Source: Neomelitea salexigens DSM 19753 (lineage in GTDB: Bacteria; Pseudomonadota; Gammaproteobacteria; Pseudomonadales; Spongiibacteraceae). Taken from it: DNA of 64,000 bases. The position numbers were made by a program, and so were the translations under genes. The stretch is from NCBI RefSeq assembly GCF_000422345.1, contig NZ_AULP01000001.1, positions 558,001 to 622,000 of the forward strand, in the 5' to 3' direction. This document shows, piece after piece, positions 1 through 64,000 of this stretch; position 1 is the stretch's first letter; each line of letters begins with the position of its first letter. Under the pieces are notes generated by a model. The model did no database searches. It saw nothing but the letters and a program-made list of their open reading frames with translations, and had not been told where the DNA came from.

Positions 1-1
1 G

Positions 2-1939
2 CGCCATTTACCCAATGAGATTCTGCGCGAGCTACATGGTTTCATCCATATGTTTGAAGATACGCCGGAGTTTGTTGCCCGGCATATCATTCGCGAGGCC
101 AACAAGTACCTGGAATCACTGGCACCACCGTTTTTCAATGCGCTGATGAATTATGCCAGCGACAGCTCTTACAGCTGGCACTGCCCCGGCCACTCGGGCG
201 GCGTTGCCTTTTTGAAGAACCCTGTTGGGCAAATGTTTCACCAGTTTTTCGGTGAAAATTTATTGCGTGCCGATGTGTGTAACGCGGTAGAAGAACTCGG
301 CCAGTTACTCGACCACACCGGGCCGGTGAGCGACAGTGAGCACAACGCCGCGCGAATATTCGGCTGCGATCATCTGTTTTTTGTCACCAATGGTACCTCG
401 ACGTCGAACAAGGTCGTTTGGCATTCAGTAGTCGCGCCTGGCGATATCGTGGTGGTTGACCGCAACTGCCATAAATCGATTTTACACAGCATTATTATGA
501 CGGGTGCGATCCCAGTATTCCTCACGCCAACGCGCAACCACTACGGCATTATCGGGCCAATCCCAAAAAGCGAATTTTGTCCGGATGAAATTCGTAAAAA
601 AATTGAAAACCACCCCTTCGCCCGTGATTTTGCCGACCGCAAGCCGCGCATTTTAACCATCACACAGAGCACCTATGACGGCATTGTCTACAACGTAGAG
701 GAAATTAAAGGCATCCTCGGCGCCACCATCGACACCCTGCATTTCGACGAGGCCTGGCTGCCTCACGCGGCCTTCCATCCGTTCTACAAGAACATGCACG
801 CCATCGCTAATGATCGCCCTCGCGCCGATGACACACTGGTCTTCGCCACCCAGTCAACGCACAAGCTATTGGCGGGTTTGTCGCAGGCTTCACAAATTCT
901 GGTGCAAAACGCCGAACACAGAAAGCTGGACACCCACCGCTTTAATGAATCTTATTTGATGCACTCATCCACCAGCCCGCAGTACGCCATTATCGCCTCC
1001 TGCGATGTTGCTGCCGCCATGATGGAACCACCCGGCGGCAAAGCGCTGGTCGAGGAGTCCATTCTGGAAGCCATCGACTTTCGGCGCGCTATGCGCAAGG
1101 TCGATGCCGATCACGGTGACGACTGGTGGTTTAAAGTCTGGGGACCGGAGTACCTGGCTGAAGAGGGGATCGGCGAGCGCGACGACTGGGTGATTCACTC
1201 CGGCGATCGCTGGCACGGCTTCGGTGATATCGACTCGGGCTTCAACATGCTCGACCCGATCAAGGCGACAATCATCACCCCGGGATTGGATGTTGACGGC
1301 AACTTCGACGATACCGGCATACCAGCGTCGATTGTGAGTAAGTACCTGGCGGAACACGGCATCATCATCGAAAAAACCGGCCTGTACTCGTTCTTCATCA
1401 TGTTCACCATCGGCATTACCAAAGGCCGCTGGAACTCCATGGTCACAGAGTTACAGCAATTCAAGGATGACTACGACGCCAACCTTCCTCTGTGGCGTGT
1501 GATGCCCGCTTTCGCTCGCAAACATCCGCAATACGACAAGGTCGGCTTACGCGATTTATGTAACGATATTCACAGCGTATACAAGGAGTACGACCTGGCT
1601 CGTATCACAACGGATATGTATACCTCTAAAATCGAACCCGCGATGATACCTGCTGATGCGTGGGCAAAAATGGCACACCGCCAAATTGAGCGCGTCGCCA
1701 TTGACGAACTGGAAGGGCGCACAACAGCCATGCTGGTAACGCCCTACCCACCAGGCATTCCGTTGCTGATTCCCGGCGAGCGCTTCAACCGAACCATTGT
1801 TCGCTACCTACAGTTTGTCAGGGACTTCAACTCGCGCTTCCCCGGCTTTGAAACAGATTGTCACGGGCTTGTGCGAGAAAACATTGACGGTGCAGATCAT
1901 TACTTCGTCGACGTCGTCATTAACGAGGACAAAACGTGA
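2..1939 (+). CDS. Orn/Lys/Arg decarboxylase, LdcA-like (5' end cut by window)
   Basis: Fold-type I, PLP-dependent basic amino acid decarboxylase producing a diamine (cadaverine, putrescine or agmatine). The reading frame is open to the left edge: codons 5' of the first ATG (position 50) still read as family sequence, so the N-terminal wing domain is cut off. Visible marks, numbered from the ATG at 50, are HCPGHSGG near residue 44, NGTSTSNK near 114, the HFDEAW motif (Asp233) and STHK with the Schiff-base lysine at 272. The sequence resembles Pseudomonas LdcA (lysine decarboxylase) more than E. coli AdiA, for example HSIIMTGAIP and DWHGFGDI-like stretches. Lysine is thus the likeliest substrate, but specificity cannot be read with certainty. 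Confidence 0.9.
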   Translation, partial: RHLPNEILRELHGFIHMFEDTPEFVARHIIREANKYLESLAPPFFNALMNYASDSSYSWHCPGHSGGVAFLKNPVGQMFHQFFGENLLRADVCNAVEELGQLLDHTGPVSDSEHNAARIFGCDHLFFVTNGTSTSNKVVWHSVVAPGDIVVVDRNCHKSILHSIIMTGAIPVFLTPTRNHYGIIGPIPKSEFCPDEIRKKIENHPFARDFADRKPRILTITQSTYDGIVYNVEEIKGILGATIDTLHFDEAWLPHAAFHPFYKNMHAIANDRPRADDTLVFATQSTHKLLAGLSQASQILVQNAEHRKLDTHRFNESYLMHSSTSPQYAIIASCDVAAAMMEPPGGKALVEESILEAIDFRRAMRKVDADHGDDWWFKVWGPEYLAEEGIGERDDWVIHSGDRWHGFGDIDSGFNMLDPIKATIITPGLDVDGNFDDTGIPASIVSKYLAEHGIIIEKTGLYSFFIMFTIGITKGRWNSMVTELQQFKDDYDANLPLWRVMPAFARKHPQYDKVGLRDLCNDIHSVYKEYDLARITTDMYTSKIEPAMIPADAWAKMAHRQIERVAIDELEGRTTAMLVTPYPPGIPLLIPGERFNRTIVRYLQFVRDFNSRFPGFETDCHGLVRENIDGADHYFVDVVINEDKT

Positions 1940-2424
1940 TAAAGATCACACTTTATTACCTTAGATAGCCCTTACTCCTCCAGCGCCCTCACTACGTCAC
2001 AAAACGCAGCGATAATCGCACTCACAGCGTATGCAGGGCGCTACCGCTTTTTTCGCGATTACATCCCCGCAAATACCCATGCATTAGCCGATGTGTCATA
2101 CCCAGTAGCGTATGACACACAATTTGCGACGCAAGTCGGTATTTTTCACAGGCAAGCTTTTAATTCCTGCGGAAAATACTTATAAAACAAGCAGGGACTT
2201 AACACTTTCTCTAAGCCGCGGCGCTATTATACAAAGTTGCCCCAATGCGCCGCTGGCCAGAATCACCACGTGCCACCACCGTCAGGAAGACTTGTTGGCA
2301 GCAACGATTGCTAAATACAAATTTTTGACTGCTCGCTCCTTATTCTCAGCGAGCGGGTCGATATTGGTTTCGTTTTACATTAAAGCGCAGCGCATGCTGC
2401 AGAATGACCAGAGAGGCAACGGAT
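1940..2424. other. Long intergenic region upstream of the OmpA-like gene
   Basis: About 485 bases with no convincing gene. It contains a perfect inverted repeat at 2092-2119 (listed separately) and a second one, GCTCGCT at 2331-2337 with AGCGAGC at 2348-2354. AT-rich hexamers such as TATAAA and TATTAT around 2180-2230 could be -10 elements, but no well-spaced -35 partner stands out. No terminator with a T-tract is visible after the decarboxylase. Confidence 0.5.
2092..2119. promoter_or_regulatory. Perfect 10-bp inverted repeat, operator-like
   Basis: TGTGTCATAC (2092-2101), eight bases, then GTATGACACA (2110-2119): 10-bp perfect arms. No T-run follows on either strand, so a rho-independent terminator is unlikely. 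The size and symmetry fit a dimeric regulator site about 300 bases upstream of the OmpA-like gene. No regulator gene lies adjacent. Confidence 0.5.
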
Positions 2425-4407
2425 ATGTTCCCCCCATCACGTTTTAAGCTACGCAAATTGCTGATCGCCACCGCGGTTTGCAGCCTTGGCGCCAGCCAGT
2501 TAGCGAACGCGCAGCTATTGGGCATCATCGGTATTGGCAATGACGGTAAAGGAACCGTACTTATCGACTTGCCAGCGCTGCTCGGACCCATTACCGAACC
2601 CCTCGGAGAGTCCTTAAACCCCTTAGTAGACGCGCTGGATACAACGCTAGACCCTGTCACCGACACTATAGACCAGCAACTTGCACAGCCCTTACTGGGC
2701 GCACTGAGCCCATTGACCAGCCCTCTTCTCACCGGACTCGACCCCATTGTGGCACCCGTAGACGGTATTGTTGAAGATCTCACTGGCGGTTCACTGAGAG
2801 ACGCTCTCACGAATGACGACATGTTTAACCCCGGCGACGGTGATGGTCTTGTCAACGACTTACTCGGCGCCGACGAGAACCCCAATAGCGGTACTGAGGC
2901 GGGAGAACTTTCCCCTCTACCGGCAATCACCGGCCCCCTGGGTAAAGCGCTCACTCCACTGATCGACGCACTCGACAGCACTCTCGACCCGCTCACCGAC
3001 GCGCTGGATGACACGTTGCTTGAACCCGTCCTGGACGGCCTGAGCCCGGTTACAGAGCCGCTGCTGGATGTACTAGAGCCCGTGACCGGCCCCGTTGACG
3101 GCCTGGTTTCCGACCTCACCGGTGGCAGCCTCGAAGATGCGTTAACCAATAATGGCGACAACCCGGGCGACGGCAATGGCGTGGTAAACGACCTGCTGGG
3201 TGGCCCGCAAGATCCGAACAGCGGTACCGAAGCAGGCGAGGCGTCACCGCTTCCCTTAGCAACCGGCCCCCTCGGCAAAGCATTGACGCCTCTGGTTGAT
3301 GCGCTGGACAAAACACTCGACCCAGTGACCGACGCCCTCGACGACACCTTGTTAGAGCCGCTGCTAGACGGCTTGAACCCCGTGACAGAACCGCTGCTTG
3401 ATACCCTGGCACCGGTGACCGACCCTGTCGATGGCCTGTTAGCAGAAGTCACCGGCGGCAGCCTGGAAGACGCCCTTACCAACAACGATGACAACACCAG
3501 CGATGGCAACGGTGTTGTTAACGACCTGCTGGGTGGCCCTGAAGATCCGAACAGCGGCACCGAAGCGGGTGAAGCCTCACCCCTACCCCTCACGGCTGGC
3601 TTGGGTGAAGCCCTTGATCCGTTGCTGGAAACTGTCGACACATTGCTCGACCCACTCACCAATGTTATCGACAACCAAGTCGCCGAGCCGCTGTTGGGCG
3701 CGCTGAGCCCGGTAGTTGACCCGGTTACCGACCTGCTGGAGCCTGTTACCGCCCCCGTTGACGGACTGATTGGCGATGTTACCGGTGGTAGCCTGGAAGA
3801 CGCCCTGACCAACAACGATGACAACACCGCCGATGGCAACGGGTTGCTAAACGACACCCTGGGCGGAGATGTTGACGCTATCGACAATGGCAACGACCTC
3901 AACGGCAACAATAATCCCGCGCTAATTGGTTTAGCCGGTGCCGACAGCCTGAACGGCGGCCAGTGTGCTGACGCCGATGCCGACGGTGTCTGCGACAGCC
4001 GCGACAAATGTGCCGATACGCCAGCTGGCGCTGCTGTTCTGCCAAATGGCTGCCACCTCGACGACCTGCAACCGCTGCGCCTGGAAGGTGTGTTCTTCGA
4101 GTTTGATAAGGCGGTGCTGACTCCAGAGTCAGTAGCAACACTCGATGCGGCGATCAAGGTCATCCAGGCTTCAGGTGCCGAGCGCCTGGAAGTAGCTGGC
4201 CACACTGACAGTAAAGGCAGCGATGACTACAACATGGACTTGTCACACCGCCGCGCCGCTGCTGTGCAGCTGTATTTCATTGAACACGGTATTGAAAGCG
4301 AGCGCTTACAGGCCCGAGGCTACGGTGAGAGTCAACCTAGCAGCGACAACGACAGCGAAGAAGGTCGTGCACAAAATCGCCGCGTAGAACTCAAGGTTTT
4401 GAATTGA
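2425..4407 (+). CDS. OmpA-domain protein with four ~111-residue repeats
   Basis: Exported envelope protein of about 660 residues. The ATG at 2425 is preferred over the one at 2404 because AGAGG sits about 8 bases upstream and translation starts directly with a Sec signal peptide (RKLLIATAV core, cleavage near ANA-Q). Four tandem repeats of about 111 residues follow (DNA starts 2590, 2926, 3259, 3592), rich in L, D, P, V and T, each ending in TGGSLxDALTN and a G/D/N-rich linker. Next is a Cys-containing, Asp-rich thrombospondin-3-like Ca-binding segment (about 3970-4040) and a C-terminal OmpA peptidoglycan-binding domain with FEFDKAVLTPES, GHTDSKGSDDYN and NRRVEL. It probably anchors in peptidoglycan and projects a repeat stalk. 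The downstream TpsB-like gene is 56 bases away and may be co-transcribed. Confidence 0.85.
   Translation: MFPPSRFKLRKLLIATAVCSLGASQLANAQLLGIIGIGNDGKGTVLIDLPALLGPITEPLGESLNPLVDALDTTLDPVTDTIDQQLAQPLLGALSPLTSPLLTGLDPIVAPVDGIVEDLTGGSLRDALTNDDMFNPGDGDGLVNDLLGADENPNSGTEAGELSPLPAITGPLGKALTPLIDALDSTLDPLTDALDDTLLEPVLDGLSPVTEPLLDVLEPVTGPVDGLVSDLTGGSLEDALTNNGDNPGDGNGVVNDLLGGPQDPNSGTEAGEASPLPLATGPLGKALTPLVDALDKTLDPVTDALDDTLLEPLLDGLNPVTEPLLDTLAPVTDPVDGLLAEVTGGSLEDALTNNDDNTSDGNGVVNDLLGGPEDPNSGTEAGEASPLPLTAGLGEALDPLLETVDTLLDPLTNVIDNQVAEPLLGALSPVVDPVTDLLEPVTAPVDGLIGDVTGGSLEDALTNNDDNTADGNGLLNDTLGGDVDAIDNGNDLNGNNNPALIGLAGADSLNGGQCADADADGVCDSRDKCADTPAGAAVLPNGCHLDDLQPLRLEGVFFEFDKAVLTPESVATLDAAIKVIQASGAERLEVAGHTDSKGSDDYNMDLSHRRAAAVQLYFIEHGIESERLQARGYGESQPSSDNDSEEGRAQNRRVELKVLN
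2590..3900 (+). repeat. Four in-frame tandem repeats (~333-336 bp each)
   Basis: Units begin at 2590, 2926, 3259 and 3592. Units 2 and 3 are the most alike (both contain GPLGKALTPL and DALDDTLLEP), unit 4 diverges at its ends. Shared landmarks per unit are PVDGL, GGSLEDALTNN and a DGNG(V/L)(V/L)ND linker. Similarity at both protein and DNA level suggests expansion by duplication, so the copy number may vary between strains. Confidence 0.85.
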
Positions 4408-4463
4408 TAGCGCGTTTGTCGCGCTACCCATAATTTGCTGAATACAGTTTAGGAGAAAATCAC

Positions 4464-6149
4464 ATGGCAATCGATCTGCCACCCGTAATGCCACCGGTCA
4501 ATGCCAGCGTTGCACAAGTGCAAGCGGTAAAAAGCGTGTCGGCTACCGTAGTAGAAGCTGACGTCAACGGGACCACTGTGCGTGTTTACGGCAATGAGTA
4601 CCTGAGTGATAGCGATCTGCGCGAGTTGTTGGCCAGCGCAAAAACCCCAGCAGAAGCCGTTATTGGCCTTGCGAAGCGCTACTACCAAGACGGCCACCTG
4701 TTGATGAAAGTCGACTACGCACGCATGCTCGACAGCGTGGCGATCATAGTCAAGCAGCTAAAACTCAATGAAGTGACCGGCGCCGAAGAAATGCAGCCGT
4801 ATTTCGCAGGCCTGAGTGGCGATGCAGACCTAAGCATTGCCGAGTTCCATCGCGCTAAAGTGCTTGCCGACCTGCGCTCTCGCCGAGCTGGTTACGACTA
4901 TGACATCAGCTATGTTGAACAGGGCGACGACGCCGTCGACATTCAACTGAGCCGCAAAGCGATCGAAAAGCACGATGCCACCGAAATCATCGTCGAAGCC
5001 AACAACAAAGGCAGCCGCTTCCTTGGCCGCTACTTCGGTTTGGCCGGCGTTAAGCACAAGTTTGAGTCGGGCACCCAGGCTTCGGTTTCTTACCAAACCG
5101 CCTTCACCGAATTGGGTGAATCGCGCGACGGCGAAGAGCTGAACCAAGTCAGCATCAGCGTTGACCACCCTTTTGCTAGTGGCCTCTACGGGATTGATAT
5201 CAACTATGTCGACTATCTGCGTGAGCCAGAAGCGCGCGTCACCACAGCAGGCTCGTGCTTAATCCCGCTGCTCAACCTGGGGTGTACTCCCGCCCAAAGC
5301 TCAATGGTGGGTATCGAACTGGACGCAGAAATCCTGCAAGCCAGCCTGCGCGGCGAGCAGGTGCTTTACAGCACGCCATGGCAGCAATTCAGCCTGACTG
5401 AGCGCATTGAGTTCATCGACTCAACCATCGATCAGGAAGGTCGCAGCGAGAAGCTACTCGACGAAAATTACCAAGTTGTCGAGCTGGGTGGTCGCTACAC
5501 GCTCAATCGCTTCCAGAGCGAGGAGCAAAACGCCGCCAGACTGAACGCGTCGTTGAAGCTGCGAGCCGGCTTTGGTGACGGCGGCACCCTTGACCGCTAC
5601 GACGAATATCGCGCTGCCTACCAGCAGGCAAATCCGGGGCAGCCCGTGCCCGACATCGTAGCCCCTGCACGCACGGCAGAGTTCATTGCCCTGCTGCCCT
5701 CGCTTAGCTACGAACAGCGCATTACCGACGGCGTAACCATGAAAACCACCGCCCGAGGCCAGTTCGCCGACGAGCAGCTGCCACAGCAACAGCAGTTTGT
5801 GTTGGGTGGCATGGACAGCATGAGCGCTTACCTGCCAGGCGTACTGATCGGTGATGAGGGTTACCACCTCAAGGTCTCGCTGAACAAGGCCATTAAAGCC
5901 GCTGAAGGCCTGAAACTTACGCCTTCGCTGTTCGCCGAATACGGTGGCAGCTGGTACAACAATACCAGCAGCGACTTTGGTGACGAGCAAGCGCTTGCCG
6001 ATGCCGGTCTGCGTCTGAAGCTGGAATACGGCGACTTCCTTTACTCTGAGCTGGTTGCCGCCAAATCCATCTACGACGATGTGGTTAACGATGACTTTAT
6101 CGAAGAACTGGAAGCCGACTTCTACTGGCGTCTTCGTCTAACCTTCTAA
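4464..6149 (+). CDS. TpsB/FhaC-like outer-membrane transporter, no visible signal peptide
   Basis: 561 residues. The N-terminal part (about 40-200) looks POTRA-like (repeated beta-alpha-beta pattern, a 'YYQDGHLL' element). The rest is beta-barrel-like with aromatic/polar alternation, an FVLGGMDSMSAY element comparable to the TpsB 'GG..S.RGY' motif, and a terminal LTF. Family members secrete large exoproteins through a 16-strand barrel. The ATG has a strong AGGAGAAA site 5-8 bases upstream, but the protein starts MAIDLPPVMPP with no hydrophobic signal, and the upstream frame hits a stop at 4431. Either the export signal is missing through a frameshift or truncation, or the true start is different. 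It follows the repeat OmpA protein, its possible partner. Family assignment is moderately sure. Confidence 0.65.
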   Translation: MAIDLPPVMPPVNASVAQVQAVKSVSATVVEADVNGTTVRVYGNEYLSDSDLRELLASAKTPAEAVIGLAKRYYQDGHLLMKVDYARMLDSVAIIVKQLKLNEVTGAEEMQPYFAGLSGDADLSIAEFHRAKVLADLRSRRAGYDYDISYVEQGDDAVDIQLSRKAIEKHDATEIIVEANNKGSRFLGRYFGLAGVKHKFESGTQASVSYQTAFTELGESRDGEELNQVSISVDHPFASGLYGIDINYVDYLREPEARVTTAGSCLIPLLNLGCTPAQSSMVGIELDAEILQASLRGEQVLYSTPWQQFSLTERIEFIDSTIDQEGRSEKLLDENYQVVELGGRYTLNRFQSEEQNAARLNASLKLRAGFGDGGTLDRYDEYRAAYQQANPGQPVPDIVAPARTAEFIALLPSLSYEQRITDGVTMKTTARGQFADEQLPQQQQFVLGGMDSMSAYLPGVLIGDEGYHLKVSLNKAIKAAEGLKLTPSLFAEYGGSWYNNTSSDFGDEQALADAGLRLKLEYGDFLYSELVAAKSIYDDVVNDDFIEELEADFYWRLRLTF

Positions 6150-6192
6150 GATAGAGATAGCGCTCGGTTCGCCGGGCGTAGTGAACGTTATT

Positions 6193-6229
6193 AAAAACCA
6201 CCGTCTGCCAAGCAGCCGGTGGTTTTTTT
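6193..6229. terminator. Bidirectional rho-independent terminator
   Basis: AAAAACCACCG (6193-6203) pairs with CGGTGGTTTTT (6217-6227), loop 13 bases, T-tract to 6229 on the plus strand and A-tract on the other side. It lies between the convergent TpsB-like gene and speC; the stop codon of speC overlaps its T-run. Confidence 0.85.
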
Positions 6230-7391
6230 ATGACGCATCCAAAATATAGCTACGCAGCGGCGGAATGCCGTTAAACTCCACCGAACTATAGCTGGTGGTG
6301 TAAGCGCCGGTAGACAACCAGTACAACCGGTCACCTTCCTGAAGGTTTACGGGTAGCTGATAGCGATGATCCTCGTAAAGAATGTCCATACTGTCGCAGG
6401 TGGGCCCCGCAAGAATGACTTCATCCTCGCCGTCACTGTCCACCTTCCACAACACGGGATACTGTATCGCCTCACCGAGGGCCTCAATAAGGCCACCAAA
6501 TAAGCCAACATCCAGATACACCCACCGGTCGAGTGAATCGTGTGATTTATAGGACACCTGCACCACTTCACTCACCAACACCCCTGCTTCTGCAACCAAG
6601 GAACGGCCGGGCTCAATGATCACCTGAGGGGGCGAGTCACCAAAATCTTCCTCTAAGAAACGCGCAATTGCTCGACCATAGGTCTGCAAGTCCTGCGAGC
6701 GCTGTTTGTAATTCGCGGGCATACCGCCGCCCATATTGACCATTTTTAGCGCAATCCCCGCCTCGCGTAGCTGATCGAAAATAAAATGCACCTTTGCAAT
6801 CGCTGCGTCCCAGCTACTAATATCTCGCTGCTGGCTGCCCACATGAAACGAAATGCCGTAAGGCTCCAGGCCCAGCTCCCGCGCAAGTAGGATCAGTTCT
6901 ATGGCCATATCACGCTGGCAGCCAAATTTTCTCGACAAGGGCCAATCAGCGGTCTCCGAGCCCTCGGTTAGTACCCGCACACACACTCGACTGCCTGGCG
7001 CAAATTTTGCTAGCTTACGAATGTCCGATTCACAGTCGCTGGCAAAGAGGCGCACGCCCTGCTGGTAAGCAAAAGCAATATCCGCGGCTTTTTTAATGGT
7101 GTTGCCGTAACTGATTCGGGCACTGTCGATATTTAGCTCACAGAGTTTTTGCAACTCATAGATAGAGGCGATGTCAAAGTTCGCACCCAGCGAGTCCAAG
7201 CAGCGAATAATGTCAGCATCGGGGTTAGCCTTGACGGCGTAGTAGATATCAGCAAATGGAAAAGCGCCCTCTAGTTCGGCGTACTTTTCCCGCAAGGTAG
7301 GCAGGTCAAAGATCAAGCACGGCGTTGGCTTATCGGAGGAAAAACGCTGAATACGCTGCCAAGTTGCAGGCGCTAGCAAATCTTGAGACAT
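6228..7391 (-). CDS. speC: Ornithine decarboxylase (fold III)
   Basis: Decarboxylates ornithine to putrescine in polyamine synthesis; cytoplasmic, PLP-dependent homodimer with an alanine-racemase fold. The 387 residues equal the length of Pseudomonas SpeC. Visible residues are the PLP lysine in YYAVKANP (Lys54), HVGSQ (183-187), the phosphate-binding GGG (221-223), EPGRSLVAEAG (260-270), and the active-site Cys332-Asp333 of GPTCDSMD contributed across the dimer. This is the eukaryote-like ODC type and is unrelated in fold to the truncated decarboxylase at the left end. Ornithine rather than lysine is inferred from the family resemblance. Confidence 0.9.
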   Translation of the reverse strand: MSQDLLAPATWQRIQRFSSDKPTPCLIFDLPTLREKYAELEGAFPFADIYYAVKANPDADIIRCLDSLGANFDIASIYELQKLCELNIDSARISYGNTIKKAADIAFAYQQGVRLFASDCESDIRKLAKFAPGSRVCVRVLTEGSETADWPLSRKFGCQRDMAIELILLARELGLEPYGISFHVGSQQRDISSWDAAIAKVHFIFDQLREAGIALKMVNMGGGMPANYKQRSQDLQTYGRAIARFLEEDFGDSPPQVIIEPGRSLVAEAGVLVSEVVQVSYKSHDSLDRWVYLDVGLFGGLIEALGEAIQYPVLWKVDSDGEDEVILAGPTCDSMDILYEDHRYQLPVNLQEGDRLYWLSTGAYTTSYSSVEFNGIPPLRSYILDAS

Positions 7392-7537
7392 AGCAAATTG
7401 CCTCTCCAGAGTGCAGGTGGCGAAAAAACGCGCAGTCTAGCGCAAAGTGACACAAGTTGCGCGGTTGTCATAACACTGCAATGCAGAGCCGCCATGATTA
7501 GTCACGCTGGAAACAGGAAGACAAAGAAAGGAAAGAA

Positions 7538-7753
7538 ATGCAGCAAATAAGCGCTGCCAGGAGAACAGACGTGAACAACCAGAATTCTGAGATCGATGTA
7601 AAAAACTTATGCAGCCGCAAGCTTTGGGAGCTGCTTAAAAATGCCGAGTGGCAAAATTCTAGCGAAAAATTTGCCATTGAGCAGGAGTTGTCCGGCCGTC
7701 GTCACTATATTGATGAGCTGGAAACCCTTACCGCAAAAGAAACCAGGCATTAA
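7538..7753 (+). CDS. Small hypothetical protein (71 aa)
   Basis: Short, charged, probably cytoplasmic protein; no family recognised. An AAAGGAAAG ribosome site precedes the ATG. The region after residue 25 (RKLWELLKNAEW, then EQELSGRRHYIDELE) looks like an amphipathic helical protein under coding constraint. It lies divergent from speC and its last 26 bases overlap the 3' end of the opposite-strand GspF-like gene. Confidence 0.6.
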   Translation: MQQISAARRTDVNNQNSEIDVKNLCSRKLWELLKNAEWQNSSEKFAIEQELSGRRHYIDELETLTAKETRH

Positions 7754-8663
7754 GAACGACTAAATAGGGGATCAACCCCAATAGTAGGAAGGGCAGACTA
7801 GACGCCCAAAAGTTTAACTGCTCTTCACAGCTCTGATGTATCGCCAAGCTTAATTGCGCCGGCACTTGCCGAGCATCCGCTGCCCCAGCAGCGGGCAATG
7901 CCACCCCCGCCAAGGCACCACTTCTCATTAGAGCGACGGAAAGTTTTTCTCCCGCACCCACTTCGCTGGCAATGCGCTCATAGCGCGCTCTCACCGGGCT
8001 GTCGGGCATACGGCGCGCCGCTTGCTTAAGCGCCTGCGCCAGTGGCATTCCGGCAGCAATACATTCCCCCAAGTGATTCACATAATGATAACTTTGATAG
8101 CCGGCTAACGCCCGGCCGATGCCCGGCAGTCGGTAACAGAAACGCTGTACACACGGCGACTCACGGCGATGCCAAAGCCCTGCAGCGATAGCACTCAGCA
8201 GCCCCAACGGCACTAAGCCAAGCACTATTGCCGCCAGCGCCTCACTCGGCTGCAGTTGGCGCGATACCAATAACAGCAAGGGCACCAGCAAAATAAAGCC
8301 TCCCACCAATAGAAGTGGTAGGCGCGACGCGCGACGAAAGCGCTGCTGAAACTCGGTAAGCAATCGATAATGCTCGGCCAGGCGTCGATATACATTCGCC
8401 AAATTCCCGACCGCCAAGCCCAGCTGCATAAAACGCAGCTCCCAATCCAGGAATAGCCCGCCACTGCGCAACTCGTCTAATACCACCTGTTGACCACTGG
8501 CAAACTTTTGCGCCAAGGCATCGAGCTGAGCGCGATGCGCAGCCTGCTCGCCCTTGCTAAGCAGGGCAATTAATTGGTCCCAGTTATTATCACCTGACTG
8601 GCTGGCTGTGTGCAGCGACAGAAACAGCATAAAACGCTGCGCCGAGGAAGAGGCTGAGCCCAT
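7728..8663 (-). CDS. Type II secretion system F-domain (GspF/PilC-like) membrane protein, orphan
   Basis: 311 residues with two T2SF-like halves: helical cytoplasmic segments (about 15-110 and 185-270), hydrophobic helices at about 113-165 (LPLLLVGGFILLVPLLLLV, then AIVLGLVPLGLLSAIAAGL), and a C-terminal membrane helix (PFLLLGLIPYLVVLNAWFLL). Family members are inner-membrane platform proteins of type II secretion and type IV pili, usually about 400 residues. This one is shorter and has no ATPase, pilin or secretin gene nearby, so it may serve a remote system or be a relic. The first half resembles the second only weakly. Confidence 0.75.
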   Translation of the reverse strand: MGSASSSAQRFMLFLSLHTASQSGDNNWDQLIALLSKGEQAAHRAQLDALAQKFASGQQVVLDELRSGGLFLDWELRFMQLGLAVGNLANVYRRLAEHYRLLTEFQQRFRRASRLPLLLVGGFILLVPLLLLVSRQLQPSEALAAIVLGLVPLGLLSAIAAGLWHRRESPCVQRFCYRLPGIGRALAGYQSYHYVNHLGECIAAGMPLAQALKQAARRMPDSPVRARYERIASEVGAGEKLSVALMRSGALAGVALPAAGAADARQVPAQLSLAIHQSCEEQLNFWASSLPFLLLGLIPYLVVLNAWFLLR

Positions 8664-8787
8664 AGCATCCCATAATTATTGTGTTTACAGCTGCGACGGT
8701 AGGGTTGCGGCCGAGAAAGCCCTATACTCTACCACAGCTTGTTTTTAAACGGCCCGCCCGCTGGCCAGCACTGCGAACGGAACCACA

Positions 8788-9267
8788 ATGATCATTCGTT
8801 TACTCATCGCCGCCGCCATCCTCTACGCCCTGTACCGCTTTGTGAAGCTAGTGCAGAGCAAACCGCAGCAGCAACGGCGCTCCTACTACATCACCCTGTT
8901 AGTCAGTATGGCCGCAGCCGGCTTGATATTGCTTTCCATAACCGGTCGCGTCCACTGGCTGGCCGGGCTGGTTGGTGGCGCCATGCCCTTCGTACGACAG
9001 TATGTGCTGCAGCATATCTACCATAAAATCAGCAACAAACCGCAGGGTGAGGCAGAGCCAAACGCCACCACGCCGCCACAAATGGATATGGATGAGTCCC
9101 AAGCCCTGTCTATTTTGGGGCTGAAGGCAGGCGCTAGCGACGACGACATCATCGCCGCCCACCGCAGCCTAATGCAAAAATTGCACCCCGACAGAGGCGG
9201 AAATGATTACCTCGCCAGCCAACTGAATGCAGCAAAAGACGTCCTGCTAAACAAAAGAACTGGCTAA
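8788..9267 (+). CDS. Membrane-anchored J-domain protein
   Basis: 159 residues. Two hydrophobic segments at the N-terminus (about 2-18 and 33-52, the second ending near GRVHWLAGLVGG), a polar linker rich in P, E and T, then a C-terminal J domain (about 100-157) with LGLKAGASDDDIIAAHRSLM and the HPDRGG motif that stimulates DnaK ATPase. The layout (membrane anchor first, J domain last) resembles the Tim14/DjlC-like class. It probably recruits DnaK to the inner membrane; its client is unknown. Confidence 0.85.
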   Translation: MIIRLLIAAAILYALYRFVKLVQSKPQQQRRSYYITLLVSMAAAGLILLSITGRVHWLAGLVGGAMPFVRQYVLQHIYHKISNKPQGEAEPNATTPPQMDMDESQALSILGLKAGASDDDIIAAHRSLMQKLHPDRGGNDYLASQLNAAKDVLLNKRTG

Positions 9268-9438
9268 GGAAGACGCTACCAAATTGTGCGGCGCGGGCTA
9301 GTTTGTGCAGGTAGCGGCAAAACAAACACTCACGCACGAATGAAACCCGGCTGAGCGGGCGCGGCTCCACAGGCACTTGAGTCACCCCACCGCCGCGCTA
9401 AAATGGGGCCCTCTGACTTTGTATCTGTGGAACAGGCC

Positions 9439-9723
9439 ATGACCAACGTTTTCGTCATTCAAAATCAACACGGCCACTACCTGGGCAAACAGCAGCAGTG
9501 GCTGGACGGCCGAGACCGAAAACTGCTTTACCGAACCGAGCACCACGACGAGGCGATAAACACCGTCTTTGAATTAAGCAGCAAAGATATCTGGTTGCGC
9601 GCCAATGCCCTGGCATGCCCACTTGATGAGCATCGCCAGCCGGATGTTGAGCCAGGGCCAGCGATTCCCGATGACACAGAGGTAGACTCACCAGAAAGCG
9701 CGATAGTAGAGGGTGAAAGCTAA
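9439..9723 (+). CDS. Hypothetical acidic small protein (94 aa)
   Basis: No family recognised with confidence. The ATG at 9439 is chosen over the in-frame ATG at 9403: a possible promoter (TTGAGT 9378-9383, TAAAAT 9399-9404) overlaps the earlier one, and the later start begins a folded-looking segment (TNVFVIQNQHGHYLGKQQQW, beta-rich). The last 35 residues are acidic and proline-rich, probably disordered. It lies upstream of htpX on the same strand. Confidence 0.6.
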   Translation: MTNVFVIQNQHGHYLGKQQQWLDGRDRKLLYRTEHHDEAINTVFELSSKDIWLRANALACPLDEHRQPDVEPGPAIPDDTEVDSPESAIVEGES

Positions 9724-9807
9724 ACGAAAATTCATCCTTATACTTGAAACCCAGAGCACTCCCCCCCATCTAAACCAAGAGTTTTTAATTCGAGGGTTCA
9801 CGCAACC

Positions 9808-10695
9808 ATGATGCGCATTTTTCTCTTTCTCGCCACCAACATCGCTATTTTGGCCGTGGCGAGTATTTCGCTGAGTTTACTCGGTGTCGACAGCTACATG
9901 GCGTCGAACAATGTCGATCTCGACCTTCGCGCACTGTTGATCTTCTGCGCGGTATTCGGCATGAGTGGCTCGCTGGTATCACTGCTCATCTCTAAGTGGA
10001 TGGCCAAGCGCTCAACGCGCACCCAGGTAATAACACAACCGCGCAATAGTGAAGAGCGCTGGCTGCTGGAAACCGTTGCCGAACTCTCCCAGAAAGCCGG
10101 CATCAACATGCCAGAGGTAGGCATATTCCCCTCTCCGGCTGCGAATGCGTTCGCCACCGGCTGGAATAAAAATGCCGCGCTGGTGGCAGTTTCTGAAGGC
10201 CTGCTACGACAAATGCGCCCCAATGAGGTTCGCGCTGTGCTAGCCCATGAAATCGGCCACGTTGCCAACGGCGACATGATCACCCTGAGCCTGATCCAAG
10301 GGGTCGTAAACACCTTTGTGATGTTCTTTGCGCGGATTATTGGCCACACCGTCGACCGAGTGGTGTTTAAAACCGAGCGCGGTCACGGCATCGGCTTTTA
10401 CGTGGTCACCTTCATTACCGAAATGGTGTTGGGAATTCTGGCATCGACCATTGTCATGTGGTTCTCTCGCTGGCGCGAGTTCCGCGCCGATGCGGCGGGC
10501 GCTCACCTGGCGGGGAGGCAAGATATGATTGCGGCCCTGCAACGCCTGCAGGCGCAACAAGGCTTACCCAACGATATGCCCGATGAACTTACCGCTTTTG
10601 GCATACGCACGGGCACTAAGAAAGACTTTGCCGCCTTGTTCAGCTCCCACCCCCCGCTTGAGAAGCGTATCGAAGCGCTTCGCAACGGTAGCTAG
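9808..10695 (+). CDS. htpX: Membrane zinc metalloprotease HtpX
   Basis: M48-family inner-membrane protease that degrades misfolded membrane proteins, working beside FtsH. 295 residues, normal for the family. Two N-terminal membrane helices (about 4-26 and 40-62), cytoplasmic protease domain with HEIGH at 147-151 (zinc ligands His147 and His151, catalytic Glu148), NGDM directly after, and EFRAD with the third ligand Glu224. Two further hydrophobic stretches lie at about 160-177 and 199-220. The ATG at 9808 directly precedes the first helix. The next gene begins 2 bases after its stop. Confidence 0.95.
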
Positions 10696-10697
10696 CA

Positions 10698-11348
10698 GTG
10701 ATTGCCGGCCGCCGCGCCTTGTTAGATGCCCTCCATGAAATGGGCGCGGCTGGCCTGAGCCCAGGGGCATCGGGCAATATCTCTGTGCGAATCGACAATG
10801 GGATGATAATCAGTGCCAGCGGCGCCGTTGCCGGTAAAGCCACTGACAACGACCTCGTATTTGTTCCCGGGCAAACCACCAGCCTTGCCGACTGGCCGGA
10901 CGATCAACCCCGTCCGTCCAGCGAATGGCAAATGCACCAGGCCCTGTATCGCAGCCACCCACATATCAACGCCGTCGTGCACTGTCACTCCACACACGCT
11001 ACCGCGCTGGCCTGCATGCGCCGCCCGATTCCCGCCTTCCACTACATGGTCAGTGTTGCTGGCGGCGACGATATTCCTTGTTGTGACTACGCCTTGTTTG
11101 GCAGCGAGGCATTATCAACGGCGGTTTGCCAAACGCTGGAGCATCGCCACGCCTGCCTGATGGCCAACCACGGCCAAATCTGTATCGCTGAAGATGCCAC
11201 GCGCGCTCTTGCCCTCGCCAAAGAAGTCGAGGCCTTAGCAGCAAGCTATTTGCTGTGCCTGCAAAGCGGTGAACCGGTGTTGTTGAGCGATCAAGAAATG
11301 ACCGACGTCACGGACGCTTTTTCTCATTATGGCCAGCGACTGAAATAG
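10698..11348 (+). CDS. Class II aldolase, L-fuculose-phosphate aldolase-like
   Basis: 216 residues with GTG start 2 bases after the htpX stop, so probably translationally coupled. Class II (zinc) aldolases cleave sugar phosphates, or act as dehydratases or epimerases in sister families. Visible landmarks are GASGNISVR (phosphate loop, about 23-31), the SSEWQMHQALY region, zinc-ligand HCHSTHATAL near 96-105, AGGDDIPC near 122-129 (matching FucA AGGNSIPC) and ANHG near 156. Resemblance to E. coli FucA is clear along the whole length. No fucose or rhamnose genes are near, so the physiological substrate is open. Confidence 0.8.
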   Translation: MIAGRRALLDALHEMGAAGLSPGASGNISVRIDNGMIISASGAVAGKATDNDLVFVPGQTTSLADWPDDQPRPSSEWQMHQALYRSHPHINAVVHCHSTHATALACMRRPIPAFHYMVSVAGGDDIPCCDYALFGSEALSTAVCQTLEHRHACLMANHGQICIAEDATRALALAKEVEALAASYLLCLQSGEPVLLSDQEMTDVTDAFSHYGQRLK

Positions 11349-11441
11349 TCGTCGCCTATTTTTTTAATCTGCCCTATTCCCGGCCTTGCATCGACTGTTG
11401 CACTACTACAAAACAGTGGTAAGCTCAGCCTCGGACGCACT

Positions 11442-11468
11442 ATTAGTGTGCACCATGCGCACTGTAAT
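11442..11468. promoter_or_regulatory. Imperfect inverted repeat in porin upstream region
   Basis: ATTAGTGTGC (11442-11451), five bases, then GCGCACTGTAAT (11457-11468): arms match except for two inserted bases. It lies about 90 bases upstream of the porin ATG, next to AT-rich sequence that could hold the promoter. Candidate operator only. Confidence 0.3.
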
Positions 11469-11556
11469 ATGGCGTTCACGTTTTATGGTTATAAACACAA
11501 AAAGAAGTGTAACGGACCAACTTGGTGCCGACAGTAAATCCAAAACGGGGAAAAAC

Positions 11557-12336
11557 ATGAAAAAAACGCTACTGGCTATTGCCGTCTCAACTGCCGCTGC
11601 CGCTGCGAGCGCTGACTACCAAATGGAAGCGGGTGCTTTCTATGGCCAAGGAGAAGTAGGCGGTGCCGTTGACTACGATGTAATGGGCGTTCAGGGCCGC
11701 TACAACTTCGAGTCTGTCGACACTAGCAAAGGCCCTCACGCAGAAGCGGCTTTCTTGGACAAGAGTTCATCGGTTGGTTTTGGCTACAACAGCCTGGAGC
11801 CTGATGTCGCAGGTGCCGACGACGTAGACAGCTTCGACTTCGATGTTCGTGTTGTCACTGATACCAACCTGATTATTGAAGCGGCCTACGAAGAGTCTGA
11901 AGCGGGCAACGCCGAATCCGACACTTTTGGCGTGGGCGTGGGTACCTACCTGAATGACAACACCGACATCGTTGTTAGCTACCAAACTACTGACGATGAC
12001 GGCGAAGATATCGACCAGCTCAATGTCGCCGTTCACGGTGTAAACCCACTGACTCAGGGCGCAACACTGGCCTATGACGCGGCACTGTCTTACGTCGACA
12101 CTGACGATGATAGCGGTCACATGATCGAGCTGGGTGCGACGTACTACTTCAACAAAGACCTCGGTGTTGGCCTGTCAGCCGATCTGACAGAAGTAGGCGA
12201 CTACAACACTGACACAGTGACTCTCGACGTAAGCTACTTCCCCCAGCCAAATGTTGAGCTGATGGCAGCATACTTTGACCAAGGCGGTGACGTTGACGCC
12301 GACGGCATTATGTTCGGCGCTGCAGTGCGTTTCTAA
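11557..12336 (+). CDS. Putative outer-membrane porin, beta-barrel
   Basis: 259 residues. The ATG at 11557 is preferred: GGGGAAAA precedes it and translation gives a classical signal peptide (KKTLLAIAVSTAAAAASA, cut before DYQMEAG). The mature part is acidic with alternating beta strands (for example YDVMGVQGRYNFES, TFGVGVGTYLND, HMIELGATYYFN) and ends in AAVRF, the C-terminal phenylalanine signature of outer-membrane barrels. This is the putative-porin/YfaZ-like type. A strong terminator follows. Pore substrate is unknown. Confidence 0.8.
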   Translation: MKKTLLAIAVSTAAAAASADYQMEAGAFYGQGEVGGAVDYDVMGVQGRYNFESVDTSKGPHAEAAFLDKSSSVGFGYNSLEPDVAGADDVDSFDFDVRVVTDTNLIIEAAYEESEAGNAESDTFGVGVGTYLNDNTDIVVSYQTTDDDGEDIDQLNVAVHGVNPLTQGATLAYDAALSYVDTDDDSGHMIELGATYYFNKDLGVGLSADLTEVGDYNTDTVTLDVSYFPQPNVELMAAYFDQGGDVDADGIMFGAAVRF

Positions 12337-12350
12337 GCACTAGCGCTACT

Positions 12351-12382
12351 AAAAAGGGCTGCTCTTGGGCAGCCCTTTTTTT
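12351..12382. terminator. Rho-independent terminator after porin
   Basis: AAAAAGGGCTGC (12351-12362) pairs with GCAGCCCTTTTT (12369-12380), six-base loop, T-run to 12382. The A/T symmetry means it can also serve the convergent OYE operon. Confidence 0.9.
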
Positions 12383-12397
12383 ATACCTACAAAAACC

Positions 12398-13465
12398 TTA
12401 TTCCGCTAACCGGTTTGGGTAATCGATATAACCTGCGGGCCCCGGCGTGTATAGCGTTTTAGGGTCGATATTAGCCAACGTTCCTCCCATCGCAAAACAG
12501 CGCGGTAAATCAGGGTTGGCAATAAATGCCCGACCAAACGATACCGCTGCGATCTGCGAATCGCCACACAATGCGCCCTCGGCTTCGTCAGCGGTATAGC
12601 TGTCGTTAACGATCAATGGGCCGGAGAAATTCTCTTTGGCCAACGCAATGTGATCGCCAATCTTTGGCATCCGAATCACATGTAAGTAGGCCAGACCGAT
12701 CGCGTCCACCGCTTTTAACAGCGCCGCAAACGTCTGCTGATAATCGTCGTCGTGTAAGTCGTTAAAGGGGTTGCCCGGACAGATTCGCATGCCGACCTTT
12801 GATGCCCCGTCGACCTCCGCCATCGCCTCAAGTACTTCCAATACAAACCGCAAACGATTGGCCAAGGTGCCACCGTAGTCATCCTCACGCTGATTGGTGC
12901 CTGTGGAGAGAAACTGCGCTGGCAGATAACCGCTGGTGCAATGCAGCTCCACACCATCAAAACCTGCCGCATAGGCGCGCCGTGTCGCCGATGCATAGTC
13001 ATTAATCGTACGGCGGATATCCGCGCGACTCATCTCCTCGGGCACGGGGAAATCTTGCATACCTTGCTCGGTATATATCTGCCCTTTTGCGGCAATGGCC
13101 GATGGCGCCATGGTACGCGCACCCGGTGCTTTATTGTCCGGGTGAGCCACGCGACCACAGTGCATTAATTGCAGAACAATTTTACCGCCCTCGCCGTGCA
13201 CCGCCTCGCAAATCTCGGCCCACGCGGCCTGCTGCGCGTCAGTGTATATTCCTGGGGTTCGGCAGTAGCCCTTACCCTCTGCGCTGGGGTGGGTACCCTC
13301 GGTGATTATCAAACCCGCTGTGGCGCGTTGGCGGTAGTATTCGCGCATCAGGTCATTGGGCATGTCGCCACTCTCATCGGCGCGCGAGCGCGTCATGGGC
13401 GCCATCACAACACGGTTGCTGAGCGTTAAGCCGCCCAGTTGCACCTCGCTTAATAACTTCATCAT
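12398..13465 (-). CDS. Old Yellow Enzyme family NADH:flavin oxidoreductase
   Basis: 355 residues; FMN TIM-barrel ene-reductase that reduces activated C=C bonds (enones, nitro compounds) with NAD(P)H. Landmarks: MAPMTRSRA near 21-29, the barrel strand IVLQLMHCGRVAHP near 96-109, the catalytic region VELHCTSGYL at 172-181, NQREDDYGG, and FGRAFIANPDL near the end. In OYE1 and NemA the His is followed at +3 by Asn or His; here it is His175 and Ser178, an unusual pair. It is the last gene of a run whose members overlap by 4 bases (ATGA), so it is co-translated with the NTF2-like protein and SDR. Steroid or terpenoid enone reduction is inferred from context. Confidence 0.9.
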   Translation of the reverse strand: MMKLLSEVQLGGLTLSNRVVMAPMTRSRADESGDMPNDLMREYYRQRATAGLIITEGTHPSAEGKGYCRTPGIYTDAQQAAWAEICEAVHGEGGKIVLQLMHCGRVAHPDNKAPGARTMAPSAIAAKGQIYTEQGMQDFPVPEEMSRADIRRTINDYASATRRAYAAGFDGVELHCTSGYLPAQFLSTGTNQREDDYGGTLANRLRFVLEVLEAMAEVDGASKVGMRICPGNPFNDLHDDDYQQTFAALLKAVDAIGLAYLHVIRMPKIGDHIALAKENFSGPLIVNDSYTADEAEGALCGDSQIAAVSFGRAFIANPDLPRCFAMGGTLANIDPKTLYTPGPAGYIDYPNRLAE

Positions 13466-14082
13466 CTCACCCGAATTTTCGGTGCAGGCGCGCCGCGCCG
13501 CATGCGATTTAAAAATTCATCTACCGGTGCAGGCTCGGCCACTTCGGCCAGCCCCTCAGGGCGGTTTAGCCAAAATTCCTTCCAGCTGGGAAAGAGCTCA
13601 TGAAACGCCCCTTCATAGGGTTCGCGGCCGGGCCAACGCATTTTCATATCCCCAATCGGTGGTTTATTCAGATCTGTGGCATACCAGTAGCACGGCAAGC
13701 GGCGACGGAAAAACCAGCGGCCGTCTTTGCGCTCGTAATCGTCCCAGTAGAGCATTTGCATAATTACCCACTCACCGCCGCATTCGTGCTCGTTCTTGGA
13801 ATACAGCACGCCGTGGGCATGGTCGGGGTCACTGAACTCGATAATGTGGTTGCCGGTATGGTGAGACGTGCCGGTAAACTGCAAACGTAGGGTATCATCA
13901 ACCCACGCCTTCAAATGCGCGCGACCGCTGTGCTCGCGGCTCACACGAATATCCTCAGCAAATAGATTCACATGGGCGTCCAGGTCGCGCATATCCAGCG
14001 ATAGGGCATACTTCGCCACCAGCTGGCGAATCTCATCCAGCGACTCAAGGCGGTCAATACGTTGTTCCAGAGAGTGTGTCAC
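13462..14082 (-). CDS. SnoaL/NTF2-like domain protein
   Basis: 206 residues. The N-terminal helix (IDRLESLDEIRQLVAKYALSLDMRDLD) and the pattern 'LFAEDIRV ... HHTGNHIIEF ... GEWVIMQMLYWDDYERKDGRWFF' are typical of the SnoaL_4 branch of the cone-shaped NTF2 fold, which includes ketosteroid isomerase-like proteins and dioxygenase small subunits. Its C-terminal extension (about residues 150-206) is longer than in ketosteroid isomerase. Overlaps both neighbours by 4 bases. It could be an isomerase, dehydratase or cyclase acting on the same intermediate as the adjoining SDR and OYE; the actual reaction is not readable. Confidence 0.75.
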   Translation of the reverse strand: MTHSLEQRIDRLESLDEIRQLVAKYALSLDMRDLDAHVNLFAEDIRVSREHSGRAHLKAWVDDTLRLQFTGTSHHTGNHIIEFSDPDHAHGVLYSKNEHECGGEWVIMQMLYWDDYERKDGRWFFRRRLPCYWYATDLNKPPIGDMKMRWPGREPYEGAFHELFPSWKEFWLNRPEGLAEVAEPAPVDEFLNRMRRGAPAPKIRVR

Positions 14083-14864
14083 GCCTTGTCCTCCCAGCGC
14101 GCGCTACCGGTATTCAGTTCTGCCATGCGCCCGCCGTCGACATTCAACACGGCCCCGGTTATGTAGGACGCCTCGTCACTGGCGAGAAATAAAATCGCGT
14201 TGGCACATTCACGCGGGTCGCCAATGCGGCCCAGTGGAATTGTTTTCCCCGTGGCGCGCTGAGTCTCTTCGTCAGGGTTCACCGTTTCCAAGGCCGGTGT
14301 GAGAAACGCGCCCGGTACCACCGTGTTGACGCGGATCGCAGGCGCCCATTCAATCGATGCGCTCTTACTCAGGGCAATAACGCCCGCCTTGGCCGCGCTG
14401 TAACCAGCCGTAGCCACCGAGCCCGCCAAACCGCATACCGACGACACATTGACCACGGCCCCGCGGTGTTTCTTGAGCTCGCTGTAAGCCTCGCGCATCA
14501 GAAACATCGCGCCATCCAGGGAAACCTGAAAGTTTTGATGCCAGGCCCTAGTGCTGTGATTTGCCAACATACCGGGCACCATCAGTACCGCATTATTCAC
14601 CACAATATCGATGCGGCCGAACTGCGCGAGTGTATCTGCCACCAACCGCTTTACAGCCTCTTCATCACTCACATCCACCGACAAGGGCAGGCACTCACCA
14701 CCGGCCTCACGAATTTGCTGGGCAACGACTTCCAGCGGCTCCAGGCGGCGGCTGCAAATCACCACCTTCGCGCCTTCCTCGGCAAAGCGCAGCGCCGTCG
14801 CGGCACCAATGCCCTGCCCGCCGCCAGTGATAATCGCCACCTTGTTGTGCAGTCTATCCGCCAT
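14079..14864 (-). CDS. Short-chain dehydrogenase/reductase
   Basis: 261 residues, classical SDR: nucleotide-binding TGGGQGIG near 14-21, NNA near 90, catalytic Ser in NVSSVCG near 140, YSAAK near 155-159, and PGAFLTP after the catalytic lysine. SDRs oxidise or reduce alcohols/ketones with NAD(P)(H); several steroid dehydrogenases are of this type. The tail after the GGR of the final strand (AELNTGSARWEDKA) is an extension. First of three ATGA-overlapping genes; the amidohydrolase ends 28 bases upstream, so one transcript is likely. Confidence 0.9.
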   Translation of the reverse strand: MADRLHNKVAIITGGGQGIGAATALRFAEEGAKVVICSRRLEPLEVVAQQIREAGGECLPLSVDVSDEEAVKRLVADTLAQFGRIDIVVNNAVLMVPGMLANHSTRAWHQNFQVSLDGAMFLMREAYSELKKHRGAVVNVSSVCGLAGSVATAGYSAAKAGVIALSKSASIEWAPAIRVNTVVPGAFLTPALETVNPDEETQRATGKTIPLGRIGDPRECANAILFLASDEASYITGAVLNVDGGRMAELNTGSARWEDKA

Positions 14865-14891
14865 GTCTCTCTCCTTAAATAAATCGATATT

Positions 14892-16619
14892 TCAACGCAG
14901 GCACTGCTGCTGATCGCGCTGGTAATAACAGCGCCCACCAATCCACAACTGGTCCACATTGAAATTGAGTAATTGCTCAGGGCCTCGCAGAGGGTCGCGA
15001 TCAAGCAACACCATGTCGGCCAGTTTGCCGGGCTCCAATGAGCCCAGTTGTTCTTCTTGGAAGCTCTGCCATGCGGCATCGATCGTTACCGAGCGCAGAG
15101 CCTGCATAATGGAGACTCGCTGATCGTCACCCAACACCTTGCCGCTGCGGGTTTCCCGTGTAACGGCTGACCACAACAGGCGGCCAATATCCATTGGCAC
15201 TACGGGGGAGTCTAAGTGGGTGGTGAATCGCAGCTCGCGATCCAAGGCGTTTTTCAGTGGGCTGATCGCGGCGGCGCGCGCTGGCCCAAGAAATTGATCA
15301 CGGTGCCGGTCGCCCCAGAAGAAGGTATGCGCCACAAAGAAACTCGGCGTCATTCCCAATGACTTCATCCGGTCTAACTGGTCGGGCCTCGCTGTTTGCG
15401 CGTGAACCACGATGGCTCTGGGGTCGGCGTTTGGGCATTTCTGCTGGGCACGCTCGAAGGCGTCCAACAGCATATCGATAGCCGCATCGCCATTGCCGTG
15501 GATGGCCAATTGATAACCGCGGCAGTGATACGCAGCCACATCGTCGTCGAGCTGCTGCTGGGTATAACGGGCGAAGCCAACAAAATCGGCATCGCTATGA
15601 CGGTGATACGGCATTGCCAGATATGCGGTGTAGCCCTGAATAGAGCCATCCGCCACTAACTTAACTGCCGGTGTCGCGAATTTATTTGACTGAAAACGCT
15701 GTAGGTTTAATTCACCCGACAACAGCTGATCACCCACCTGCTGCCCCATCGGCCAGGCAATCACACGCTGGGGAACGCGGTTCAGCATCGACAAACCATA
15801 AAGTCCCTGCAACATTCGACCATCCACACCGCCGCTCTGCACCGTGGTGACACCCGCTTGCAGGTATTGTTGGGTCGCCACGTCTGCCATGGCGACAAAA
15901 TCCAGCAAGGTGAAATCCATCGCCAGCGGCGCAACCAGATCCGTTGCATGCTCTAGCAATAGGCCGGTAGCGCGACCACTCTCATCGCGTTGAATTTCGC
16001 CGCCCTCGGGGTCGGGTGTGTCAGGGCCAATCCCCGCCAATGCCAGCCCTGCGCTATTGGTAACCGCTAAGTGACCGGAGCTGTGCATCAGATAGATCGG
16101 CCGCTGCGTTGACACAGCATCTAATTCGTCGCGGGTGGGGTGGCGCGCTTCGGTCAACAGCGAATCATCGTAGCCGAAGCCAAACAACCACTGCCCCTCT
16201 TTCAAGGCTGACTCAGCGGCGCGCAACCGCACTTGAATATCGGCAATTGACCTGACATTGCCAATAGGTGGACTGCTCAGATCGACACCTCGCGCCGACA
16301 GTCCGGTGCCGGGAAAATGTCCGTGGGCGTCAATAAAGCCGGGAAGCAAGGTTCGGCCCTGCAAATCGTAAACGGTGACATCATCATCGATCAACGCACG
16401 AATTTCCGCATTGCTCCCTACGGCCTCAATGCGCTCGCCGTTAAGCAGCAGCGCTTCGGCAATGCGATTTTCCGCATCCATCGTGAGAATATGGCCGTTT
16501 ATAAACACTTGTTGACTGGGCAAAGGCGGTTGCGGGCCGCGCCAACTAAACCACAGCGCCGCGGCAAGCACGCCAAGTAAAACAAGCAGCAAAGACAAAC
16601 TCTTAATGACTAAGCGCAT
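14892..16619 (-). CDS. Membrane-anchored YtcJ-like amidohydrolase
   Basis: 575 residues. An N-terminal hydrophobic helix (SLLLVLLGVLAAALWFSW) looks like a signal anchor, so the enzyme probably faces the periplasm. It has the Amidohydro_3 layout: small beta domain with INGHILTMDAENRIAEALL, metal-binding GFIDAHGHFPG (His99, His101), long TIM-barrel, HGNGDAAID near residue 372, VHAQTARPDQLDRM, and a C-terminal GKLADMVLLDRDPL strand. Family members hydrolyse amide or ester-like bonds in diverse, mostly unknown substrates. Here it sits inside an oxidoreductase operon, so a conjugated (amide- or ester-linked) growth substrate is a reasonable guess. Confidence 0.85.
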   Translation of the reverse strand: MRLVIKSLSLLLVLLGVLAAALWFSWRGPQPPLPSQQVFINGHILTMDAENRIAEALLLNGERIEAVGSNAEIRALIDDDVTVYDLQGRTLLPGFIDAHGHFPGTGLSARGVDLSSPPIGNVRSIADIQVRLRAAESALKEGQWLFGFGYDDSLLTEARHPTRDELDAVSTQRPIYLMHSSGHLAVTNSAGLALAGIGPDTPDPEGGEIQRDESGRATGLLLEHATDLVAPLAMDFTLLDFVAMADVATQQYLQAGVTTVQSGGVDGRMLQGLYGLSMLNRVPQRVIAWPMGQQVGDQLLSGELNLQRFQSNKFATPAVKLVADGSIQGYTAYLAMPYHRHSDADFVGFARYTQQQLDDDVAAYHCRGYQLAIHGNGDAAIDMLLDAFERAQQKCPNADPRAIVVHAQTARPDQLDRMKSLGMTPSFFVAHTFFWGDRHRDQFLGPARAAAISPLKNALDRELRFTTHLDSPVVPMDIGRLLWSAVTRETRSGKVLGDDQRVSIMQALRSVTIDAAWQSFQEEQLGSLEPGKLADMVLLDRDPLRGPEQLLNFNVDQLWIGGRCYYQRDQQQCLR

Positions 16620-16659
16620 AGCGAGTGACCTCCGGATTGATCATCTAGCAATAGCCTAG

Positions 16660-18798
16660 TCACAATGACACCGCCAGCTCGCGCGCACTTCTCACCGCAC
16701 CTTCAATGTAGCCAATCTGCTTGCTGTCACCGATGTTATGCACATCCACACCCGTGCTGCGCAGTGCTTGCTCAAAATCGGTATTGGCTTTTGCACCCTG
16801 AGCAATAATGACCGTATCGACGGCTAGCCTATGCTGCTCTCCTTGCTGCTCATAGGACAACTCGTCGGAAGATATCGCGCTAACCTGGGCGTTTGGCAGC
16901 AAGCGGGCACCGTGGGAAGCAAGGCCGTGTAACACACGCCAACGACGAACAATGCTAAGTTCCGCACCGAAGTCGCGGCCCGGCTCTAACACGGTCACCT
17001 CGCGGCCGCGCTCTACCAATAATTCGGCTACCTCCAAACCCACCAAGCCGCCGCCGACTATCGCTACCCGCTTCCCTAGCGGCATATACAGGCGACTCAA
17101 ACTCCGCATACGATCTATATCGCGGTTAAGCTTTAGTGCATGCATCAGACGAAGCATGACACGCTGAAAGCGCTTCAGTTTACCGTGGGCATTGCCTGCA
17201 AATAACATGTCCCGCAGCTCTTCACCGTCCAGCACATGCGGCAGATCCTTACCGGGTAACGGCGGTGCCTGGCGATCAGCGCCCACCGCGATCACCACCG
17301 AGTCGACGCCCAGTGCTTTAATGTCAGCCACCGTGGCCGTTTTGTTCAATGCCACTTGCGCAGGCGAGGCTTCCAACGCCTGTTTCAAATAATCAATGAG
17401 CTTTCCATTGGGTTCATATGCCAAGGCAGCAACCCGCAGCGTGCCGCCTAACTGGTCTTCTTTTTCCCATAACATGACCTGGTGACCGCGATCGGCCAAT
17501 ACCCGCGCCGCCTCCATTCCCGCCGGCCCACCGCCCACAACTAATACCTTTTTAGGCTGAGCGGCAGGCTCAAAGCGCATTAAGCTCGCCTCCTCGCCCG
17601 TAGCCGGATTGACCGCGCAGCACAGGGGTTTGTTAATGAAAATCTGACTTACACAGACATAGCAATATATACAGGGGCGAATATCCTGCTGACGACCATC
17701 GCGCAATTTATTTGGCAACTCAGGGTCTGCCAGCAATTTTCTGCCCATGGCCAAAAAATCGAAATCCCCTTGAGCGATATGCTGTTCGGCAACATCAGGT
17801 TCAATGCGCCCTACGGCTATCACAGGAATAGTTACAGCAGCCCGAATCGCTTTGGCAAAATCGATATAGCCACCTGGCTGATGTACCAACGGGCCTTCGG
17901 TAAAGCCAATGGCGCTGTTGTTAGAGTAAGCGCTGACATCAATGGCATGGCAGCCGGCCTCGTCCAGCCACCGGCTAAGTCTGACCGCATCGTCAATAGT
18001 AATGCCGCCTTCGGTTCGGTATTCGCAGGCATCAATGCGCACCAGGATTGGAATGTCGTCGCCCAGTTCTGCTTTTATTGCCGCAACCACCTGCAACAAC
18101 AAACGCGCGCGGTTTTCTAAGCAGCCACCGTAGTCATCTTCACGCCGGTTTGCATAAGGAGACAGGAATGATGACAACATGTAACCGTGCCCAGCATGGA
18201 TTTCTACTGCATCAAAACCGGCGTTAACCACACGCTTTGCCGCGGAGGCAAAACAATCGACCACCCAGTCGATATCATCCTGATCCATTTCTTTAAAGCG
18301 CGGACCCTTGCCATCCGGACCAGCAGAGCGCACAAAGTTGGCCATTTCGGCCATCGTTAAGCCGTTGCCCATGTCATTGGCTGCAGCTTTGGGGATTGAC
18401 GGAACGAGTATTTGACGCCCTTCAACCACATCGTGGGCGGAGACTTTGCCGCTGTGATTAAGCTGCGCCGCAATGCGGCAGTCATGAGCGTGGACACGCT
18501 CGGCCAATTCAGTGAGTCCAGGCAAAAAGTCATCCGATGACAGGCCAAGCATCTTTGGCATCGACATGCCCATCGGCCAGGCAACCGAGCTGGTTTCCAG
18601 CACGATCATGCCCGCGCCGCCGGCAGCGCGGGCCTCGTAGTAGTCCATTGCGCGATCGCCCAGGCTGCCATCCTCAAGCACATACTCGGTACCCATGGCG
18701 GCCAAAACCGTTCGGTTACGCAAGCGCATGCCGCCGATCATCGCCTCAGACATCAGGTGAGGATGTCGACACTCACCCACCTCGCGCACATCTATCAT
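16660..18798 (-). CDS. Fe-S flavoenzyme of the FadH/BaiCD 2-enoate reductase family
   Basis: 712 residues. Domain order: OYE-like FMN barrel (about 15-365; EIHAGHGYMLSSF with His201 and His204, RREDDYGG), a 4Fe-4S cluster site with Cys376, Cys379, Cys382 and Cys393 or Cys394, then FAD (VVGGGPAGMEA, 420-430) and NAD(P)-binding (VAIVGGGLVGLEVAE) domains. E. coli FadH reduces 2,4-dienoyl-CoA; clostridial BaiCD/BaiH are steroid delta-4/delta-6 oxidoreductases of bile-acid 7-dehydroxylation. Size and layout fit both. It ends up 1 base from the Rieske oxygenase gene upstream, so they share an operon; steroid ring desaturation or reduction is inferred from this context. Confidence 0.85.
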   Translation of the reverse strand: MIDVREVGECRHPHLMSEAMIGGMRLRNRTVLAAMGTEYVLEDGSLGDRAMDYYEARAAGGAGMIVLETSSVAWPMGMSMPKMLGLSSDDFLPGLTELAERVHAHDCRIAAQLNHSGKVSAHDVVEGRQILVPSIPKAAANDMGNGLTMAEMANFVRSAGPDGKGPRFKEMDQDDIDWVVDCFASAAKRVVNAGFDAVEIHAGHGYMLSSFLSPYANRREDDYGGCLENRARLLLQVVAAIKAELGDDIPILVRIDACEYRTEGGITIDDAVRLSRWLDEAGCHAIDVSAYSNNSAIGFTEGPLVHQPGGYIDFAKAIRAAVTIPVIAVGRIEPDVAEQHIAQGDFDFLAMGRKLLADPELPNKLRDGRQQDIRPCIYCYVCVSQIFINKPLCCAVNPATGEEASLMRFEPAAQPKKVLVVGGGPAGMEAARVLADRGHQVMLWEKEDQLGGTLRVAALAYEPNGKLIDYLKQALEASPAQVALNKTATVADIKALGVDSVVIAVGADRQAPPLPGKDLPHVLDGEELRDMLFAGNAHGKLKRFQRVMLRLMHALKLNRDIDRMRSLSRLYMPLGKRVAIVGGGLVGLEVAELLVERGREVTVLEPGRDFGAELSIVRRWRVLHGLASHGARLLPNAQVSAISSDELSYEQQGEQHRLAVDTVIIAQGAKANTDFEQALRSTGVDVHNIGDSKQIGYIEGAVRSARELAVSL

Positions 18799-18799
18799 G

Positions 18800-19807
18800 C
18801 TAGCTCTCCGACACTAAAAACTGGCCATACCAACGACGGAATTTGGCAAAGGGCCCATCTCCGTCACACAGCATAGGCTTTTCTAAGTAACGCTTGCGCG
18901 CCCAAATGATTCGGTCTTCTTCCATTTGCTGGCGAATATCATCAATGATCGCCTGCGCCACACGGCCGACCTTATTACCGTTACCGTCACGCTGTATAAA
19001 GGCGTACATCGCCTTCGTGTTGTGCTCATCGATCGGCGTCAAATTTGCCATCAGCACGGTTTCGCAAATACCGCTAAAGCGCACCGTAGAAATACCTGGA
19101 CCAATGCTGCTGTTTTCAATGCGGCCTTCCACACGCCCCTTTGGCGTTTCCAGCTCAGATTCAAGCAAGCCAAAACGACAGTGCTCTTCAAAACGCATAA
19201 CCGTCGGCTCAGGCACCTCTGGCGTGCCGTGTACAAATCGGAAATGCGCCGCATCCACCGCATTCTCACCAATTTCTTGTGGGTGGGTAGCAATGTCCCA
19301 TTCATAAATTTTCAACTCCCCCCAATCACCATTGTTTGGCGTCGCCTCGTCAATTTGCGGCGGCTCAAAGAGGGGCTCAATATTCTCAGGGTGATACCAA
19401 ACATAAATACACTGGTTTTGCTCACGCACTTCCCAACTGGGTATAACCTGCTCACATTTGGCAACCCGAGGCGGCATTCTTTCAGCGTAGGGAATACCGG
19501 TGCACTGACCGTCGCCATTAAACTGCCAACCGTGAAAGGGGCAGACGATACTGTCGCCCACTACCCGCGAACCACCGCCGGCGTGATCGCGAATGCCGTA
19601 GCCCAAATGCGCGCCCATATGAGGGCAGTAGGCATCGAGTACTTTCGCCTCGCCAGACTCGGTGCGAAAAATTACTAGCTCACGCCCAAAATACTCAAGC
19701 GGTAGAGACTCCCCCACCGCCAATTGCTGAGAGTAAAGGACCTGAAACCAACCGTAAGGCATCGGCAGTTCAACACGGGGACGTTTTGTAGAAGCAATAA
19801 TAGTCAT
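18800..19807 (-). CDS. KshA-type Rieske non-heme iron oxygenase
   Basis: 335 residues from the ATG at 19807; the GTG at 19834 would overlap the preceding SDR stop, and GAGG lies 8 bases before the ATG. N-terminal Rieske domain with Cys61-x-His63 and Cys89-x2-His92 for the 2Fe-2S cluster; the mononuclear iron motif reads ENAVDAAHFRFVHG (bridging Asp185, ligands His188 and His193). This N..D..HF...H form and the short C-terminal half are typical of 3-ketosteroid 9-alpha-hydroxylase oxygenase (KshA) and cholesterol-7-desaturase relatives, which act as trimers. No reductase (KshB) gene is close by, so electrons must come from elsewhere. Substrate is inferred, not shown. Confidence 0.85.
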   Translation of the reverse strand: MTIIASTKRPRVELPMPYGWFQVLYSQQLAVGESLPLEYFGRELVIFRTESGEAKVLDAYCPHMGAHLGYGIRDHAGGGSRVVGDSIVCPFHGWQFNGDGQCTGIPYAERMPPRVAKCEQVIPSWEVREQNQCIYVWYHPENIEPLFEPPQIDEATPNNGDWGELKIYEWDIATHPQEIGENAVDAAHFRFVHGTPEVPEPTVMRFEEHCRFGLLESELETPKGRVEGRIENSSIGPGISTVRFSGICETVLMANLTPIDEHNTKAMYAFIQRDGNGNKVGRVAQAIIDDIRQQMEEDRIIWARKRYLEKPMLCDGDGPFAKFRRWYGQFLVSES

Positions 19808-19811
19808 TAAC

Positions 19812-20573
19812 TTAGCCTCGCACCGCGCCGCCACCGTCTACTGACAATAGCTGACCGGTAATAAAAGATGCTTTTTCAGAGAGAAGAAAAGCCACCGCAT
19901 TGGCAATTTCCGCCGGCTCGCCCAAACGCTGCATAGGCGCGACCTTGCGCAACTGCTCTGCCATTTTCGGCTGCTCTTCAAAATATTTTTCCAAGCCCGG
20001 CGTGCGAATCACACCTGGAGACACAGCATTGATGCGAATCCCTTGCTTAGCGTATTCGGTGGACGCGCTCTTTGTCAGTATATTCACACCGCCTTTTGCC
20101 GACGCATAGGCGGTGTTGAAGGCCTGACCACGCAGCGAGGCATTGGACGAAATATTCACAATACTGCCGCCACCATTGGCGAGCATCGCCTCAATCTCGT
20201 ACTTCATGCACAGCCATGTATTGGTCAAACACAGCTCCAGAGTTTGATCAAACACCTTGCGCTCAAATTGATGAATTGGCCCACTACCCCGGCTAACGGC
20301 GGCATTGTTGCAAGCCAGGTCCAAGCGCCCATAGTGATCTACAATGTTTTCCACTGCCTGTTTTACTTGGGCCTCATCGCTCACATCACAGTGAAAATAA
20401 ACAGCACTTCCAATGTTACTTAGCTCAGCTACACACGCTTCACCCGCCTCGTCGTTTACATCAAGCACAGCAACGTTTGCGCCTTGCGCAACTAATTCTT
20501 CGCTGATCGCGCGACCAATACCCGTTGCCCCACCCGTAACTAAAGCAACTTTATCTTTCAATGCTGTAGACAC
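19812..20573 (-). CDS. Short-chain dehydrogenase/reductase
   Basis: 253 residues. GTG start with AAGGAG 7 bases upstream; an out-of-frame ATG lies between. Classical SDR: TGGATGIG near 14-21, CNNAA near 88, NISSNAS near 140, YASAK near 155-159, PGVIRTPGLEKYF, and the final ITGQLLSVDGG. Resembles NAD-dependent alcohol dehydrogenases of the cyclohexanol/glucose dehydrogenase group. The gene sits between a small membrane protein and a Rieske oxygenase with gaps of 4-11 bases, so it may oxidise the alcohol made by that oxygenase or a ring hydroxyl. Confidence 0.9.
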   Translation of the reverse strand: MSTALKDKVALVTGGATGIGRAISEELVAQGANVAVLDVNDEAGEACVAELSNIGSAVYFHCDVSDEAQVKQAVENIVDHYGRLDLACNNAAVSRGSGPIHQFERKVFDQTLELCLTNTWLCMKYEIEAMLANGGGSIVNISSNASLRGQAFNTAYASAKGGVNILTKSASTEYAKQGIRINAVSPGVIRTPGLEKYFEEQPKMAEQLRKVAPMQRLGEPAEIANAVAFLLSEKASFITGQLLSVDGGGAVRG

Positions 20574-20584
20574 TTCATTTCTCC

Positions 20585-21091
20585 TTAGGAAGCCTGAGCG
20601 CGGCGCACCGGGTGCATCGCGAATAAGACAATCAGTGGCACCACTGCCGCCGCAACCACACCCGTATACACTGACTTCAACAGCGTAAAGTCGACGCGGC
20701 TAATTTGTTCAGCACCGGCTACCGAGAACAGCGTCGCCAGTACCGGCAAGCTGAGTAAACCCGCCAATAGCGCTAGTGCCAGTGCTTTAACTACATCGCG
20801 TTGTGGCGCCAGCCAACCCATATAGCGCATAAAGGCAAAGGGCGGCTGAACCGCAGCCAGGCCCTCCTTGGCGACTTTGCGCCGCTGCAAGGGCAATACG
20901 ATCAAACTGAGGATAAAAACCAGGATGACTGCTGTAGCAATAAAGTCGACAAGCACCCCCTGAGCAGTCCAGACTGATAGCACTGGCTTTTCTTCACTCA
21001 GATACCAAGCAAAGGCGCCATTAACACAGCCATTGATCACACCATTAATGGACGCTTCTTTAAAAATATAGCGGCGGCTACCTGTGGACAT
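20585..21091 (-). CDS. Hypothetical membrane protein
   Basis: 168 residues from the ATG at 21091, which has GGAG 5 bases upstream; a longer start at 21154 adds 21 residues without a good ribosome site. Hydrophobic segments at roughly 18-35, 45-70 (IATAVILVFILSLIVLPL), 100-125 (LALALLAGLLSLPVLATLFSV) and 135-160 suggest four helices with a basic loop (QRRKVAKEGL). No family recognised. It is the first gene of the minus-strand operon, divergent from the AraC regulator. Confidence 0.7.
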   Translation of the reverse strand: MSTGSRRYIFKEASINGVINGCVNGAFAWYLSEEKPVLSVWTAQGVLVDFIATAVILVFILSLIVLPLQRRKVAKEGLAAVQPPFAFMRYMGWLAPQRDVVKALALALLAGLLSLPVLATLFSVAGAEQISRVDFTLLKSVYTGVVAAAVVPLIVLFAMHPVRRAQAS

Positions 21092-21224
21092 ACCTACTCC
21101 AATTGCGTAATTGCTTTTAATTATTAGATTCTTAGTATTAAGGGACACGCGCATTAGCTAAAGCACAAAAACTTTCAGAAACGCCAACATTTAATGCCAA
21201 TAACGCGGCGTAAAGAGTGTCTAT

Positions 21225-22316
21225 ATGACCATGTCTCATCCGATGACCATGCACGAAATCCCGGTACGAAAATTCCTACGATTACTGGATTATCTGGACA
21301 AAGTTGGTATCGACCAGCACACCATAGCCAAGCGCGCGGGAATCAATATCGACGACTTGAAGACTGCCGGTGAAGATCACATGCTGCCCGGCTACCGGTA
21401 TTCCAGCCTCTATGAGCTTGCCGCCGAAGCCATGCAGCAACTGGATGTCGTCGTGCCTTGGGGCTCGGGCATAGGCAGCGATGTATTTCGCTTTATGTGC
21501 TACAGCATTATCAACTGCCAGACACTTGAGGATTCACTGTACCGAGCCCAACGCTATCAGGACATGCTCTACAGCATGACGGGCTATCGCATCGAGCTAC
21601 GCATTCAAGGCCGCACAGCTGAACTGCTTTACCACTTCAATGCCGATAAAATCAGCCCCGAGTTTATGCCCAATAGCTGGGATCGCAGCGAGTTTTCAGA
21701 CACCGTCGCCAAGGCCTCAGGAATACGGGTATGGCACGCTTTTATGGGCTGGCTGGTAGGCCGTGATATAGAATTAACTGGCCTACAGATCGCCGCACCA
21801 GAATTCTCTCCCGCCTACACAGAAAGTATCAATGGCGTTATGGGAGTCCGCCCCAGATACGACTGCGATTACACTGCCATATCCTTTCCAACCGAGTGCC
21901 TGCGCTATCGAACTGTTCACACCAGCGAGTCATTAGAAGCGTTTTTGCGCAACGCGGTGTACGCACTCATCTCACAAGATTCTCGGCCAGCCAGTACCGG
22001 CGCGGCGATTCGCTCCCTGCTTGCAAAAAGCGGCGCGGGAGCGCTGCCGAGCTTTGAAGATATGGCCGAAAACCTTCACATGTCGCCGTCCAGCCTACGC
22101 CGCCGGTTAAACAGTGAGGGCACCAGTTACCAGGAACTGAAAGACCACTATCGCCGCGACATCGCCATGCGCCACCTGCGCGACGACAAACTCAAAATTC
22201 ACGAAATCGGCGAGCTACTTGGCTTTTTAGAATCCAGCTCGTTTATTCGTTCATTTCGCAATTGGACCGGCCTGACCCCCAAACAGTACCGATCCGAGCT
22301 CATTGAAGAGCAATAA
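21225..22316 (+). CDS. AraC-family transcriptional regulator
   Basis: 363 residues: N-terminal ligand-sensing domain of the Arabinose_bd type found in OruR/ArgR-like activators (about 15-240; 'YRYSSLYELAAEAMQQL', 'WHAFMGWLVGRDIEL') and a C-terminal double helix-turn-helix (about 265-360; MAENLHMSPSSLRRRLNSEG, then LLGFLESSSFIRSFRNWTG). It stands divergent from the membrane-protein/SDR/Rieske operon and next to the TonB-dependent receptor, so it is the best candidate local activator of the catabolic genes. The inducer is unknown. Confidence 0.9.
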   Translation: MTMSHPMTMHEIPVRKFLRLLDYLDKVGIDQHTIAKRAGINIDDLKTAGEDHMLPGYRYSSLYELAAEAMQQLDVVVPWGSGIGSDVFRFMCYSIINCQTLEDSLYRAQRYQDMLYSMTGYRIELRIQGRTAELLYHFNADKISPEFMPNSWDRSEFSDTVAKASGIRVWHAFMGWLVGRDIELTGLQIAAPEFSPAYTESINGVMGVRPRYDCDYTAISFPTECLRYRTVHTSESLEAFLRNAVYALISQDSRPASTGAAIRSLLAKSGAGALPSFEDMAENLHMSPSSLRRRLNSEGTSYQELKDHYRRDIAMRHLRDDKLKIHEIGELLGFLESSSFIRSFRNWTGLTPKQYRSELIEEQ

Positions 22317-22339
22317 AAACGTCGCCCTCCCTCAGATAC

Positions 22340-22363
22340 AAAAAAGGCGAGCCTAGGCTCGCC
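22340..22363 (-). terminator. Rho-independent terminator of the TonB receptor gene
   Basis: Perfect 18-base palindrome GGCGAGCCTAGGCTCGCC (22346-22363); read on the minus strand it is followed by six T (A-run 22340-22345). It lies 28 bases beyond the receptor stop codon and is convergent with the araC-type gene. Confidence 0.85.
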
Positions 22364-22390
22364 GAAATACTGGGGGGAATCATTCAACAA

Positions 22391-24913
22391 TTAAAAACGG
22401 TAACGCAGCTCTAGACCATATGTACGAGGTGCACCGTATTGCTCTGTTTCGAGTCCCAAGGCCTGAAAGTTAATGCCATACGCGGGGTAATCATCATCTG
22501 TCAGGTTGTTACCCCAAAGCGAAACCATTAACTCGCCTTTATCCACGGGAATATTGCTCAAGCTCAAGCGACCGTTGATGACCGTTCTTTCGTCCATGGA
22601 GCGCACAGGGAAGGAGTACACGCCCTGCCCACCCATGCCGTCAGAGATAATCGCAGGCGCCAGACTGACTTGCTCCCACGAATCCTGCCAATTGGCATCG
22701 ACGAACACGCTAAAGTCACCGATAGACGTTTGCGCAAAGGTGTAATCAACGCTCAGGTTCACCTTGTTACTAGGGGAGTTACCGCGTTTCGATTCTTTTG
22801 AACCGTTAATACACTGACCATTTAGGCAAGTACTTGGGTACTCAGCAAAATCACCGTGGATATAGGAGTAAGCCAGGCTTACAACCATCGCGTCAATGGG
22901 CGCAGCAGAGATCTCGATCTCGCTTCCCCAACGCTCCGCGACACCAGCATTGATGATGCCCGATGCCGCAGTGCCGCTAGAGGTGTCGATCACACTGGTT
23001 TGCAGGTCATCATATTTGTAGCCGTATAACCCGGCGTTAACGCGCAGGCGATTATCCAGCCAGTCTGTTTTCACGCCGACTTCAACTTGCTCAATGGTTT
23101 CTTCTTCAAAGCCATTTCCGAAGATCTCACCATTGTAGCCGCCGGAACGATAACCCGTGGCATAGCGAATGAAGCCATTGATGTTATCGGCAAAATCATA
23201 AGCAAGGGTGGTGTTATAACTAAAGTTATAAAAATTATTGTCCAGGCTTGTCGAGCGCGCAGGCGTTGTTCCGAATGGGCTGACAACCTGCCCATAATCG
23301 TAGTCAACCGCCTTTTTCTCTTCGGTGTAACGCAAACCAATCGTTAACGCCAAACGGTCCTCTAATTGAGCAAAGCGATAGGTGCCCTGACCGTAAACAG
23401 CCAATGCGTCAGTATTGAGCGTGTATTTCTCAGCCTGACGACCAGCAAGGGGCAAGGCAAAGGCCGCGCGACGGTCGTAATTTGATTCGTCTTCAAACCA
23501 AAACAGGCCCAGGGTGTAATCGAGTTGAGGGGTGGAACCAATCAACTGAAATTCCTGTGACAACTGCTCATACTCCGAGTCGGTGTCTTGCAGAGAGTGG
23601 CCAGCGCCCAATTGATCAACAGCATTCCACACACTATCCACTAAAGGAAAAGAGAAGCCGCTACTGCCACCGTAAAGCTGTAGCAAGGCGCCGTGCAAAC
23701 TATCGTTGTACGCACCCACACCGTTGACATCGAGACTACTGTCTATATCGTCGAGGTCACCAAACACATAGGTCTCAATGTCTCGATAGGCGGTTATCGA
23801 CTTAAAGGTCACCTCCCCAAAAGTTTCATGCTCACCTAAGAACAATTCAGCGGTAATTGAATGCCCATTTGAATCATTTTCACTGATTGGCGCATTTTCT
23901 GCCCAACCGCCCTTAGGGCGCCCTTCACCGCGCTCAAGCGCTCGCTCATAGGCTTCAATCGTTTTATTAATAGACGGAATCCAACGGCTGGAAATTCTTG
24001 GATCAGAGCCAGGAACCATGGCCAGGCCCTGAGCGTTAGGCAAAACCGTGTTTTTCAAGAAATCTAAACGGCTGGTTCCCTGAGTAGTCAGCGCAGTAAA
24101 ACCAACCACTTTTTGCAGGGCACCCACCTCATCAAGCTCACTGTGGTCGTAGATATAATCTACCGTTAGATCCTCTGTCACCTCCCAGCGCAGGGCCGCG
24201 CGCCACGCCGTGCGGTCCATGCTGTCGAAGTCACTACCACCAGAGTAGTTTTCGTATAAACCATCGCGATCTTTTTTCAGGAAATTAACGGCTGCACTCA
24301 ATTTACCAGCGCCCTCGCCAACCGTGCCCACCGAGTCGAGGTCGAGGCTACCTTTCAATGTCCGCAGCCCGTAATTACCAACACCTGCAGTCAGATCTAC
24401 CGCGAACTCACCCAATGGCTTGCGCGAAATCACATTGATAGCACCGGCGGTTGAGTTGCGCCCATAAAGCGTGCCCTGAGGGCCACGCAACACTTCAATT
24501 CGCTCAATTTGAGCGACATCCATCGCGCCACCGAGCATTTTGCCCACGTAGACACCATCCATGTACATGCCGACAGCGGGGTCTAGTGAAATATTCGAGG
24601 CCACCCCACCAGAGATACCACGAATACTTAAACTGGTGGCGCCCCGGGAACCTGGCGCAGAATATCCACCCATACTAGGCATGGACGCAAACATGTCATC
24701 CGTACTGGTTATGCCACGCTTTTCAATACCATCGCTGGTTATGGCCGTTATAGAAATAGGCGTGTCTTGCAACGACCCCTCTCTGCGCTCAGCAGTTACC
24801 AGCACCTCTTCCAAGGCCTGTGCTGACGCTGTCGATACCCATGCAGGCACCGACAGTAGTGACATCGCTAACGGCAACATTTTCATTTTGCCTGCGTACG
24901 AATAGTTTTTCAT
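22391..24913 (-). CDS. TonB-dependent outer-membrane receptor
   Basis: 840 residues. Signal peptide (KMLPLAMSLLSVPAWVSTASA), then a TonB-box-like LEEVLVTAERREG, plug domain with ITSTDDMFASMP, GVYVGKMLGGAMDVAQIERIEV and LRGPQGTLYGRNSTAGAINV, and a long beta-barrel with paired aromatic strands ending in GLELRYRF. This is the large FecA-like/carbohydrate-terpenoid branch common in marine and sphingomonad degraders, where such receptors import hydrophobic or bulky substrates rather than only siderophores. Its position downstream of a Rieske/3-alpha-HSD-like operon suggests that it imports the substrate of these enzymes. Confidence 0.95.
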   Translation of the reverse strand: MKNYSYAGKMKMLPLAMSLLSVPAWVSTASAQALEEVLVTAERREGSLQDTPISITAITSDGIEKRGITSTDDMFASMPSMGGYSAPGSRGATSLSIRGISGGVASNISLDPAVGMYMDGVYVGKMLGGAMDVAQIERIEVLRGPQGTLYGRNSTAGAINVISRKPLGEFAVDLTAGVGNYGLRTLKGSLDLDSVGTVGEGAGKLSAAVNFLKKDRDGLYENYSGGSDFDSMDRTAWRAALRWEVTEDLTVDYIYDHSELDEVGALQKVVGFTALTTQGTSRLDFLKNTVLPNAQGLAMVPGSDPRISSRWIPSINKTIEAYERALERGEGRPKGGWAENAPISENDSNGHSITAELFLGEHETFGEVTFKSITAYRDIETYVFGDLDDIDSSLDVNGVGAYNDSLHGALLQLYGGSSGFSFPLVDSVWNAVDQLGAGHSLQDTDSEYEQLSQEFQLIGSTPQLDYTLGLFWFEDESNYDRRAAFALPLAGRQAEKYTLNTDALAVYGQGTYRFAQLEDRLALTIGLRYTEEKKAVDYDYGQVVSPFGTTPARSTSLDNNFYNFSYNTTLAYDFADNINGFIRYATGYRSGGYNGEIFGNGFEEETIEQVEVGVKTDWLDNRLRVNAGLYGYKYDDLQTSVIDTSSGTAASGIINAGVAERWGSEIEISAAPIDAMVVSLAYSYIHGDFAEYPSTCLNGQCINGSKESKRGNSPSNKVNLSVDYTFAQTSIGDFSVFVDANWQDSWEQVSLAPAIISDGMGGQGVYSFPVRSMDERTVINGRLSLSNIPVDKGELMVSLWGNNLTDDDYPAYGINFQALGLETEQYGAPRTYGLELRYRF

Positions 24914-25005
24914 GCCATGACTCCCTTTTCATTATTAGAGCTAAGAGCGGCTACCTCTCAACCTGTCTTGCACGTAGCGACTGTGGACATCGCTAACATA
25001 TTTAC

Positions 25006-25025
25006 TTATTTATTTATTTATTTTA
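25006..25025. repeat. TTTA tetranucleotide run in receptor upstream region
   Basis: Nearly perfect run of about five ATTT/TTTA units, about 95-110 bases upstream of the receptor start codon. Such a run can slip during replication, and its place could influence promoter spacing or flexibility; this is only a possibility. Confidence 0.5.
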
Positions 25026-25079
25026 GATGCTAAAAAATTTAACGCCTCGGCAATTAAAAAACGACAACATAATCATTCA

Positions 25080-25134
25080 TTAAAATGTGCCGAAGCGTTC
25101 ATTTTTTGTACAACACAAAAAGCTTAAAATGTGC
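25080..25134. promoter_or_regulatory. Two direct copies of TTAAAATGTGC, 44 bp apart
   Basis: Exact 11-base copies at 25080-25090 and 25124-25134 in the 220-base gap upstream of the TonB receptor. A start-to-start distance of 44 bases is about four helical turns. The same AAAATGTGC core recurs on the opposite flank of the adjacent operon (27871-27933). Candidate activator half-sites. Confidence 0.4.
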
Positions 25135-26231
25135 TATTTGACCAAGCTTGGGAAGGCTGCTTCCACCACTCGGCTTCCGGCAGGCGGCTCCTCCAGCCCG
25201 GGAATATGACAAATGCCGTTAACCTCCTTTGCACATTCAACAGCGGCTTCCACTGGCTGATAAAATTGCTTATACCAGCGACGCCCGCGCGCAAATGGAC
25301 CATCACTCTTTAATTGCAGTACCCGTGTGGCGGCACGCTTGTTCTGCCAGATACCAAAATCTGATGCGAGCGAGTCCAGCGCCCCGGCCTGAATTTGACG
25401 TGCCTGCTCCCGCTCCGCCTCGCCCGGCGCGTCCACGCCGCTATTGAACAAAACGCCGTGCCACAGTTTACTGACGCCATCCTCGACCGGAGTATTTGCG
25501 ATGAACTCAATGCTCTCTACCTCGGCAAATAACTGATGCGACAACAGCAAACCGGGCCCGGTGTACCAGGTGGTGGTTTGCAGCATGGCTTGGTATTCCT
25601 TGTGGAAGCCTCCCTGACGCTGAATGTAAATATGGTCGCGCCACTCATTCTCGAAATATTCGCAGGGTGCGCCGTGAGTCGGCCCTAAGTGCCGGGCATC
25701 CGCCATATTATCGATCACCTCCTGAGGTTGAACCGGCAGCTCACCGAGGTGATCCATTTGCCACTGAACCCACTGCGGCTGGCTCCACTGGATCAATTCC
25801 GGTGCCGGGTATTGCGGCTGACCACCGTCCTCGTCAAACCACATCCAGATACCGCCAATGCGCTCCTCCACCGGGTAGCTGGTTAGCTTTGCCGAACGCG
25901 GCATTGGGCCGTCGTGATAGGGAATGTCATCGCAAACCCCGTCTGGCCCAAAACGCCAACCGTGGTAGGGGCAGCGAATCGATGAACCTTCGATTTGCGC
26001 GCCTTCTTTGGCGATCACAGCGGTATCACTGGCAGCAATATGACACTGCATATGCGGACAATAGGCATCGAGTAATATCGGCCTTCCGTCCTCGCCTCGA
26101 TAAAGGGCAAAATCCCTAGCGAAGTAGCGCAGCGCAATAGGCGACTGCCCTAACTCACTCGACTCCGCTATTAAAAACCAGCCTCGCGGAAAGGTATTCG
26201 GACCCAGTCCATAGTCTGCGGCCTTAGCCAT
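25134..26231 (-). CDS. Second KshA/DAF-36-like Rieske oxygenase
   Basis: 365 residues. Rieske cluster residues Cys58-x-His60 and Cys87-x2-His90; mononuclear iron site NMADARHLGPTHG (bridging Asp178, His181, His186). It is distantly similar to the other Rieske protein in this window, with the same C-terminal GPFARGRRWYKQF element, but has a longer tail of about 45 residues. Relatives include 3-ketosteroid 9-alpha-hydroxylase and cholesterol 7-desaturase. The downstream order on the strand is TonB receptor after a 220-base gap; upstream lie two SDR genes at 13- and 26-base spacing. A hydroxylase for a second position of the same polycyclic substrate is likely. Confidence 0.85.
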   Translation of the reverse strand: MAKAADYGLGPNTFPRGWFLIAESSELGQSPIALRYFARDFALYRGEDGRPILLDAYCPHMQCHIAASDTAVIAKEGAQIEGSSIRCPYHGWRFGPDGVCDDIPYHDGPMPRSAKLTSYPVEERIGGIWMWFDEDGGQPQYPAPELIQWSQPQWVQWQMDHLGELPVQPQEVIDNMADARHLGPTHGAPCEYFENEWRDHIYIQRQGGFHKEYQAMLQTTTWYTGPGLLLSHQLFAEVESIEFIANTPVEDGVSKLWHGVLFNSGVDAPGEAEREQARQIQAGALDSLASDFGIWQNKRAATRVLQLKSDGPFARGRRWYKQFYQPVEAAVECAKEVNGICHIPGLEEPPAGSRVVEAAFPSLVK

Positions 26232-26244
26232 AACTCACTCCTTG

Positions 26245-27006
26245 TTAAATATTATCGGGCCGGAACATCGCATCGTGGCCGCCGTCTACATAGAGCAGCG
26301 AACCGCAAATAAACGCCGCCTCACCGCTTAGCAAAAACCCGATTGCGTTAGCCATATCTTTGGGCAGGCCAGCACGCCCGATGGGAATACTGGCTAAAAA
26401 CTCCTTAATTGCAGGGCCGTACTCCGGGTGTTTTTCGGTTTCCAGCGTCATTGCAGTTCGGGTATACCCCGGCGCCACTGCATTCAAACGCACACCACGC
26501 CGTGCATACTCTGGGGCTTTGTGCCGCATCCATCTCGCGAGCGCCTGCTTAGAACCGCTGTATGCGGCATGCCCACTGACCTCGGATAATCGCTCAGTCA
26601 TCGCCGAGTGATCACCTGCCACCAAGGCTTCTATATAAGCGTCATCACTGGGCTGAGGAGCGGAATTAGAAGACACCAGCACCACTGCCCCGTGACGCTT
26701 CTCCAGCGCCTCAGTCAGTCCCTCTACCAGCGCAACCGAGCCAAAGAAGTTGACCTCCGGTATCAGGTCGACTCTGGGGCTCGTCCCGCCAATGCCCGCA
26801 CAGCACACCAACCCATCCAGGCCATCGGGGAAGGCGCTAAGAATCTGACTCACAGCACCGCGGCGACCCGACTCTGTCGACAAATCAGCAACGATATCGG
26901 CATCTTGACGGTCGAGCCCGACGACTCGCTCCCCATCGTTAATCAAGCGCTCGCAGACCGCCAAACCAATACCTGACGCACTGCCGGTTACTACATATCC
27001 GCCCAT
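26245..27006 (-). CDS. SDR closely resembling 3-alpha-hydroxysteroid dehydrogenase (HsdA)
   Basis: 253 residues from the ATG at 27006; AAGGAGAG lies 5-8 bases upstream, and longer starts would run into the preceding gene. The sequence follows Comamonas 3-alpha-HSD/carbonyl reductase along its length: TGSASGIG, VGLDRQDADIVADLSTESGR, DGLVCCAG, VNFFGS, the large insert before the catalytic Tyr (ALVAGDHSAMTERLSEVSGHAAYSGSK compared with the AHLAF/ALEAGEE region), GVRLNAVAPG and FICGSLLYVDGG ending in DAMFRP. This enzyme interconverts 3-alpha-hydroxy and 3-keto steroids with NAD. It is the strongest direct hint that this region handles steroids. Confidence 0.85.
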   Translation of the reverse strand: MGGYVVTGSASGIGLAVCERLINDGERVVGLDRQDADIVADLSTESGRRGAVSQILSAFPDGLDGLVCCAGIGGTSPRVDLIPEVNFFGSVALVEGLTEALEKRHGAVVLVSSNSAPQPSDDAYIEALVAGDHSAMTERLSEVSGHAAYSGSKQALARWMRHKAPEYARRGVRLNAVAPGYTRTAMTLETEKHPEYGPAIKEFLASIPIGRAGLPKDMANAIGFLLSGEAAFICGSLLYVDGGHDAMFRPDNI

Positions 27007-27032
27007 TTCACTCTCCTTTTTCTTTGCCAGCC

Positions 27033-27794
27033 TCATCCCACTCTCGATTGACCACCATCGAGCGCAATACTCTGTCCATTTACATAGCGGCAAGCATCGC
27101 TGCATAACGTGGCAACAAACTCACCAATATCTTCTTTGCATTCGCCAATACGTCGCATAGGAATCGACGCCACAAACTCCGCCGCCTCTTCGGGCCGATT
27201 CTCTGTCCACCACTGCAAGGCAGGCGACATGGCGTGGGGCAATATCACATTGGTGCGAATACCCTCTGGCCCCCATTCGCAGGCCGCTGCGCGGCTGTAA
27301 GCTCGAATTGCCTCTTTAACTGCCGCGTAGGCACCGTAGCCAGACATATCCCAGCGCATCGCCGCCGACGACGCTAAATTCACAATCACGCCGTCGCCTT
27401 TCAAATGCGGATAGCACAGCTTCATCAGCCGCAGCGTTGCCACCGGCCCAGACTGCCACCCAGCATCGATGGCCTCCTCTGTAACATCGAGCAGATTGCC
27501 CAAAGGCACCTCTTGCGCGTTATTAACCAGTATCTGAACGCCGCCTAACTCCGACACGGTCCTATCAACTGCAGCCGCCAAGTCGTCATGGCTTTTTACG
27601 TTCGCGCTAATCGCCAGCGCGCGCCCCCCGTTAGCGACAATGGCCTCTCGGGTTGCCTCCAACTTATCCAAACTGCGACCCAGCAATGCCACCGCTGCAC
27701 CGCGCTCGGCTAACGACAGGGCAATGCCCCGCCCCACCCCTTGTCCTGCGCCCGTTACCAGTGCCACTTTATTGTTGAGAAACTGCTCTGCCAT
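27033..27794 (-). CDS. Short-chain dehydrogenase/reductase
   Basis: 253 residues from the ATG at 27794, preceded by AGGGGG; the longer frame to 27854 lacks a ribosome site. TGAGQGVG near 14-21, NNAQ near 88, NLASSAA near 138, and YAAVK as catalytic Tyr/Lys near 155-159; the C-terminus keeps the usual VNGQSIALDGG strand. It starts the minus-strand SDR-HsdA-Rieske operon. It could oxidise a ring hydroxyl such as one at C7, C12 or C17 of a steroid, but specificity cannot be read from sequence. Confidence 0.85.
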   Translation of the reverse strand: MAEQFLNNKVALVTGAGQGVGRGIALSLAERGAAVALLGRSLDKLEATREAIVANGGRALAISANVKSHDDLAAAVDRTVSELGGVQILVNNAQEVPLGNLLDVTEEAIDAGWQSGPVATLRLMKLCYPHLKGDGVIVNLASSAAMRWDMSGYGAYAAVKEAIRAYSRAAACEWGPEGIRTNVILPHAMSPALQWWTENRPEEAAEFVASIPMRRIGECKEDIGEFVATLCSDACRYVNGQSIALDGGQSRVG

Positions 27795-27870
27795 AAATCC
27801 CCCTAGCTTTTTAATTTCGATAGTAGTCCCCCGCCGAAGCGAACCCGACGACAAAAAACACTATTTTCAT

Positions 27871-27933
27871 GCACATTTTCATCACAAAATTCGCGCTGAT
27901 TTTTTTGGATAATAAATCTGAATGGAAATGTGC
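27871..27933. promoter_or_regulatory. Wide inverted repeat built from the AAAATGTGC motif
   Basis: GCACATTTTCAT (27871-27882) and ATGGAAATGTGC (27922-27933) are complementary at 11 of 12 positions with 39 bases between. They lie in the 230-base divergent region between the SDR operon and the luciferase-like gene and share their core with the two sites upstream of the TonB receptor. Candidate binding sites of the local AraC or TetR regulator. Confidence 0.4.
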
Positions 27934-28024
27934 TGAGCAACAGTGAAACGGCTCACTACCATTAGCGTCAATCATTGCGGTGCTCCGCCAACACATGACA
28001 TGACCTATAAATAAAAGGCTGAAT

Positions 28025-28891
28025 ATGAAGTTTTGCTATAACCCAAGTATGTGCCCCGTGGATCAGTACGCCGCGTTAGCGCGCGCCGCCGAAGAACTCG
28101 GTTTTAACAGCATGGCCTTCCCTGACAGCCTTTGCTATCCAGAGCACTCATCATCTAAGTATCCCTACAACGGTTCGGGTTCGCGCGAATTCTTGAAAGA
28201 CCAACCTTTCGTTGAACCGATGGTCGCCATTCCCTTTCTCGCGGCGCAAACACAGACGCTGCGCTTCGTTACCTCCGTCTACAAACTGGCTGTTCGCCAG
28301 CCCTTAGTGGTTGCCAAGCAGCTGTCGAGCCTACTGGCCCTGTGTGGTGATCGCCTCGATTTTGGCGTCGGCATTAGTCCTTGGCCCGAAGATTTTGAAG
28401 GCTGCCAAATTCCCTGGGAAAAGCGCGGTCAACGCCTCAATGAACAAATCGATATTATCCGTGGCCTGTTAAGCGGAGAGTTCTTTAGTTATGAGGGCCA
28501 ACAATTAAGCTTGGACAGCATGCGGCTCCTGCCCGCGCCCAAGCAGCCACTTCCCATACTCATTGGCGGCCATTCAGACGCCGCGCTGAAGCGTGCGGCA
28601 AGGGTTGGCGATGGATGGATTGGCGCCGGAGCTAGCTTGGATGAATACCGCCAGCTGATTGAAAAGCTGAACGAATACCGCAAAACCTACCAGCGCGACC
28701 ATTTGCCGTTCCGCATTCACGTTGCCTCAGCTGATGCCTTCAGTCAGCGCGGCGTAAATGCCCTTGCCGAGATCGGGGTCGACGAATGCCACATTGCCTT
28801 TCGCAATGCCTACGAAGACGGTGTCGACCAAACTAGCGTGACAGAAAAGCAAGATCAGCTGGCGAGCTTCGCGCAGCGCTTGATCCGCTAA
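28025..28891 (+). CDS. Luciferase-like monooxygenase (LLM class)
   Basis: 288 residues, bacterial-luciferase TIM-barrel: N-terminal MKFCYNPSMCPVDQYAALARAAEELGF, FPDSL, the LRFVTSVYKLAVRQPLVVAKQLSSL core, DRLDFGVGISPWPEDF, LPAPKQPLPILIGGHSDAALKRAARVGDGWIG. Enzymes of this class use FMNH2 or F420H2. The F420 branch is common in annotation but many proteobacteria do not make F420, so cofactor is uncertain. Possible roles here are Baeyer-Villiger-type ring oxygenation or hydride transfer on a cyclic ketone. Divergent from the SDR operon with shared upstream motifs; followed by a terminator. Confidence 0.85.
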   Translation: MKFCYNPSMCPVDQYAALARAAEELGFNSMAFPDSLCYPEHSSSKYPYNGSGSREFLKDQPFVEPMVAIPFLAAQTQTLRFVTSVYKLAVRQPLVVAKQLSSLLALCGDRLDFGVGISPWPEDFEGCQIPWEKRGQRLNEQIDIIRGLLSGEFFSYEGQQLSLDSMRLLPAPKQPLPILIGGHSDAALKRAARVGDGWIGAGASLDEYRQLIEKLNEYRKTYQRDHLPFRIHVASADAFSQRGVNALAEIGVDECHIAFRNAYEDGVDQTSVTEKQDQLASFAQRLIR

Positions 28892-28934
28892 ACCGAATCA
28901 CTCTTGCACCTTTGCAGATAGGTGCGTCCCGCTT

Positions 28935-28959
28935 GCCGGCTATTTGCCGGCTTTTTTTT
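28935..28959 (+). terminator. Rho-independent terminator
   Basis: GCCGGC (28935-28940), loop TATTT, GCCGGC (28946-28951), eight T (28952-28959). It ends the luciferase-like transcript and separates it from the TetR promoter. Confidence 0.9.
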
Positions 28960-28990
28960 GCCCGTCGATCCTGAGAGCAAAACAAGACAG

Positions 28991-29019
28991 TTGACTTATT
29001 AAGACGCCTGTCTTATCTT
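28991..29019 (+). promoter_or_regulatory. Sigma70-type promoter with embedded palindrome, tetR gene
   Basis: TTGACT (28991-28996), 17-base spacer, TATCTT (29014-29019). A perfect inverted repeat TAAGAC-GCCT-GTCTTA (29000-29015) covers the spacer and -10 edge. Transcription would start near 29026, directly at the ATGATG of the tetR gene, so the mRNA would be leaderless or nearly so. The layout is what an autorepressing TetR protein would use. Confidence 0.6.
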
Positions 29020-29026
29020 ATTTAGC

Positions 29027-29692
29027 ATGATGACAAACCAACACGACACTCAAACCTTATCGAGCGGCGCCCTGCAACTAGTGCTAAGCGCAGAGCAACT
29101 GATCGCCAACAAGGGCATAGACGGGGTATCCAGCCGCGAAGTTGCCCGCGCTGCCGGCCACAAGAACCATTCTGCGGTGAACTATAACTTCGGCTCCTTC
29201 GACGGCCTGATAGAAGCGATCATCGACTATCGGGTGCGGCCGATTAATCAACAGCGGGAAGTGCTGCTCGCCGCCTTGCTGGAACAACAGAAACAGCCAA
29301 CGCTGTACGCGCTGGTCGATTTAATGGCCAGACCGCTGGCCAGCGAGTTGCTTCGCGGCAATGGCGAGAGCCGCTACCTGAGCTTGATTGCTCAGCTGTT
29401 ATCGCGCGGTCACTGGCGTGACCTGTTCCTGCGCAATCGCGCCCGCTCTTCGGCCTTGATCAAAATCAGTGAGCTTATGGCCGCGCAATTGGCCGATACG
29501 CTGCCGAGCGAGATCTACAATGAGCGCGTTCGCCTATTGGGCAGCCAGATAATTTACAGCATTGCCGAGTGGGACAACCTGCAGCACAAAGGCCAGCTCA
29601 CACTGGACGAAAACAGTCTGGAATGGCGCCTGCAAAACCTGATCGAATACGCGATAGGCGGCCTGACCGCCACACATAATAAGAGGATCTAA
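29027..29692 (+). CDS. TetR-family transcriptional regulator
   Basis: 221 residues. N-terminal helix-turn-helix: ALQLVLSAEQLIANKGIDGVSSREVARAAGHKNHSAVNYNFGSFDGLIEAII (about 15-67), in the usual TetR position; the rest is helical ligand-binding domain. The start is either ATG of ATGATG at 29027/29030. A perfect palindrome lies in its own promoter, pointing to autorepression. It precedes the sterol-desaturase-family gene by 2 bases, so both are likely controlled together. It does not look like KstR2 beyond the family level. Confidence 0.9.
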   Translation: MMTNQHDTQTLSSGALQLVLSAEQLIANKGIDGVSSREVARAAGHKNHSAVNYNFGSFDGLIEAIIDYRVRPINQQREVLLAALLEQQKQPTLYALVDLMARPLASELLRGNGESRYLSLIAQLLSRGHWRDLFLRNRARSSALIKISELMAAQLADTLPSEIYNERVRLLGSQIIYSIAEWDNLQHKGQLTLDENSLEWRLQNLIEYAIGGLTATHNKRI

Positions 29693-29694
29693 GC

Positions 29695-30555
29695 ATGGAA
29701 CTCATGCCGCACATCGAGCTCATTATTCTCAGTATTTTTCTGATCGCCTTCCTATTGGAGCTGGCAGGGGGGCGCCTTAATAAGTCCCCTCGCCCACTGC
29801 GCGATTTTGTTTTTATGTTATTTGGCATGTTCTCCAACCTGCTTCTGGCTGGCGCGGTCATAGGTACTGCAATCGGCTGGCTGCTTGCCAAGCAGTTTCC
29901 AGAAAGCGCTGGCAGCTTAGCCGGCACCGCGTTCTGGCTGGCCTTTCCGGTGATTTTCTTTATTGAGGAATTTGCCCATTACTGGCTGCATCGCGCCGCG
30001 CACGAATGGCGCTGGTTATGGAAAATTCACCGCACTCACCACAGTGCTGAGCACCTGAATATTTCCGTGGTCTACCGCTACAATTTCTTTTGGGTATTCA
30101 TGTTGCCGCAAACCTGGATGGGCGCATTTGCGGTGTACTTCGGCTTAGCAGAGGCTTTCCTTGCCGCAATATTCGTGACGTATCTGGTAAACCTTGGCAC
30201 CCATAGCAGCTATCGTTGGGATTTGTGGCTGCGCAACAAAGCCCCCGTATTGGAGCCTGTGTGGAAAGTGATCGAACGCGTGGTGACGCTGCCCGACACG
30301 CATCACGCCCACCATGCCTATGGCAAGTCTGCCCATCCCAATGGCAACTACGCCGTCACAGTGTTCTTGTTTGATATGCTGTTTGGCACCGCCAAGATTC
30401 CCAACAGCCGCCAGACGCGCTACGGTTTGCCCATCTCACCGCGCCTGCACTGGGCTGAAGAGTTGCTGTGGCCAGTGGTGCGCAAGCCCCTGCTGCCCAA
30501 GCCGGACAAGGCCACAATCGCGACTCAGCCTACCAATCCCAGCGCCCACGCTTAG
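29695..30555 (+). CDS. Sterol desaturase / fatty acid hydroxylase family membrane protein
   Basis: 286 residues. Membrane helices at about 8-25, 40-62, 78-96 and 130-160, and the histidine clusters of the family: HYWLHRAAHE, KIHRTHHSAEHLN and HAHHAYG, which bind a di-iron centre. Members hydroxylate or desaturate sterols, fatty acids, carotenoids or ether lipids in the membrane using oxygen. Coupled to the TetR gene 2 bases upstream and convergent with hrpB (4-base overlap of 3' ends). Placement at the edge of the putative steroid region is suggestive, but lipid hydroxylation is equally possible. Confidence 0.85.
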   Translation: MELMPHIELIILSIFLIAFLLELAGGRLNKSPRPLRDFVFMLFGMFSNLLLAGAVIGTAIGWLLAKQFPESAGSLAGTAFWLAFPVIFFIEEFAHYWLHRAAHEWRWLWKIHRTHHSAEHLNISVVYRYNFFWVFMLPQTWMGAFAVYFGLAEAFLAAIFVTYLVNLGTHSSYRWDLWLRNKAPVLEPVWKVIERVVTLPDTHHAHHAYGKSAHPNGNYAVTVFLFDMLFGTAKIPNSRQTRYGLPISPRLHWAEELLWPVVRKPLLPKPDKATIATQPTNPSAHA

Positions 30556-33077
30556 CGCTGTCGTGCGGCCCGCGCCTTGGTATAAGCAGTGGCCTGGGCC
30601 GACAGCGGGTCATCAGGCCAGGGGTGCTTGGGGTAGCGCCCCTTCATTTCTTTTTTGACCGCCTCGTAACTGCTGCGCCAGAAGCCAGCCAGATCACTGG
30701 TCACTTGCAACGGTCGCTGGGCCGGTGACAACAAATGCACCAACAGCGGCTGCCTGCCCTCGGCAACACGCGGGGTATCTTCACAGCCAAACATCTCTTG
30801 CAGTTTAACGGCCAGTACCGGTGGTGAAACGCGATAATCGACGCGAATCTTCGAGCCTGACGGTACGCCAATGCGTTCCGGTGCGGCGCGCTGTAAAGCT
30901 TGCTGTTGCGGCCAATCCAACTGCGCCAATAGCATGGCCTCGACATCCAGGGCCTGAATATCACGTAATTTGGTCACCCCGTTTAAATACGGTGGCAACC
31001 ATTGCTCCAGCGAGCCCAACAGCGCGCTATCGCTAAAGTCCGGCCACTGCCCCGGCGCGCAGTCGTGCTCGGCCAACAAGGCCACGCGGCCCTGGAGCTG
31101 ACGCGCCGCCTCCGACCAACGCAGCACCTCCAAACCCCGCCGGCGCAATAAGGCCATCAGTGCCTGCTCGCGCAGGGACTCATCCAATGCGGTTTCTGGT
31201 CGGCTGTCGAGCAGTAACTTACCCAGCCAGCGCTGGCGCTCGGCAACAAAACGCTGCTGAGCATCATCCCAATCTGCCGACACCCGCTCGCTGATTAGCG
31301 GCGACAGCGCGTCTTCTAATACCGACTCAGGCAGTGGACAGGCCAGGCGAATGCGGTCGTTGCTGTCGCCGACATTGGCACTGAGTTCAATGGCCACTAA
31401 GTAAGGGCTGCCGCGCAGCGGGTCATCACTGGCCAGGAATGCCGAGCGGCCGTTACTTAATTGAAACTCATGGCTGCCTGCAGAGCGCTGACGGCCAATG
31501 CGGTCGGGAAAGGCCCTGGCGGTGGCGATCGCTAGCGCTCGCTCGGTGTTGCCATCAAGGGCACCGTCGCTATTCGCGCCCGCCAACAAGCGCTGATACT
31601 GCGCGCTCTGTTGCAGGATACGGCGGTAGCGTTTTGGCTCGCGAGATACCTCGGCCATGCGCAAGGCAATATCAGCCCCCGCCATGCCCGGCAGATCACG
31701 CTCCCCTAACACCGCGGCCAATAAACACGCCGACTCGGCAACATCCAGCGCATGGCCGTGCAATAACATGTGCGCCAGTCGCGGAGGCAATGGCAGGCGC
31801 GCCATTGCCTTGCCGTGCTCGGTTAAGCTCAGCGCCGCGCCGCCACCTTCCAGCGCGCCGCAGGTTTCCAGCAATGCCAGCGCCTGCTCGCAGTGCGCGG
31901 GCGGCGGCGCATCCAACCACTGCAGCAACTCCGGTTTACTACCCCACTGCAAACATTGCAGCAGTAAACCACTCAGGTCGCTTTGCAGAACTTCCGGTTC
32001 GCTGTGGGCCTGCAAACGCTGTTGTTCCTCTTTGCTCCACAAACGGTAAGCCACCCCCGGTGCCTGCCGACCGGCGCGACCTGCGCGCTGCGCTGCCGAC
32101 GCCGCAGAGATTCGCTGGGTGTGTAGGCGACTGCTGGCATTGCGCGCATCGAACGCCATTTTCCGCTCTAAACCACTGTCGATGACAATGTTCACGCCAT
32201 CGATGGTCAGACTGCTCTCGGCGATATTGGTGGCCAGTACCAACTTGCGCTGCCCCTCTGGCGGTGTGGCAATGGCCCGTCGCTGCTCGGCCAAACTCAA
32301 GTTGCCGTAAAGCGGCGCAATCAGCGTGTGATTGTCCAGCGCTGGCGCCAAACGGCTGGCCAAGCGATGAATGTCTGCCTGCCCAGGTAAAAACGCCAGT
32401 ATATTACCGTCATGCTCACGGTGTGCCGCGACGATGCAGCGCTGCATCTGCTCCAGGTATTCCGGCGCTCTGCCATCTCGCCTCTTCGCCAAAGGCTGGT
32501 AATGGATATCTACCGGATATTGCCGCCCCTCACTGCGCAGCACTGGCGCGTTGTTTAAAAACTCACTTAGCGCAGCGCCATTCAGGGTGGCTGACATCAG
32601 TAGTAATTTCAGCGGCGCATCGCGAAGCTCGGAAAATAAACGCCGCCCTTCCAAGGCGAGCGCCAAGCCCAGGTCTGCATCCAGACTGCGCTCATGAAAC
32701 TCGTCAAAGATTAGCAGGCCCACCTGATCCAGGCTCGGGTCGTCCTGTAGCATGCGCTGCAGAATCCCCTCGGTGATCACTTCAATGCGGGTCCTGTCGG
32801 AGACTCGACTCTCCAGGCGCACGCGATAACCCACGGTCTCACCCACCGCCTCACCCAACAGCTGCGCCATGCGCTCGGCGGCGCCCCGCGCGGCAATACG
32901 GCGTGGTTCAAGCATGAGAATTTTGCGCCCGGCCAGCCAAGGGGCATCGAGCAGCGACAGGGGTACTTGAGTTGTTTTACCCGCGCCTGGTGGCGCTTCC
33001 AGCACCAGCTCATCGCGCTGCGACAGCGTATCTTTGAGCTCGTCGAGTAAAGCAAATATGGGCAGCACGTCGGCCAT
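30552..33077 (-). CDS. hrpB: ATP-dependent helicase HrpB
   Basis: 841 residues from the ATG at 33077 (MADVLPIFALLDEL, the usual HrpB beginning); an in-frame TTG at 33119 would add 14 residues. DEAH/RHA-type RNA helicase: Walker A APPGAGKTT near 33-41, IFDEFHERSLDADL (DExH box), SATLN, ATNIAESSLTIDGV and QRAGRAGRQAPG for the second RecA domain, then HA2-like region and the HrpB-specific C-terminal domain ending near GRYPKHPWPDDPL. Housekeeping protein of poorly known role, normally standing alone. No functional link to the surrounding catabolic genes is expected. Confidence 0.95.
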   Translation of the reverse strand: MADVLPIFALLDELKDTLSQRDELVLEAPPGAGKTTQVPLSLLDAPWLAGRKILMLEPRRIAARGAAERMAQLLGEAVGETVGYRVRLESRVSDRTRIEVITEGILQRMLQDDPSLDQVGLLIFDEFHERSLDADLGLALALEGRRLFSELRDAPLKLLLMSATLNGAALSEFLNNAPVLRSEGRQYPVDIHYQPLAKRRDGRAPEYLEQMQRCIVAAHREHDGNILAFLPGQADIHRLASRLAPALDNHTLIAPLYGNLSLAEQRRAIATPPEGQRKLVLATNIAESSLTIDGVNIVIDSGLERKMAFDARNASSRLHTQRISAASAAQRAGRAGRQAPGVAYRLWSKEEQQRLQAHSEPEVLQSDLSGLLLQCLQWGSKPELLQWLDAPPPAHCEQALALLETCGALEGGGAALSLTEHGKAMARLPLPPRLAHMLLHGHALDVAESACLLAAVLGERDLPGMAGADIALRMAEVSREPKRYRRILQQSAQYQRLLAGANSDGALDGNTERALAIATARAFPDRIGRQRSAGSHEFQLSNGRSAFLASDDPLRGSPYLVAIELSANVGDSNDRIRLACPLPESVLEDALSPLISERVSADWDDAQQRFVAERQRWLGKLLLDSRPETALDESLREQALMALLRRRGLEVLRWSEAARQLQGRVALLAEHDCAPGQWPDFSDSALLGSLEQWLPPYLNGVTKLRDIQALDVEAMLLAQLDWPQQQALQRAAPERIGVPSGSKIRVDYRVSPPVLAVKLQEMFGCEDTPRVAEGRQPLLVHLLSPAQRPLQVTSDLAGFWRSSYEAVKKEMKGRYPKHPWPDDPLSAQATAYTKARAARQR

Positions 33078-33123
33078 AGAAAACGGTTCAAACAAGGCGG
33101 CGGCATACCGCCGCTGCAAGGGT

Positions 33124-33999
33124 TTAGATAAAGGCTTTCACGTCGCGCAGAAAGTCTTCCAACTTATCGTGGTGTACCCAGTGGCTGGCACCGGGGTAGC
33201 GTTTAATTATCGCATCTTTGAAGTAGGCCAAACGGCCGCTTTCTTCCGGGTCTTCAACAAAGGTCTCGGTTCCCCAAGCCAGGAAGGTGGGGCATTCGAT
33301 ATTGCTGAAAATTTCCTTCAACTCCTCTTCACCACTTTCCAGACGATTCAGCTTGCGGGTGTAGTTATCAAACTTCCAGCTGTAGGTACCGTCTTCATTT
33401 TGGCTAGCGCCGTGGCAGGTCAGGTGCCGAGCCTGAGCCTCGGTAAGATGTGGGTTTTCCTCGTGCATGCGTTTAAAGGCATCGTTAAGGTTAGCGTAGC
33501 GGCGTGGCAGGCGCGACGACATACCGTGACGCACTTTCACCCAGTCGCGCATTTTCTGGCGATAGCTCATGGTGTCGCACACTTCGGTCTCATCTTTGTT
33601 CGGCAAAATGCCTTCAATATTGACCAGTTTCTTCACATTCTCAGGGTAGATGGACGCATAGCGGCTGGCGATATTGCCACCCATTGAATGGCCAATAATC
33701 GTCGCTGGCCCAAGTTTCTTTTGATTGATCAACTGCGCAATATCGCACACGTACGCTTCGAAGCTGTAGTGGCCATCGGGAGACCAAGCGCTATCGCCGT
33801 GGCCGCGCAGGTCAGGCGCAATAATATGCCAGTCGTGACGCAGCTCCTCGGCAATCCAGTCCCAGTTTCGGCAGTGGTCTTGACCACCGTGAATCAAAAT
33901 CAGTGGCGGCGCGTCCGGGTTACCCCAGTCGACATAGTGCAGCCGCAAGCGCTGGGAAATATAAATATGCGAAGTGGGGCCATGTAAATCGGGAATCAT
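33124..33999 (-). CDS. Alpha/beta-hydrolase
   Basis: 291 residues from the ATG at 33999 with AAGGAGAG just upstream. Oxyanion-hole HGGQDHCRNWDW near 38-49, nucleophile GHSMGG near 103-108, DLRGHGDS before it, a helical cap (about 130-200), an acid candidate in the EDPEESG region, and the catalytic His in GASHWVHHD near 272-280. Resembles the epoxide hydrolase/haloalkane dehalogenase/ester hydrolase superfamily. Substrate unknown. Four to five bases of context link it loosely to hrpB, but co-transcription is uncertain. Confidence 0.8.
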   Translation of the reverse strand: MIPDLHGPTSHIYISQRLRLHYVDWGNPDAPPLILIHGGQDHCRNWDWIAEELRHDWHIIAPDLRGHGDSAWSPDGHYSFEAYVCDIAQLINQKKLGPATIIGHSMGGNIASRYASIYPENVKKLVNIEGILPNKDETEVCDTMSYRQKMRDWVKVRHGMSSRLPRRYANLNDAFKRMHEENPHLTEAQARHLTCHGASQNEDGTYSWKFDNYTRKLNRLESGEEELKEIFSNIECPTFLAWGTETFVEDPEESGRLAYFKDAIIKRYPGASHWVHHDKLEDFLRDVKAFI

Positions 34000-34161
34000 C
34001 ACTCTCTCCTTGTTTCTAAACCTCGGGCGGGCTGCCACCCAAGGCCCTGACCATCATAGGGTGCAAAACTCAACGAAACCAGCCACTTTGTGCTATTAAC
34101 ATCTAGCTAAGACCCTTCTTCGTAAAGTTGAGAATAACTTTAAACCCAATGGAGCGTCGCT

Positions 34162-35184
34162 ATGCTAGATCCCATTTCCCTGGCCGAGCGCGGGTTAATC
34201 CCTGACCCCCTTATTCGCCTCGGCATCCGCCGCCAACTTCACGACCGTCTCGCGCAAGAGGGCCGCGACGACATCGATGCCAGCGAGCAGCGTCGCCGAG
34301 AATTTCGCGAAGCGCTGCGCCACTCGGAAATTGCCATCAATACCGACGATGCCAACGACCAGCACTACGAGGTGCCAGCGGCACTCTTTGAATTGATGCT
34401 GGGCCGCCGCTTGAAATACTCAAGCTGCTGGTGGGGCGATGGCATCGACAATATTAACGATGCTGAAGAAGCCATGCTCGAGCTCTACGCTAAGCGCGCT
34501 CAGCTGCACGGTGGCCAACGTATTTTGGAACTCGGCTGCGGCTGGGGGAGTTTTTGTCTGTGGGCCGCCGAGCGCTACCCCGGCAGCCATATTACCGCGG
34601 TATCCAATTCCCACGGACAGCGCGAATATATTGAGGCGCAGGCGCGGCTACGTGGGCTGAATAATTTAGAGGTGATCACCTGCAATGTCGCCGACTTAAC
34701 ACTCGACCAGCGCTTCGACCGCGTTGTTAGCATTGAAATGCTGGAACATGTGCGCAACTACCGCGAGCTATTGAAAAACGTCGCAAGCTGGCTGGAACCA
34801 GAGGGCCTGATGTTTGTGCACATCTTCTGCCATGCCCACCTGCACTACCCCTTTGATGGCGGCTGGATGACCGACAACTTTTTTGCCGGTGGTCAGATGC
34901 CCGCCTTCGACACGCTCATGCACTTCTCGGAGCATATGCGGATCGCCGATAGCTGGCGCGTAAACGGCCTACATTACGCGCAAACACTGGAGGCCTGGCT
35001 TGAGAAGTTAGACCAGCAGCGCCCGCGGGCAATGGAAATTCTTGCCGATGCGCCCAATCCGCGCGTTCAGCTCCAGCGCTGGCGCATGTTCATGCTGGCC
35101 TGCGCGGAGTTGTTCGCGTATCAGGGCGGCAATGAATGGCTGGTAGGCCATTACTTGCTCACCCCTGGGCAACAAGCCGACTAA
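34162..35184 (+). CDS. SAM-dependent methyltransferase, cyclopropane-fatty-acid synthase-like
   Basis: 340 residues. Rossmann methyltransferase with LELGCGWGSFCLWAAERYPG (SAM loop, about 119-138), ITAVSNSHGQREYIE, FDRVVSIEMLEHVRNY and HIFCHAHLHYPFD; the N-terminal part holds NDQHYEVPAALFELMLGRRLKYSSCWW, as in CFA synthases and coclaurine N-methyltransferase-like proteins. It is shorter than classical Cfa (about 380-420), so it may methylate another small molecule or lipid. Its 3' end lies 4 bases from the convergent acyl-CoA synthetase. Confidence 0.85.
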   Translation: MLDPISLAERGLIPDPLIRLGIRRQLHDRLAQEGRDDIDASEQRRREFREALRHSEIAINTDDANDQHYEVPAALFELMLGRRLKYSSCWWGDGIDNINDAEEAMLELYAKRAQLHGGQRILELGCGWGSFCLWAAERYPGSHITAVSNSHGQREYIEAQARLRGLNNLEVITCNVADLTLDQRFDRVVSIEMLEHVRNYRELLKNVASWLEPEGLMFVHIFCHAHLHYPFDGGWMTDNFFAGGQMPAFDTLMHFSEHMRIADSWRVNGLHYAQTLEAWLEKLDQQRPRAMEILADAPNPRVQLQRWRMFMLACAELFAYQGGNEWLVGHYLLTPGQQAD

Positions 35185-35188
35185 GACA

Positions 35189-36844
35189 TTAAGCACTGAG
35201 TTGGGCCTCCTGCTCAGCGCGTTGACGCAGCACAAAGCGCTGAATCTTGCCGCTGGAGGTTTTCGGCAGCGCGTCGACAAATTCAATTTCACGCGGGTAG
35301 GAATGCGTCGACAGGCGGCTGCGCACATGTTGCTGCAGCGCTTCCACCAGGGCGTCGTCGCCAGCGCTGCCTTCAGCCAACACCACATAGGCTTTCACAA
35401 TCGCGCTACGCTTGGCATCCGGCTTGCCCACAACACCGCTCTCCACCACCGCCTCATGCTCCAGCAGGCTGCTCTCGACTTCTGCAGGGCCGATGCGGTA
35501 TCCCGCTGATGCAATAATGTCATCATCGCGACCGGTGTAAGCGTGCGATCCGTCGCCGTTGCTAATCACCACATCACCCGTTAGGTAGTACTTGCCGTGA
35601 TAGGGGCGCTTTTCATCCCAGGTGTAGCCCTGGAAGAAGTACAGCGGCGAATTTTCCATATCAATCGCCAGCTCGCCCGTCTGCCCCGGCGCCACTTCAT
35701 TGAAGTTTTCGTCCAGCGCCACGAGTCGATAACCGGGAATTTGGTAGCCCATGCTCGCCTCGTGCTGAGGGTGGGACAGCTCGTGGAAATTGGCCGACGT
35801 CATGCCCGTTTCCGTCTGGCCGTAGTGGTCACACACCGTGCAATCAAAGGCGCGTTTTACCCAGCTAATCACCTCGGGATTTAGCGGCTCACCCGCACTG
35901 CTTGCCACCCGCAGATCGATCTCCGGGTAGTCTGCCACCAGCTTGTCATTGGCCATCAGCAGGCGGTATGCCGTGGGCGCCGCCGCCAAATTGGTAATTT
36001 TGTATTTGCGTAAAAACTCAAAGGTATTGTCAGCGGTAAAGCCGGCCTCGTTAAAGTGTGTGGTGCAACCTAACAACAGCGGGCCCACCACCGCGTAATA
36101 CAAGCCGTAAGCCCAGCCGGGGTCGGCCACATTCCAGAAGTTATCGTCTTCACGCAGGCCCACGGCGTAGCGCATATACATCCAAAATGCCGCCAGTGCG
36201 CGGGCAGGCACCGCTACCCCCTTCGACTTGCCGGTGGTTCCCGAGGTAAACATCTGCAGGAAAGGCTCGTCAGCCGAAATTTTAACCGGCGCGAACGCTT
36301 CGCTCTGGCGCTCAATTTCCGGCCAGTACAGAAAGTCTGCTTCGCTGGCCAGCGCATCATTTTCATCCGCCAGTAACAGCGATGTCGGCAAGCCCTCTAC
36401 CTCACGCAATTTCGACCACTGCTCGGTATTGGTGACAATCAGCTTGGTTTTCGCGGTTTGCAGGCGATATTCAATGGCACCGGAGCCGAAGGCGGTAAAC
36501 AAAGGCTGATACACCGCGCCGGCGCGGAGTGCGCCCAGCACACAAATCAATAGTTCAGGCGTACGCGGCAACAAACAGGCAACCCGATCGCCACGGCCAA
36601 TTCCGCGGGCCTGCAAAAAGCCGGCGAACTGCGCGGATCGGCGCTGCAACTCAGCAAAGGTCATCTCTCCAGGCTGACCGTCAACACGCTCGTAGCGCAG
36701 CGCTACGCGACTCTCGTCGGCGGCATAGCGGTCACAGATCTCCTCGCAAACATTCAGACCGTCGTTAAAATCACCGACAAAATTCTGTACTATTTGCTCC
36801 ATGGAAAAGTTATTAGCGAATTCCTGATAATTGCTCGCGTTCAT
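35189..36844 (-). CDS. AMP-forming acyl-CoA synthetase, acetyl/medium-chain type
   Basis: 551 residues. Adenylate-forming ligase: MFTSGTTGKSKGVAVP near 171-186 (P-loop-like A3 motif), DHYGQTETGM near 340-349, YLTGDVVISNGDGSHAYTGRDDDIIASAGYRIGP, and catalytic lysine in LPKTSSGKIQRF near 530-541. The beginning (NFSMEQIVQNFVGDFNDGLNVCEEICDRYA) fits the acetyl-/propionyl-/medium-chain acyl-CoA synthetase branch. Divergent from an AraC regulator across 165 bases containing a 7-bp inverted repeat, so that regulator may control it. Confidence 0.9.
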   Translation of the reverse strand: MNASNYQEFANNFSMEQIVQNFVGDFNDGLNVCEEICDRYAADESRVALRYERVDGQPGEMTFAELQRRSAQFAGFLQARGIGRGDRVACLLPRTPELLICVLGALRAGAVYQPLFTAFGSGAIEYRLQTAKTKLIVTNTEQWSKLREVEGLPTSLLLADENDALASEADFLYWPEIERQSEAFAPVKISADEPFLQMFTSGTTGKSKGVAVPARALAAFWMYMRYAVGLREDDNFWNVADPGWAYGLYYAVVGPLLLGCTTHFNEAGFTADNTFEFLRKYKITNLAAAPTAYRLLMANDKLVADYPEIDLRVASSAGEPLNPEVISWVKRAFDCTVCDHYGQTETGMTSANFHELSHPQHEASMGYQIPGYRLVALDENFNEVAPGQTGELAIDMENSPLYFFQGYTWDEKRPYHGKYYLTGDVVISNGDGSHAYTGRDDDIIASAGYRIGPAEVESSLLEHEAVVESGVVGKPDAKRSAIVKAYVVLAEGSAGDDALVEALQQHVRSRLSTHSYPREIEFVDALPKTSSGKIQRFVLRQRAEQEAQLSA

Positions 36845-36887
36845 GTTCCTGCCCGTCTGTTAATGCGTGTTTTATAACTATTGTGTG

Positions 36888-36905
36888 CTAGCGCCAACGC
36901 GCTAG
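36888..36905. promoter_or_regulatory. Inverted repeat CTAGCGC-CAAC-GCGCTAG
   Basis: Perfect 7-bp arms (36888-36894 and 36899-36905) in the divergent region between the acyl-CoA synthetase and the AraC-family gene. Candidate operator; no T-run follows, so not a terminator. Confidence 0.35.
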
Positions 36906-37009
36906 ACCGCGAAGAAAAAACTCAGCTTAGGCAATGCATCGCCCGAACAGAATGACATGTTCCAGCAGATAATTTGACAAGTTTTGCAGCACAGGACGGT
37001 CGCCATTTG

Positions 37010-38014
37010 ATGAAAAATCTCACCTTTTCGTCACACTATGCCCGCGCGATCCTGTGGGGTTTAGAGCAGCAGGGGCTGGATACTGACGCCCTGCTGCAAC
37101 AGCGCGGCATCGACCCTCAGCTGGTGCGCCAGCCTAAAGCCCGCGTGCCTACCGACCAATTTATCCGCCTGTTTAGACTGTGCTGGAAGACCCTTGATGA
37201 CGAGTTTATGGGGCGCAGTACCCTGCCCTGTCGCGTCGGCCACTTTCACTTGATGAGCGCCCTGGTTGTTCACGCCGACAACCTCGAAGAAGTGCTCAGA
37301 CAGAGCATTCGCGCCTACAGTTTATTTTCCGATGATGTTCGCATTGAGTTGCGGCACAGCGGCGACGAAGTGGAGCTGAGCCTCAACCACCTGCGCCCCG
37401 AACTCGACCCCGATAACTTTCTGGTTGAATGGTTACTACTGGTTTGGCACCGCTTGGTAGGCTGGATGATCGGCCGAAAAATCGTCCTCAGCCACGCCAA
37501 TTTTAAACACGCCCTGCCCGCGCATTTTGACGAGTATCGCTTTATTTTCCCCTGTGAATGCCACTTTGAGCGCGAGCGAAACAGCCTGTTTTTCAGCAAA
37601 AATTACCTGAGCATGCCGGTATGCCGCAGCAAGGAAGAGGTGGATGAATTTGTTCTGAGTTCCCCCCGCGACTTGCTGATCTGGACCGACGAAGACAACA
37701 GCCTCAGCACCCGCGTACGCCAGCTTCTCGAAGCCCAGGAAGAGTCGCGCCTGCCCAACTTGGAATGGGTGTCAGCGCAGCTGCATATGACCTCCTACAC
37801 TCTGTGTCGCAAGTTAAAAAGTGAGGGCAGCTCCTACCAGAAAATTAAAGACAACCTGCGCCGTGACCAGGCCATTGTGATGCTCACCCGGCAAAATCTC
37901 AGCGTTAGCGATATTTCGACAAAACTGGGCTTTGCCGAACCGGGTGCCTTTTCCCGCGCCTTCAAACACTGGACGGGGCTCAGCCCCCTCAGTTACCGCA
38001 AGCAAGACCATTAA
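37010..38014 (+). CDS. AraC-family transcriptional regulator
   Basis: 334 residues from the ATG at 37010; a TTG at 36974 would extend it by 12 residues. Arabinose_bd-type sensor domain (about 10-225; 'MSALVVHADNLEEVLRQSIRAYSLFSDDVRIELRH') and a C-terminal AraC DNA-binding domain (about 240-334; VSAQLHMTSYTLCRRKL-like HTH, then KLGFAEPGAFSRAFKHWTGLSPLSYRK). Similar in layout to the regulator at 21.2 kb but clearly a different protein. Probably regulates the divergent acyl-CoA synthetase gene or genes elsewhere. Confidence 0.9.
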   Translation: MKNLTFSSHYARAILWGLEQQGLDTDALLQQRGIDPQLVRQPKARVPTDQFIRLFRLCWKTLDDEFMGRSTLPCRVGHFHLMSALVVHADNLEEVLRQSIRAYSLFSDDVRIELRHSGDEVELSLNHLRPELDPDNFLVEWLLLVWHRLVGWMIGRKIVLSHANFKHALPAHFDEYRFIFPCECHFERERNSLFFSKNYLSMPVCRSKEEVDEFVLSSPRDLLIWTDEDNSLSTRVRQLLEAQEESRLPNLEWVSAQLHMTSYTLCRKLKSEGSSYQKIKDNLRRDQAIVMLTRQNLSVSDISTKLGFAEPGAFSRAFKHWTGLSPLSYRKQDH

Positions 38015-38032
38015 TCATAACGAGTTTGCTGT

Positions 38033-38479
38033 TCAGTACCCGTCTACCTCCAAAAAATACTTCAAGGCGAGATTCTCGGCGGCCATGCCCTCGCGCACTG
38101 CCTTACCGGTAAACATATCGGCCAGTGCGCGCAGTGGCCCCGTTATCGGCAGCTCATTTCTATAACGCACGCCACCGCCGGGCAGCGCTTCTATCGAGCG
38201 GCTGCGCTCACCGTAAGCGAACAGGGTGAACCATCCCATATCGCACCAGCGCAAACGCTTTCCGGGAACCACTTCCAACACCTTGTGCTTCACCTTCATG
38301 GTTTTGGTGCCCAAGCGAACAGTTACATCGACTATTTCGCCCTCGCGACACTGGCCCTGCGCCTGAATCAACCACGGATTCCAGCGGTGGTAGCCGTCAA
38401 AATCGGCAATCACTGCAAACACCGCGTCGGCATCAGCATTAATATCAATGTGCGTGGAATAAAAAATTTTCCGAAACAT
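38033..38479 (-). CDS. SRPBCC (START-like) domain protein
   Basis: 148 residues from the ATG at 38479, which has GGAGG 7 bases upstream. Features of the polyketide-cyclase/Bet v1 fold: STHIDINADADAVFAVIADFDGYHRWNPW at the start, GEIVDVTVRLG, RLRWCDMGW, SIEALPGGGVRYRNEL and a long C-terminal helix (AVREGMAAENLALKYFLE). The fold binds hydrophobic ligands. Convergent with the AraC gene; ligand and role unknown. Confidence 0.8.
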   Translation of the reverse strand: MFRKIFYSTHIDINADADAVFAVIADFDGYHRWNPWLIQAQGQCREGEIVDVTVRLGTKTMKVKHKVLEVVPGKRLRWCDMGWFTLFAYGERSRSIEALPGGGVRYRNELPITGPLRALADMFTGKAVREGMAAENLALKYFLEVDGY

Positions 38480-38550
38480 AAACAACCTCCGTAACGCCGC
38501 TGCCATCGCCTTCAACACGGCAAGAACGCAATATGATGATTAACACCGTC

Positions 38551-39420
38551 TTACAGCCAGCGCTCCGCTTCCGCTATGACCGTTTCTGTTCGGCGGGCCA
38601 GAGCGCCACGCCGAGCCACGCATAGGTATAGGGTTTCGCTGACAGGTTGGGCAAGGCGGTGGACGCAAATCTTCTTCTGGTTGTGGAAGGCTTCAACCGC
38701 ATACGCTGGTAAAACGGTAAACCCCAGGCCCATACTCACCGGCTCTAAAATCAAACCAATTTGGTTAGAAAATCCCCTTCGCTCAAACTGACCACAATGC
38801 TGGAATTCGGGAAAATTCGCGCCAAGCAGTAAGTTCGCGTGATGGCTTCCATCGGGGTGATCAATAAAACCGAGGGCAAGCAGCGACTGCCAATTCGGTT
38901 GCTTTAGCGAGGCTGGCGTGACCAGCAAAAGCGGCTCTTCAGTCACTGGCCTTGCGCTCAGCTCGGCAGTGGTCGGTCTGGCGCTCATAAGGCCGATATC
39001 GATCTTCGCCTCGGCAAGCGCTTGCTCTACTTCTGAGTTGGGCGCAAAGCGATACTCAATAATAAGCGCAGGGTGTTGGCGCTGCAGCGCCAGCAGTTTG
39101 GGGTAAAGCTTTAAGCCAACACTACCCGGCGACATCACGCGAACCCGCCCCTCGAAGGGCGGGTCATCACTGACCGTATGCTCCAAGTTCGCCAGCGACA
39201 GTAAAATCCCCTGGGCCTCGGCATAAAGGCGCTCCCCTGCCGGCGATAGCCGAAACTGCTTGCCCTCTCGCACCAGCAACTCCACTCCCAGCTGTTCTTC
39301 CAACTTGCGTATATGCTGGCTAACGCCGGACTGCGTCATATGCAGCTGCTGCGCCGTGCGCGTGAAATGCCCGACGTCGACCAGCGTGTAAAAACTGCGC
39401 AACCAAACCGTGTTTATCAT
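38551..39420 (-). CDS. LysR-family transcriptional regulator
   Basis: 289 residues. N-terminal winged helix: LRSFYTLVDVGHFTRTAQQLHMTQSGVSQHIRKLEEQLGVELLVRE, then linker helix and periplasmic-binding-protein-like sensor domain with VRVMSPGSVGLKLYPKLLALQRQHPALIIEYR. Divergent from the VOC-family gene across 96 bases that hold a 21-base inverted repeat; this is the standard LysR arrangement, so it probably regulates that gene. Confidence 0.9.
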   Translation of the reverse strand: MINTVWLRSFYTLVDVGHFTRTAQQLHMTQSGVSQHIRKLEEQLGVELLVREGKQFRLSPAGERLYAEAQGILLSLANLEHTVSDDPPFEGRVRVMSPGSVGLKLYPKLLALQRQHPALIIEYRFAPNSEVEQALAEAKIDIGLMSARPTTAELSARPVTEEPLLLVTPASLKQPNWQSLLALGFIDHPDGSHHANLLLGANFPEFQHCGQFERRGFSNQIGLILEPVSMGLGFTVLPAYAVEAFHNQKKICVHRLAQPVSETLYLCVARRGALARRTETVIAEAERWL

Positions 39421-39431
39421 TACATTTACTA

Positions 39432-39452
39432 ATCATTTGAATGACAAACGAT
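39432..39452. promoter_or_regulatory. LysR-type inverted repeat upstream of VOC gene
   Basis: ATCATTTG (39432-39439), AATGA, CAAACGAT (39445-39452): arms match at 7 of 8 positions and the site has the T-N11-A character of LysR recognition boxes. It begins 12 bases upstream of the lysR start and about 65 bases upstream of the VOC start. Confidence 0.5.
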
Positions 39453-39516
39453 AATTTTACGTTATTATTTTCACTATGTAACCTGCCCTCGTTGTTCACC
39501 ACTAGGAGCAGGAAAG

Positions 39517-40017
39517 ATGAAGCAGGTTTACCCACGCAATTTTTCGCATATTGGTATTTCCGTACCCAATCTCGATGAGGCCGTTACCTTCTACACCGAA
39601 GTGATGGGCTGGTACCTGATTATGGCGCCCACCGAGATCGTGGAAGACGGCAGCGCTATTGGCGAAATGTGCACAGATGTATTTGGTGCAGGCTGGGACA
39701 GCTTCCGCATTGCCCACCTTTCAACCGGCGACCGCATTGGTGTGGAGCTGTTTCAATTTAAAAACCAAAGCAACCCCGACAATAACTTCGAGTACTGGAA
39801 AACCGGCGTATTCCACTTTTGCGTCCAAGACCCGAACGTTGAGGAACTTGCCGAACGTATCGTCGCCGCCGGGGGCAAGAAGCGCATGGAAAAGCCCCGC
39901 TACTACTATCCGGGTGAGAAGCCCTACCGCATGATTTACATGGAAGACCCCTTCGGCAACATCCTAGAGATCTACAGCCACAGCTATGAGTTGGTATACA
40001 GCGAAGGCGCCTATTAA
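39517..40017 (+). CDS. VOC-family metalloprotein (glyoxalase/dioxygenase-like)
   Basis: 166 residues made of two beta-alpha-beta-beta-beta modules. Metal ligands can be read as His11 (FSHIGISV), Glu77 (GVELFQF), His100 (VFHFCV) and Glu151 (ILEIYSHSYE), the set of the glyoxalase I-like branch rather than the extradiol H-H-E set. AGGAGCAGGAAAG precedes the ATG. Likely an isomerase, lyase or resistance-type enzyme acting on a small molecule; LysR-controlled by context. Confidence 0.85.
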   Translation: MKQVYPRNFSHIGISVPNLDEAVTFYTEVMGWYLIMAPTEIVEDGSAIGEMCTDVFGAGWDSFRIAHLSTGDRIGVELFQFKNQSNPDNNFEYWKTGVFHFCVQDPNVEELAERIVAAGGKKRMEKPRYYYPGEKPYRMIYMEDPFGNILEIYSHSYELVYSEGAY

Positions 40018-40067
40018 CGCACCGCGCTGTATTGCCGCCAATCTGGAATCTCGCGCCAAGGTTGGCC

Positions 40068-40652
40068 TCAGTGCGCCCTGGGGGAGGCAAAAACATAGCC
40101 GCCCTCAACGGCTACGCCCTGCGTTAATCCGCAGCGCGTATAGATATCCGGCGATACAAAACCACCGTGCAGGAAAGAAGGAGCGGCGCCCTTTTCAACC
40201 TCAATCAAGGTATCTGGCTCGTCTAACTCACCGTAAGTTTGAATCAAACACACAGGCATCGCGGTGATCACAGCACGACACATGGCATTGATCTTAGCCA
40301 AACTCGCACGACCTTCATCCAGCTCGTGTTCCGGCACAATCAGAAAAAAAACGATGTATTCACTGTAATTACCAATAAACACCCGACACTCTTCAAACCC
40401 CGTGCCCTTGAGCAGAATTTGTCGGTAGTTCAGCGAAATATCATCGTCATCACCCAGGCGAAAATTATCGTCGAGCCTGGCCTGATTCCAGTGGATGATC
40501 TCAGGTAAGGCCATATCCTCCCCGCAGCCCCAGGCAAACACCTTATCAAAGGTCACACCGTCTACCTGCAACGCCGCGTAGAAGGCTTCCACAAATTGTG
40601 GGTGCAGGTCATCGCGGGAAAAACTGAACTCAAAGGTGGTGTAGGCAGGCAT
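40068..40652 (-). CDS. Hypothetical protein (194 aa)
   Basis: No family recognised. Soluble, acidic, with mixed alpha/beta character: FVEAFYAALQVDGVTFDKVFAW, a hydrophobic strand SEYIVFFLIVPEHELDEG, and helix LAKINAMCRAVITAMPVCLIQTYGEL. No signal peptide or membrane helix. A distant similarity to suppressor-of-fused-like immunity proteins was considered from the strand pattern but is not supported enough to name. Convergent with the VOC gene. Confidence 0.6.
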   Translation of the reverse strand: MPAYTTFEFSFSRDDLHPQFVEAFYAALQVDGVTFDKVFAWGCGEDMALPEIIHWNQARLDDNFRLGDDDDISLNYRQILLKGTGFEECRVFIGNYSEYIVFFLIVPEHELDEGRASLAKINAMCRAVITAMPVCLIQTYGELDEPDTLIEVEKGAAPSFLHGGFVSPDIYTRCGLTQGVAVEGGYVFASPRAH

Positions 40653-40791
40653 TGTTTTCTCTTGTTAGTAGCATACGCGTCAAAATGACCGGCGAGACAA
40701 CGGCGACGGGGGAGCAAATGTAAAGCTCGCCGCTATCAAACCGGGGCGCCTACGCGTTAAAGCGGGCCTTGGAAAACAATAAGCGCAGGTA

Positions 40792-41172
40792 TCAGCTATT
40801 CAGCCAAGCAAGCGCTTCATTCTCGTTTTCAAAATACTGCACCTCGCCCGAAATAAACCAGCCCCCCACCTTAGAGAGCCGCTCTTGCCATCGTTTATTG
40901 CCAACAATCGCAATTTTTTCAAACTCACTGCCGTGTTTGAGGCCCAGCTTGAGGTCGTCCCATGCGGCGCGCAGCTCCCAGCCCTCAAGCTCAGTGCCAT
41001 CAATAAGCGCCTTCACTTTTGGTGATTCCACCTTTTGCAAAGCGCCATCGATCATCGGCGTGATAATTTCATAATCTTCATGGGTAAGTTTTCCCTGCGC
41101 CTTTAACGACAGAAAAAACGCCTCCCCCACCCTGTCTATACCAATAGACAAACCGTGTTTTTCAACCTTCAT
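40792..41172 (-). CDS. SpoIIAA-like (STAS-fold) protein
   Basis: 126 residues from the ATG at 41172; AAGGAG lies 7 bases upstream and the TTG codons before it are unlikely starts. The sequence (GKLTHEDYEIITPMIDGAL, VKALIDGTELEGWELRAAWDDLKLGLKHGSEFEKIAIVGNKRWQE, final EALAWL helix) is the SpoIIAA-like family also annotated as DUF3478/CRAL-TRIO-like. Conserved WELRAAWDDL is typical. Function in Gram-negatives is unknown; possibly lipid binding or stress related. Confidence 0.85.
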   Translation of the reverse strand: MKVEKHGLSIGIDRVGEAFFLSLKAQGKLTHEDYEIITPMIDGALQKVESPKVKALIDGTELEGWELRAAWDDLKLGLKHGSEFEKIAIVGNKRWQERLSKVGGWFISGEVQYFENENEALAWLNS

Positions 41173-41327
41173 CAACAAACTCCTTAGCGATTAGCTCGCT
41201 CACCCTGCCCGATCATCATCGCGTTGCCGCTTTAAAGCACTATAGCCAGGTATGTCGGGCTGCGCAGGCGATTAAGCTGAGCGGTGTTACGTTTGTGTAG
41301 CTGACGGTTTTACTATATTTCAGGCAC

Positions 41328-41355
41328 AAAAAAAGGCAAGCCATTACAGCTTGCC
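41328..41355 (-). terminator. Rho-independent terminator of cold-shock gene
   Basis: On the minus strand GGCAAGC, loop, GCTTGCC (41335-41341 with 41349-41355) followed by at least seven T (A-run 41328-41334). It lies 22 bases beyond the csp stop. Confidence 0.85.
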
Positions 41356-41377
41356 TCTTATTAGAATAATCGAGCGA

Positions 41378-41587
41378 TTACACCGCGACGATATTCTCAG
41401 CCTGTGGGCCTTTTTGGCCTTGAGTTACATTGAACTCAACCAGCTGACCTTCAGCCAGAGTTTTAAAACCCGAGCTTACAATGGCACTGAAATGTGCAAA
41501 AACATCGGGACCAGACTTCTGCTCAATAAAACCGAAGCCTTTCGATTCGTTAAACCATTTTACGGTGCCAGTAGTTGTATTAGACAT
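41378..41587 (-). CDS. CspA-family cold-shock protein
   Basis: 69 residues from the ATG at 41587 with AGGA upstream; a longer in-frame ORF to 41635 has no ribosome site. Five-stranded OB fold: [15 protein letters not shown] (RNP1), DVFAHFSAI (RNP2), [20 protein letters not shown]. Binds single-stranded RNA/DNA as an RNA chaperone; may be cold-inducible or constitutive. A 15-base palindrome lies in the leader about 37-51 bases upstream of the start. Confidence 0.95.
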
Positions 41588-42052
41588 GATAAATATCCTG
41601 TATATAAAAAGTATAAGAGTGCCTTCGTGCGGCACGAATAAGCGGGAAATATAAATTGAGATTTAGAAACTACAGGACGAAGAACTACAAAGAACGCAAC
41701 GAAATGGAGGTAATAAAAATATACTTACTTTCAAGCCGGACCCACGGTATAGGCCTGAGAGCACAAAGTCAAAGGTTTTCTCTCGCTGGAAAAATCGTAG
41801 AGCAAAGCATTTACCATCGGCAGAGCAACGCTGACCTTGTACAGCACAAAGTGGAACACCGGCGCTGTACTCAATATCCACCAAAAATGGCTTCATGGAC
41901 GCCACCAATCACGATCGATAACGGCGCAGATCAGCGCTCATCAGAGCCCCTCCAATAACGCCGAGGCTCACAACCGCTGATCAAGCGCCAAATCCAAAGG
42001 CGAAAACCGAGCGTAAGCGGTAGTACCTTCAATTAAAATAACAGTGAACGCC
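41588..42052. other. Leader/promoter region of csp; no gene seen
   Basis: About 465 bases between the cold-shock gene and the small membrane protein, divergent. Long leaders are usual for csp genes. It holds the TTCGTGC-G-GCACGAA palindrome (41624-41638). The two ORFs of about 80-100 codons here have no family-like sequence and overlap each other on opposite strands. Confidence 0.5.
41624..41638 (-). promoter_or_regulatory. Palindrome in csp leader
   Basis: TTCGTGC (41624-41630), G, GCACGAA (41632-41638), perfect 7-bp arms about 40 bases upstream of the csp start codon. It could fold as an mRNA hairpin near the ribosome site or be a protein site. Confidence 0.35.
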
Positions 42053-42358
42053 ATGAAAAATTTAGCCCTACGCATCTACGACTATTACACCTACATCTTC
42101 GACTCAAGCAGGAACCCGCTAAGACACATACCAGACCCTGTTAGCCGGTTTTACATCATGACGATCCTGGCCGCTATGTGGAGCTTCACCTTCGCCATGT
42201 ACATCGGCAGTATTATCTACTTTGGCATTAGTTTAGCCGCACACGTCATTCTGCTGTTGATGTTTTTCTTCACCATGGCCGTGTTCCACGACGCAGAAAA
42301 GAACAAATCGTCTTGGTTACTTAAGCTGCGCAGCCAAAAACGACACAAGGTGAGATAG
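42053..42358 (+). CDS. Small membrane protein (~101 aa)
   Basis: Starts at the ATG at 42053 or the in-frame GTG at 42044. Two hydrophobic helices (about 37-58, IMTILAAMWSFTFAMYIGSIIYF, and 60-80, ISLAAHVILLLMFFFTMAVF) between an aromatic N-terminal segment and a basic tail (KLRSQKRHKVR). No family recognised; the ribosome site is weak. Inner-membrane location with both ends in the cytoplasm is inferred from the positive charges. Confidence 0.6.
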   Translation: MKNLALRIYDYYTYIFDSSRNPLRHIPDPVSRFYIMTILAAMWSFTFAMYIGSIIYFGISLAAHVILLLMFFFTMAVFHDAEKNKSSWLLKLRSQKRHKVR

Positions 42359-42427
42359 TGCGAGCTCTGCGATCTGCGGCTCGATGCCTTGGCCTTTAGA
42401 AACGCAGCCAGCGTCGATTCGCCAAGG

Positions 42428-42474
42428 CTAGTAGGTTTCCTGCCCTAGCGCCCGCGGGCAGAGCTAGAAACTAG
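42428..42474. repeat. Long imperfect hairpin
   Basis: Nested arms: CTAG (42428-42431)/CTAG (42471-42474), GTTTC (42435-42439)/GAAAC (42467-42471) and CTGCCC (42440-42445)/GGGCAG (42456-42461). It sits 4 bases beyond the 3' end of the VOC gene on its downstream side, with no T-run. Could be a folded 3' element or a remnant of a mobile-repeat. Confidence 0.4.
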
Positions 42475-42477
42475 CAG

Positions 42478-42888
42478 TCATTCGTGAAGCCAGGGGGCGT
42501 AACTCAGACCAATCAACACGCCCTCAGGGCTCATAAAGCGAGCGATCGTCTGCCCCCAAGGCTCCGTGCGCGCCTCGTGAATAAAGGTCTGTCCCCTTTT
42601 CTGCATTTCACACACTGCCGCCTCGACCGCCGCTGCATCGGCCAGCTCAAACTCTATGGTTGAGGTAGGCTCAGCAAACTCCGTAGGCCATTCATCCTGA
42701 CCAAAGCAGGACTGCGCTGCCATCGCCAGCGGCCATACACCAAAGTGATTCGCGCCGGGAAACCGGTCCATAAAACGATAGTCATCCATCGCTTCTAATG
42801 GCAAACCCAAAGCGTCTTGGTACAAGGATTCACTCGTCGCGGGATCTTTCGTTATTACAGCAAAGCCCGCTATACACTTAACGTCCAT
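42478..42888 (-). CDS. VOC/glyoxalase-like protein
   Basis: 136 residues, start with AAGGGAG upstream. beta-alpha-beta-beta-beta modules: IAGFAVITKDPATSESLYQDALGLPLEAMDDYRF, then STIEFELADAAAVEAAVCEMQKRGQTFIHEARTEPWGQTIARFMSPEGVLIGLSY. Bleomycin-resistance/glyoxalase fold. The usual first-module His is replaced (AGFAVI), and the final Glu is in SPEGVLIG-type context with Gly, so metal binding may be lost. Function unknown. Confidence 0.75.
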   Translation of the reverse strand: MDVKCIAGFAVITKDPATSESLYQDALGLPLEAMDDYRFMDRFPGANHFGVWPLAMAAQSCFGQDEWPTEFAEPTSTIEFELADAAAVEAAVCEMQKRGQTFIHEARTEPWGQTIARFMSPEGVLIGLSYAPWLHE

Positions 42889-43019
42889 GTAATCTCCCTT
42901 CGCCCAATGGCGGTCCTATTGAGTTGGGCTTAACGAGGCGCGTCGTCACTCGGCTTAGATCAACTTCGCTGTAATATAACCGATGTCGCGAATAAATATT
43001 TAAAAACCAATTAACATAC

Positions 43020-43108
43020 TTTTAACGCCCTTAAACTGCGGCGTGAAGGAGCCCATTGCCCGCCGCGAATCGGTTTATCGCGGGCATGAACAGTTTTAGC
43101 TTATTATG
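43020..43108 (-). repeat. attC-like site (degenerate) after HIRAN gene
   Basis: TTTTAAC (43020-43026) as R' complement, then CTTAAACTG (43030-43038) pairing with CAGTTTTAG (43091-43099) with one mismatch as L arms, an inner hairpin near 43056-43086, and a weak R'' box ATTATGA near 43102-43108 just before the HIRAN stop codon. Weaker than the site at 43952. Confidence 0.4.
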
Positions 43109-43111
43109 AGA

Positions 43112-43498
43112 TTAGTACAGGTCCTTTCGACCTTTAGGCCCTAATACCTGAAACAACACCTCCACAAAACCGCTGTTACCTTCATATCGTTTGAGAAGAC
43201 GAGGTTGAAAAGCAGAGAAGCCAAACTCACAAATTTTTTTGGCTGCTTTCTTAGGCACATATCCTATATGGTAATTTCTGGTGCCCAACAGACCTTTACC
43301 GCAGCCAATCACTTTAATAGCGTTCTTATCATATTTATTTGACGGTTCCCGCTCCAAAAGTAAACTCGGCTGCTTCGCCTTAATAAATTTCAAGGCAGAC
43401 GATTTATAATTTTGGATACCAGTAACATCTAATCTCTGCTCATAGATCTGAAACCCCTCGGGAATAGGTTGATCTTTGAGGTGATAATCCTTCTTCAT
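43112..43498 (-). CDS. Stand-alone HIRAN-domain protein (cassette gene)
   Basis: 128 residues. Core LDVTGIQNYKSSALKFIKAKQPSLLLEREPSNKYDKNAIKV, then YHIGYVPKKAAKKI, matching the HIRAN pattern 'G..Y......G..L.L.REP.N.YD.NAI.V...G...GYvP...A'. HIRAN is an OB-like fold that in HLTF/Rad5 binds 3' DNA ends; free-standing versions occur in mobile elements and phages. The sequence is lysine-rich and lower in GC than the neighbours. The start codon lies 2 bases from the attC-like site at 43500, typical of a gene cassette. Role may be DNA-end recognition in defence or repair; inferred. Confidence 0.8.
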   Translation of the reverse strand: MKKDYHLKDQPIPEGFQIYEQRLDVTGIQNYKSSALKFIKAKQPSLLLEREPSNKYDKNAIKVIGCGKGLLGTRNYHIGYVPKKAAKKICEFGFSAFQPRLLKRYEGNSGFVEVLFQVLGPKGRKDLY

Positions 43499-43499
43499 G

Positions 43500-43552
43500 G
43501 CTTAACCTCATAACGCCACTTTTTGGCGTCGCTTTGCCTGCGATTGTTAGGT
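43500..43552 (-). repeat. attC-like site (short) between cassettes
   Basis: Minus strand: R'' ACCTAAC (complement GTTAGGT at 43546-43552), then AATCGCAGGCAAAGCGACGCC resembling the left half of known attC sites (aadA1-type TAACAATTCG...CGACGCC), an ACGCCA/TGGCGT inner stem, and R' GTTAAGC (complement 43500-43506). The right L' box is not evident, so it may be shortened. The upstream cassette gene's TAA lies inside R'', as in true cassettes. Confidence 0.55.
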
Positions 43553-43948
43553 TGCTGCATGGCCTTCCATTAATGCCAGCAAGCATCTGGGCTTATAGCC
43601 CACCACCATAAACTTCACTCTCGCCTGCGGCGGAGACTGAGAAGGTCTAAGTGGCGGATGTGAAACTGCGACATACCTAAAGTAAGTGTCATGAGTACCA
43701 TCTTCGGTGGCCAAGGCTTCAACCACGCCGCTTGGGTTAAGTGGAAACCTCAAGAACTCATAATCAGAAATCTGCTCTATCGAATACCAGCAGTCTTTAG
43801 CTGAACCTACATCTTGATGAACGCGAACATTAATATCTTCGCTCCCATGAATTCTGACGCCATTGGAGTCAAACAGAGCCGACTTTGTCACCACGCTGGC
43901 GCGAGCCTTTGATATCATTTCGTATAAAGCGATTGCATCTGAAATCAT
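43547..43948 (-). CDS. Hypothetical cassette-encoded protein (133 aa)
   Basis: Start at the ATG at 43948, 3 bases from the R' box of the neighbouring attC; the longer frame to 43969 would begin inside attC. The sequence (MISDAIALYEMISKARASVVTKSALFDSNGVRI, then WYSIEQISDYEFLRFPLNPSGVVEAL) has mixed helix and strand and no recognised domain. The TAA stop lies inside the attC R'' box. Cassette genes often encode small proteins of unknown fold; nothing more can be said. Confidence 0.7.
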   Translation of the reverse strand: MISDAIALYEMISKARASVVTKSALFDSNGVRIHGSEDINVRVHQDVGSAKDCWYSIEQISDYEFLRFPLNPSGVVEALATEDGTHDTYFRYVAVSHPPLRPSQSPPQARVKFMVVGYKPRCLLALMEGHAAT

Positions 43949-43951
43949 GCT

Positions 43952-44035
43952 ATTTAACGCCGGTAGCACGCGCGTTTGTGTTGTGGAGCCGCAGGCGGAA
44001 CGACAAAATTGTCGCTGTGCCTACCTTTGTTAAAC
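43952..44035 (-). repeat. attC site, well formed
   Basis: R boxes ATTTAAC (43952-43958) and GTTAAAC (44029-44035) are complementary at 6 of 7 positions and fit RYYYAAC/GTTRRRY. L arms GGTAGCAC (43962-43969) and GTGCCTACC (44017-44025) pair with one extrahelical base, the hallmark that orients attC recombination. GACAAAATTGTC forms an inner hairpin. The stop codon of the 198-aa gene lies within the GTTAAAC box. Confidence 0.75.
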
Positions 44036-44626
44036 ATTGCTCGGTTCACGTACCAAATGCCTTACTTGGATTGGCATACCTTCTTCCATTGGAGCCGTAA
44101 CATGAATAAGCTCTCGCGATTCCGCGAGCCCGACCAAGTGCTCTGATAGTAAGAGCTCTATTCTTTCCAAATATTCGGGTACTTTTTTATGGAATACCAA
44201 TGAACTACTTCCTTTTGAAAACGGATTTCTAGAGTGCAGCATAGCTCCGCATTTATCGTATAGCCGTTCGAATTGCTTTCTCGTCAGGTATCCGCCATTC
44301 AATCTATTCCAGCCACTTTTATCGAAGCCATCTACCGGAACCGGATAGAACTCAGGATTGATACCCTCGATCTTGCGTAAGATTCTGGCAGCGTGCCAAT
44401 CCTTCGCAATATCACTTCTCACGGAACGGTAGGCATCTTGGTACGACACCAGCGAAGAGAACGCAATCAGCTCAAGCAATTTCCGCAACTGAAGGGCCTC
44501 TGACTCAATTGTAGTTTGAAGGTAGGTGCAATGGGTTACGCCGGAAGTGAAATCACGCAGTGTTTCTACCCTATAGCGACACTCCCACATTATCGAAGCG
44601 TATTTTTTTCGAGCTCTGCTTTCCAT
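44030..44626 (-). CDS. Hypothetical cassette-encoded protein (198 aa)
   Basis: 198 residues, soluble and mostly helical: ALQLRKLLELIAFSSLVSYQDAYRSVRSDIAKDWHAARILRKIEGINPEFYPVP, then GYLTRKQFERLYDKCGAMLHSRNPF and KVPEYLERIELLLSEHLVGL. No named family recognised, although the 'KCGAMLHSRNPF' segment suggests a HEPN/AbiV-like helical protein; this is only a visual impression. Its stop is inside an attC box and an R'-like GTTTAAC lies 9 bases upstream of its start, so it is the first cassette of the cluster. Confidence 0.7.
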   Translation of the reverse strand: MESRARKKYASIMWECRYRVETLRDFTSGVTHCTYLQTTIESEALQLRKLLELIAFSSLVSYQDAYRSVRSDIAKDWHAARILRKIEGINPEFYPVPVDGFDKSGWNRLNGGYLTRKQFERLYDKCGAMLHSRNPFSKGSSSLVFHKKVPEYLERIELLLSEHLVGLAESRELIHVTAPMEEGMPIQVRHLVREPSNV

Positions 44627-44641
44627 GCTCTACCGTTTAAC

Positions 44642-44963
44642 ATTCATCTATCGCGCACGCTCGGTTTGCCCGCTCGCCACTTTGGCGAAAATTTCCATAA
44701 GAGTCTGAATTAACAGAAAAACCAGCGGTGTATCTGAAAATACGCGGCAGCGATAACGCGCATGCGTGTAAATCTTGAAGGCGAGGTCTCATAGATAGTG
44801 CCCATATTTCCTTATGTGGCTGTTTTGCGGCACGTTTTTGAAAATCGCTCAGGATTAACGCGCATTCCTTGCTGGATAAACGAGCAAGCCTGCTCGTTAA
44901 GTCAAAATATACGGGATTATGGCGCAGCGCGGAAGGCGCAACGTTCCGCTTTTTTGTAGGCAA
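44642..44963. other. Region without a convincing gene
   Basis: About 320 bases between the cassette cluster and the thiolase terminator. A minus-strand ORF of 108 codons is open here, but its Arg/Ser/Leu-rich sequence has no folded-protein pattern and no ribosome site. It could be an eroded attI or a former cassette; no integrase remnant was recognised. Confidence 0.5.
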
Positions 44964-44990
44964 TAAAAAGGCCTCATGATCAGAGGCCTT
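44964..44990 (-). terminator. Rho-independent terminator of thiolase operon
   Basis: AAGGCCTC (44968-44975), loop ATGATCA, GAGGCCTT (44983-44990); T-run on the minus strand from A-rich 44964-44969. It lies about 34 bases after the thiolase stop. Confidence 0.8.
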
Positions 44991-45023
44991 GTGAGGATGT
45001 ACTGCGTTGATAGGGGGTTGCGG

Positions 45024-46202
45024 TTACAACAGTTCTATCGCGACCGCTGTGCCCTCTCCGCCACCGATACACAGTGAGGCGACGCCGCGCTTCAAACCGC
45101 GCTGTTTAAGCGCGTTGATCAGGGTAACGAGTATGCGTGAGCCGGAGGAGCCAATGGGATGGCCGAGTGCACAGGCGCCGCCGTGTATGTTGACCTTGTC
45201 GGCATCTAAACCCAGCTCTTGAATAGCCAGCAGTGTTACCACGGCAAAGGCTTCGTTGATTTCAAACAAGTCGACGTCGTCGAGACGCCAACCCGCTTTT
45301 TCCAACACCTTATTGATGGCCCCGATGGGGGCCAGGGTAAATTCAGCGGGTAGCTGAGCATGGCTGGCGTGGGCAACGATCCGCGCAATGGGTGTTGCAC
45401 CGGCTTTTGCTGCCGCGCTTTCCGATGCCAACACCAAGGCGGAGGCACCATCGCTAATGGAGCTGGAGTTTGCTGCCGTTACGGTGCCGTCTTTAGCGAA
45501 GGCAGGTTTCAGGCTGGGGATCTTTTCAGGCTTCGCTTTGGGCGGTTGTTCGTCGGCATCGACGACCGTGTCGCCACCGCGACCGGAGACGGTGACCGGC
45601 ACAACTTCATCGTAGAAGGCGCCGCTTTCCATTGCTGCCACGGCTTTGCTTAGCGAAGCGATGGCGAAGTCGTCCATGGTTTCGCGGCTGATGTTGTAGT
45701 CGTCAGCACTACGCTGGGCAAACACACCCATTAAGCCGCCCTCGTAGGCGTCTTGCAGGCCGTCGAACAGCATGGAGTCGATCACTTCGCCGTGACCCAT
45801 ACGCATACCGCCACGCGCTTTGGGTAACAGGTAGGGAGCCTGACTCATGTTTTCCATACCGCCAGCAACCATAATGCCGTTGCTGCCCGCTTTGATCGAG
45901 TCGTGTGCGGCGATAACGGCTTGCATGCCGGAGCCGCACATTTTGTTAACGGTGGTACAGGGCGTAGCGTCGGGCAGGCCGGCCGCCCGCGAGGCTTGCC
46001 TTGCAGGTGCTTGGCCCAAACCGGCTGGCAACACACAGCCCATTACCACTTCGTCAATGGCATTGGCTTCTAGCCCAGCCCGTGATACTGCTGCGGCAAT
46101 ACAGGTGGCACCCAGTTTTGGAGAGGCCACACTGCTGAGGCTGCCCATTAGGCCGCCCATAGCGGTGCGCGCGGCACCGAGAATAACAACGTTATCTGTC
46201 AT
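45024..46202 (-). CDS. Thiolase, acetyl-CoA C-acetyltransferase type
   Basis: 392 residues. Thiolase fold with acyl-accepting Cys89 in NKMCGSGM, His in GGACALGHPIGSSGSR near 348, and second catalytic Cys378 in CIGGGEGTA. The loop pattern (GGMENMSQAPYLLPKARGGMRMGH) is that of biosynthetic/degradative acetoacetyl-CoA thiolases (AtoB/PhaA). Likely cleaves or forms acetoacetyl-CoA at the end of beta-oxidation. Last gene of a minus-strand set with an acyl-CoA dehydrogenase and an HSD10-like SDR; a terminator follows. Confidence 0.9.
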   Translation of the reverse strand: MTDNVVILGAARTAMGGLMGSLSSVASPKLGATCIAAAVSRAGLEANAIDEVVMGCVLPAGLGQAPARQASRAAGLPDATPCTTVNKMCGSGMQAVIAAHDSIKAGSNGIMVAGGMENMSQAPYLLPKARGGMRMGHGEVIDSMLFDGLQDAYEGGLMGVFAQRSADDYNISRETMDDFAIASLSKAVAAMESGAFYDEVVPVTVSGRGGDTVVDADEQPPKAKPEKIPSLKPAFAKDGTVTAANSSSISDGASALVLASESAAAKAGATPIARIVAHASHAQLPAEFTLAPIGAINKVLEKAGWRLDDVDLFEINEAFAVVTLLAIQELGLDADKVNIHGGACALGHPIGSSGSRILVTLINALKQRGLKRGVASLCIGGGEGTAVAIELL

Positions 46203-46243
46203 AATTGGTTTCCTATTCGTGTGCGTTTAGCGTGGATGGGCCA

Positions 46244-47395
46244 CTAGCCTCTACCCAACAGTGAGCGTGCAATCACCTCTTTCATTACCTCTGACGTACC
46301 GCCGTAGATTCGCTGTACACGGGCGTCGGTAAAGGCGCGGGATACCGGGTATTCAGTGGTATAGCCGTAGCCACCAAACAACTGCAAGCAGCCATCGGCA
46401 ACTCGGCACTGCATTTCCGTTGCGCTGTATTTGGCCATAGAGGCGGTTGCGGCATCCAGTTCACCGCGCTTGTATTGCTGTATGCACTGCTCGACAAACG
46501 CAGCGTTCACCTGGGCATCACTTTCCATTTCGGCAATTCGGAAACGGGTGTTTTGCAGTTGGCTGAGCGTTTGTCCGAACAGCTCGCGCTCTTTCGCGTA
46601 GTCGATGGTCAGGTCCAGCACTCCGCGCGCCGCGCCGCAGGCGATCACGCCAATCACCAAGCGTTCGCGCGGTAGCTCTTGCATCAGGTAGGCAAAACCC
46701 TTGCCCTCTTCCCCCAGCAGCGCCGAGGCGGGCACGCGGCAGTCTTCAAAGAACAGCTCTGAGGTATCGCCACAGTGTTGGCCGATCTTGCTGAGGTTTC
46801 GGCCGCGCTCGAAGCCCGGCAAGGAGGTATCGACCAAGAACAGGCTAATGCCTCGGGCACCGGCTGTGGGGTCAGTTTTCGCGGCCACAATGACCATGCC
46901 AGCGTGCTGGCCGTTAGTGATAAAGGTTTTGGAGCCATTGAGAATATAGTGGTCACCGTCTTTTTTGGCGGTGGTGCGCATGGCTTGCAGGTCACTTCCC
47001 GCCCCCGGCTCGGTCATGGCGATAGCACCTACCACCTCCCCGCTGACCATTTTCGGCAGCCAGTATTGCTTCTGCTCCTCGTTGGCAAGATGGCTGATAT
47101 ACGGTGCAACGATATCTGAGTGCACCATCACGTTGGTGGCCAAGGCACCGTAGCCCATGCGCGCAATTTCGCTGGCAACCCGTGTTGAGTATTCAAAGGG
47201 AACGCCGCAACCGCCACAGTCTTCCTCTACATCGACGCATAGCAGGCCAGCTTCACCCAGGGTATTCCAGAGCTCGCGGGGCACAATGCCCGCTTCGTCC
47301 CAGCGCTCGTAGTGGGGTGCTACTTCGGCTTCCAGTACTTTGCCGAGCATGTCGGCAAACATAGCCAGTTCTTCGCGATTTACCTCGTTTGTCAT
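46244..47395 (-). CDS. Acyl-CoA dehydrogenase
   Basis: 383 residues, full-length ACAD: FAD-binding AIAMTEPGAGSDLQAMRTTA near 122-141, ITNGQHAGMVIV, CRVPASALLGEEGKGFAYLMQ, GGYGYTTEYPVSRAFTDARVQRIYGGTSEVMKEVIARSLLG at the end. The MCAD base position (Glu in YEGT) is Gly here (YGGT), as in isovaleryl- and branched-chain-type enzymes, so the base must be elsewhere. It introduces the 2,3 double bond into an acyl-CoA. Operonic with the neighbouring SDR (14 bases) and thiolase (41 bases). Confidence 0.9.
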   Translation of the reverse strand: MTNEVNREELAMFADMLGKVLEAEVAPHYERWDEAGIVPRELWNTLGEAGLLCVDVEEDCGGCGVPFEYSTRVASEIARMGYGALATNVMVHSDIVAPYISHLANEEQKQYWLPKMVSGEVVGAIAMTEPGAGSDLQAMRTTAKKDGDHYILNGSKTFITNGQHAGMVIVAAKTDPTAGARGISLFLVDTSLPGFERGRNLSKIGQHCGDTSELFFEDCRVPASALLGEEGKGFAYLMQELPRERLVIGVIACGAARGVLDLTIDYAKERELFGQTLSQLQNTRFRIAEMESDAQVNAAFVEQCIQQYKRGELDAATASMAKYSATEMQCRVADGCLQLFGGYGYTTEYPVSRAFTDARVQRIYGGTSEVMKEVIARSLLGRG

Positions 47396-47409
47396 TGCGC
47401 TTCTCCGAA

Positions 47410-48171
47410 TTAACGCGGGGCCATGCGCAGCGCGCAGTCCAGGCGAATGGTTTCACCGTTGAGAATGGGGTTTTTAACAATCTGCTCAACCAGCATGCCG
47501 TATTCCTTAGGCTGGCCTAGGCGCTGGGGGAACGGCAGCGTGGCGGCGAGGCTGTCTTGTACCTCCTGGGTGAAGCCCGCCATCATCGGCGTCATAAACA
47601 GGCCCGGCGCGATAGTGTTTACACGAATGCCCTCGCGCGCCAATTCACGTGCGGCTTGCAGGGTCATGGCCACGACGCCGCCTTTGGAGGCGCTGTAGGC
47701 AACCTGACCGATCTGACCTTCAAACGCTGCCACTGAGGCGGTATTAACGATTGCGCCGCGCTCACCGTCGGCATTGGGCTCACGACTGGCCATATCTGCC
47801 GCCGCCAAGCGCATAACATTAAAGCTGCCGACCAAATTTACCTGAATCACCTTGTCGAAATCTTCCAGCGGCATGGGGCCGTTCTTACCAAGAATGCGTG
47901 AACCCGGCGCAATGCCAGCACAGTTCACGGCAATACCGCAGGGGCCGTGGGCCTCGCGCGCTGCGGCAAAGGCGGCCTCGGCGCTATCTGAAGACGACAC
48001 ATCGCAGCGCACGAAAATACCGCCAAGCTCATCGGCAACCTGGCGACCGCGCTCTTCTTGTAGGTCGAAAATGGCGACCTTGCACCCCTCTGCCGCCAGG
48101 GCACGTGCGGCCCCCTCGCCCAAACCCGATGCTCCGCCGGTCACTACTGCTGCAACGCCGTTAAACTCCAT
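47410..48171 (-). CDS. 3-hydroxyacyl-CoA dehydrogenase type II-like SDR
   Basis: 253 residues from the ATG at 48171 with AGAGGAAAA upstream; the frame extends further but without a start signal. TGGASGLG near 11-18, CDVSSSDS, VNCAGIAPG, the insert SREPNADGERGAIVNTASVAAFEGQIGQ and YSASK, closely resembling HSD17B10/type II 3-hydroxyacyl-CoA dehydrogenase, including the inverted 'LPFPQRLGQPKEYGMLVEQIV' end. It would oxidise a 3-hydroxy- (or 2-methyl-3-hydroxy-)acyl-CoA between the dehydrogenase and thiolase of this operon. Confidence 0.85.
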   Translation of the reverse strand: MEFNGVAAVVTGGASGLGEGAARALAAEGCKVAIFDLQEERGRQVADELGGIFVRCDVSSSDSAEAAFAAAREAHGPCGIAVNCAGIAPGSRILGKNGPMPLEDFDKVIQVNLVGSFNVMRLAAADMASREPNADGERGAIVNTASVAAFEGQIGQVAYSASKGGVVAMTLQAARELAREGIRVNTIAPGLFMTPMMAGFTQEVQDSLAATLPFPQRLGQPKEYGMLVEQIVKNPILNGETIRLDCALRMAPR

Positions 48172-48467
48172 GATTTTCCTCTTTGCTCTCTCGTTATGCT
48201 GGCCGCATGCAGCGTCACCGCTGGCGGCCAATTTTCAGTGACAGCAGTGTCGCCCAACGCCCAACGGTAAGCCATGACATATTGCGGCAGGAAATTTGTT
48301 AAAAAATGCGTCTGTTGCTGGCCAACAAACGGCACACGTTAGGTACTTTGCTAATACCCATATATACTTTATGTGAATTAACACCTCGGCTTGGCATTGG
48401 CGCAACGGCTTTTGTGCATGTTCGGCCCCGGTTTTGCTCCACTTGCAAACGGAGAGCGTGGCCACCG

Positions 48468-49244
48468 ATGGACACCGACATCAGCATTGATGACATTATT
48501 AACGGAGTAAGCAAACGCGAGTTTGAGCTACGCTTTGCGCCACAGATCGATCTTGCCAAAGGCAAGGTCACCGGTATGGCCACCAATCTAATCTGGGCGA
48601 AAAATGGCTACGAATCCTTAACCAAGTCATCCATATTAGGCATTCTTGACCGCCACAATAAGCGTATTGGCTTTTTCCTGTACTACCTTGTGCAGGCGCT
48701 AAAAGCACACTCAGCGCTGCGGCGCACGGGCCATCAGTTCCCGATCAGTATTGCGCTGCGTCCCAGTGAGCTGGCCAGTGACGGCTTTTTTCACGCAGTT
48801 ACCCAAGTGTTTACCGACAGTGGAGCCTCTGCCAAAGACATTATTCTGCAACTGCCCCCCACCGTACTCGACGACTTTTATAACCACCTGGGCACACTCG
48901 GTAAGCTCATCGACTTTGGCTTTAAAATCTCCATTAGAGACTTCTACCAAGACCCGGACAGCTTGAACAAGGTGAGTCGCAAGTTGATTCACGAAGTTAT
49001 TACGCCGCCCGCGTTGGGTCGGCGGCTGAGCACGAACCCCAAAACCCAGCAGAATCTCAGCAAGCTGTTGAACAGCACTTCAGAACAGGGTTGGCGCTGT
49101 GTGATTGACGGCATTACGACTCGCGCTTGCCTAGACGCGGCAAAAGCGCAGGGGGCAAGTAACGTTCAAGGGGAGTATTTTGGCGAGAGCCTGTCATTGG
49201 CCGCAATTCATCAGCTACTGTTGGCACATAAGGCAGAAGACTGA
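48468..49244 (+). CDS. Degenerate EAL-domain protein
   Basis: 258 residues from the ATG at 48468 (GGAGAG upstream). The fold follows EAL phosphodiesterases: FELRFAPQIDLAKGKVTGM, ISIALRPSEL, QGWRCVIDGITTRACLDAAKAQGASNVQGEYFGESLSL (compare VVAEGVET...QGYYF.KPL). The active site is gone: EAL is ATN (38-40), the DDFGTG loop is RDFYQD (157-162), and the metal-binding Glu strand reads LQLPPT. It cannot hydrolyse cyclic di-GMP as known enzymes do; it may be a c-di-GMP receptor or protein-binding module. It stands divergent from the SDR operon across about 300 bases, and ends at a bidirectional terminator. Confidence 0.8.
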   Translation: MDTDISIDDIINGVSKREFELRFAPQIDLAKGKVTGMATNLIWAKNGYESLTKSSILGILDRHNKRIGFFLYYLVQALKAHSALRRTGHQFPISIALRPSELASDGFFHAVTQVFTDSGASAKDIILQLPPTVLDDFYNHLGTLGKLIDFGFKISIRDFYQDPDSLNKVSRKLIHEVITPPALGRRLSTNPKTQQNLSKLLNSTSEQGWRCVIDGITTRACLDAAKAQGASNVQGEYFGESLSLAAIHQLLLAHKAED

Positions 49245-49286
49245 TTAAACAGCGTTGATGCTAGGTCATTAAGTTTTCGTTGTGAT

Positions 49287-49323
49287 AAAAAAACCGCTAT
49301 GGCTCTCACCATAGCGGTTTTTA
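49287..49323. terminator. Bidirectional rho-independent terminator
   Basis: AAACCGCTATGG (49291-49302), loop CTCTCA, CCATAGCGGTTT (49309-49320), T-run to 49323 and A-run from 49287. It separates the EAL-like gene from the convergent thiolase of the steroid cluster. Confidence 0.9.
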
Positions 49324-49356
49324 CTTCCTGCCAGTTTTGGCTTTTTTTATAATTTC

Positions 49357-50559
49357 TTAGAACACTTCAAACAGCGCTGCAGCGCCCATACCACCGCCAA
49401 TACACATGGTCACCACGGCGTATTTTTCACCGCGACGCTTGGCTTCCAGCAAGGCGTGGCCCACCAGACGCGCACCACTCATACCGAAGGGGTGGCCAAT
49501 AGAGATACCGCCGCCATTCACGTTCAATTTGTTGTTGTCGATACCCAACTGGTCGCGGCAGTAAATCACCTGACAGGCGAAGGCTTCGTTCAGCTCCCAG
49601 ATGCCGATATCGTCGACTTTCAAACCCTGACGCTTAAGCAGCTTGGGAATCGCAAACACGGGACCAATGCCCATTTCGTCGGCCTTGCAGCCGGCAACGG
49701 CCATACCGCGGTAAGCGCCCAGAGGTGCCAGGCCCAATTGCTCGGCGCGCTTGGCTTCCATCAATACGCTGGCTGAGGCGCCGTCTGACAACTGCGAGGC
49801 ATTACCGGCAGTAATGAAGCGACCTTCTTTCACCCACTGGCCATCCTTCCAAACCGGCGCCAAGCCTTGCAGGCTTTCCAGAGTGGTGGAGGGACGATTG
49901 CACTCGTCGCGATCCAGAACCACGTCTTTGTAAGTAACTTCTTTGGTTTCTTTGTTAAACACCGACATGCGCGTCGCAAAGGGCACGATCTCGTCTTTAA
50001 ACAGGCCTGCTTCCTGAGCGGCCGCAACACGCATCTGGCTTTGCAGCGCGTATTCATCCTGCGCTTCACGGCTGATGCCGTAGCGCTCGGAAACAATCTC
50101 TGCGGTTTCGATCATCGGGATATACGCCGTTGGATCAATCTCGGTAACGGTTTTCGATACGCTGCGGTAGGTGTTTTTGTGCTTGGTTTGCACCAGCGAA
50201 ATCGACTCCAGGCCACCGGCAACGGCAACGTCCATTTCGTCACACATAATCGACTTAGCGGCCCAGGCAATGGTCATCAGACCAGAGCTGCACTGGCGGT
50301 CGATAGTCATGCCTGCCGTGGTATCAGGCAGGCCCGCAGCAACGCTACACAGGCGGCCCAGGTTGTAGGACTGGCTACCCTGTTGTGCGGCAGCACCCAT
50401 AATCACATCTTCAACTGATGCGGGGTCGATGCCTGCTTTTTCCACCGCTGATTTTACGGCGTGACCACCCATTGCCGGGGCTTCGGTGTCGTTCAGGGCA
50501 CCGCGAAAGGATTTACCCATGCCGGTACGGGCTGTGGAGACGATGACGGCTTCTTTCAT
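49357..50559 (-). CDS. Thiolase (acyl-CoA acetyltransferase)
   Basis: 400 residues. Cys90 in DRQCSSGL, His in [15 protein letters not shown] near 356, Cys386 in CIGGGMGAA. The '[17 protein letters not shown]' loop and [11 protein letters not shown] fit 3-ketoacyl-CoA thiolases of the FadA/FadI-like group rather than FadA6. It is the last gene (downstream end) of the HIP cluster, 92 bases after ipdF, and may cleave the side-chain ketoacyl-CoA or a late ring-cleavage product. Which step it serves cannot be decided from sequence. Confidence 0.85.
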
Positions 50560-50651
50560 GTTGAACCTCGTTCGCTTAGGCGCCGCATGTCCGTGCGACG
50601 CCGGGATTGAATTCTAGTAGCTCTGTGCTGGCTGCAATAGCCTAACGCGCC

Positions 50652-51440
50652 TTAGGCCCGTTGCGAAGAGCAGCTGATGATTTCTCCGGTCAGGTAGCTG
50701 GAATAATCCGACGCCAGGAACATCATGACGTTAGCCACTTCCCACACCTCGGCGCCGCGCCCGAAGGCTTCGCGACCTTCCAGTTCGGCCAGCAATTCTT
50801 CTGGCGCTGATTTCTTCAGCATCGGGTGAACCGCCAGCGACGGCGACACGGCGTTAATGCGCACGCCAAAATCGGCTGCTTCCAGCGCCGCGCAGCGCGT
50901 CAGTGCCATCACACCCGCCTTGGCAGCGGCATAGTGAGACTGCTCTTTTTGCGCGCGCCAGCCCAGTACCGAGGCATTGTTAACGATCACGCCAGCCCCG
51001 CGAGCCTTCATGGTGCGCATCATCTGGCGAGTCATACGCATGGTGCCATTTAGGGTAACGTCGATGACCTTATCCCACTCGGCGTCTTCCATGTCGATCA
51101 ATGACTTGGTGGTGCCAAGACCCGCGTTGTTAATCAGCACATCCACACCACCGCAGAAGTCTTCAGCAAAGGCAATCAGCGCCTGTACGTCGTCTTCGAC
51201 GGCAACATTGCAGACTTTACCAGCGACTTGCTCCAAGCCCGTTTCGCTTTTTAAACGCTCCACGGCGTCGTTCAAACGACCTTCGTGGATGTCGCTGATC
51301 ACGATGCTGCGACAGCCCTCTTCCACGGCGCGCTTAGCCGCCGCAAAGCCAATGCCGGCACCCGCCGCCGCGGTAATCAATACCGACTTGCCCTTGAGCA
51401 GGCCGTGGCCTGCCACGTATTCTGGAATCTTCACACTCAT
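50652..51440 (-). CDS. ipdF: IpdF-like hydroxy-HIP-CoA dehydrogenase (SDR)
   Basis: 262 residues, SDR that oxidises/reduces the 5-hydroxyl of the hydrindane-dione (HIP) CoA intermediate in steroid ring C/D breakdown. Near-identical landmarks to M. tuberculosis Rv3559c: GHGLLKGKSVLITAAAGAGIG, NNAGLGTTKSLIDM, VNNASVLGWRAQKEQSHYAAAK, then RINAVSPS, and the end SSYLTGEIISCSSQRA. The nucleotide loop is the unusual AAAGAGIG. Located between fadE30-like and thiolase genes as in the actinobacterial order fadE30-ipdF. Confidence 0.9.
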   Translation of the reverse strand: MSVKIPEYVAGHGLLKGKSVLITAAAGAGIGFAAAKRAVEEGCRSIVISDIHEGRLNDAVERLKSETGLEQVAGKVCNVAVEDDVQALIAFAEDFCGGVDVLINNAGLGTTKSLIDMEDAEWDKVIDVTLNGTMRMTRQMMRTMKARGAGVIVNNASVLGWRAQKEQSHYAAAKAGVMALTRCAALEAADFGVRINAVSPSLAVHPMLKKSAPEELLAELEGREAFGRGAEVWEVANVMMFLASDYSSYLTGEIISCSSQRA

Positions 51441-51510
51441 TCTATCGCTCCATTGCGCGCCGATCAGCGCAGCGCGTTTTTAACTGTCATTGTGGTTGTT
51501 TGTTACGGCT

Positions 51511-52701
51511 TTACCACTTGGGTTCTTTGGGCATTCCCAAGCCGCGCTCGGCAATAATATTGCGCTGAATCTGGTTGGTGCCGCCGTAAATCGTATCTGA
51601 GCGGGTAAACAGGAATAGCGATTGCAGGCGGTTTAGCTCGTAGGGCGCCTCCGGCAAAATCGTCGCCTCCGGCCCCATAATATCCACCGCCAGCTCACCG
51701 AGGTCGCGGTGCCAGCTCGCCCAGTACAGTTTGTAGATCAGCGCCTCTTTTTGCAGGCTGCCGTCACCCTTGTCGCCAGACAGCATACGCATGCTGTTGT
51801 AGCGCATAATTTTCAAGCCAATGTGAGCCTGGGCAATTCGCTGACGGATCTGAGGGTCGTTAGCCGCGCCGTTTTCACGGGCCAGTTTTACCACCTCGTT
51901 GAGCTCATTTTGGAAGGCCATTTGCTGACCGAGCGTGGATACGCCGCGCTCAAAACCGAGCAAGCCCATCGCCACTTTCCAGCCGTCGCCGGGTTCGCCA
52001 ACAATGTCGTCGGCATCGCACTCGGCGTCGTCAAAAAACACTTCGTTAAACTCTGACGTGCCGGTAATTTGCTCGATGGGGCGCACGGTCACGCCGGGCT
52101 GATCCATTTTTACCAAGAAGAAACCCAGTCCTTTATGCGCCTTTGAGTCAGGGTCGGTGCGGGCGATAACAAAGCAGTATTCCGACTCGTGGGCCAGTGA
52201 GGTCCAGACCTTCTGACCAGTGATTACCCACTTACCTTTTGCCTCGTCAAAGCGCGCCTTGGTTTTTACATTGGCAAGGTCTGAGCCAGCTCCCGGCTCG
52301 GAATAGCCCTGACACCAGAACTCGGTGCCCGCCAGAATACCCGGCAGATACTTGGCTTTTTGTGCCTCGCTACCAAAGGCAATTAGTGTTGGCCCGGTAA
52401 GGCCGTCGCCGATATGACCCATACGACCGGGCGCACCGGCGCGGGCGTATTCTTCATAAAAAATCACTTGCTGCTCGATCGACAAACCACGGCCGCCGTA
52501 TTCCGTTGGCCAACCCACACAGGTCCAACCGCCTTCGGCCAGTTTTTGCTCCCAGCGTTTGCGCTCTTCAGGGAACATATGTTCGTCGCCGGGGCCGCCG
52601 CGAAATTTTAGCTGGGCAAACTCACCGGTAAGATTGTCGGCCAACCAGCCCGCAATCTCTTTGCGGAAGGCTTCGTCTTTTTCGCTGAATTGTAATTTCA
52701 T
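51511..52701 (-). CDS. fadE30: FadE30-like acyl-CoA dehydrogenase
   Basis: 396 residues, acts on the propionyl side chain of HIP-CoA in steroid catabolism. Strong similarity to Rv3560c: WLADNLTGEFAQLKFRGGPGDEH, PTEYGGRGLSIEQQVIFYEEYARAGAP, WCQGYSEPGAGSDLANVKTKA, QITGTSEFNEVFFDDAECDADDIVG, GFERGVSTLGQQ, DTIYGGTNQIQRNIIAERGLG. The MCAD base position is Gly. The next gene upstream encodes a shorter ACAD lacking the C-terminal NIIAER motif, which could be its partner subunit. Flavin-binding motifs are intact. Confidence 0.9.
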   Translation of the reverse strand: MKLQFSEKDEAFRKEIAGWLADNLTGEFAQLKFRGGPGDEHMFPEERKRWEQKLAEGGWTCVGWPTEYGGRGLSIEQQVIFYEEYARAGAPGRMGHIGDGLTGPTLIAFGSEAQKAKYLPGILAGTEFWCQGYSEPGAGSDLANVKTKARFDEAKGKWVITGQKVWTSLAHESEYCFVIARTDPDSKAHKGLGFFLVKMDQPGVTVRPIEQITGTSEFNEVFFDDAECDADDIVGEPGDGWKVAMGLLGFERGVSTLGQQMAFQNELNEVVKLARENGAANDPQIRQRIAQAHIGLKIMRYNSMRMLSGDKGDGSLQKEALIYKLYWASWHRDLGELAVDIMGPEATILPEAPYELNRLQSLFLFTRSDTIYGGTNQIQRNIIAERGLGMPKEPKW

Positions 52702-52786
52702 ACTTGCTCTCGCTTAGCGTATTCGTTGCACACGCAGATCGTCGCGCGATCTATTTGCCTGCCAATGGCTGCTTATTACTTTGGGG

Positions 52787-53938
52787 CTATTCGCCGTCGA
52801 GCAGCAGGGCGGCAATGTTTTCGCGGTGTTGATCGCTGTTACCCAGCAGGTGTTCGCTGGCTTTGGCGCGTTTGAAATACAGGTGAACGTCGTATTCCCA
52901 GGTGAAGCCCACACCGCCGTGCATCTGCATGGCTTCACCAGCATTTTTGAAATACGCCTCGGAGCACCAGGCCTTTGCGATACTGGCAGCTTCGGGAAGT
53001 TCAGCGCTAAGCTCGCCACCGTTGAGGGCTTCGTCGGCAACACAGGCCGCGTAGTAAATGGATGAGCGCGCTACTTCGTTGCGCATCATCATGTCGGCCG
53101 CTTTGTGCTTAATCGACTGGAAGCTAGCAATCGGGCGATTAAACTGCTTGCGCTCTTGGGTGTACTCCACCGCTGAAGACAGCAGTTGCTGCATGCCGCC
53201 CGCTTGCTCTGCTGCCAGCGCAACAGTGGCCAGTTGCAGGGTTTTATTCAGTGCATCGGCAGCATCGCCTGACTCACACGCCAGCTTGGCACCGGCAGGC
53301 ACGCGCAGGTCTTTGAGCTGAATGGCTGCTTGGCGACGAGTCTGGTCCATGGTCGGTAGTGCTTGGCGTTCAATGCCGGCCGCTGCGGCATCCACAGCGA
53401 ATAACTGCACCGCATCGCTACCCGCTTCTTTAGCTGCAAGAATCAGCAATTCGGCACTGGCGCCGTCGATAACATAGCGATAGTCACCGCTTAACAGGTA
53501 ATCGTCGCCGTCCTTGCGCGCGCTGGCGCTTACAGAGGCGGCCGTCCAGCCGCCAGTGTTGCTCCACGCCAGCGTGGCGGTTTTGCCTTCGCAAATCGCG
53601 CCCAGGTACTCGGCTTTTTGCTCTTCGGAACCCGCGCAAAGCAGCGCATTGGTGGCCAGGCACACGGTTGAAAAATACGGCGCACACAGCAGGTAGCGCC
53701 CCATTTGTTCAACAATGGCGATCAGCTCGATATAGGAAAGCCCGAGACCACCGTAGGCCTCGGGAATATGAATGGCTTGCCAGTACATCTCACCACACAG
53801 GCGCTGCCATAACTCGGCATCGTAACCCAGCTCGGACACCATTGCGGTGCGCACCGCTTCGCTGGTGGATGTATCTTTAAGAAAGGCCTCCGCCGTATCG
53901 CGGATCATTTGCTGTTCGTCAGTAAACGCAAAATCCAT
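52787..53938 (-). CDS. Acyl-CoA dehydrogenase, partner-type subunit
   Basis: 383 residues. N-terminal MDFAFTDEQQMIRDTAEAFL and PEAYGGLGLSYIELIAIVEQMG, the central EYTQERKQFNRPIASFQSIKHKAADM and MQMHGGVGFTWEYDVHLYFKRAK are normal ACAD, but the C-terminal YGGTNEIQRNIIAER element is absent. This is the pattern of the non-canonical subunit in heteromeric alpha2beta2 steroid ACADs (as in ChsE/FadE pairs). It lies 85 bases upstream of the FadE30-like gene. Closest to FadE33/FadE32-like proteins by appearance; exact assignment open. Confidence 0.8.
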   Translation of the reverse strand: MDFAFTDEQQMIRDTAEAFLKDTSTSEAVRTAMVSELGYDAELWQRLCGEMYWQAIHIPEAYGGLGLSYIELIAIVEQMGRYLLCAPYFSTVCLATNALLCAGSEEQKAEYLGAICEGKTATLAWSNTGGWTAASVSASARKDGDDYLLSGDYRYVIDGASAELLILAAKEAGSDAVQLFAVDAAAAGIERQALPTMDQTRRQAAIQLKDLRVPAGAKLACESGDAADALNKTLQLATVALAAEQAGGMQQLLSSAVEYTQERKQFNRPIASFQSIKHKAADMMMRNEVARSSIYYAACVADEALNGGELSAELPEAASIAKAWCSEAYFKNAGEAMQMHGGVGFTWEYDVHLYFKRAKASEHLLGNSDQHRENIAALLLDGE

Positions 53939-53972
53939 ACAGACTCCAGTTCACGACGGAGACCCCGTGACC

Positions 53973-54512
53973 TTACAGCCGCAGCTGCAAGCGCACAAAG
54001 GGACCGTCTTCAAAGTCGAATTCACCGCCCTTCTCGGCGTCGAATTCGATGTCACCAAAACCCACTTGAATAGCGGAGTTTTGAAAGATTGATATTTCAG
54101 CGCTAAGCGACCATTCGCTGTAGCCGTCCACGTCGCTAAAGCCAGTGGCTTCAGGGCCGTAGTAAATACCACCGCGCAAACGTAGTACGTCGTTCAGTGG
54201 CAGGCTCAGATCACCGCCAAAGGCCATAACGCCGCCATCGAAACCGCTGTCGTCAGCCGTTAGCGTCACGGCTTTGGCACCCACGCGACCCGTTAAGGCG
54301 CCGCGACGGCCGTTGGCATACAAACCGGCAGACAGCAGGTCTGCGTCGTCTTCATGGTGCAGCCAGTCGAATTGCGCACTGGTTTCCGGGCCGATGTCGC
54401 CGGCGATCGACGCCCCAAAGCTTTCGTCGCCAAAGCGGAAGGCAACGCCTCCCGCCATAGCGCTATGCGCAGTGGTGGCAAGCAGTACGGCAGCGAGTAG
54501 CGGTGATTTCAT
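53973..54512 (-). CDS. YfaZ-family outer-membrane protein
   Basis: 179 residues. Signal peptide KSPLLAAVLLATTAHSAMA, then GGVAFRFGDESFGASIAGDIGPETSAQFDWLHHEDDADLLSAGLYANGRRGALTGRVGAKAV, glycine-rich beta strands and a terminal RLQLRL. This fits the YfaZ-like small porin family. It is placed in the same direction inside the HIP cluster, 34 bases before the next ACAD gene and about 35 bases after the SDR, so it is likely co-transcribed. A role in passage of a steroid-derived acid is possible but only by context. Confidence 0.8.
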   Translation of the reverse strand: MKSPLLAAVLLATTAHSAMAGGVAFRFGDESFGASIAGDIGPETSAQFDWLHHEDDADLLSAGLYANGRRGALTGRVGAKAVTLTADDSGFDGGVMAFGGDLSLPLNDVLRLRGGIYYGPEATGFSDVDGYSEWSLSAEISIFQNSAIQVGFGDIEFDAEKGGEFDFEDGPFVRLQLRL

Positions 54513-54547
54513 GGTGTTGATTCTCCGTGGATTGGTGTCCTAGAAAA

Positions 54548-55432
54548 TCAGCTACCATACACTTTCTGCGCGGGAACTGCCTCTGCCAATAGCTTCTCGA
54601 CAGCTTGACCAACTTCCGCTGGTGCCCAGCGATCGCCTTTATCGACCTCGGGGCCTTTGCGCCAGCCATCGGCAATGGAAATTTTGCCGCCCTCGGCTTC
54701 AAATACTTTGCCACTCACTGAGGCTGCTTCCGCGCTCGCCAACCACACCAACAATGACGACACGTTTTCCGGTGCCCAATAGTCAAAGCTGCCATCTTCC
54801 GGCTTGGCCATACGCTGCGCCATGGATTCGACAGCGGTTGTCATGCCCGTACGGGCCGCTGGTGCAATCGCATTGGCGGTAATGCCGTAGCGCGCCAGCT
54901 CGGCGGCCTGGTTAAGGGTAAGCGCCGCAATACCGGCTTTCGCCGCTGCGTAGTTCGACTGACCGACAGAGCCTTGCAGGCCAGCGCCGGAGGTCGTGTT
55001 GATAATGCGTGCGTCCACCGCCTTGCCCTCTTTGGACTGACCGCGCCAGTAGTGAACCGCATGGGAGGTGATGCAGAAATGTCCTTTCAGGTGAACCGCC
55101 ATAATGGCGTCCCAATCGGCTTCGGTCATTGAGGCGAACATGCGGTCGCGGTTAATACCCGCGTTGTTCAGCACCACATGCAGGTCGCCAAAGGTATCAA
55201 TGGCCTGTTTCACCGCATTAAGGCTATCGTCGTAGTTAGTGATGTCCGAGGTGTTAACAATCGCGGTGCCGCCAGCGGCCTTGATCTCATCAACCACTTT
55301 TTGCGCAGCGTCTTGATTAATATCGTTAACGATTACCTTGGCGCCTTCACTGGCAAATACCTTGGCGTGTGCCGCGCCCAAACCACCACCGGCACCGGTG
55401 ATAATCACTACACGATCCTGACAAATACCCAT
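54548..55432 (-). CDS. SDR of the Rv3548c type (steroid ring C/D cluster)
   Basis: 294 residues. MGICQDRVVIITGAGGGLGAAHAKVFASEGAKVIVND, RDRMFASMTEADWDAIMAVHLKGHF, HYWRGQSKEGKAVDARIINTTSGAGLQGSVGQSNYAAAK and NAIAPAARTGMT, then a C-terminal extension FEAEGGKISIADGW..GPEVDKGDRW, all as in M. tuberculosis Rv3548c and resembling the dehydrogenase part of peroxisomal MFE-2. Probably the 3-hydroxyacyl-CoA dehydrogenase of the HIP side chain or ring product. A GCGCCG/CGGCGC hairpin lies in its leader. Confidence 0.85.
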   Translation of the reverse strand: MGICQDRVVIITGAGGGLGAAHAKVFASEGAKVIVNDINQDAAQKVVDEIKAAGGTAIVNTSDITNYDDSLNAVKQAIDTFGDLHVVLNNAGINRDRMFASMTEADWDAIMAVHLKGHFCITSHAVHYWRGQSKEGKAVDARIINTTSGAGLQGSVGQSNYAAAKAGIAALTLNQAAELARYGITANAIAPAARTGMTTAVESMAQRMAKPEDGSFDYWAPENVSSLLVWLASAEAASVSGKVFEAEGGKISIADGWRKGPEVDKGDRWAPAEVGQAVEKLLAEAVPAQKVYGS

Positions 55433-55458
55433 TGCAGATCCTCTCTTGTTTCTTCTCT

Positions 55459-55476
55459 GCGCCGATCACACGGCGC
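55459..55476. promoter_or_regulatory. GC-rich inverted repeat in leader of SDR gene
   Basis: GCGCCG (55459-55464), ATCACA, CGGCGC (55471-55476), about 27 bases upstream of the SDR start within the 196-base gap after fadA6. No T-run on the minus strand; possible leader hairpin or protein site. Nothing else is recognised in the gap. Confidence 0.3.
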
Positions 55477-55628
55477 GATTAAATTTGAATATCCACCGCT
55501 ACTGAGAGCGTCAGCTGCGTGTGGCTGGCAAGGCGCCGAGACGTTTTAAGTCGGGAGTTTACAAAGCCGTAAATGACCCTCTTAAAAAGGCTTGGCAACG
55601 CCGCCAGCCGCTTGCAGATGGCGTTCCG

Positions 55629-56777
55629 CTATAGACGCTCGATGATGGTGACATTCGCCTGGCCACCACCCTCACACATAGTCTGCAAACCATAGCGACC
55701 GCCACTGCGCTCCAGCTCATGCAACAGCGTTGTCATCAATTTGGTGCCAGTTGCCCCCAGAGGATGACCCAGTGCAATCGCGCCACCGCTGACATTGGTT
55801 TTCGCGTGGTCGTAGCCGGTTTCCTTAAGCCACGCCATTGCCACCGAGGCAAAGGCCTCGTTTATTTCCACACGGTCGATATCCGCCATCGTCATACCGG
55901 CTTTTTTCAAGGCGTATTCAGTGGCAGGAATCGGCGCGGTAAGCATCCAGATAGGGTCGGCCGCACGGACACTCATGTGATGAATACGGGCGCGCGGCGT
56001 GAGGTTGTAACGCTTAAGCGCATCTTCACTCACGATCAACATCGCGCTTGAGGCATCACAGGTTTGGCTGGAGACCGCAGCGGTCACTTTGTCGCAGCCA
56101 AACAGGTAATCGAGCTCGGCCATTTTTTCCAGGGTCGACTGACGCGGGGTTTCGTCGGTGGTGACGCCAGCCAAAGGAACAATCTCGCGATCGAAACGCC
56201 CCTCTTCAATGGCCTGCAATGCACGGCGGTGAGACTCAAGTGCAAATTCCTCTAGATCGCGGCGCGACAGTTCCCATTTGTCGGCAATCATTTGCGCCGA
56301 CTTAAACTGTGTAGGCGGCTCTGCACCGTAGCGCTCAACCCAGCCTTCTGAACCAGAGAACGGGTCTTTAAAACCCATTGGCTCTGCAGCAATCATTGCC
56401 GACGAAATGGGGATCTGGGTCATGGTTTGCACGCCGCCAGCAATCACCACATCTTGCGTGCCAGACATTACCGCCTGCGCGGCGAAGTGCACCGCCTGCT
56501 GTGAGGAGCCACATTGGCGGTCGATAGTCGTACCCGGCACCTCTTGCGACAGACCCGCTGCCAGCCAAGCCGTGCGCGCGATGTCACCAGCCAAGGGACC
56601 AATCGTATCGACGCAACCGAAGATCACATCGTCGTATTCGTTATCGGGAATGCCGTTGCGCTCAACAATGGCTTTGAGCACGTGAGCGCCGAGGTCGGCG
56701 CCGTGAACGTGAGCCAAGCCACCCTTGCGACGCCCGGTGGGGCTTCTCACTGCATCGACAATATAGGCTTCTGCCAT
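55629..56777 (-). CDS. fadA6: FadA6-like thiolase
   Basis: 382 residues. Thiolase for the open-chain CoA ester formed after C-ring hydrolysis in steroid catabolism. Very like Rv3556c: DDVIFGCVDTIGPLAGDIARTAWLAAG, TTIDRQCGSSQQAVHFAAQAVMSGTQDVVIAGGVQ (Cys89), QIPISSAMI, SLEKMAELDYL, ARIHHMSVRAADPIWMLTAPIPATEYALKKAG, GGAIALGHPLGATG (His) and LQTMCEGGGQANVTIIERL (Cys368). Length and motifs are complete. The neighbouring fadE and SDR genes match the same pathway. Confidence 0.92.
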   Translation of the reverse strand: MAEAYIVDAVRSPTGRRKGGLAHVHGADLGAHVLKAIVERNGIPDNEYDDVIFGCVDTIGPLAGDIARTAWLAAGLSQEVPGTTIDRQCGSSQQAVHFAAQAVMSGTQDVVIAGGVQTMTQIPISSAMIAAEPMGFKDPFSGSEGWVERYGAEPPTQFKSAQMIADKWELSRRDLEEFALESHRRALQAIEEGRFDREIVPLAGVTTDETPRQSTLEKMAELDYLFGCDKVTAAVSSQTCDASSAMLIVSEDALKRYNLTPRARIHHMSVRAADPIWMLTAPIPATEYALKKAGMTMADIDRVEINEAFASVAMAWLKETGYDHAKTNVSGGAIALGHPLGATGTKLMTTLLHELERSGGRYGLQTMCEGGGQANVTIIERL

Positions 56778-56821
56778 GATAGTTTCCTCTTATTGCCCGC
56801 TCGGCAGGCGATACCCGTCAA

Positions 56822-57871
56822 TTAAAAAGTTGCGCCAGCACCAAGTGCGGCGTTATCGGCCAGTAATACGGCGGCCACGCGATTTTTGTGGAAGCCCGCC
56901 GTGCCATAACTACTGTTTAACGCCCAGGCGCGCTTCATAAAGATGTGCAGGTCCACTTCCCAGGTGTAACCCATCGCACCGTGAACCTGGATGCTGTTTT
57001 TCGCCGCCAGGTCGGCCACTTCACAGGCGGCCAGTTTGGCGTGGCTCACCGACAAGTCTGCGCGCGGCGTGTCGTTGGCAATGTCATAGGCGGCGCGATA
57101 AACCGGCGTTTTGGCGTATTCCAGTTTGTAGGCGATATTCGCCATGTGGTGCTTAACGGCCTGAAAGCTGCCAATGGCCACACCGAACTGCTTGCGCTCG
57201 CTGGTGTATCGCACCGACAGATCAATCATTCGTTGAGCCAGACCCAGCGACTGCGCTGCCACGCCCAGTGCGCCACGATTCAGCGCTTTGTTGATCAACG
57301 CCTGGGCGGCACCGCCTTCGGCCAGACAAACCGCCGCCGCGGGGTCGAAGTCCACAGCAAACAATTTGCGACCGGGGTCGACAGATTCATTGGCGCGCAG
57401 GCTGGCATTGGCGGCCTCTACCGCATAGATCGCGCCGCCTTTTTCGAGCAACAGCAAATCCGCGCAGTGAGCGTCTTCCACCAACTTGTTTACCGCCAGA
57501 CCCACCACGGCACGCGCCTCACCCGAGGCAATTTTTGGCAACCACTGCTCTGCAATCGCGCTATTACCACATTCACTCAACAGCGGCGTTGCCACTAGCA
57601 CGCTATTCACCAACGGCTCAGACAGGGCGACGTAACCGGCTTCCTGAGCCAGCAGGACGAAGTCCAGTTCGTTCATGCCCAGTCCGCCGAAGTCTTCGGG
57701 AACAGTCAGTCCGGTCAGGCCCATTTCGGCCAGTTGCTGCCATAACTCATCGCTGCGACCGCTGTCGGTTTCCCACAGCTGACGGATTTTGTCAGGGGTA
57801 ATTTCATTCACCAGAAAGTCGCGCACTGATTCCTGAAACAAGAGCTGATCTTCGCTAAAGGTAAAGTCCAT
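56822..57871 (-). CDS. FadE32-like acyl-CoA dehydrogenase subunit
   Basis: 349 residues from the ATG at 57871, which has AAGGAGAC directly upstream; the frame continues to 57970 inside the preceding gene. Typical ACAD with MDFTFSEDQLLFQESVRDFL, PEDFGGLGMNELDFVLLAQEAG, RYTSERKQFGVAIGSFQAVKHHMANI, VHGAMGYTWEVDLHIFMKRAW, but without the C-terminal NIIAER motif and with a shortened middle domain. It follows the FadE31-like gene by 10 bases, so the two likely form one heteromeric enzyme. Assignment to FadE32 rests on context and appearance. Confidence 0.78.
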   Translation of the reverse strand: MDFTFSEDQLLFQESVRDFLVNEITPDKIRQLWETDSGRSDELWQQLAEMGLTGLTVPEDFGGLGMNELDFVLLAQEAGYVALSEPLVNSVLVATPLLSECGNSAIAEQWLPKIASGEARAVVGLAVNKLVEDAHCADLLLLEKGGAIYAVEAANASLRANESVDPGRKLFAVDFDPAAAVCLAEGGAAQALINKALNRGALGVAAQSLGLAQRMIDLSVRYTSERKQFGVAIGSFQAVKHHMANIAYKLEYAKTPVYRAAYDIANDTPRADLSVSHAKLAACEVADLAAKNSIQVHGAMGYTWEVDLHIFMKRAWALNSSYGTAGFHKNRVAAVLLADNAALGAGATF

Positions 57872-57881
57872 GTCAGTCTCC

Positions 57882-59054
57882 TTATTTGCGCGGCATGCCG
57901 AGCATACGCTCTGCGATGATGTTGCGTTGAATCTCGTTGGTGCCGGCGTAAATCGGTCCGGACTGGGCAAACAGCCAACCGTCTAACCAGCGGCCAACGT
58001 CACCGGCATCGGGCGACTCGGGCAGCAGCTCGCCGCGTGTTTCAAGAATCTTCAGCGCGGTGGCGTGCATTTGCTGGTCGAGCTCAGACCAGAAAATTTT
58101 ATTGGTCGAGGCCTCGGCACCGATTTTTCCACCCTGCATTAGACGGCAGGCCGTTTGGTAGGTGGTCAGGCAGTAAGCCTCGGCATCCATATAAGCACGC
58201 AGTACCGCTTCGCGAATGCTGGGGTCTTCGTCGGCCGTTTCTTGGTTAGCTTTGTAGAGCTCCACCAAGCGTTTGGCCGTTTCCTGGAAACGCGCCGGTG
58301 AGCGCAGCATCAAACCGCGCTCAAAACCCGCGGTGGCCATCGCCACACTCCAGCCCTCACCTTCACCGCCAAGGCGGCAGTCGACAGGTACTTTGACATT
58401 GTCGAAGAAGATTTCAGCAAAGCCGGGCAAGCCATCCAACTGAGGAATAGGACGAACGGTAATGCCTTCGCTGTCTAACGGCACCAGAATAAAGGTCAGG
58501 CCGCGATGGCGCTCTGACTCGGGGTCGGTACGGAACATACCAAAACACCAATCGGCCCATACCGCGCGGGTCGACCAGGTCTTTTGACCGTTGATAATGT
58601 AGTGGCTACCGTCTTCGCTAAGGTCTGCTCGCGAGCGGATGGCGGCCATATCAGAACCGGCATTCGGCTCAGACCAACCCTGACACCAAATATCCTTGCC
58701 GGTGGCCATACCATTGAGGAAGCGCTTTTTCTGCTCTTCGGTGCCGTATTCCATCAAAGTGGGGCCAAGCAGGAAGATGCCGTTTTGGTTTACCCGCAGT
58801 GGTGCAGACGCCGCGTAGTACTCTTCTTCAAAGATCAACCACTGCAATAGGTCGGCGCCACGGCCACCCATTTCTTCCGGCCAGGTGATCATTCCCCAGC
58901 GGCCTTCGTACAATTTGGCCTCCCACTCGCGGTGCTGCTGGAAGCCTTCTTCGGTGTCGAAGGACTTCAAGGGCTCGGCGGGAACATTGGCCTTTAACCA
59001 GCTGCGAACTTCTTCGCGAAAGGCTTGGTGCTCTGCGGTGTATTCGAGTTTCAT
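57882..59054 (-). CDS. fadE31: FadE31-like acyl-CoA dehydrogenase
   Basis: 390 residues. Follows Rv3562 (FadE31) closely: EVRSWLKANVPAEPLKSFDTEEGFQQHREWEAKLY, ITWPEEMGGRGADLLQWLIFEEEYYAASAP, WCQGWSEPNAGSDMAAIRSRA, PQLDGLPGFAEIFFDNVKVP, GFERGLMLRSPARF, SGPIYAGTNEIQRNIIAERMLG. The MCAD base position is Ala (YAGT). FadE31-33 are required late in ring C/D breakdown; exact substrate not settled. Lies between echA20 (46 bases) and the FadE32-like gene. Confidence 0.88.
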   Translation of the reverse strand: MKLEYTAEHQAFREEVRSWLKANVPAEPLKSFDTEEGFQQHREWEAKLYEGRWGMITWPEEMGGRGADLLQWLIFEEEYYAASAPLRVNQNGIFLLGPTLMEYGTEEQKKRFLNGMATGKDIWCQGWSEPNAGSDMAAIRSRADLSEDGSHYIINGQKTWSTRAVWADWCFGMFRTDPESERHRGLTFILVPLDSEGITVRPIPQLDGLPGFAEIFFDNVKVPVDCRLGGEGEGWSVAMATAGFERGLMLRSPARFQETAKRLVELYKANQETADEDPSIREAVLRAYMDAEAYCLTTYQTACRLMQGGKIGAEASTNKIFWSELDQQMHATALKILETRGELLPESPDAGDVGRWLDGWLFAQSGPIYAGTNEIQRNIIAERMLGMPRK

Positions 59055-59100
59055 GGGTGATTCTCGTCTCGGTTCAGCAGCGGGCGTTGCCCGCCGTTAA

Positions 59101-59856
59101 TCAAAATTTGGCGTCGCGCTTTTCAACAAAGGCGTCTTTGGCTTCCTGCGAGTCTGGCTCTGCATAGGCCTCTTGCGTAAAGCCCTGCTCCCAGCGGTAT
59201 TTGTCTTCCAGGTTGCCGTCTTCCACACCGTTGAGCGCTTCCTTGGCCAGCTCGATCATACGCGGTGATTTTTCGGCAATTTTGTCGGCAATATCGCGGG
59301 CAGTTGCCATCAGTTGATCGCGGGGAACCACCTTTTCAATGGCGCCCAGACGATAGGCCTCTTGCGCATCGATGGCCTCGCCGGTGAAGTACATGTAGCG
59401 CACTTTCTGCACCGGGAACATGCGCTGCAAGTGAGCGCCGCCGCCCATTGCACCGCGGTCAACTTCGGGTACGGCAAAGGTCGCACACTCCGATGCCACA
59501 ATAATGTCGGCCGCACCACTGATGCCGATGCCACCACCGAGCACGAAGCCATGCAGCGCGACAATGACTGGCTTGCGGCAGCGGTGAATGGCTTTGAAGG
59601 TGTCGTAATTACCCTTGTTAACGCGGGTGATCATGGCGGGGTTTGCCGCCAATTCTTTGATATCAACACCGGCGCAAAAGCCGCGACCCTCGGCAGCGAT
59701 AATCACCACGCGCACCGCGTCGTTGTCGCTCAGGGCATTGATCTCGGCAGCGATGGCCAGCCAGCCGTCACTGTTAAAGGCGTTGACCGGTGGCTTGTTG
59801 AAAATTAGTTCAGCAACACCGCTGTCGCTGATGCTCAGGGTATATGGCTTACTCAT
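59101..59856 (-). CDS. echA20: EchA20-like ring D hydrolase (crotonase family)
   Basis: 251 residues. Crotonase-fold hydrolase; EchA20 opens ring D of the HIEC-CoA intermediate. Oxyanion motifs VIIAAEGRGFCAGVDIKELA near 51-70 and LHGFVLGGGIGISGAADIIVASECATF near 100-126, EVDRGAMGGGAHLQRM, and VVPRDQL are shared with Rv3550. Its start codon overlaps the stop of ipdC (TAATG), so the two are translationally coupled. A generic enoyl-CoA hydratase is the alternative, but the gene order argues for EchA20. Confidence 0.88.
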   Translation of the reverse strand: MSKPYTLSISDSGVAELIFNKPPVNAFNSDGWLAIAAEINALSDNDAVRVVIIAAEGRGFCAGVDIKELAANPAMITRVNKGNYDTFKAIHRCRKPVIVALHGFVLGGGIGISGAADIIVASECATFAVPEVDRGAMGGGAHLQRMFPVQKVRYMYFTGEAIDAQEAYRLGAIEKVVPRDQLMATARDIADKIAEKSPRMIELAKEALNGVEDGNLEDKYRWEQGFTQEAYAEPDSQEAKDAFVEKRDAKF

Positions 59857-60923
59857 TATGCGTTCCCCATTTTTGCGAAGCGCGATTCGGCTTCGTCGAC
59901 AATGCTGCGAATCAGGTCTTCACAACTCAGTAATTCATCGATAACACCTGCCACCTGGCCAGAGGGCAACACGCCTTCGTCCGGGCGGCCATCGACCATG
60001 GCTTTTTGAATAATCATCGGTGCATTCGCCGCCATAATGGCCTGCGACTTAGTGATGTCGCCGCTGCTGGTCATGGCGAGTGCAGAGCGCAGCAGGGAGG
60101 TCAGGCTGGCACCAGTGAACTTGCGAAAGGCCAGGCCATTGCGCAAGGCGATAATCAGTTTTTTCAGTGGCCCGGCTTTCTCCAGCTCGCCGAGGAAGTC
60201 GTTCAAAATCATGCGCTGTGGCAGGCCGTCGAGGGCTTCACTGCGAATGATGGCACCGGGGTCTTTGCAGGCGAGGTAGCGCTGCTTGGTCGCCTCGGGA
60301 ACAGGGCTTTCTTTGGTCAGCAAGAAACGCGTTCCCATAGCGATGCCGTCAGCCCCATAGGCCAGTGCCGCCAGCAAACCGCGACCATCTTTAAAGCCGC
60401 CCGCCCCCAGTACCGGCACTTTGTCGCCCACGGCGTCCACTACTTGTGGCAGTAACAGGGTGGTGGGAATCGCACCAGTGTGGCCGCCACCCTCGCCGCC
60501 TTGAACGGCAACCGCATCGGCGCCCATCTCTACCGCCTTGATGGCGTGCTTGGGCAAGCCCACGGTTGGCATGCAGACCACGCCAGCCTCTTTCAGGCGA
60601 GCAACCATCTCTTTACCTGGCGAGCGCGAGTAGCTCACCGCCTTAACGCCGTGTTTGATCACCAGATCGATAATCTCGGCAGCGTTGGGCTGATACATGT
60701 GAAAGTTCACACCGAAGTTCGCATCGGTGAGCGACTTCACTTCCAGAATATTGGCTTCCATTTGCTCGGGCGGAATGGTTGCCCCGGCCAGAAAACCGAA
60801 GCCACCGGCATTGCCAGTGGCAGCGACCAGTTTCGGGTCGGCAACCCAGCCCATAGCGGTTTGGATAATGGGGTATTTACAGCCCAGTAATTCGGTAATG
60901 CGGGTATCGAGTAGCGTCGACAT
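59856..60923 (-). CDS. ipdC: IpdC-like FMN oxidoreductase (nitronate monooxygenase fold)
   Basis: 355 residues, FMN TIM-barrel of the 2-nitropropane dioxygenase family: YPIIQTAMGWVADPKLVAATGNAGGFGFLAG, NFGVNFHMYQPNA, AVAVQGGEGGGHTG, VPVLGAGGFKDGRGLLAALAYGADGIAMGTRFLLTKESP. IpdC (Rv3553) acts on the HIP-CoA-derived ring to give the unsaturated HIEC-CoA. Position directly between ipdB and echA20 equals the actinobacterial order. A strong intercistronic hairpin lies between it and ipdB. Confidence 0.9.
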   Translation of the reverse strand: MSTLLDTRITELLGCKYPIIQTAMGWVADPKLVAATGNAGGFGFLAGATIPPEQMEANILEVKSLTDANFGVNFHMYQPNAAEIIDLVIKHGVKAVSYSRSPGKEMVARLKEAGVVCMPTVGLPKHAIKAVEMGADAVAVQGGEGGGHTGAIPTTLLLPQVVDAVGDKVPVLGAGGFKDGRGLLAALAYGADGIAMGTRFLLTKESPVPEATKQRYLACKDPGAIIRSEALDGLPQRMILNDFLGELEKAGPLKKLIIALRNGLAFRKFTGASLTSLLRSALAMTSSGDITKSQAIMAANAPMIIQKAMVDGRPDEGVLPSGQVAGVIDELLSCEDLIRSIVDEAESRFAKMGNA

Positions 60924-60951
60924 AAATAATTAGCTCTGCGTGGAATCGACA

Positions 60952-60982
60952 AAGCACCGACCTGCTTTACAGGCCGGTGCTT
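60952..60982. repeat. Intercistronic hairpin between ipdB and ipdC
   Basis: AAGCACCGaCCTG (60952-60964) pairs with CAGGcCGGTGCTT (60970-60982), one mismatch, five-base loop. On the minus strand only three T follow, so complete termination is unlikely; it may protect the ipdAB mRNA end or adjust expression of downstream genes. Confidence 0.55.
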
Positions 60983-60998
60983 GTTGCGCCTGGCCGTA

Positions 60999-61802
60999 TT
61001 AGCCGCGAACGCCCGGAGGGTTATCCTTCAGCTGCTTGGCGCGCAGGTTGTGCGGGTCAATGCGGCGGATAATGTCCAGCTGCTCTTCTGTGGGAGCCTG
61101 CGTTGTTGGAATAGACTCGGGAACATGCACCGGGAAGCCGGTATTCTCCTGAACCTCTTCCACGGTCACACCGGGGTGAAGGCTAACGATTTGCATTTGG
61201 CGATTGGGACCGCGGAAGTCGAACACACCCAAGTTGGTGTAGACCTGACGCACATCGATCTCGTCGAAGCTGTAACCTTTAGGCAGACGATCCGGGTTGT
61301 AGCCAATAGTGCACACCACGTCGCACTCGCCTTCTACAAACACGCGCTTGCTGTGCATGGGCACCAGGTAGCTGTTGGCATGACAAATCGAGTTACCGGG
61401 GAAACCACGCACACCCAACATTTGCACCTTGGGCTTGCTGTGATCGCCACCCAGCGCTGAGATGTTGGCTTGCGCGAAACGGTCAATTTGCGTCGGACCA
61501 CCGGTCAGGTGACGGCGGCCGCTCCACACGTTGTCAAAAATGCGGGTAAAGCCCATCCAGGTTTCCGCCTTCGGCTGGAAGTCGGCGTCGCGCTTGCCTA
61601 CAGGGTTGGGCTCTGACAATAACCACGCTTCGGAGTCGGTCATCATGATGTCGGTATTGCTGCTCAGCATGGCGAGACTGGCGGCAATGCGCGGCAGCAC
61701 ACCGATACCGGTGACCAGGACTTCGCCGTCATTGTCATAAGCGCTGGCGTTGGCACAAATCATCAGCTCGGCCAGGCTGTATTCTGTTGCAGGGGTAGTC
61801 AT
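60999..61802 (-). CDS. ipdB: IpdB, beta subunit of COCHEA-CoA hydrolase
   Basis: 267 residues, CoA-transferase family I beta-like fold: YSLAELMICANASAYDNDGEVLVTGIGVLPRIAASLAMLSSNTDIMMTDSEAWLLSEPNPVG, GGPTQIDRFAQANISALGGDHSKPKVQMLGVRGFPGNSICHAN. With IpdA it hydrolyses ring C of COCHEA-CoA in steroid breakdown instead of transferring CoA. The family Glu of true CoA transferases (in an EN-G type motif) is not seen. 21 bases downstream of ipdA. Confidence 0.92.
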   Translation of the reverse strand: MTTPATEYSLAELMICANASAYDNDGEVLVTGIGVLPRIAASLAMLSSNTDIMMTDSEAWLLSEPNPVGKRDADFQPKAETWMGFTRIFDNVWSGRRHLTGGPTQIDRFAQANISALGGDHSKPKVQMLGVRGFPGNSICHANSYLVPMHSKRVFVEGECDVVCTIGYNPDRLPKGYSFDEIDVRQVYTNLGVFDFRGPNRQMQIVSLHPGVTVEEVQENTGFPVHVPESIPTTQAPTEEQLDIIRRIDPHNLRAKQLKDNPPGVRG

Positions 61803-61823
61803 AACTAGAATTCCTCAGACCGA

Positions 61824-62699
61824 TCAGTAAACAGGCAGCGGCAGTTGACGGATGGCGTCGATACCACCCACAGCTTGCTGGTATTCCGCTTCACTGCGAC
61901 CCTTGATGTATTTGTCGAAGTAGGCTTCAAAGCCGCCCTCTTTCGCCGAGGCGTTGTACTCCTGGAAGTGCGGCACATCGAAGCCGTATTCAGGCGTGCA
62001 TGACGTTGGGTGAGCACCGCCGGCAACCGGAATAACCGCCGAGGTCATAGTGCGCTCCCAGAAGACGTAACGCGCTTCGTCCCCCTGAGCAAAATATTCG
62101 GTGTCGACCAGCTCTTCACAGCTAACGAAGGTCTTGTCAGCTGCGCGCGCCATCCACTCGTCCATATACACATCGGGGCCTTTGATCTGGCAAACGCCAC
62201 GACGGTCCGCGCGGTCAACATGCAATAGCGCCGCATCGAGTTTCAGTGCGGGCATTGCCAGCCACTCTTTCTCATCGTAGGGGCTGTCGACCAGTTTGAT
62301 GTCTGGGTTGAGGTTAACAACATCGGTTCCCAGGCCGAGGCGAGTGGGAATATAAGGACAGCCCCACGCTGCCGCGCGCAGGCCCAACAACAGCATACCC
62401 TCGTCAATTTCCATCACCTCGATCTCGCCATTTTGACGAGCCTTGCGGAAATAGGGCTCCAGCGGAATAAAGTCCAGCGACACGAAGGCGAACACCACTT
62501 TTTTCACCTTACCGGCAGCACACAACATGCCGACATCTGCACCGCCATAGGCCACGATAGTCAGGTCTTTTAAGTCAGACTTGAGAATCTCGCGAATCAG
62601 CGCCATTGGCTTACGACGCGGCCCCCAGCCGCCAATACCGATGGTCATGCCATCGCGTAGCTCGCCAACGAGCTCCTGCAAAGCCATTTCTTTATTCAC
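61824..62699 (-). CDS. ipdA: IpdA, alpha subunit of COCHEA-CoA hydrolase
   Basis: 291 residues from the GTG at 62699, 5 bases after AAGGAG; the GTG at 62705 lies inside that ribosome site. DGMTIGIGGWGPRRKPMALIREIL, TIVAYGGADVGMLCAAGKVKKVVFAFVSLD, EIDEGMLLLGLRAA (with the Glu reported to matter for ring hydrolysis in this family), PTRLGLGTDV, LDAALLHVDRADRRG. First gene of the operon after the AsnC pair, with a 130-base upstream region likely to contain the promoter. Works as a heterotetramer with IpdB. Confidence 0.92.
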   Translation of the reverse strand: MNKEMALQELVGELRDGMTIGIGGWGPRRKPMALIREILKSDLKDLTIVAYGGADVGMLCAAGKVKKVVFAFVSLDFIPLEPYFRKARQNGEIEVMEIDEGMLLLGLRAAAWGCPYIPTRLGLGTDVVNLNPDIKLVDSPYDEKEWLAMPALKLDAALLHVDRADRRGVCQIKGPDVYMDEWMARAADKTFVSCEELVDTEYFAQGDEARYVFWERTMTSAVIPVAGGAHPTSCTPEYGFDVPHFQEYNASAKEGGFEAYFDKYIKGRSEAEYQQAVGGIDAIRQLPLPVY

Positions 62700-62836
62700 G
62701 TCCACTCCTTAATACAAAGCGAGGTTTGCCGCTTGAGACAATCCGTCATACGCAGCTCTACTACGCATAACATTAGAAATTACAGCTTACCAATGAAAAA
62801 AACCTAAGCCATAAGCCAAATAGATTACGCAAAAAC

Positions 62837-63328
62837 TTATTCGGACCCATTATCTAGCTCTGGACCGACGATCCGGCTCATGCGGTAATCATGCTTGACA
62901 AAATTAACCCCCAACGAGCATTCGGTGCGCAGCACACCGGGCAGGCCACTGATACGTCGGTGCAAGAACGCCGCAAGCTCTGCATGGTTTTGCACCAGCG
63001 TAATGGCGAGCAAGTCAAAGCGGCCCAGCATTTTGCCGACAAAACCGATTTCCGGCACCGCTGCCAGCTGCTTGGCCAGCTCGTCGCACTGTGCACTGCG
63101 CTCTACTTCCACCCAAATGTAAGCCAGTATGGGGTTTCGCAGCCGCGCGATATTGGTCATTGCGGTGATACGCACCAAGCCTTCGGCTTCCATGCGTTTG
63201 ATACGCGAGCGCACTGTCCCCTCGGTAATCCCAAGCTCCGCAGCAATTTTGCGGTTGCTAGTGCGGGCGTCGTGGGCCAGGCCGTCGAGAATTTTCAGAT
63301 CGAGCTCATCTAGCTGTTTCTTCTGCAT
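62837..63328 (-). CDS. Lrp/AsnC-family regulator 2
   Basis: 163 residues. Winged helix DELDLKILDGLAHDARTSNRKIAAELGITEGTVRSRIKRMEAEGLVRI (about 6-54), then RAM ligand-binding domain (about 70-150) with AYIWVEVERSAQCDELAKQLAAVPEIGFVGKMLGRFDLLAITLVQNHAELAAFLHRRISGLPGV. It follows regulator 1 by 3 bases and lies upstream of ipdA, hence it may sense a CoA-ester or acid intermediate and control the HIP operon. In actinobacteria this role belongs to the TetR protein KstR2. Confidence 0.9.
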   Translation of the reverse strand: MQKKQLDELDLKILDGLAHDARTSNRKIAAELGITEGTVRSRIKRMEAEGLVRITAMTNIARLRNPILAYIWVEVERSAQCDELAKQLAAVPEIGFVGKMLGRFDLLAITLVQNHAELAAFLHRRISGLPGVLRTECSLGVNFVKHDYRMSRIVGPELDNGSE

Positions 63329-63331
63329 GAC

Positions 63332-63844
63332 CTAGTCCGCCTGCCCGAAGGGCACCCAATTTGACTGATTTTTGAGAACGTCCAGCGCGACGGATGGCTC
63401 CAACTTTCTCACACCGGGCACGGCAGCCAACTGGCTAAGCAGCTTGTTGAGGTCTTCCTGATCACGCGCCACCGCCAGCGCTTCAATATCCAACGTGCCA
63501 ACCACCTGGCACACGGAGAAAACCTGGGCAAAACCCGCCAAATCTTCTGCGACCTCATCGGCGGCGCGGCCTTCCACCTGAATACCGACCGCCAGCATCA
63601 TGCTGTAGCCCACCGCTTCGTAGTCGGTAACAGCAACTACCCGCAGGCTGTCGGCCTCCTCCATGCGACGCACCCGCGAGCGCACAGTGGCTTCGGTTAG
63701 ACCGAGATCCGCAGCAATGGCTTTGTAGGGCATGCGCCCGTCGCGGCGCAGCAAGGCAACAATGCGAAAGTCCACCTCGTCCATGCCTTGGTTGGACTCA
63801 TCCCCCGCTAGCGGCGGGATGGCACCATCGCTGCCAATATTCAC
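63332..63844 (-). CDS. Lrp/AsnC-family regulator 1
   Basis: 170 residues with GTG start overlapping the stop of the CoA-ligase gene (GTGA). Helix-turn-helix DEVDFRIVALLRRDGRMPYKAIAADLGLTEATVRSRVRRMEEADSLRV (about 20-68) and a RAM domain with MLAVGIQVEGRAADEVAEDLAGFAQVFSVCQVVGTLDIEALAVARDQEDLNKLLSQLAAVPGVRKLE. Clearly paralogous to the next gene, suggesting a heteromeric or antagonistic pair. Confidence 0.9.
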   Translation of the reverse strand: MNIGSDGAIPPLAGDESNQGMDEVDFRIVALLRRDGRMPYKAIAADLGLTEATVRSRVRRMEEADSLRVVAVTDYEAVGYSMMLAVGIQVEGRAADEVAEDLAGFAQVFSVCQVVGTLDIEALAVARDQEDLNKLLSQLAAVPGVRKLEPSVALDVLKNQSNWVPFGQAD

Positions 63845-64000
63845 GCCTGGGCCTCAATATGCTGGGCGGCCTGCGCAGCCAGTTCCGTTTTCAACACCTT
63901 GCCCGAGGCGTTCATTGGCAGCGCATCGACGAATGCCACGTAGTAAGGAAGTTTGTAGCGCGCCAATTGCTCAGCACAGAAGGCTTTTACCTGTTCAGCC
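63841..64000 (-). CDS. CoA ligase C-terminus, probably FadD3-like (cut by window)
   Basis: About 52 C-terminal residues visible: the end of an AMP-forming ligase with LARYKLPYYVAFVDALPMNASGKVLKTEL, where the Lys of GKVLK is the catalytic lysine of adenylation. In the HIP clusters FadD3 activates HIP to HIP-CoA and is placed next to fadE30/ipd genes, so this is the natural guess; the sequence alone proves only an acyl-CoA synthetase. Its stop overlaps the start of the first AsnC regulator. Confidence 0.75.
   Translation of the reverse strand, partial: AEQVKAFCAEQLARYKLPYYVAFVDALPMNASGKVLKTELAAQAAQHIEAQA

Follow-up and report, generated by a model that had tools for sequence, protein, structure and literature searches.

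A tandem Lrp/AsnC regulator pair and a conserved inverted repeat as the putative control module of a steroid ring C/D degradation cluster in Neomelitea salexigens

A HIP (steroid ring C/D) catabolic cluster occupies positions 49357-64000, on the minus strand, of the 64,000-nucleotide stretch of Neomelitea salexigens DSM 19753 that was analysed here (the window), and two tandem Lrp/AsnC regulator genes lie between its fadD3 and ipdA genes. Taken together, the data make it quite probable that this region is the HIP module of a complete aerobic 9,10-seco steroid pathway, for whose control we propose the Lrp pair. Steroid degradation is no new capability here, as earlier work described it for Spongiibacteraceae and Halieaceae (Holert 2018, PMC5790920). 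The enzymes are ordinary and add one more genome to a documented list; the control module stands apart.

Every gene named in a preliminary description of this DNA was present as an ORF on one strand, with fadD3 straddling the window edge (Table 1), and its reading as a ring C/D cluster held. The best solved relatives of IpdA and IpdB were the IpdAB structures 6co6 and 6con, and the order ipdA-ipdB-ipdC-echA20-fadE31-fadE32-fadA6-Rv3548c-fadE33-fadE30-ipdF equalled the locus-number order in C. testosteroni CNB-2 and S. denitrificans (Table 1 of PMC5380842). That description had overlooked the fadE33-position dehydrogenase, the second thiolase, the YfaZ protein and the Lrp pair.

Table 1. Features of the HIP cluster and its putative control region (window coordinates; bit scores are given with the model cut-offs).
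Feature	Position	Strand	Evidence
3' end of fadD3-type HIP-CoA ligase	63841..64000 (whole gene C1:621841-623523, mostly beyond window)	-	NCBIfam FadD3 family 690 bits, cut-off 657
Lrp2, Lrp/AsnC-type regulator	63332..63844	-	Pfam HTH_AsnC-type 58.4/27 bits, AsnC_trans_reg 45.1/25 bits
Lrp1, Lrp/AsnC-type regulator	62837..63328	-	Pfam HTH_AsnC-type 55.9/27 bits, AsnC_trans_reg 49.3/25 bits
Degenerate operator-like site before ipdA	62800..62833	.	matrix score 3.1
ipdA, COCHEA-CoA hydrolase alpha subunit	61824..62705	-	PDB 6co6_A, E 2.2e-70
ipdB, COCHEA-CoA hydrolase beta subunit	60999..61802	-	PDB 6con_B, E 1.3e-54
ipdC, FabK-like 5-OH HIC-CoA reductase	59856..60923	-	FabK model 225 bits, below cut-off 453; named by gene order
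echA20, HIEC-CoA hydrolase, crotonase family	59101..59856	-	PRK07938 370 bits, cut-off 260; gene order
fadE31-position acyl-CoA dehydrogenase, large type	57882..59054	-	gene order
fadE32-position acyl-CoA dehydrogenase, small type	56822..57970	-	IpdE2 model 152 bits, below cut-off 450; gene order
fadA6 thiolase	55629..56777	-	PRK07801 704 bits, cut-off 591; gene order
Rv3548c-position short-chain dehydrogenase	54548..55432	-	PRK07791 439 bits, cut-off 373; gene order
YfaZ-type outer-membrane protein, inside operon	53973..54512	-	Pfam YfaZ 78.5/23 bits
fadE33-position acyl-CoA dehydrogenase, small type	52787..53938	-	best model IpdE2 196 bits, below cut-off 450; gene order
fadE30-position acyl-CoA dehydrogenase, large type	51511..52701	-	gene order
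ipdF short-chain dehydrogenase	50652..51440	-	PRK07831 438 bits, cut-off 336; gene order
Second thiolase (acetyl-CoA C-acyltransferase), final cluster gene	49357..50559	-	PRK07108 558 bits, below cut-off 615; linked in relatives

The EchA20, FadA6, IpdF and Rv3548c-type proteins exceeded the curated NCBIfam cut-offs of their slots; the PRK model names do not state echA20 or ipdF, and those two identities rest on gene order. The four acyl-CoA dehydrogenases formed two large/small pairs (FadE31/32 and FadE30/33), assigned one to one by order only, and the FadE names were likewise taken from gene order and not from model cut-offs. When its sequence was read on past the window edge, the ligase exceeded the cut-off of the FadD3 family. 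By homology and gene order, FadD3 would make HIP-CoA, and the acyl-CoA dehydrogenases, IpdF, IpdC, EchA20, IpdAB and FadA6 would cleave the two remaining rings and trim the resulting product; HIP ring-opening chemistry has been worked out (PMC5380842). Of 83 other loci, 6 were found to encode the YfaZ-type protein, and each of the 6 bears a Spongiibacter, Zhongshania or Spongiibacteraceae label. An enoyl-CoA hydratase between ipdB and ipdC, found in many other loci, was not found at this one. Since this slot is empty and the clusters of cholate degraders contain echA13 (PMC5380842), complete cholate use is less likely for this locus than use of C12-unsubstituted steroids, and 12-hydroxy bile acids would be predicted to leave a hydroxylated HIP that accumulates.

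Within the control region, lrp2 overlaps the fadD3 stop codon and lrp1 starts 3 bp after lrp2. Both products carry an AsnC-type helix-turn-helix and an Lrp/AsnC ligand-binding domain, all above the Pfam cut-offs, and their recognition-helix segments are nearly alike. No TetR-family (KstR2-type) repressor was found among the proteins encoded from 49357 to fadD3, where the Lrp/AsnC pair are the sole regulators. Orthologs of Lrp1 and of Lrp2 were each present in 17 of 21 family genomes, that is, in 17 of the 18 that were IpdB-positive and in none of the three that were IpdB-negative (own genome included; Fisher P 0.003). Across all loci the pair was found in 28 of 84, counts that are inflated by relatedness, since on an IpdA+EchA20 tree of 75 loci the pair changed state only about five times. 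The pair is not indispensable, as S. thalassae has kept the cluster without pair or site. In one Halieaceae MAG, Lrp2 and Lrp1 are joined in a single reading frame; a test of Lrp1/Lrp2 monophyly gave no clade, for which this fused frame (L100) is perhaps responsible.

Of 27 pair-bearing loci, 25 had the inverted repeat ATKCGTA-N18-TACGMAT ahead of fadD3, in most cases 7 bp from the -35 box; it was absent from all 50 pair-less loci. The core CGTA-N18-TACG occurred in 25 of these 27 fadD3 upstream regions, while other spacings from 8 to 29 reached at most 2 and shuffles of the same regions gave a mean of 0.11 and a maximum of 2. The strict form KCGTA-N18-TACGM was present in 25 of 28 pair-bearing loci and in 0 of 53 others; the looser CGTA-N18-TACG was also present in 4 of the 53. 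Conservation was concentrated in the arms (1.67 and 1.61 bits) relative to the spacer (0.57) and the flanks (0.44-0.51). In 18 of 24 cases the -35 and -10 boxes had the exact spacings of 7 bp and 17 bp (shuffles: mean 0.035, maximum 1), the remaining 6 departing from this geometry; at the fadD3 gene studied here the distance from site to box is 6 bp, not 7. Scanning the DNA ahead of fadD3 for generic promoters found nothing.

A held-out matrix, built from 21 sites in loci without a Spongiibacteraceae label, recovered the fadD3 site in all 11 family stretches carrying fadD3 and the pair. In the 8 Zhongshania-type stretches (5 or 6 genomes) in which ipdA is detached from the pair, it recovered a separate ipdA site every time. 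In whole-genome scans allowing at most one mismatch, all 17 pair-bearing family genomes had the site 1.6-1.9 kb before lrp2, i.e. before fadD3. Because the family-wide totals of such matches (69 and 74) were little above those of the reversed control (62 and 58), it is position and not number that carries the argument for the site. The site before ipdA is degenerate in N. salexigens, where three TGCGTA half-sites lie nearby (62749, 62762 and 62826); the equivalent place scored 11.4 in one relative (G020) and 20.6-24 in another (G014) and in Zhongshania-type relatives. A further putative site upstream of the TonB receptor has two mismatches in N. salexigens, a class in which the reversed-pattern control yielded as many matches or more (other own-genome sites: 22 and 26, against 33 and 30), and it is proposed from its position and its conservation in relatives, not by score alone. 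Extension of the regulon to the ring A/B clusters of this genome gained no support: no site above 8 (matrix score) was present in 357 kb of own-genome stretches, which included the window and the kshA/hsaC stretches of contig C3.

In an independent lineage, the repeat was also found between hsaA and hsaC-ipdAB in five of six sphingomonad HIP clusters examined, scoring 17.8-23.5 and each time as the top site of its 26-34 kb stretch. Three of these five had both Lrp genes nearby and one, TomMM15, had the Lrp2-type gene only; in Novosphingobium PP1Y the site was present with no pair within 32 kb. The sixth cluster (ES2-1, L149) had neither site nor adjacent pair.

From the genes, their order and co-occurrence, the conserved site and the promoter geometry, we infer Lrp binding, activation and a ligand from the HIP pathway. 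Lrp1 and Lrp2, as homo- or heteromers, would bind the two arms of the putative operator, whose centres lie 22 bp, or roughly two turns of the helix, from each other. The position of this operator just upstream of the fadD3-lrp2-lrp1 -35 box suggests activation in gammaproteobacteria; in sphingomonads the site seems to overlap the promoter, so that it may mediate repression there instead. The same site before a detached ipdA and before the TonB receptor/FAD-dehydrogenase unit would join these genes in one regulon. We propose the pair as a putative functional counterpart of KstR2 and lean slightly towards the full model, in which the tandem pair (fused in one lineage) would bind ATKCGTA-N18-TACGMAT and sense HIP-CoA or a neighbouring metabolite. 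In this model its predicted targets are ring C/D genes in both Spongiibacteraceae and Halieaceae, joined in the former by the TonB receptor, and in sphingomonads the genes for rings A/B and C/D together.

It is unlikely, but conceivable, that the HIP cluster is ordinary, the Lrp pair a neighbour controlling something else, such as alanine dehydrogenase, and the repeat bound by another factor. Lrp/AsnC proteins are classical amino-acid sensors, the gene ahead of fadD3 here encodes an alanine dehydrogenase, and tandem Lrp pairs also occur in other, non-steroid catabolic clusters. However, alanine dehydrogenase occurs in only 4 of the 84 loci as compared with 28 for the pair, and S. thalassae lacks pair and site alike, as three alphaproteobacterial steroid clusters have the two together.

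The claim that the window has no ring A/B enzymes was correct for true KshA, HsaA, HsaC and HsaD, but two divergent KshA_C-type Rieske oxygenases do lie within it (18800-19834 and 25134-26231). The preliminary description had suggested searching the rest of the genome, and there the homologues were found. On contig C3, KshA had a 3-ketosteroid 9alpha-hydroxylase as its best solved relative (E 1.4e-95), HsaA had 3afe (E 5.4e-82) and HsaC had 2zi8 (E 8.3e-66), although in none of the 21 family genomes did the HsaC model reach its curated 450-bit cut-off. The same contig carries HsaE/F/G-type genes and encodes a protein with HsaD as best model (250 bits, under the 400-bit cut-off) and a KstD matching 3-oxosteroid 1-dehydrogenase 7p18 (E 1.3e-153). 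KshA and HsaC, the key oxygenases of the 9,10-seco steroid pathway, are both present in the genome.

Beta-oxidation-type families are promiscuous, and the cluster might act on a non-steroid hydrindane or terpenoid substrate. This is highly improbable given a gene order exactly that of known HIP clusters, the ring A/B set in the same genome and the same cluster, including fadD3-lrp2-lrp1, in the Halieaceae genome BC5_1 (L137), apparently, judged by name, the sponge isolate BC51 with reported growth on cholesterol (PMC5790920). The other suggestion, that the strain scavenges HIP without ring A/B degradation of its own, would agree with the lack of true KshA/HsaC in the window and with the location of C/D and A/B genes on different assembly contigs, but it is contradicted by the genome's own KshA, HsaA, HsaC, HsaD, HsaE/F/G-type and KstD homologues, which make HIP-only feeding unnecessary as an explanation, and we reject it as next to impossible.

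According to one review, bile-acid-degrading Proteobacteria lack homologues of KstR and KstR2, and their regulation is largely unknown (PMC8399759). A regulator pair with a defined DNA site in two proteobacterial classes makes this question testable, flags steroid uptake as a candidate role of the TonB receptor and could provide a marker of steroid regulons in marine metagenomes.

Compared with published HIP clusters, the present one shares ipdA, ipdB, ipdC, echA20, the fadE30-33 positions, fadA6, ipdF, the Rv3548c-type SDR and fadD3, and is ordered as the two proteobacterial clusters named above. It differs from them in having a tandem Lrp/AsnC pair in place of a KstR2 (TetR) gene and a YfaZ-type protein inside, in lacking the enoyl-CoA hydratase between ipdB and ipdC, and in its location apart from the ring A/B genes. 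The known steroid-catabolism regulators are not of the Lrp/AsnC type: KstR and KstR2 of actinobacteria are TetR-type, and TesR/TeiR of Comamonas is LuxR-type according to the title of a reference cited in the same source (PMC6678751). The AsnC passages of PMC6498646 and PMC6429209 describe no such tandem pair. Two contiguous Lrp/AsnC genes, likewise a tandem pair in a steroid catabolic cluster, are described for the bile-salt cluster of Sphingobium sp. Chol11, where the relevant passages relate them to amino-acid metabolism with no operator or HIP link (PMC12882949; compared here by description only). The sponge steroid degraders of the Halieaceae and Spongiibacteraceae belong to the same families as the present host, and the passages of that report (Holert 2018, PMC5790920) do not discuss regulators or operator sites, unlike here; the apparent BC51 genome has the same fadD3-lrp2-lrp1-ipd order as N. 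salexigens.

The window (G000:C1:558001-622000) lies in a genome of 3.44 Mb that is 99.99% complete, and the nearest named relative found was Spongiibacter marinus DSM 17750, whose EchA20 is 99% identical. The best match of both IpdA and IpdB was the solved IpdAB structure. Besides these two, FadD3 and four other slots passed the curated NCBIfam cut-offs, while ipdC, the acyl-CoA dehydrogenases and the last thiolase fell below them and were named from gene order (ipdA, ipdB, ipdC, echA20, fadE31, fadE32, fadA6, Rv3548c-type, fadE33, fadE30, ipdF). The IpdAB structure matches, the curated models and the gene order thus bear out the preliminary description, which had proposed a HIP ring C/D degradation cluster. 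The operon also contains a gene for a YfaZ-type outer-membrane protein, which was seen in six of the 83 other loci; all six are of Spongiibacteraceae type.

Coordinates of the features (C, contig of the window's genome G000 unless another genome is named; G002, G003 and G008, other Spongiibacteraceae genomes; L127, a compared locus)
Feature	Location	Strand	Remark
HIP cluster	window 49357-63844	minus throughout	thiolase to two Lrp/AsnC genes
fadD3-type ligase	continues past window to C1:623523	minus	called start codon at C1:623523
Predicted operator before fadD3	C1:623559-623590
YfaZ-type gene	window 53973-54512
Second oxidoreductase cluster	window 12398-27854	minus
KstD	C3:38194-39906
HsaE/G/F-type genes	C3:113740-116546
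KshA	C3:120089-121153		best solved relative 3-ketosteroid 9alpha-hydroxylase; then HsaC, then HsaA
Second KshA-HsaC-HsaA set	C3:149148-152320
Third KshA	C3:261320-263691		accompanying protein has HsaD as best model
Second IpdB-like copies	G002:C14:8704-9450; G003:C105:18803-19531; G008:C26:4545-5297
Second copy of the predicted operator	L127:2923-2956

The two Lrp/AsnC genes, lrp2 and lrp1, which form the proposed control module of the cluster, each encode an AsnC-type helix-turn-helix and an Lrp/AsnC ligand-binding domain. Under strict distance limits, this pair stood directly 5′ of ipdA, with fadD3 before it, in 25 of the 72 loci in which ipdA has 900 bases or more of upstream sequence; relaxed distances gave 28 of 84, the window's own counted. 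Within the stretch examined (at most ~10 kb per side), ring A/B genes were absent from all 28 pair-bearing loci, whereas 27 of the 45 pair-less loci whose upstream DNA reached far enough had hsaC directly before ipdA. IpdB was present in 18 of the 21 family genomes examined. Lrp1 and Lrp2 were each found in 17 of these 18, the sole absentee being S. thalassae (G019), and in none of the three IpdB-negative genomes. In one locus (L100), Lrp2 and Lrp1 formed a single reading frame with an Ala/Ser/Gly/Thr-rich linker; this is a single MAG, in which an assembly error is possible.

Alignment of the fadD3 upstream regions revealed an inverted repeat. CGTA-N18-TACG occurred in 25 of 27 regions, any other spacing from 8 to 29 in two at most, and dinucleotide shuffles gave a mean of 0.11; of the two misses, L097 has a spacing of 19 (by eye) and L095 a variant scoring 19.8. 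The strict form KCGTA-N18-TACGM was present in 25 of 28 pair-bearing versus 0 of 53 pair-less loci, and the looser CGTA-N18-TACG in 26 of 28 versus 4 of 53. A weight matrix (threshold 8) found the site in 26 of 28 pair-bearing loci, missing L097 and L120 (fadD3 upstream region absent), versus 3 of 56 called pair-less. These three are from Zhongshania; two belong to genomes, G009 and G012, that have the pair at another place. With those and three plasmid loci set aside, the best score over 852 kb of 50 pair-less loci was 7.9. In 24 sites (leaving out S. marinus, which almost duplicates the window), the arms were conserved and the spacer was not. L127 carries a second strong, nearly identical copy of the site ~1 kb before the one at fadD3.

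Most of the 26 sites had trained the matrix, and the held-out tests therefore carry more weight. A matrix trained on 21 sites from loci without a Spongiibacteraceae label found the fadD3 site, with scores of 17.5-28.5, in all 11 family stretches having both fadD3 and the pair. It also found an additional ipdA site (22.2-23.5) in all eight stretches, from 5 or 6 genomes, in which ipdA lies apart from the pair; the best score in pair-less S. thalassae was -5.0. When 21 whole genomes were scanned, all 17 pair-bearing ones had, 1.6-1.9 kb before lrp2, a site with no more than one mismatch, a position checked directly as just before fadD3 for the held-out-matrix stretches only. The four pair-less genomes (G015, G017, G018 and G019) had no perfect match, and their one-mismatch places (5, 0, 2 and 3, respectively) were at the reversed-control level, those of G019 lying on another contig than its HIP cluster. 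Neither pair nor site is indispensable to the pathway, as S. thalassae shows. Among 16 perfect places family-wide, 12 preceded fadD3, ipdA or a TonB/FAD-dehydrogenase unit and four lay elsewhere. In G004 and G007 a second perfect site was flanked by genes for a trans-2-enoyl-CoA reductase and for a TonB receptor; in G010 it was flanked by such a reductase and a FAD dehydrogenase. The corresponding place scored 13.2 in S. marinus and 15.6 in G020 with the held-out matrix, and 17.2 in the window's genome with a matrix whose training included its own fadD3 site.

In 18 of 24 sites, a TTG/TTT -35 box stood exactly 7 bp past the right arm and was followed by a -10 box 17 bp further, a geometry for which shuffles gave a mean of 0.035 and a maximum of 1; the offset in the window's genome was 6. 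A site directly upstream of the -35 suggests activation. In the window's genome only a few bases separate the called fadD3 start codon from the predicted -10 box, so that translation may in fact begin at an ATG further downstream. HIP-CoA is proposed by analogy as the ligand of the Lrp pair, since PMC5380842 gives it as the KstR2 effector.

In another proteobacterial class, the site was also present, between hsaA and hsaC-ipdAB, in five of six plasmid-borne sphingomonad HIP clusters (S. herbicidovorans, TomTYG46, TomTYG65, TomMM15 and Novosphingobium PP1Y). These five represent fewer than five independent cases, the plasmids being partly close kin; S. herbicidovorans had been chosen via its Lrp match. 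Both Lrp genes lay within the stretch in three of the five, with 38-44% identity to those of the window; TomMM15 had one and PP1Y none within 32 kb. The sixth, ES2-1, had neither adjacent pair nor site, and no site was found in sphingomonad Lrp pairs from other clusters (L260 and L262) or in the Vibrio (L148) and Caballeronia (L150) steroid clusters. The left arm of the sphingomonad sites directly adjoins a TTGACA box. Such a layout would make site and promoter overlap and suggests repression in this group.

The preliminary description had seen no ring A/B enzymes in the window, so that either they lay elsewhere or the strain fed on HIP-like intermediates from others; a genome search located KshA, HsaA, HsaC, HsaD-like, HsaE/F/G-type and KstD proteins on C3, the HsaA, HsaC and HsaD matches all being below model cut-offs. 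In outline the steroid pathway is complete, spread over more than one contig. PF19298 (KshA C-terminal domain) had seven matches genome-wide, the three strongest on C3; this one 3.4 Mb genome (contigs C1, C2, C3, C9 and others) also holds about a dozen P450s and two HsaC genes. The second oxidoreductase cluster in the window encodes a TonB receptor, two Rieske oxygenases of KshA_C type, several SDRs, an amidohydrolase and two enzymes of the OYE type, one of them BaiCD-like; its substrates may be steroids or other polycyclic compounds.

Steroid degradation in Spongiibacteraceae is already known, as it is in Halieaceae, and isolates grew on cholesterol (PMC5790920); OM60 and SAR86 gammaproteobacteria are listed in PMC4810484. 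Three family genomes have second IpdB-like copies (60-64% identical), two with internal stop codons. The fish-gut Vibrio alfacsensis plasmid NZ_CP140104.1 (L148) carries a VOC-family (HsaC-like) gene and ipdAB, ipdC and echA20-type genes, with more acyl-CoA dehydrogenase genes nearby. A MAG labelled Klebsiella pneumoniae (CAMAXE010000024.1, L101) has a Halieaceae-type fadD3-lrp2-lrp1-ipd cluster, and its label is probably wrong.

An enoyl-CoA hydratase gene, which we infer to be echA13, lay between ipdB and ipdC in 25 of 44 pair-less versus 0 of 27 pair-bearing loci, and eight further pair-less loci showed a long gap at that position but no hydratase was detected in it. Just 75 bases separate the two genes in the window, and the clusters of bile-acid degraders contain echA13 (PMC5380842). 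Many gammaproteobacterial loci share the window cluster's gene order, and the agreement with other HIP clusters is far beyond chance. The locus-number order in Table 1 of PMC5380842 for C. testosteroni CNB-2 and S. denitrificans is likewise that of the window cluster.
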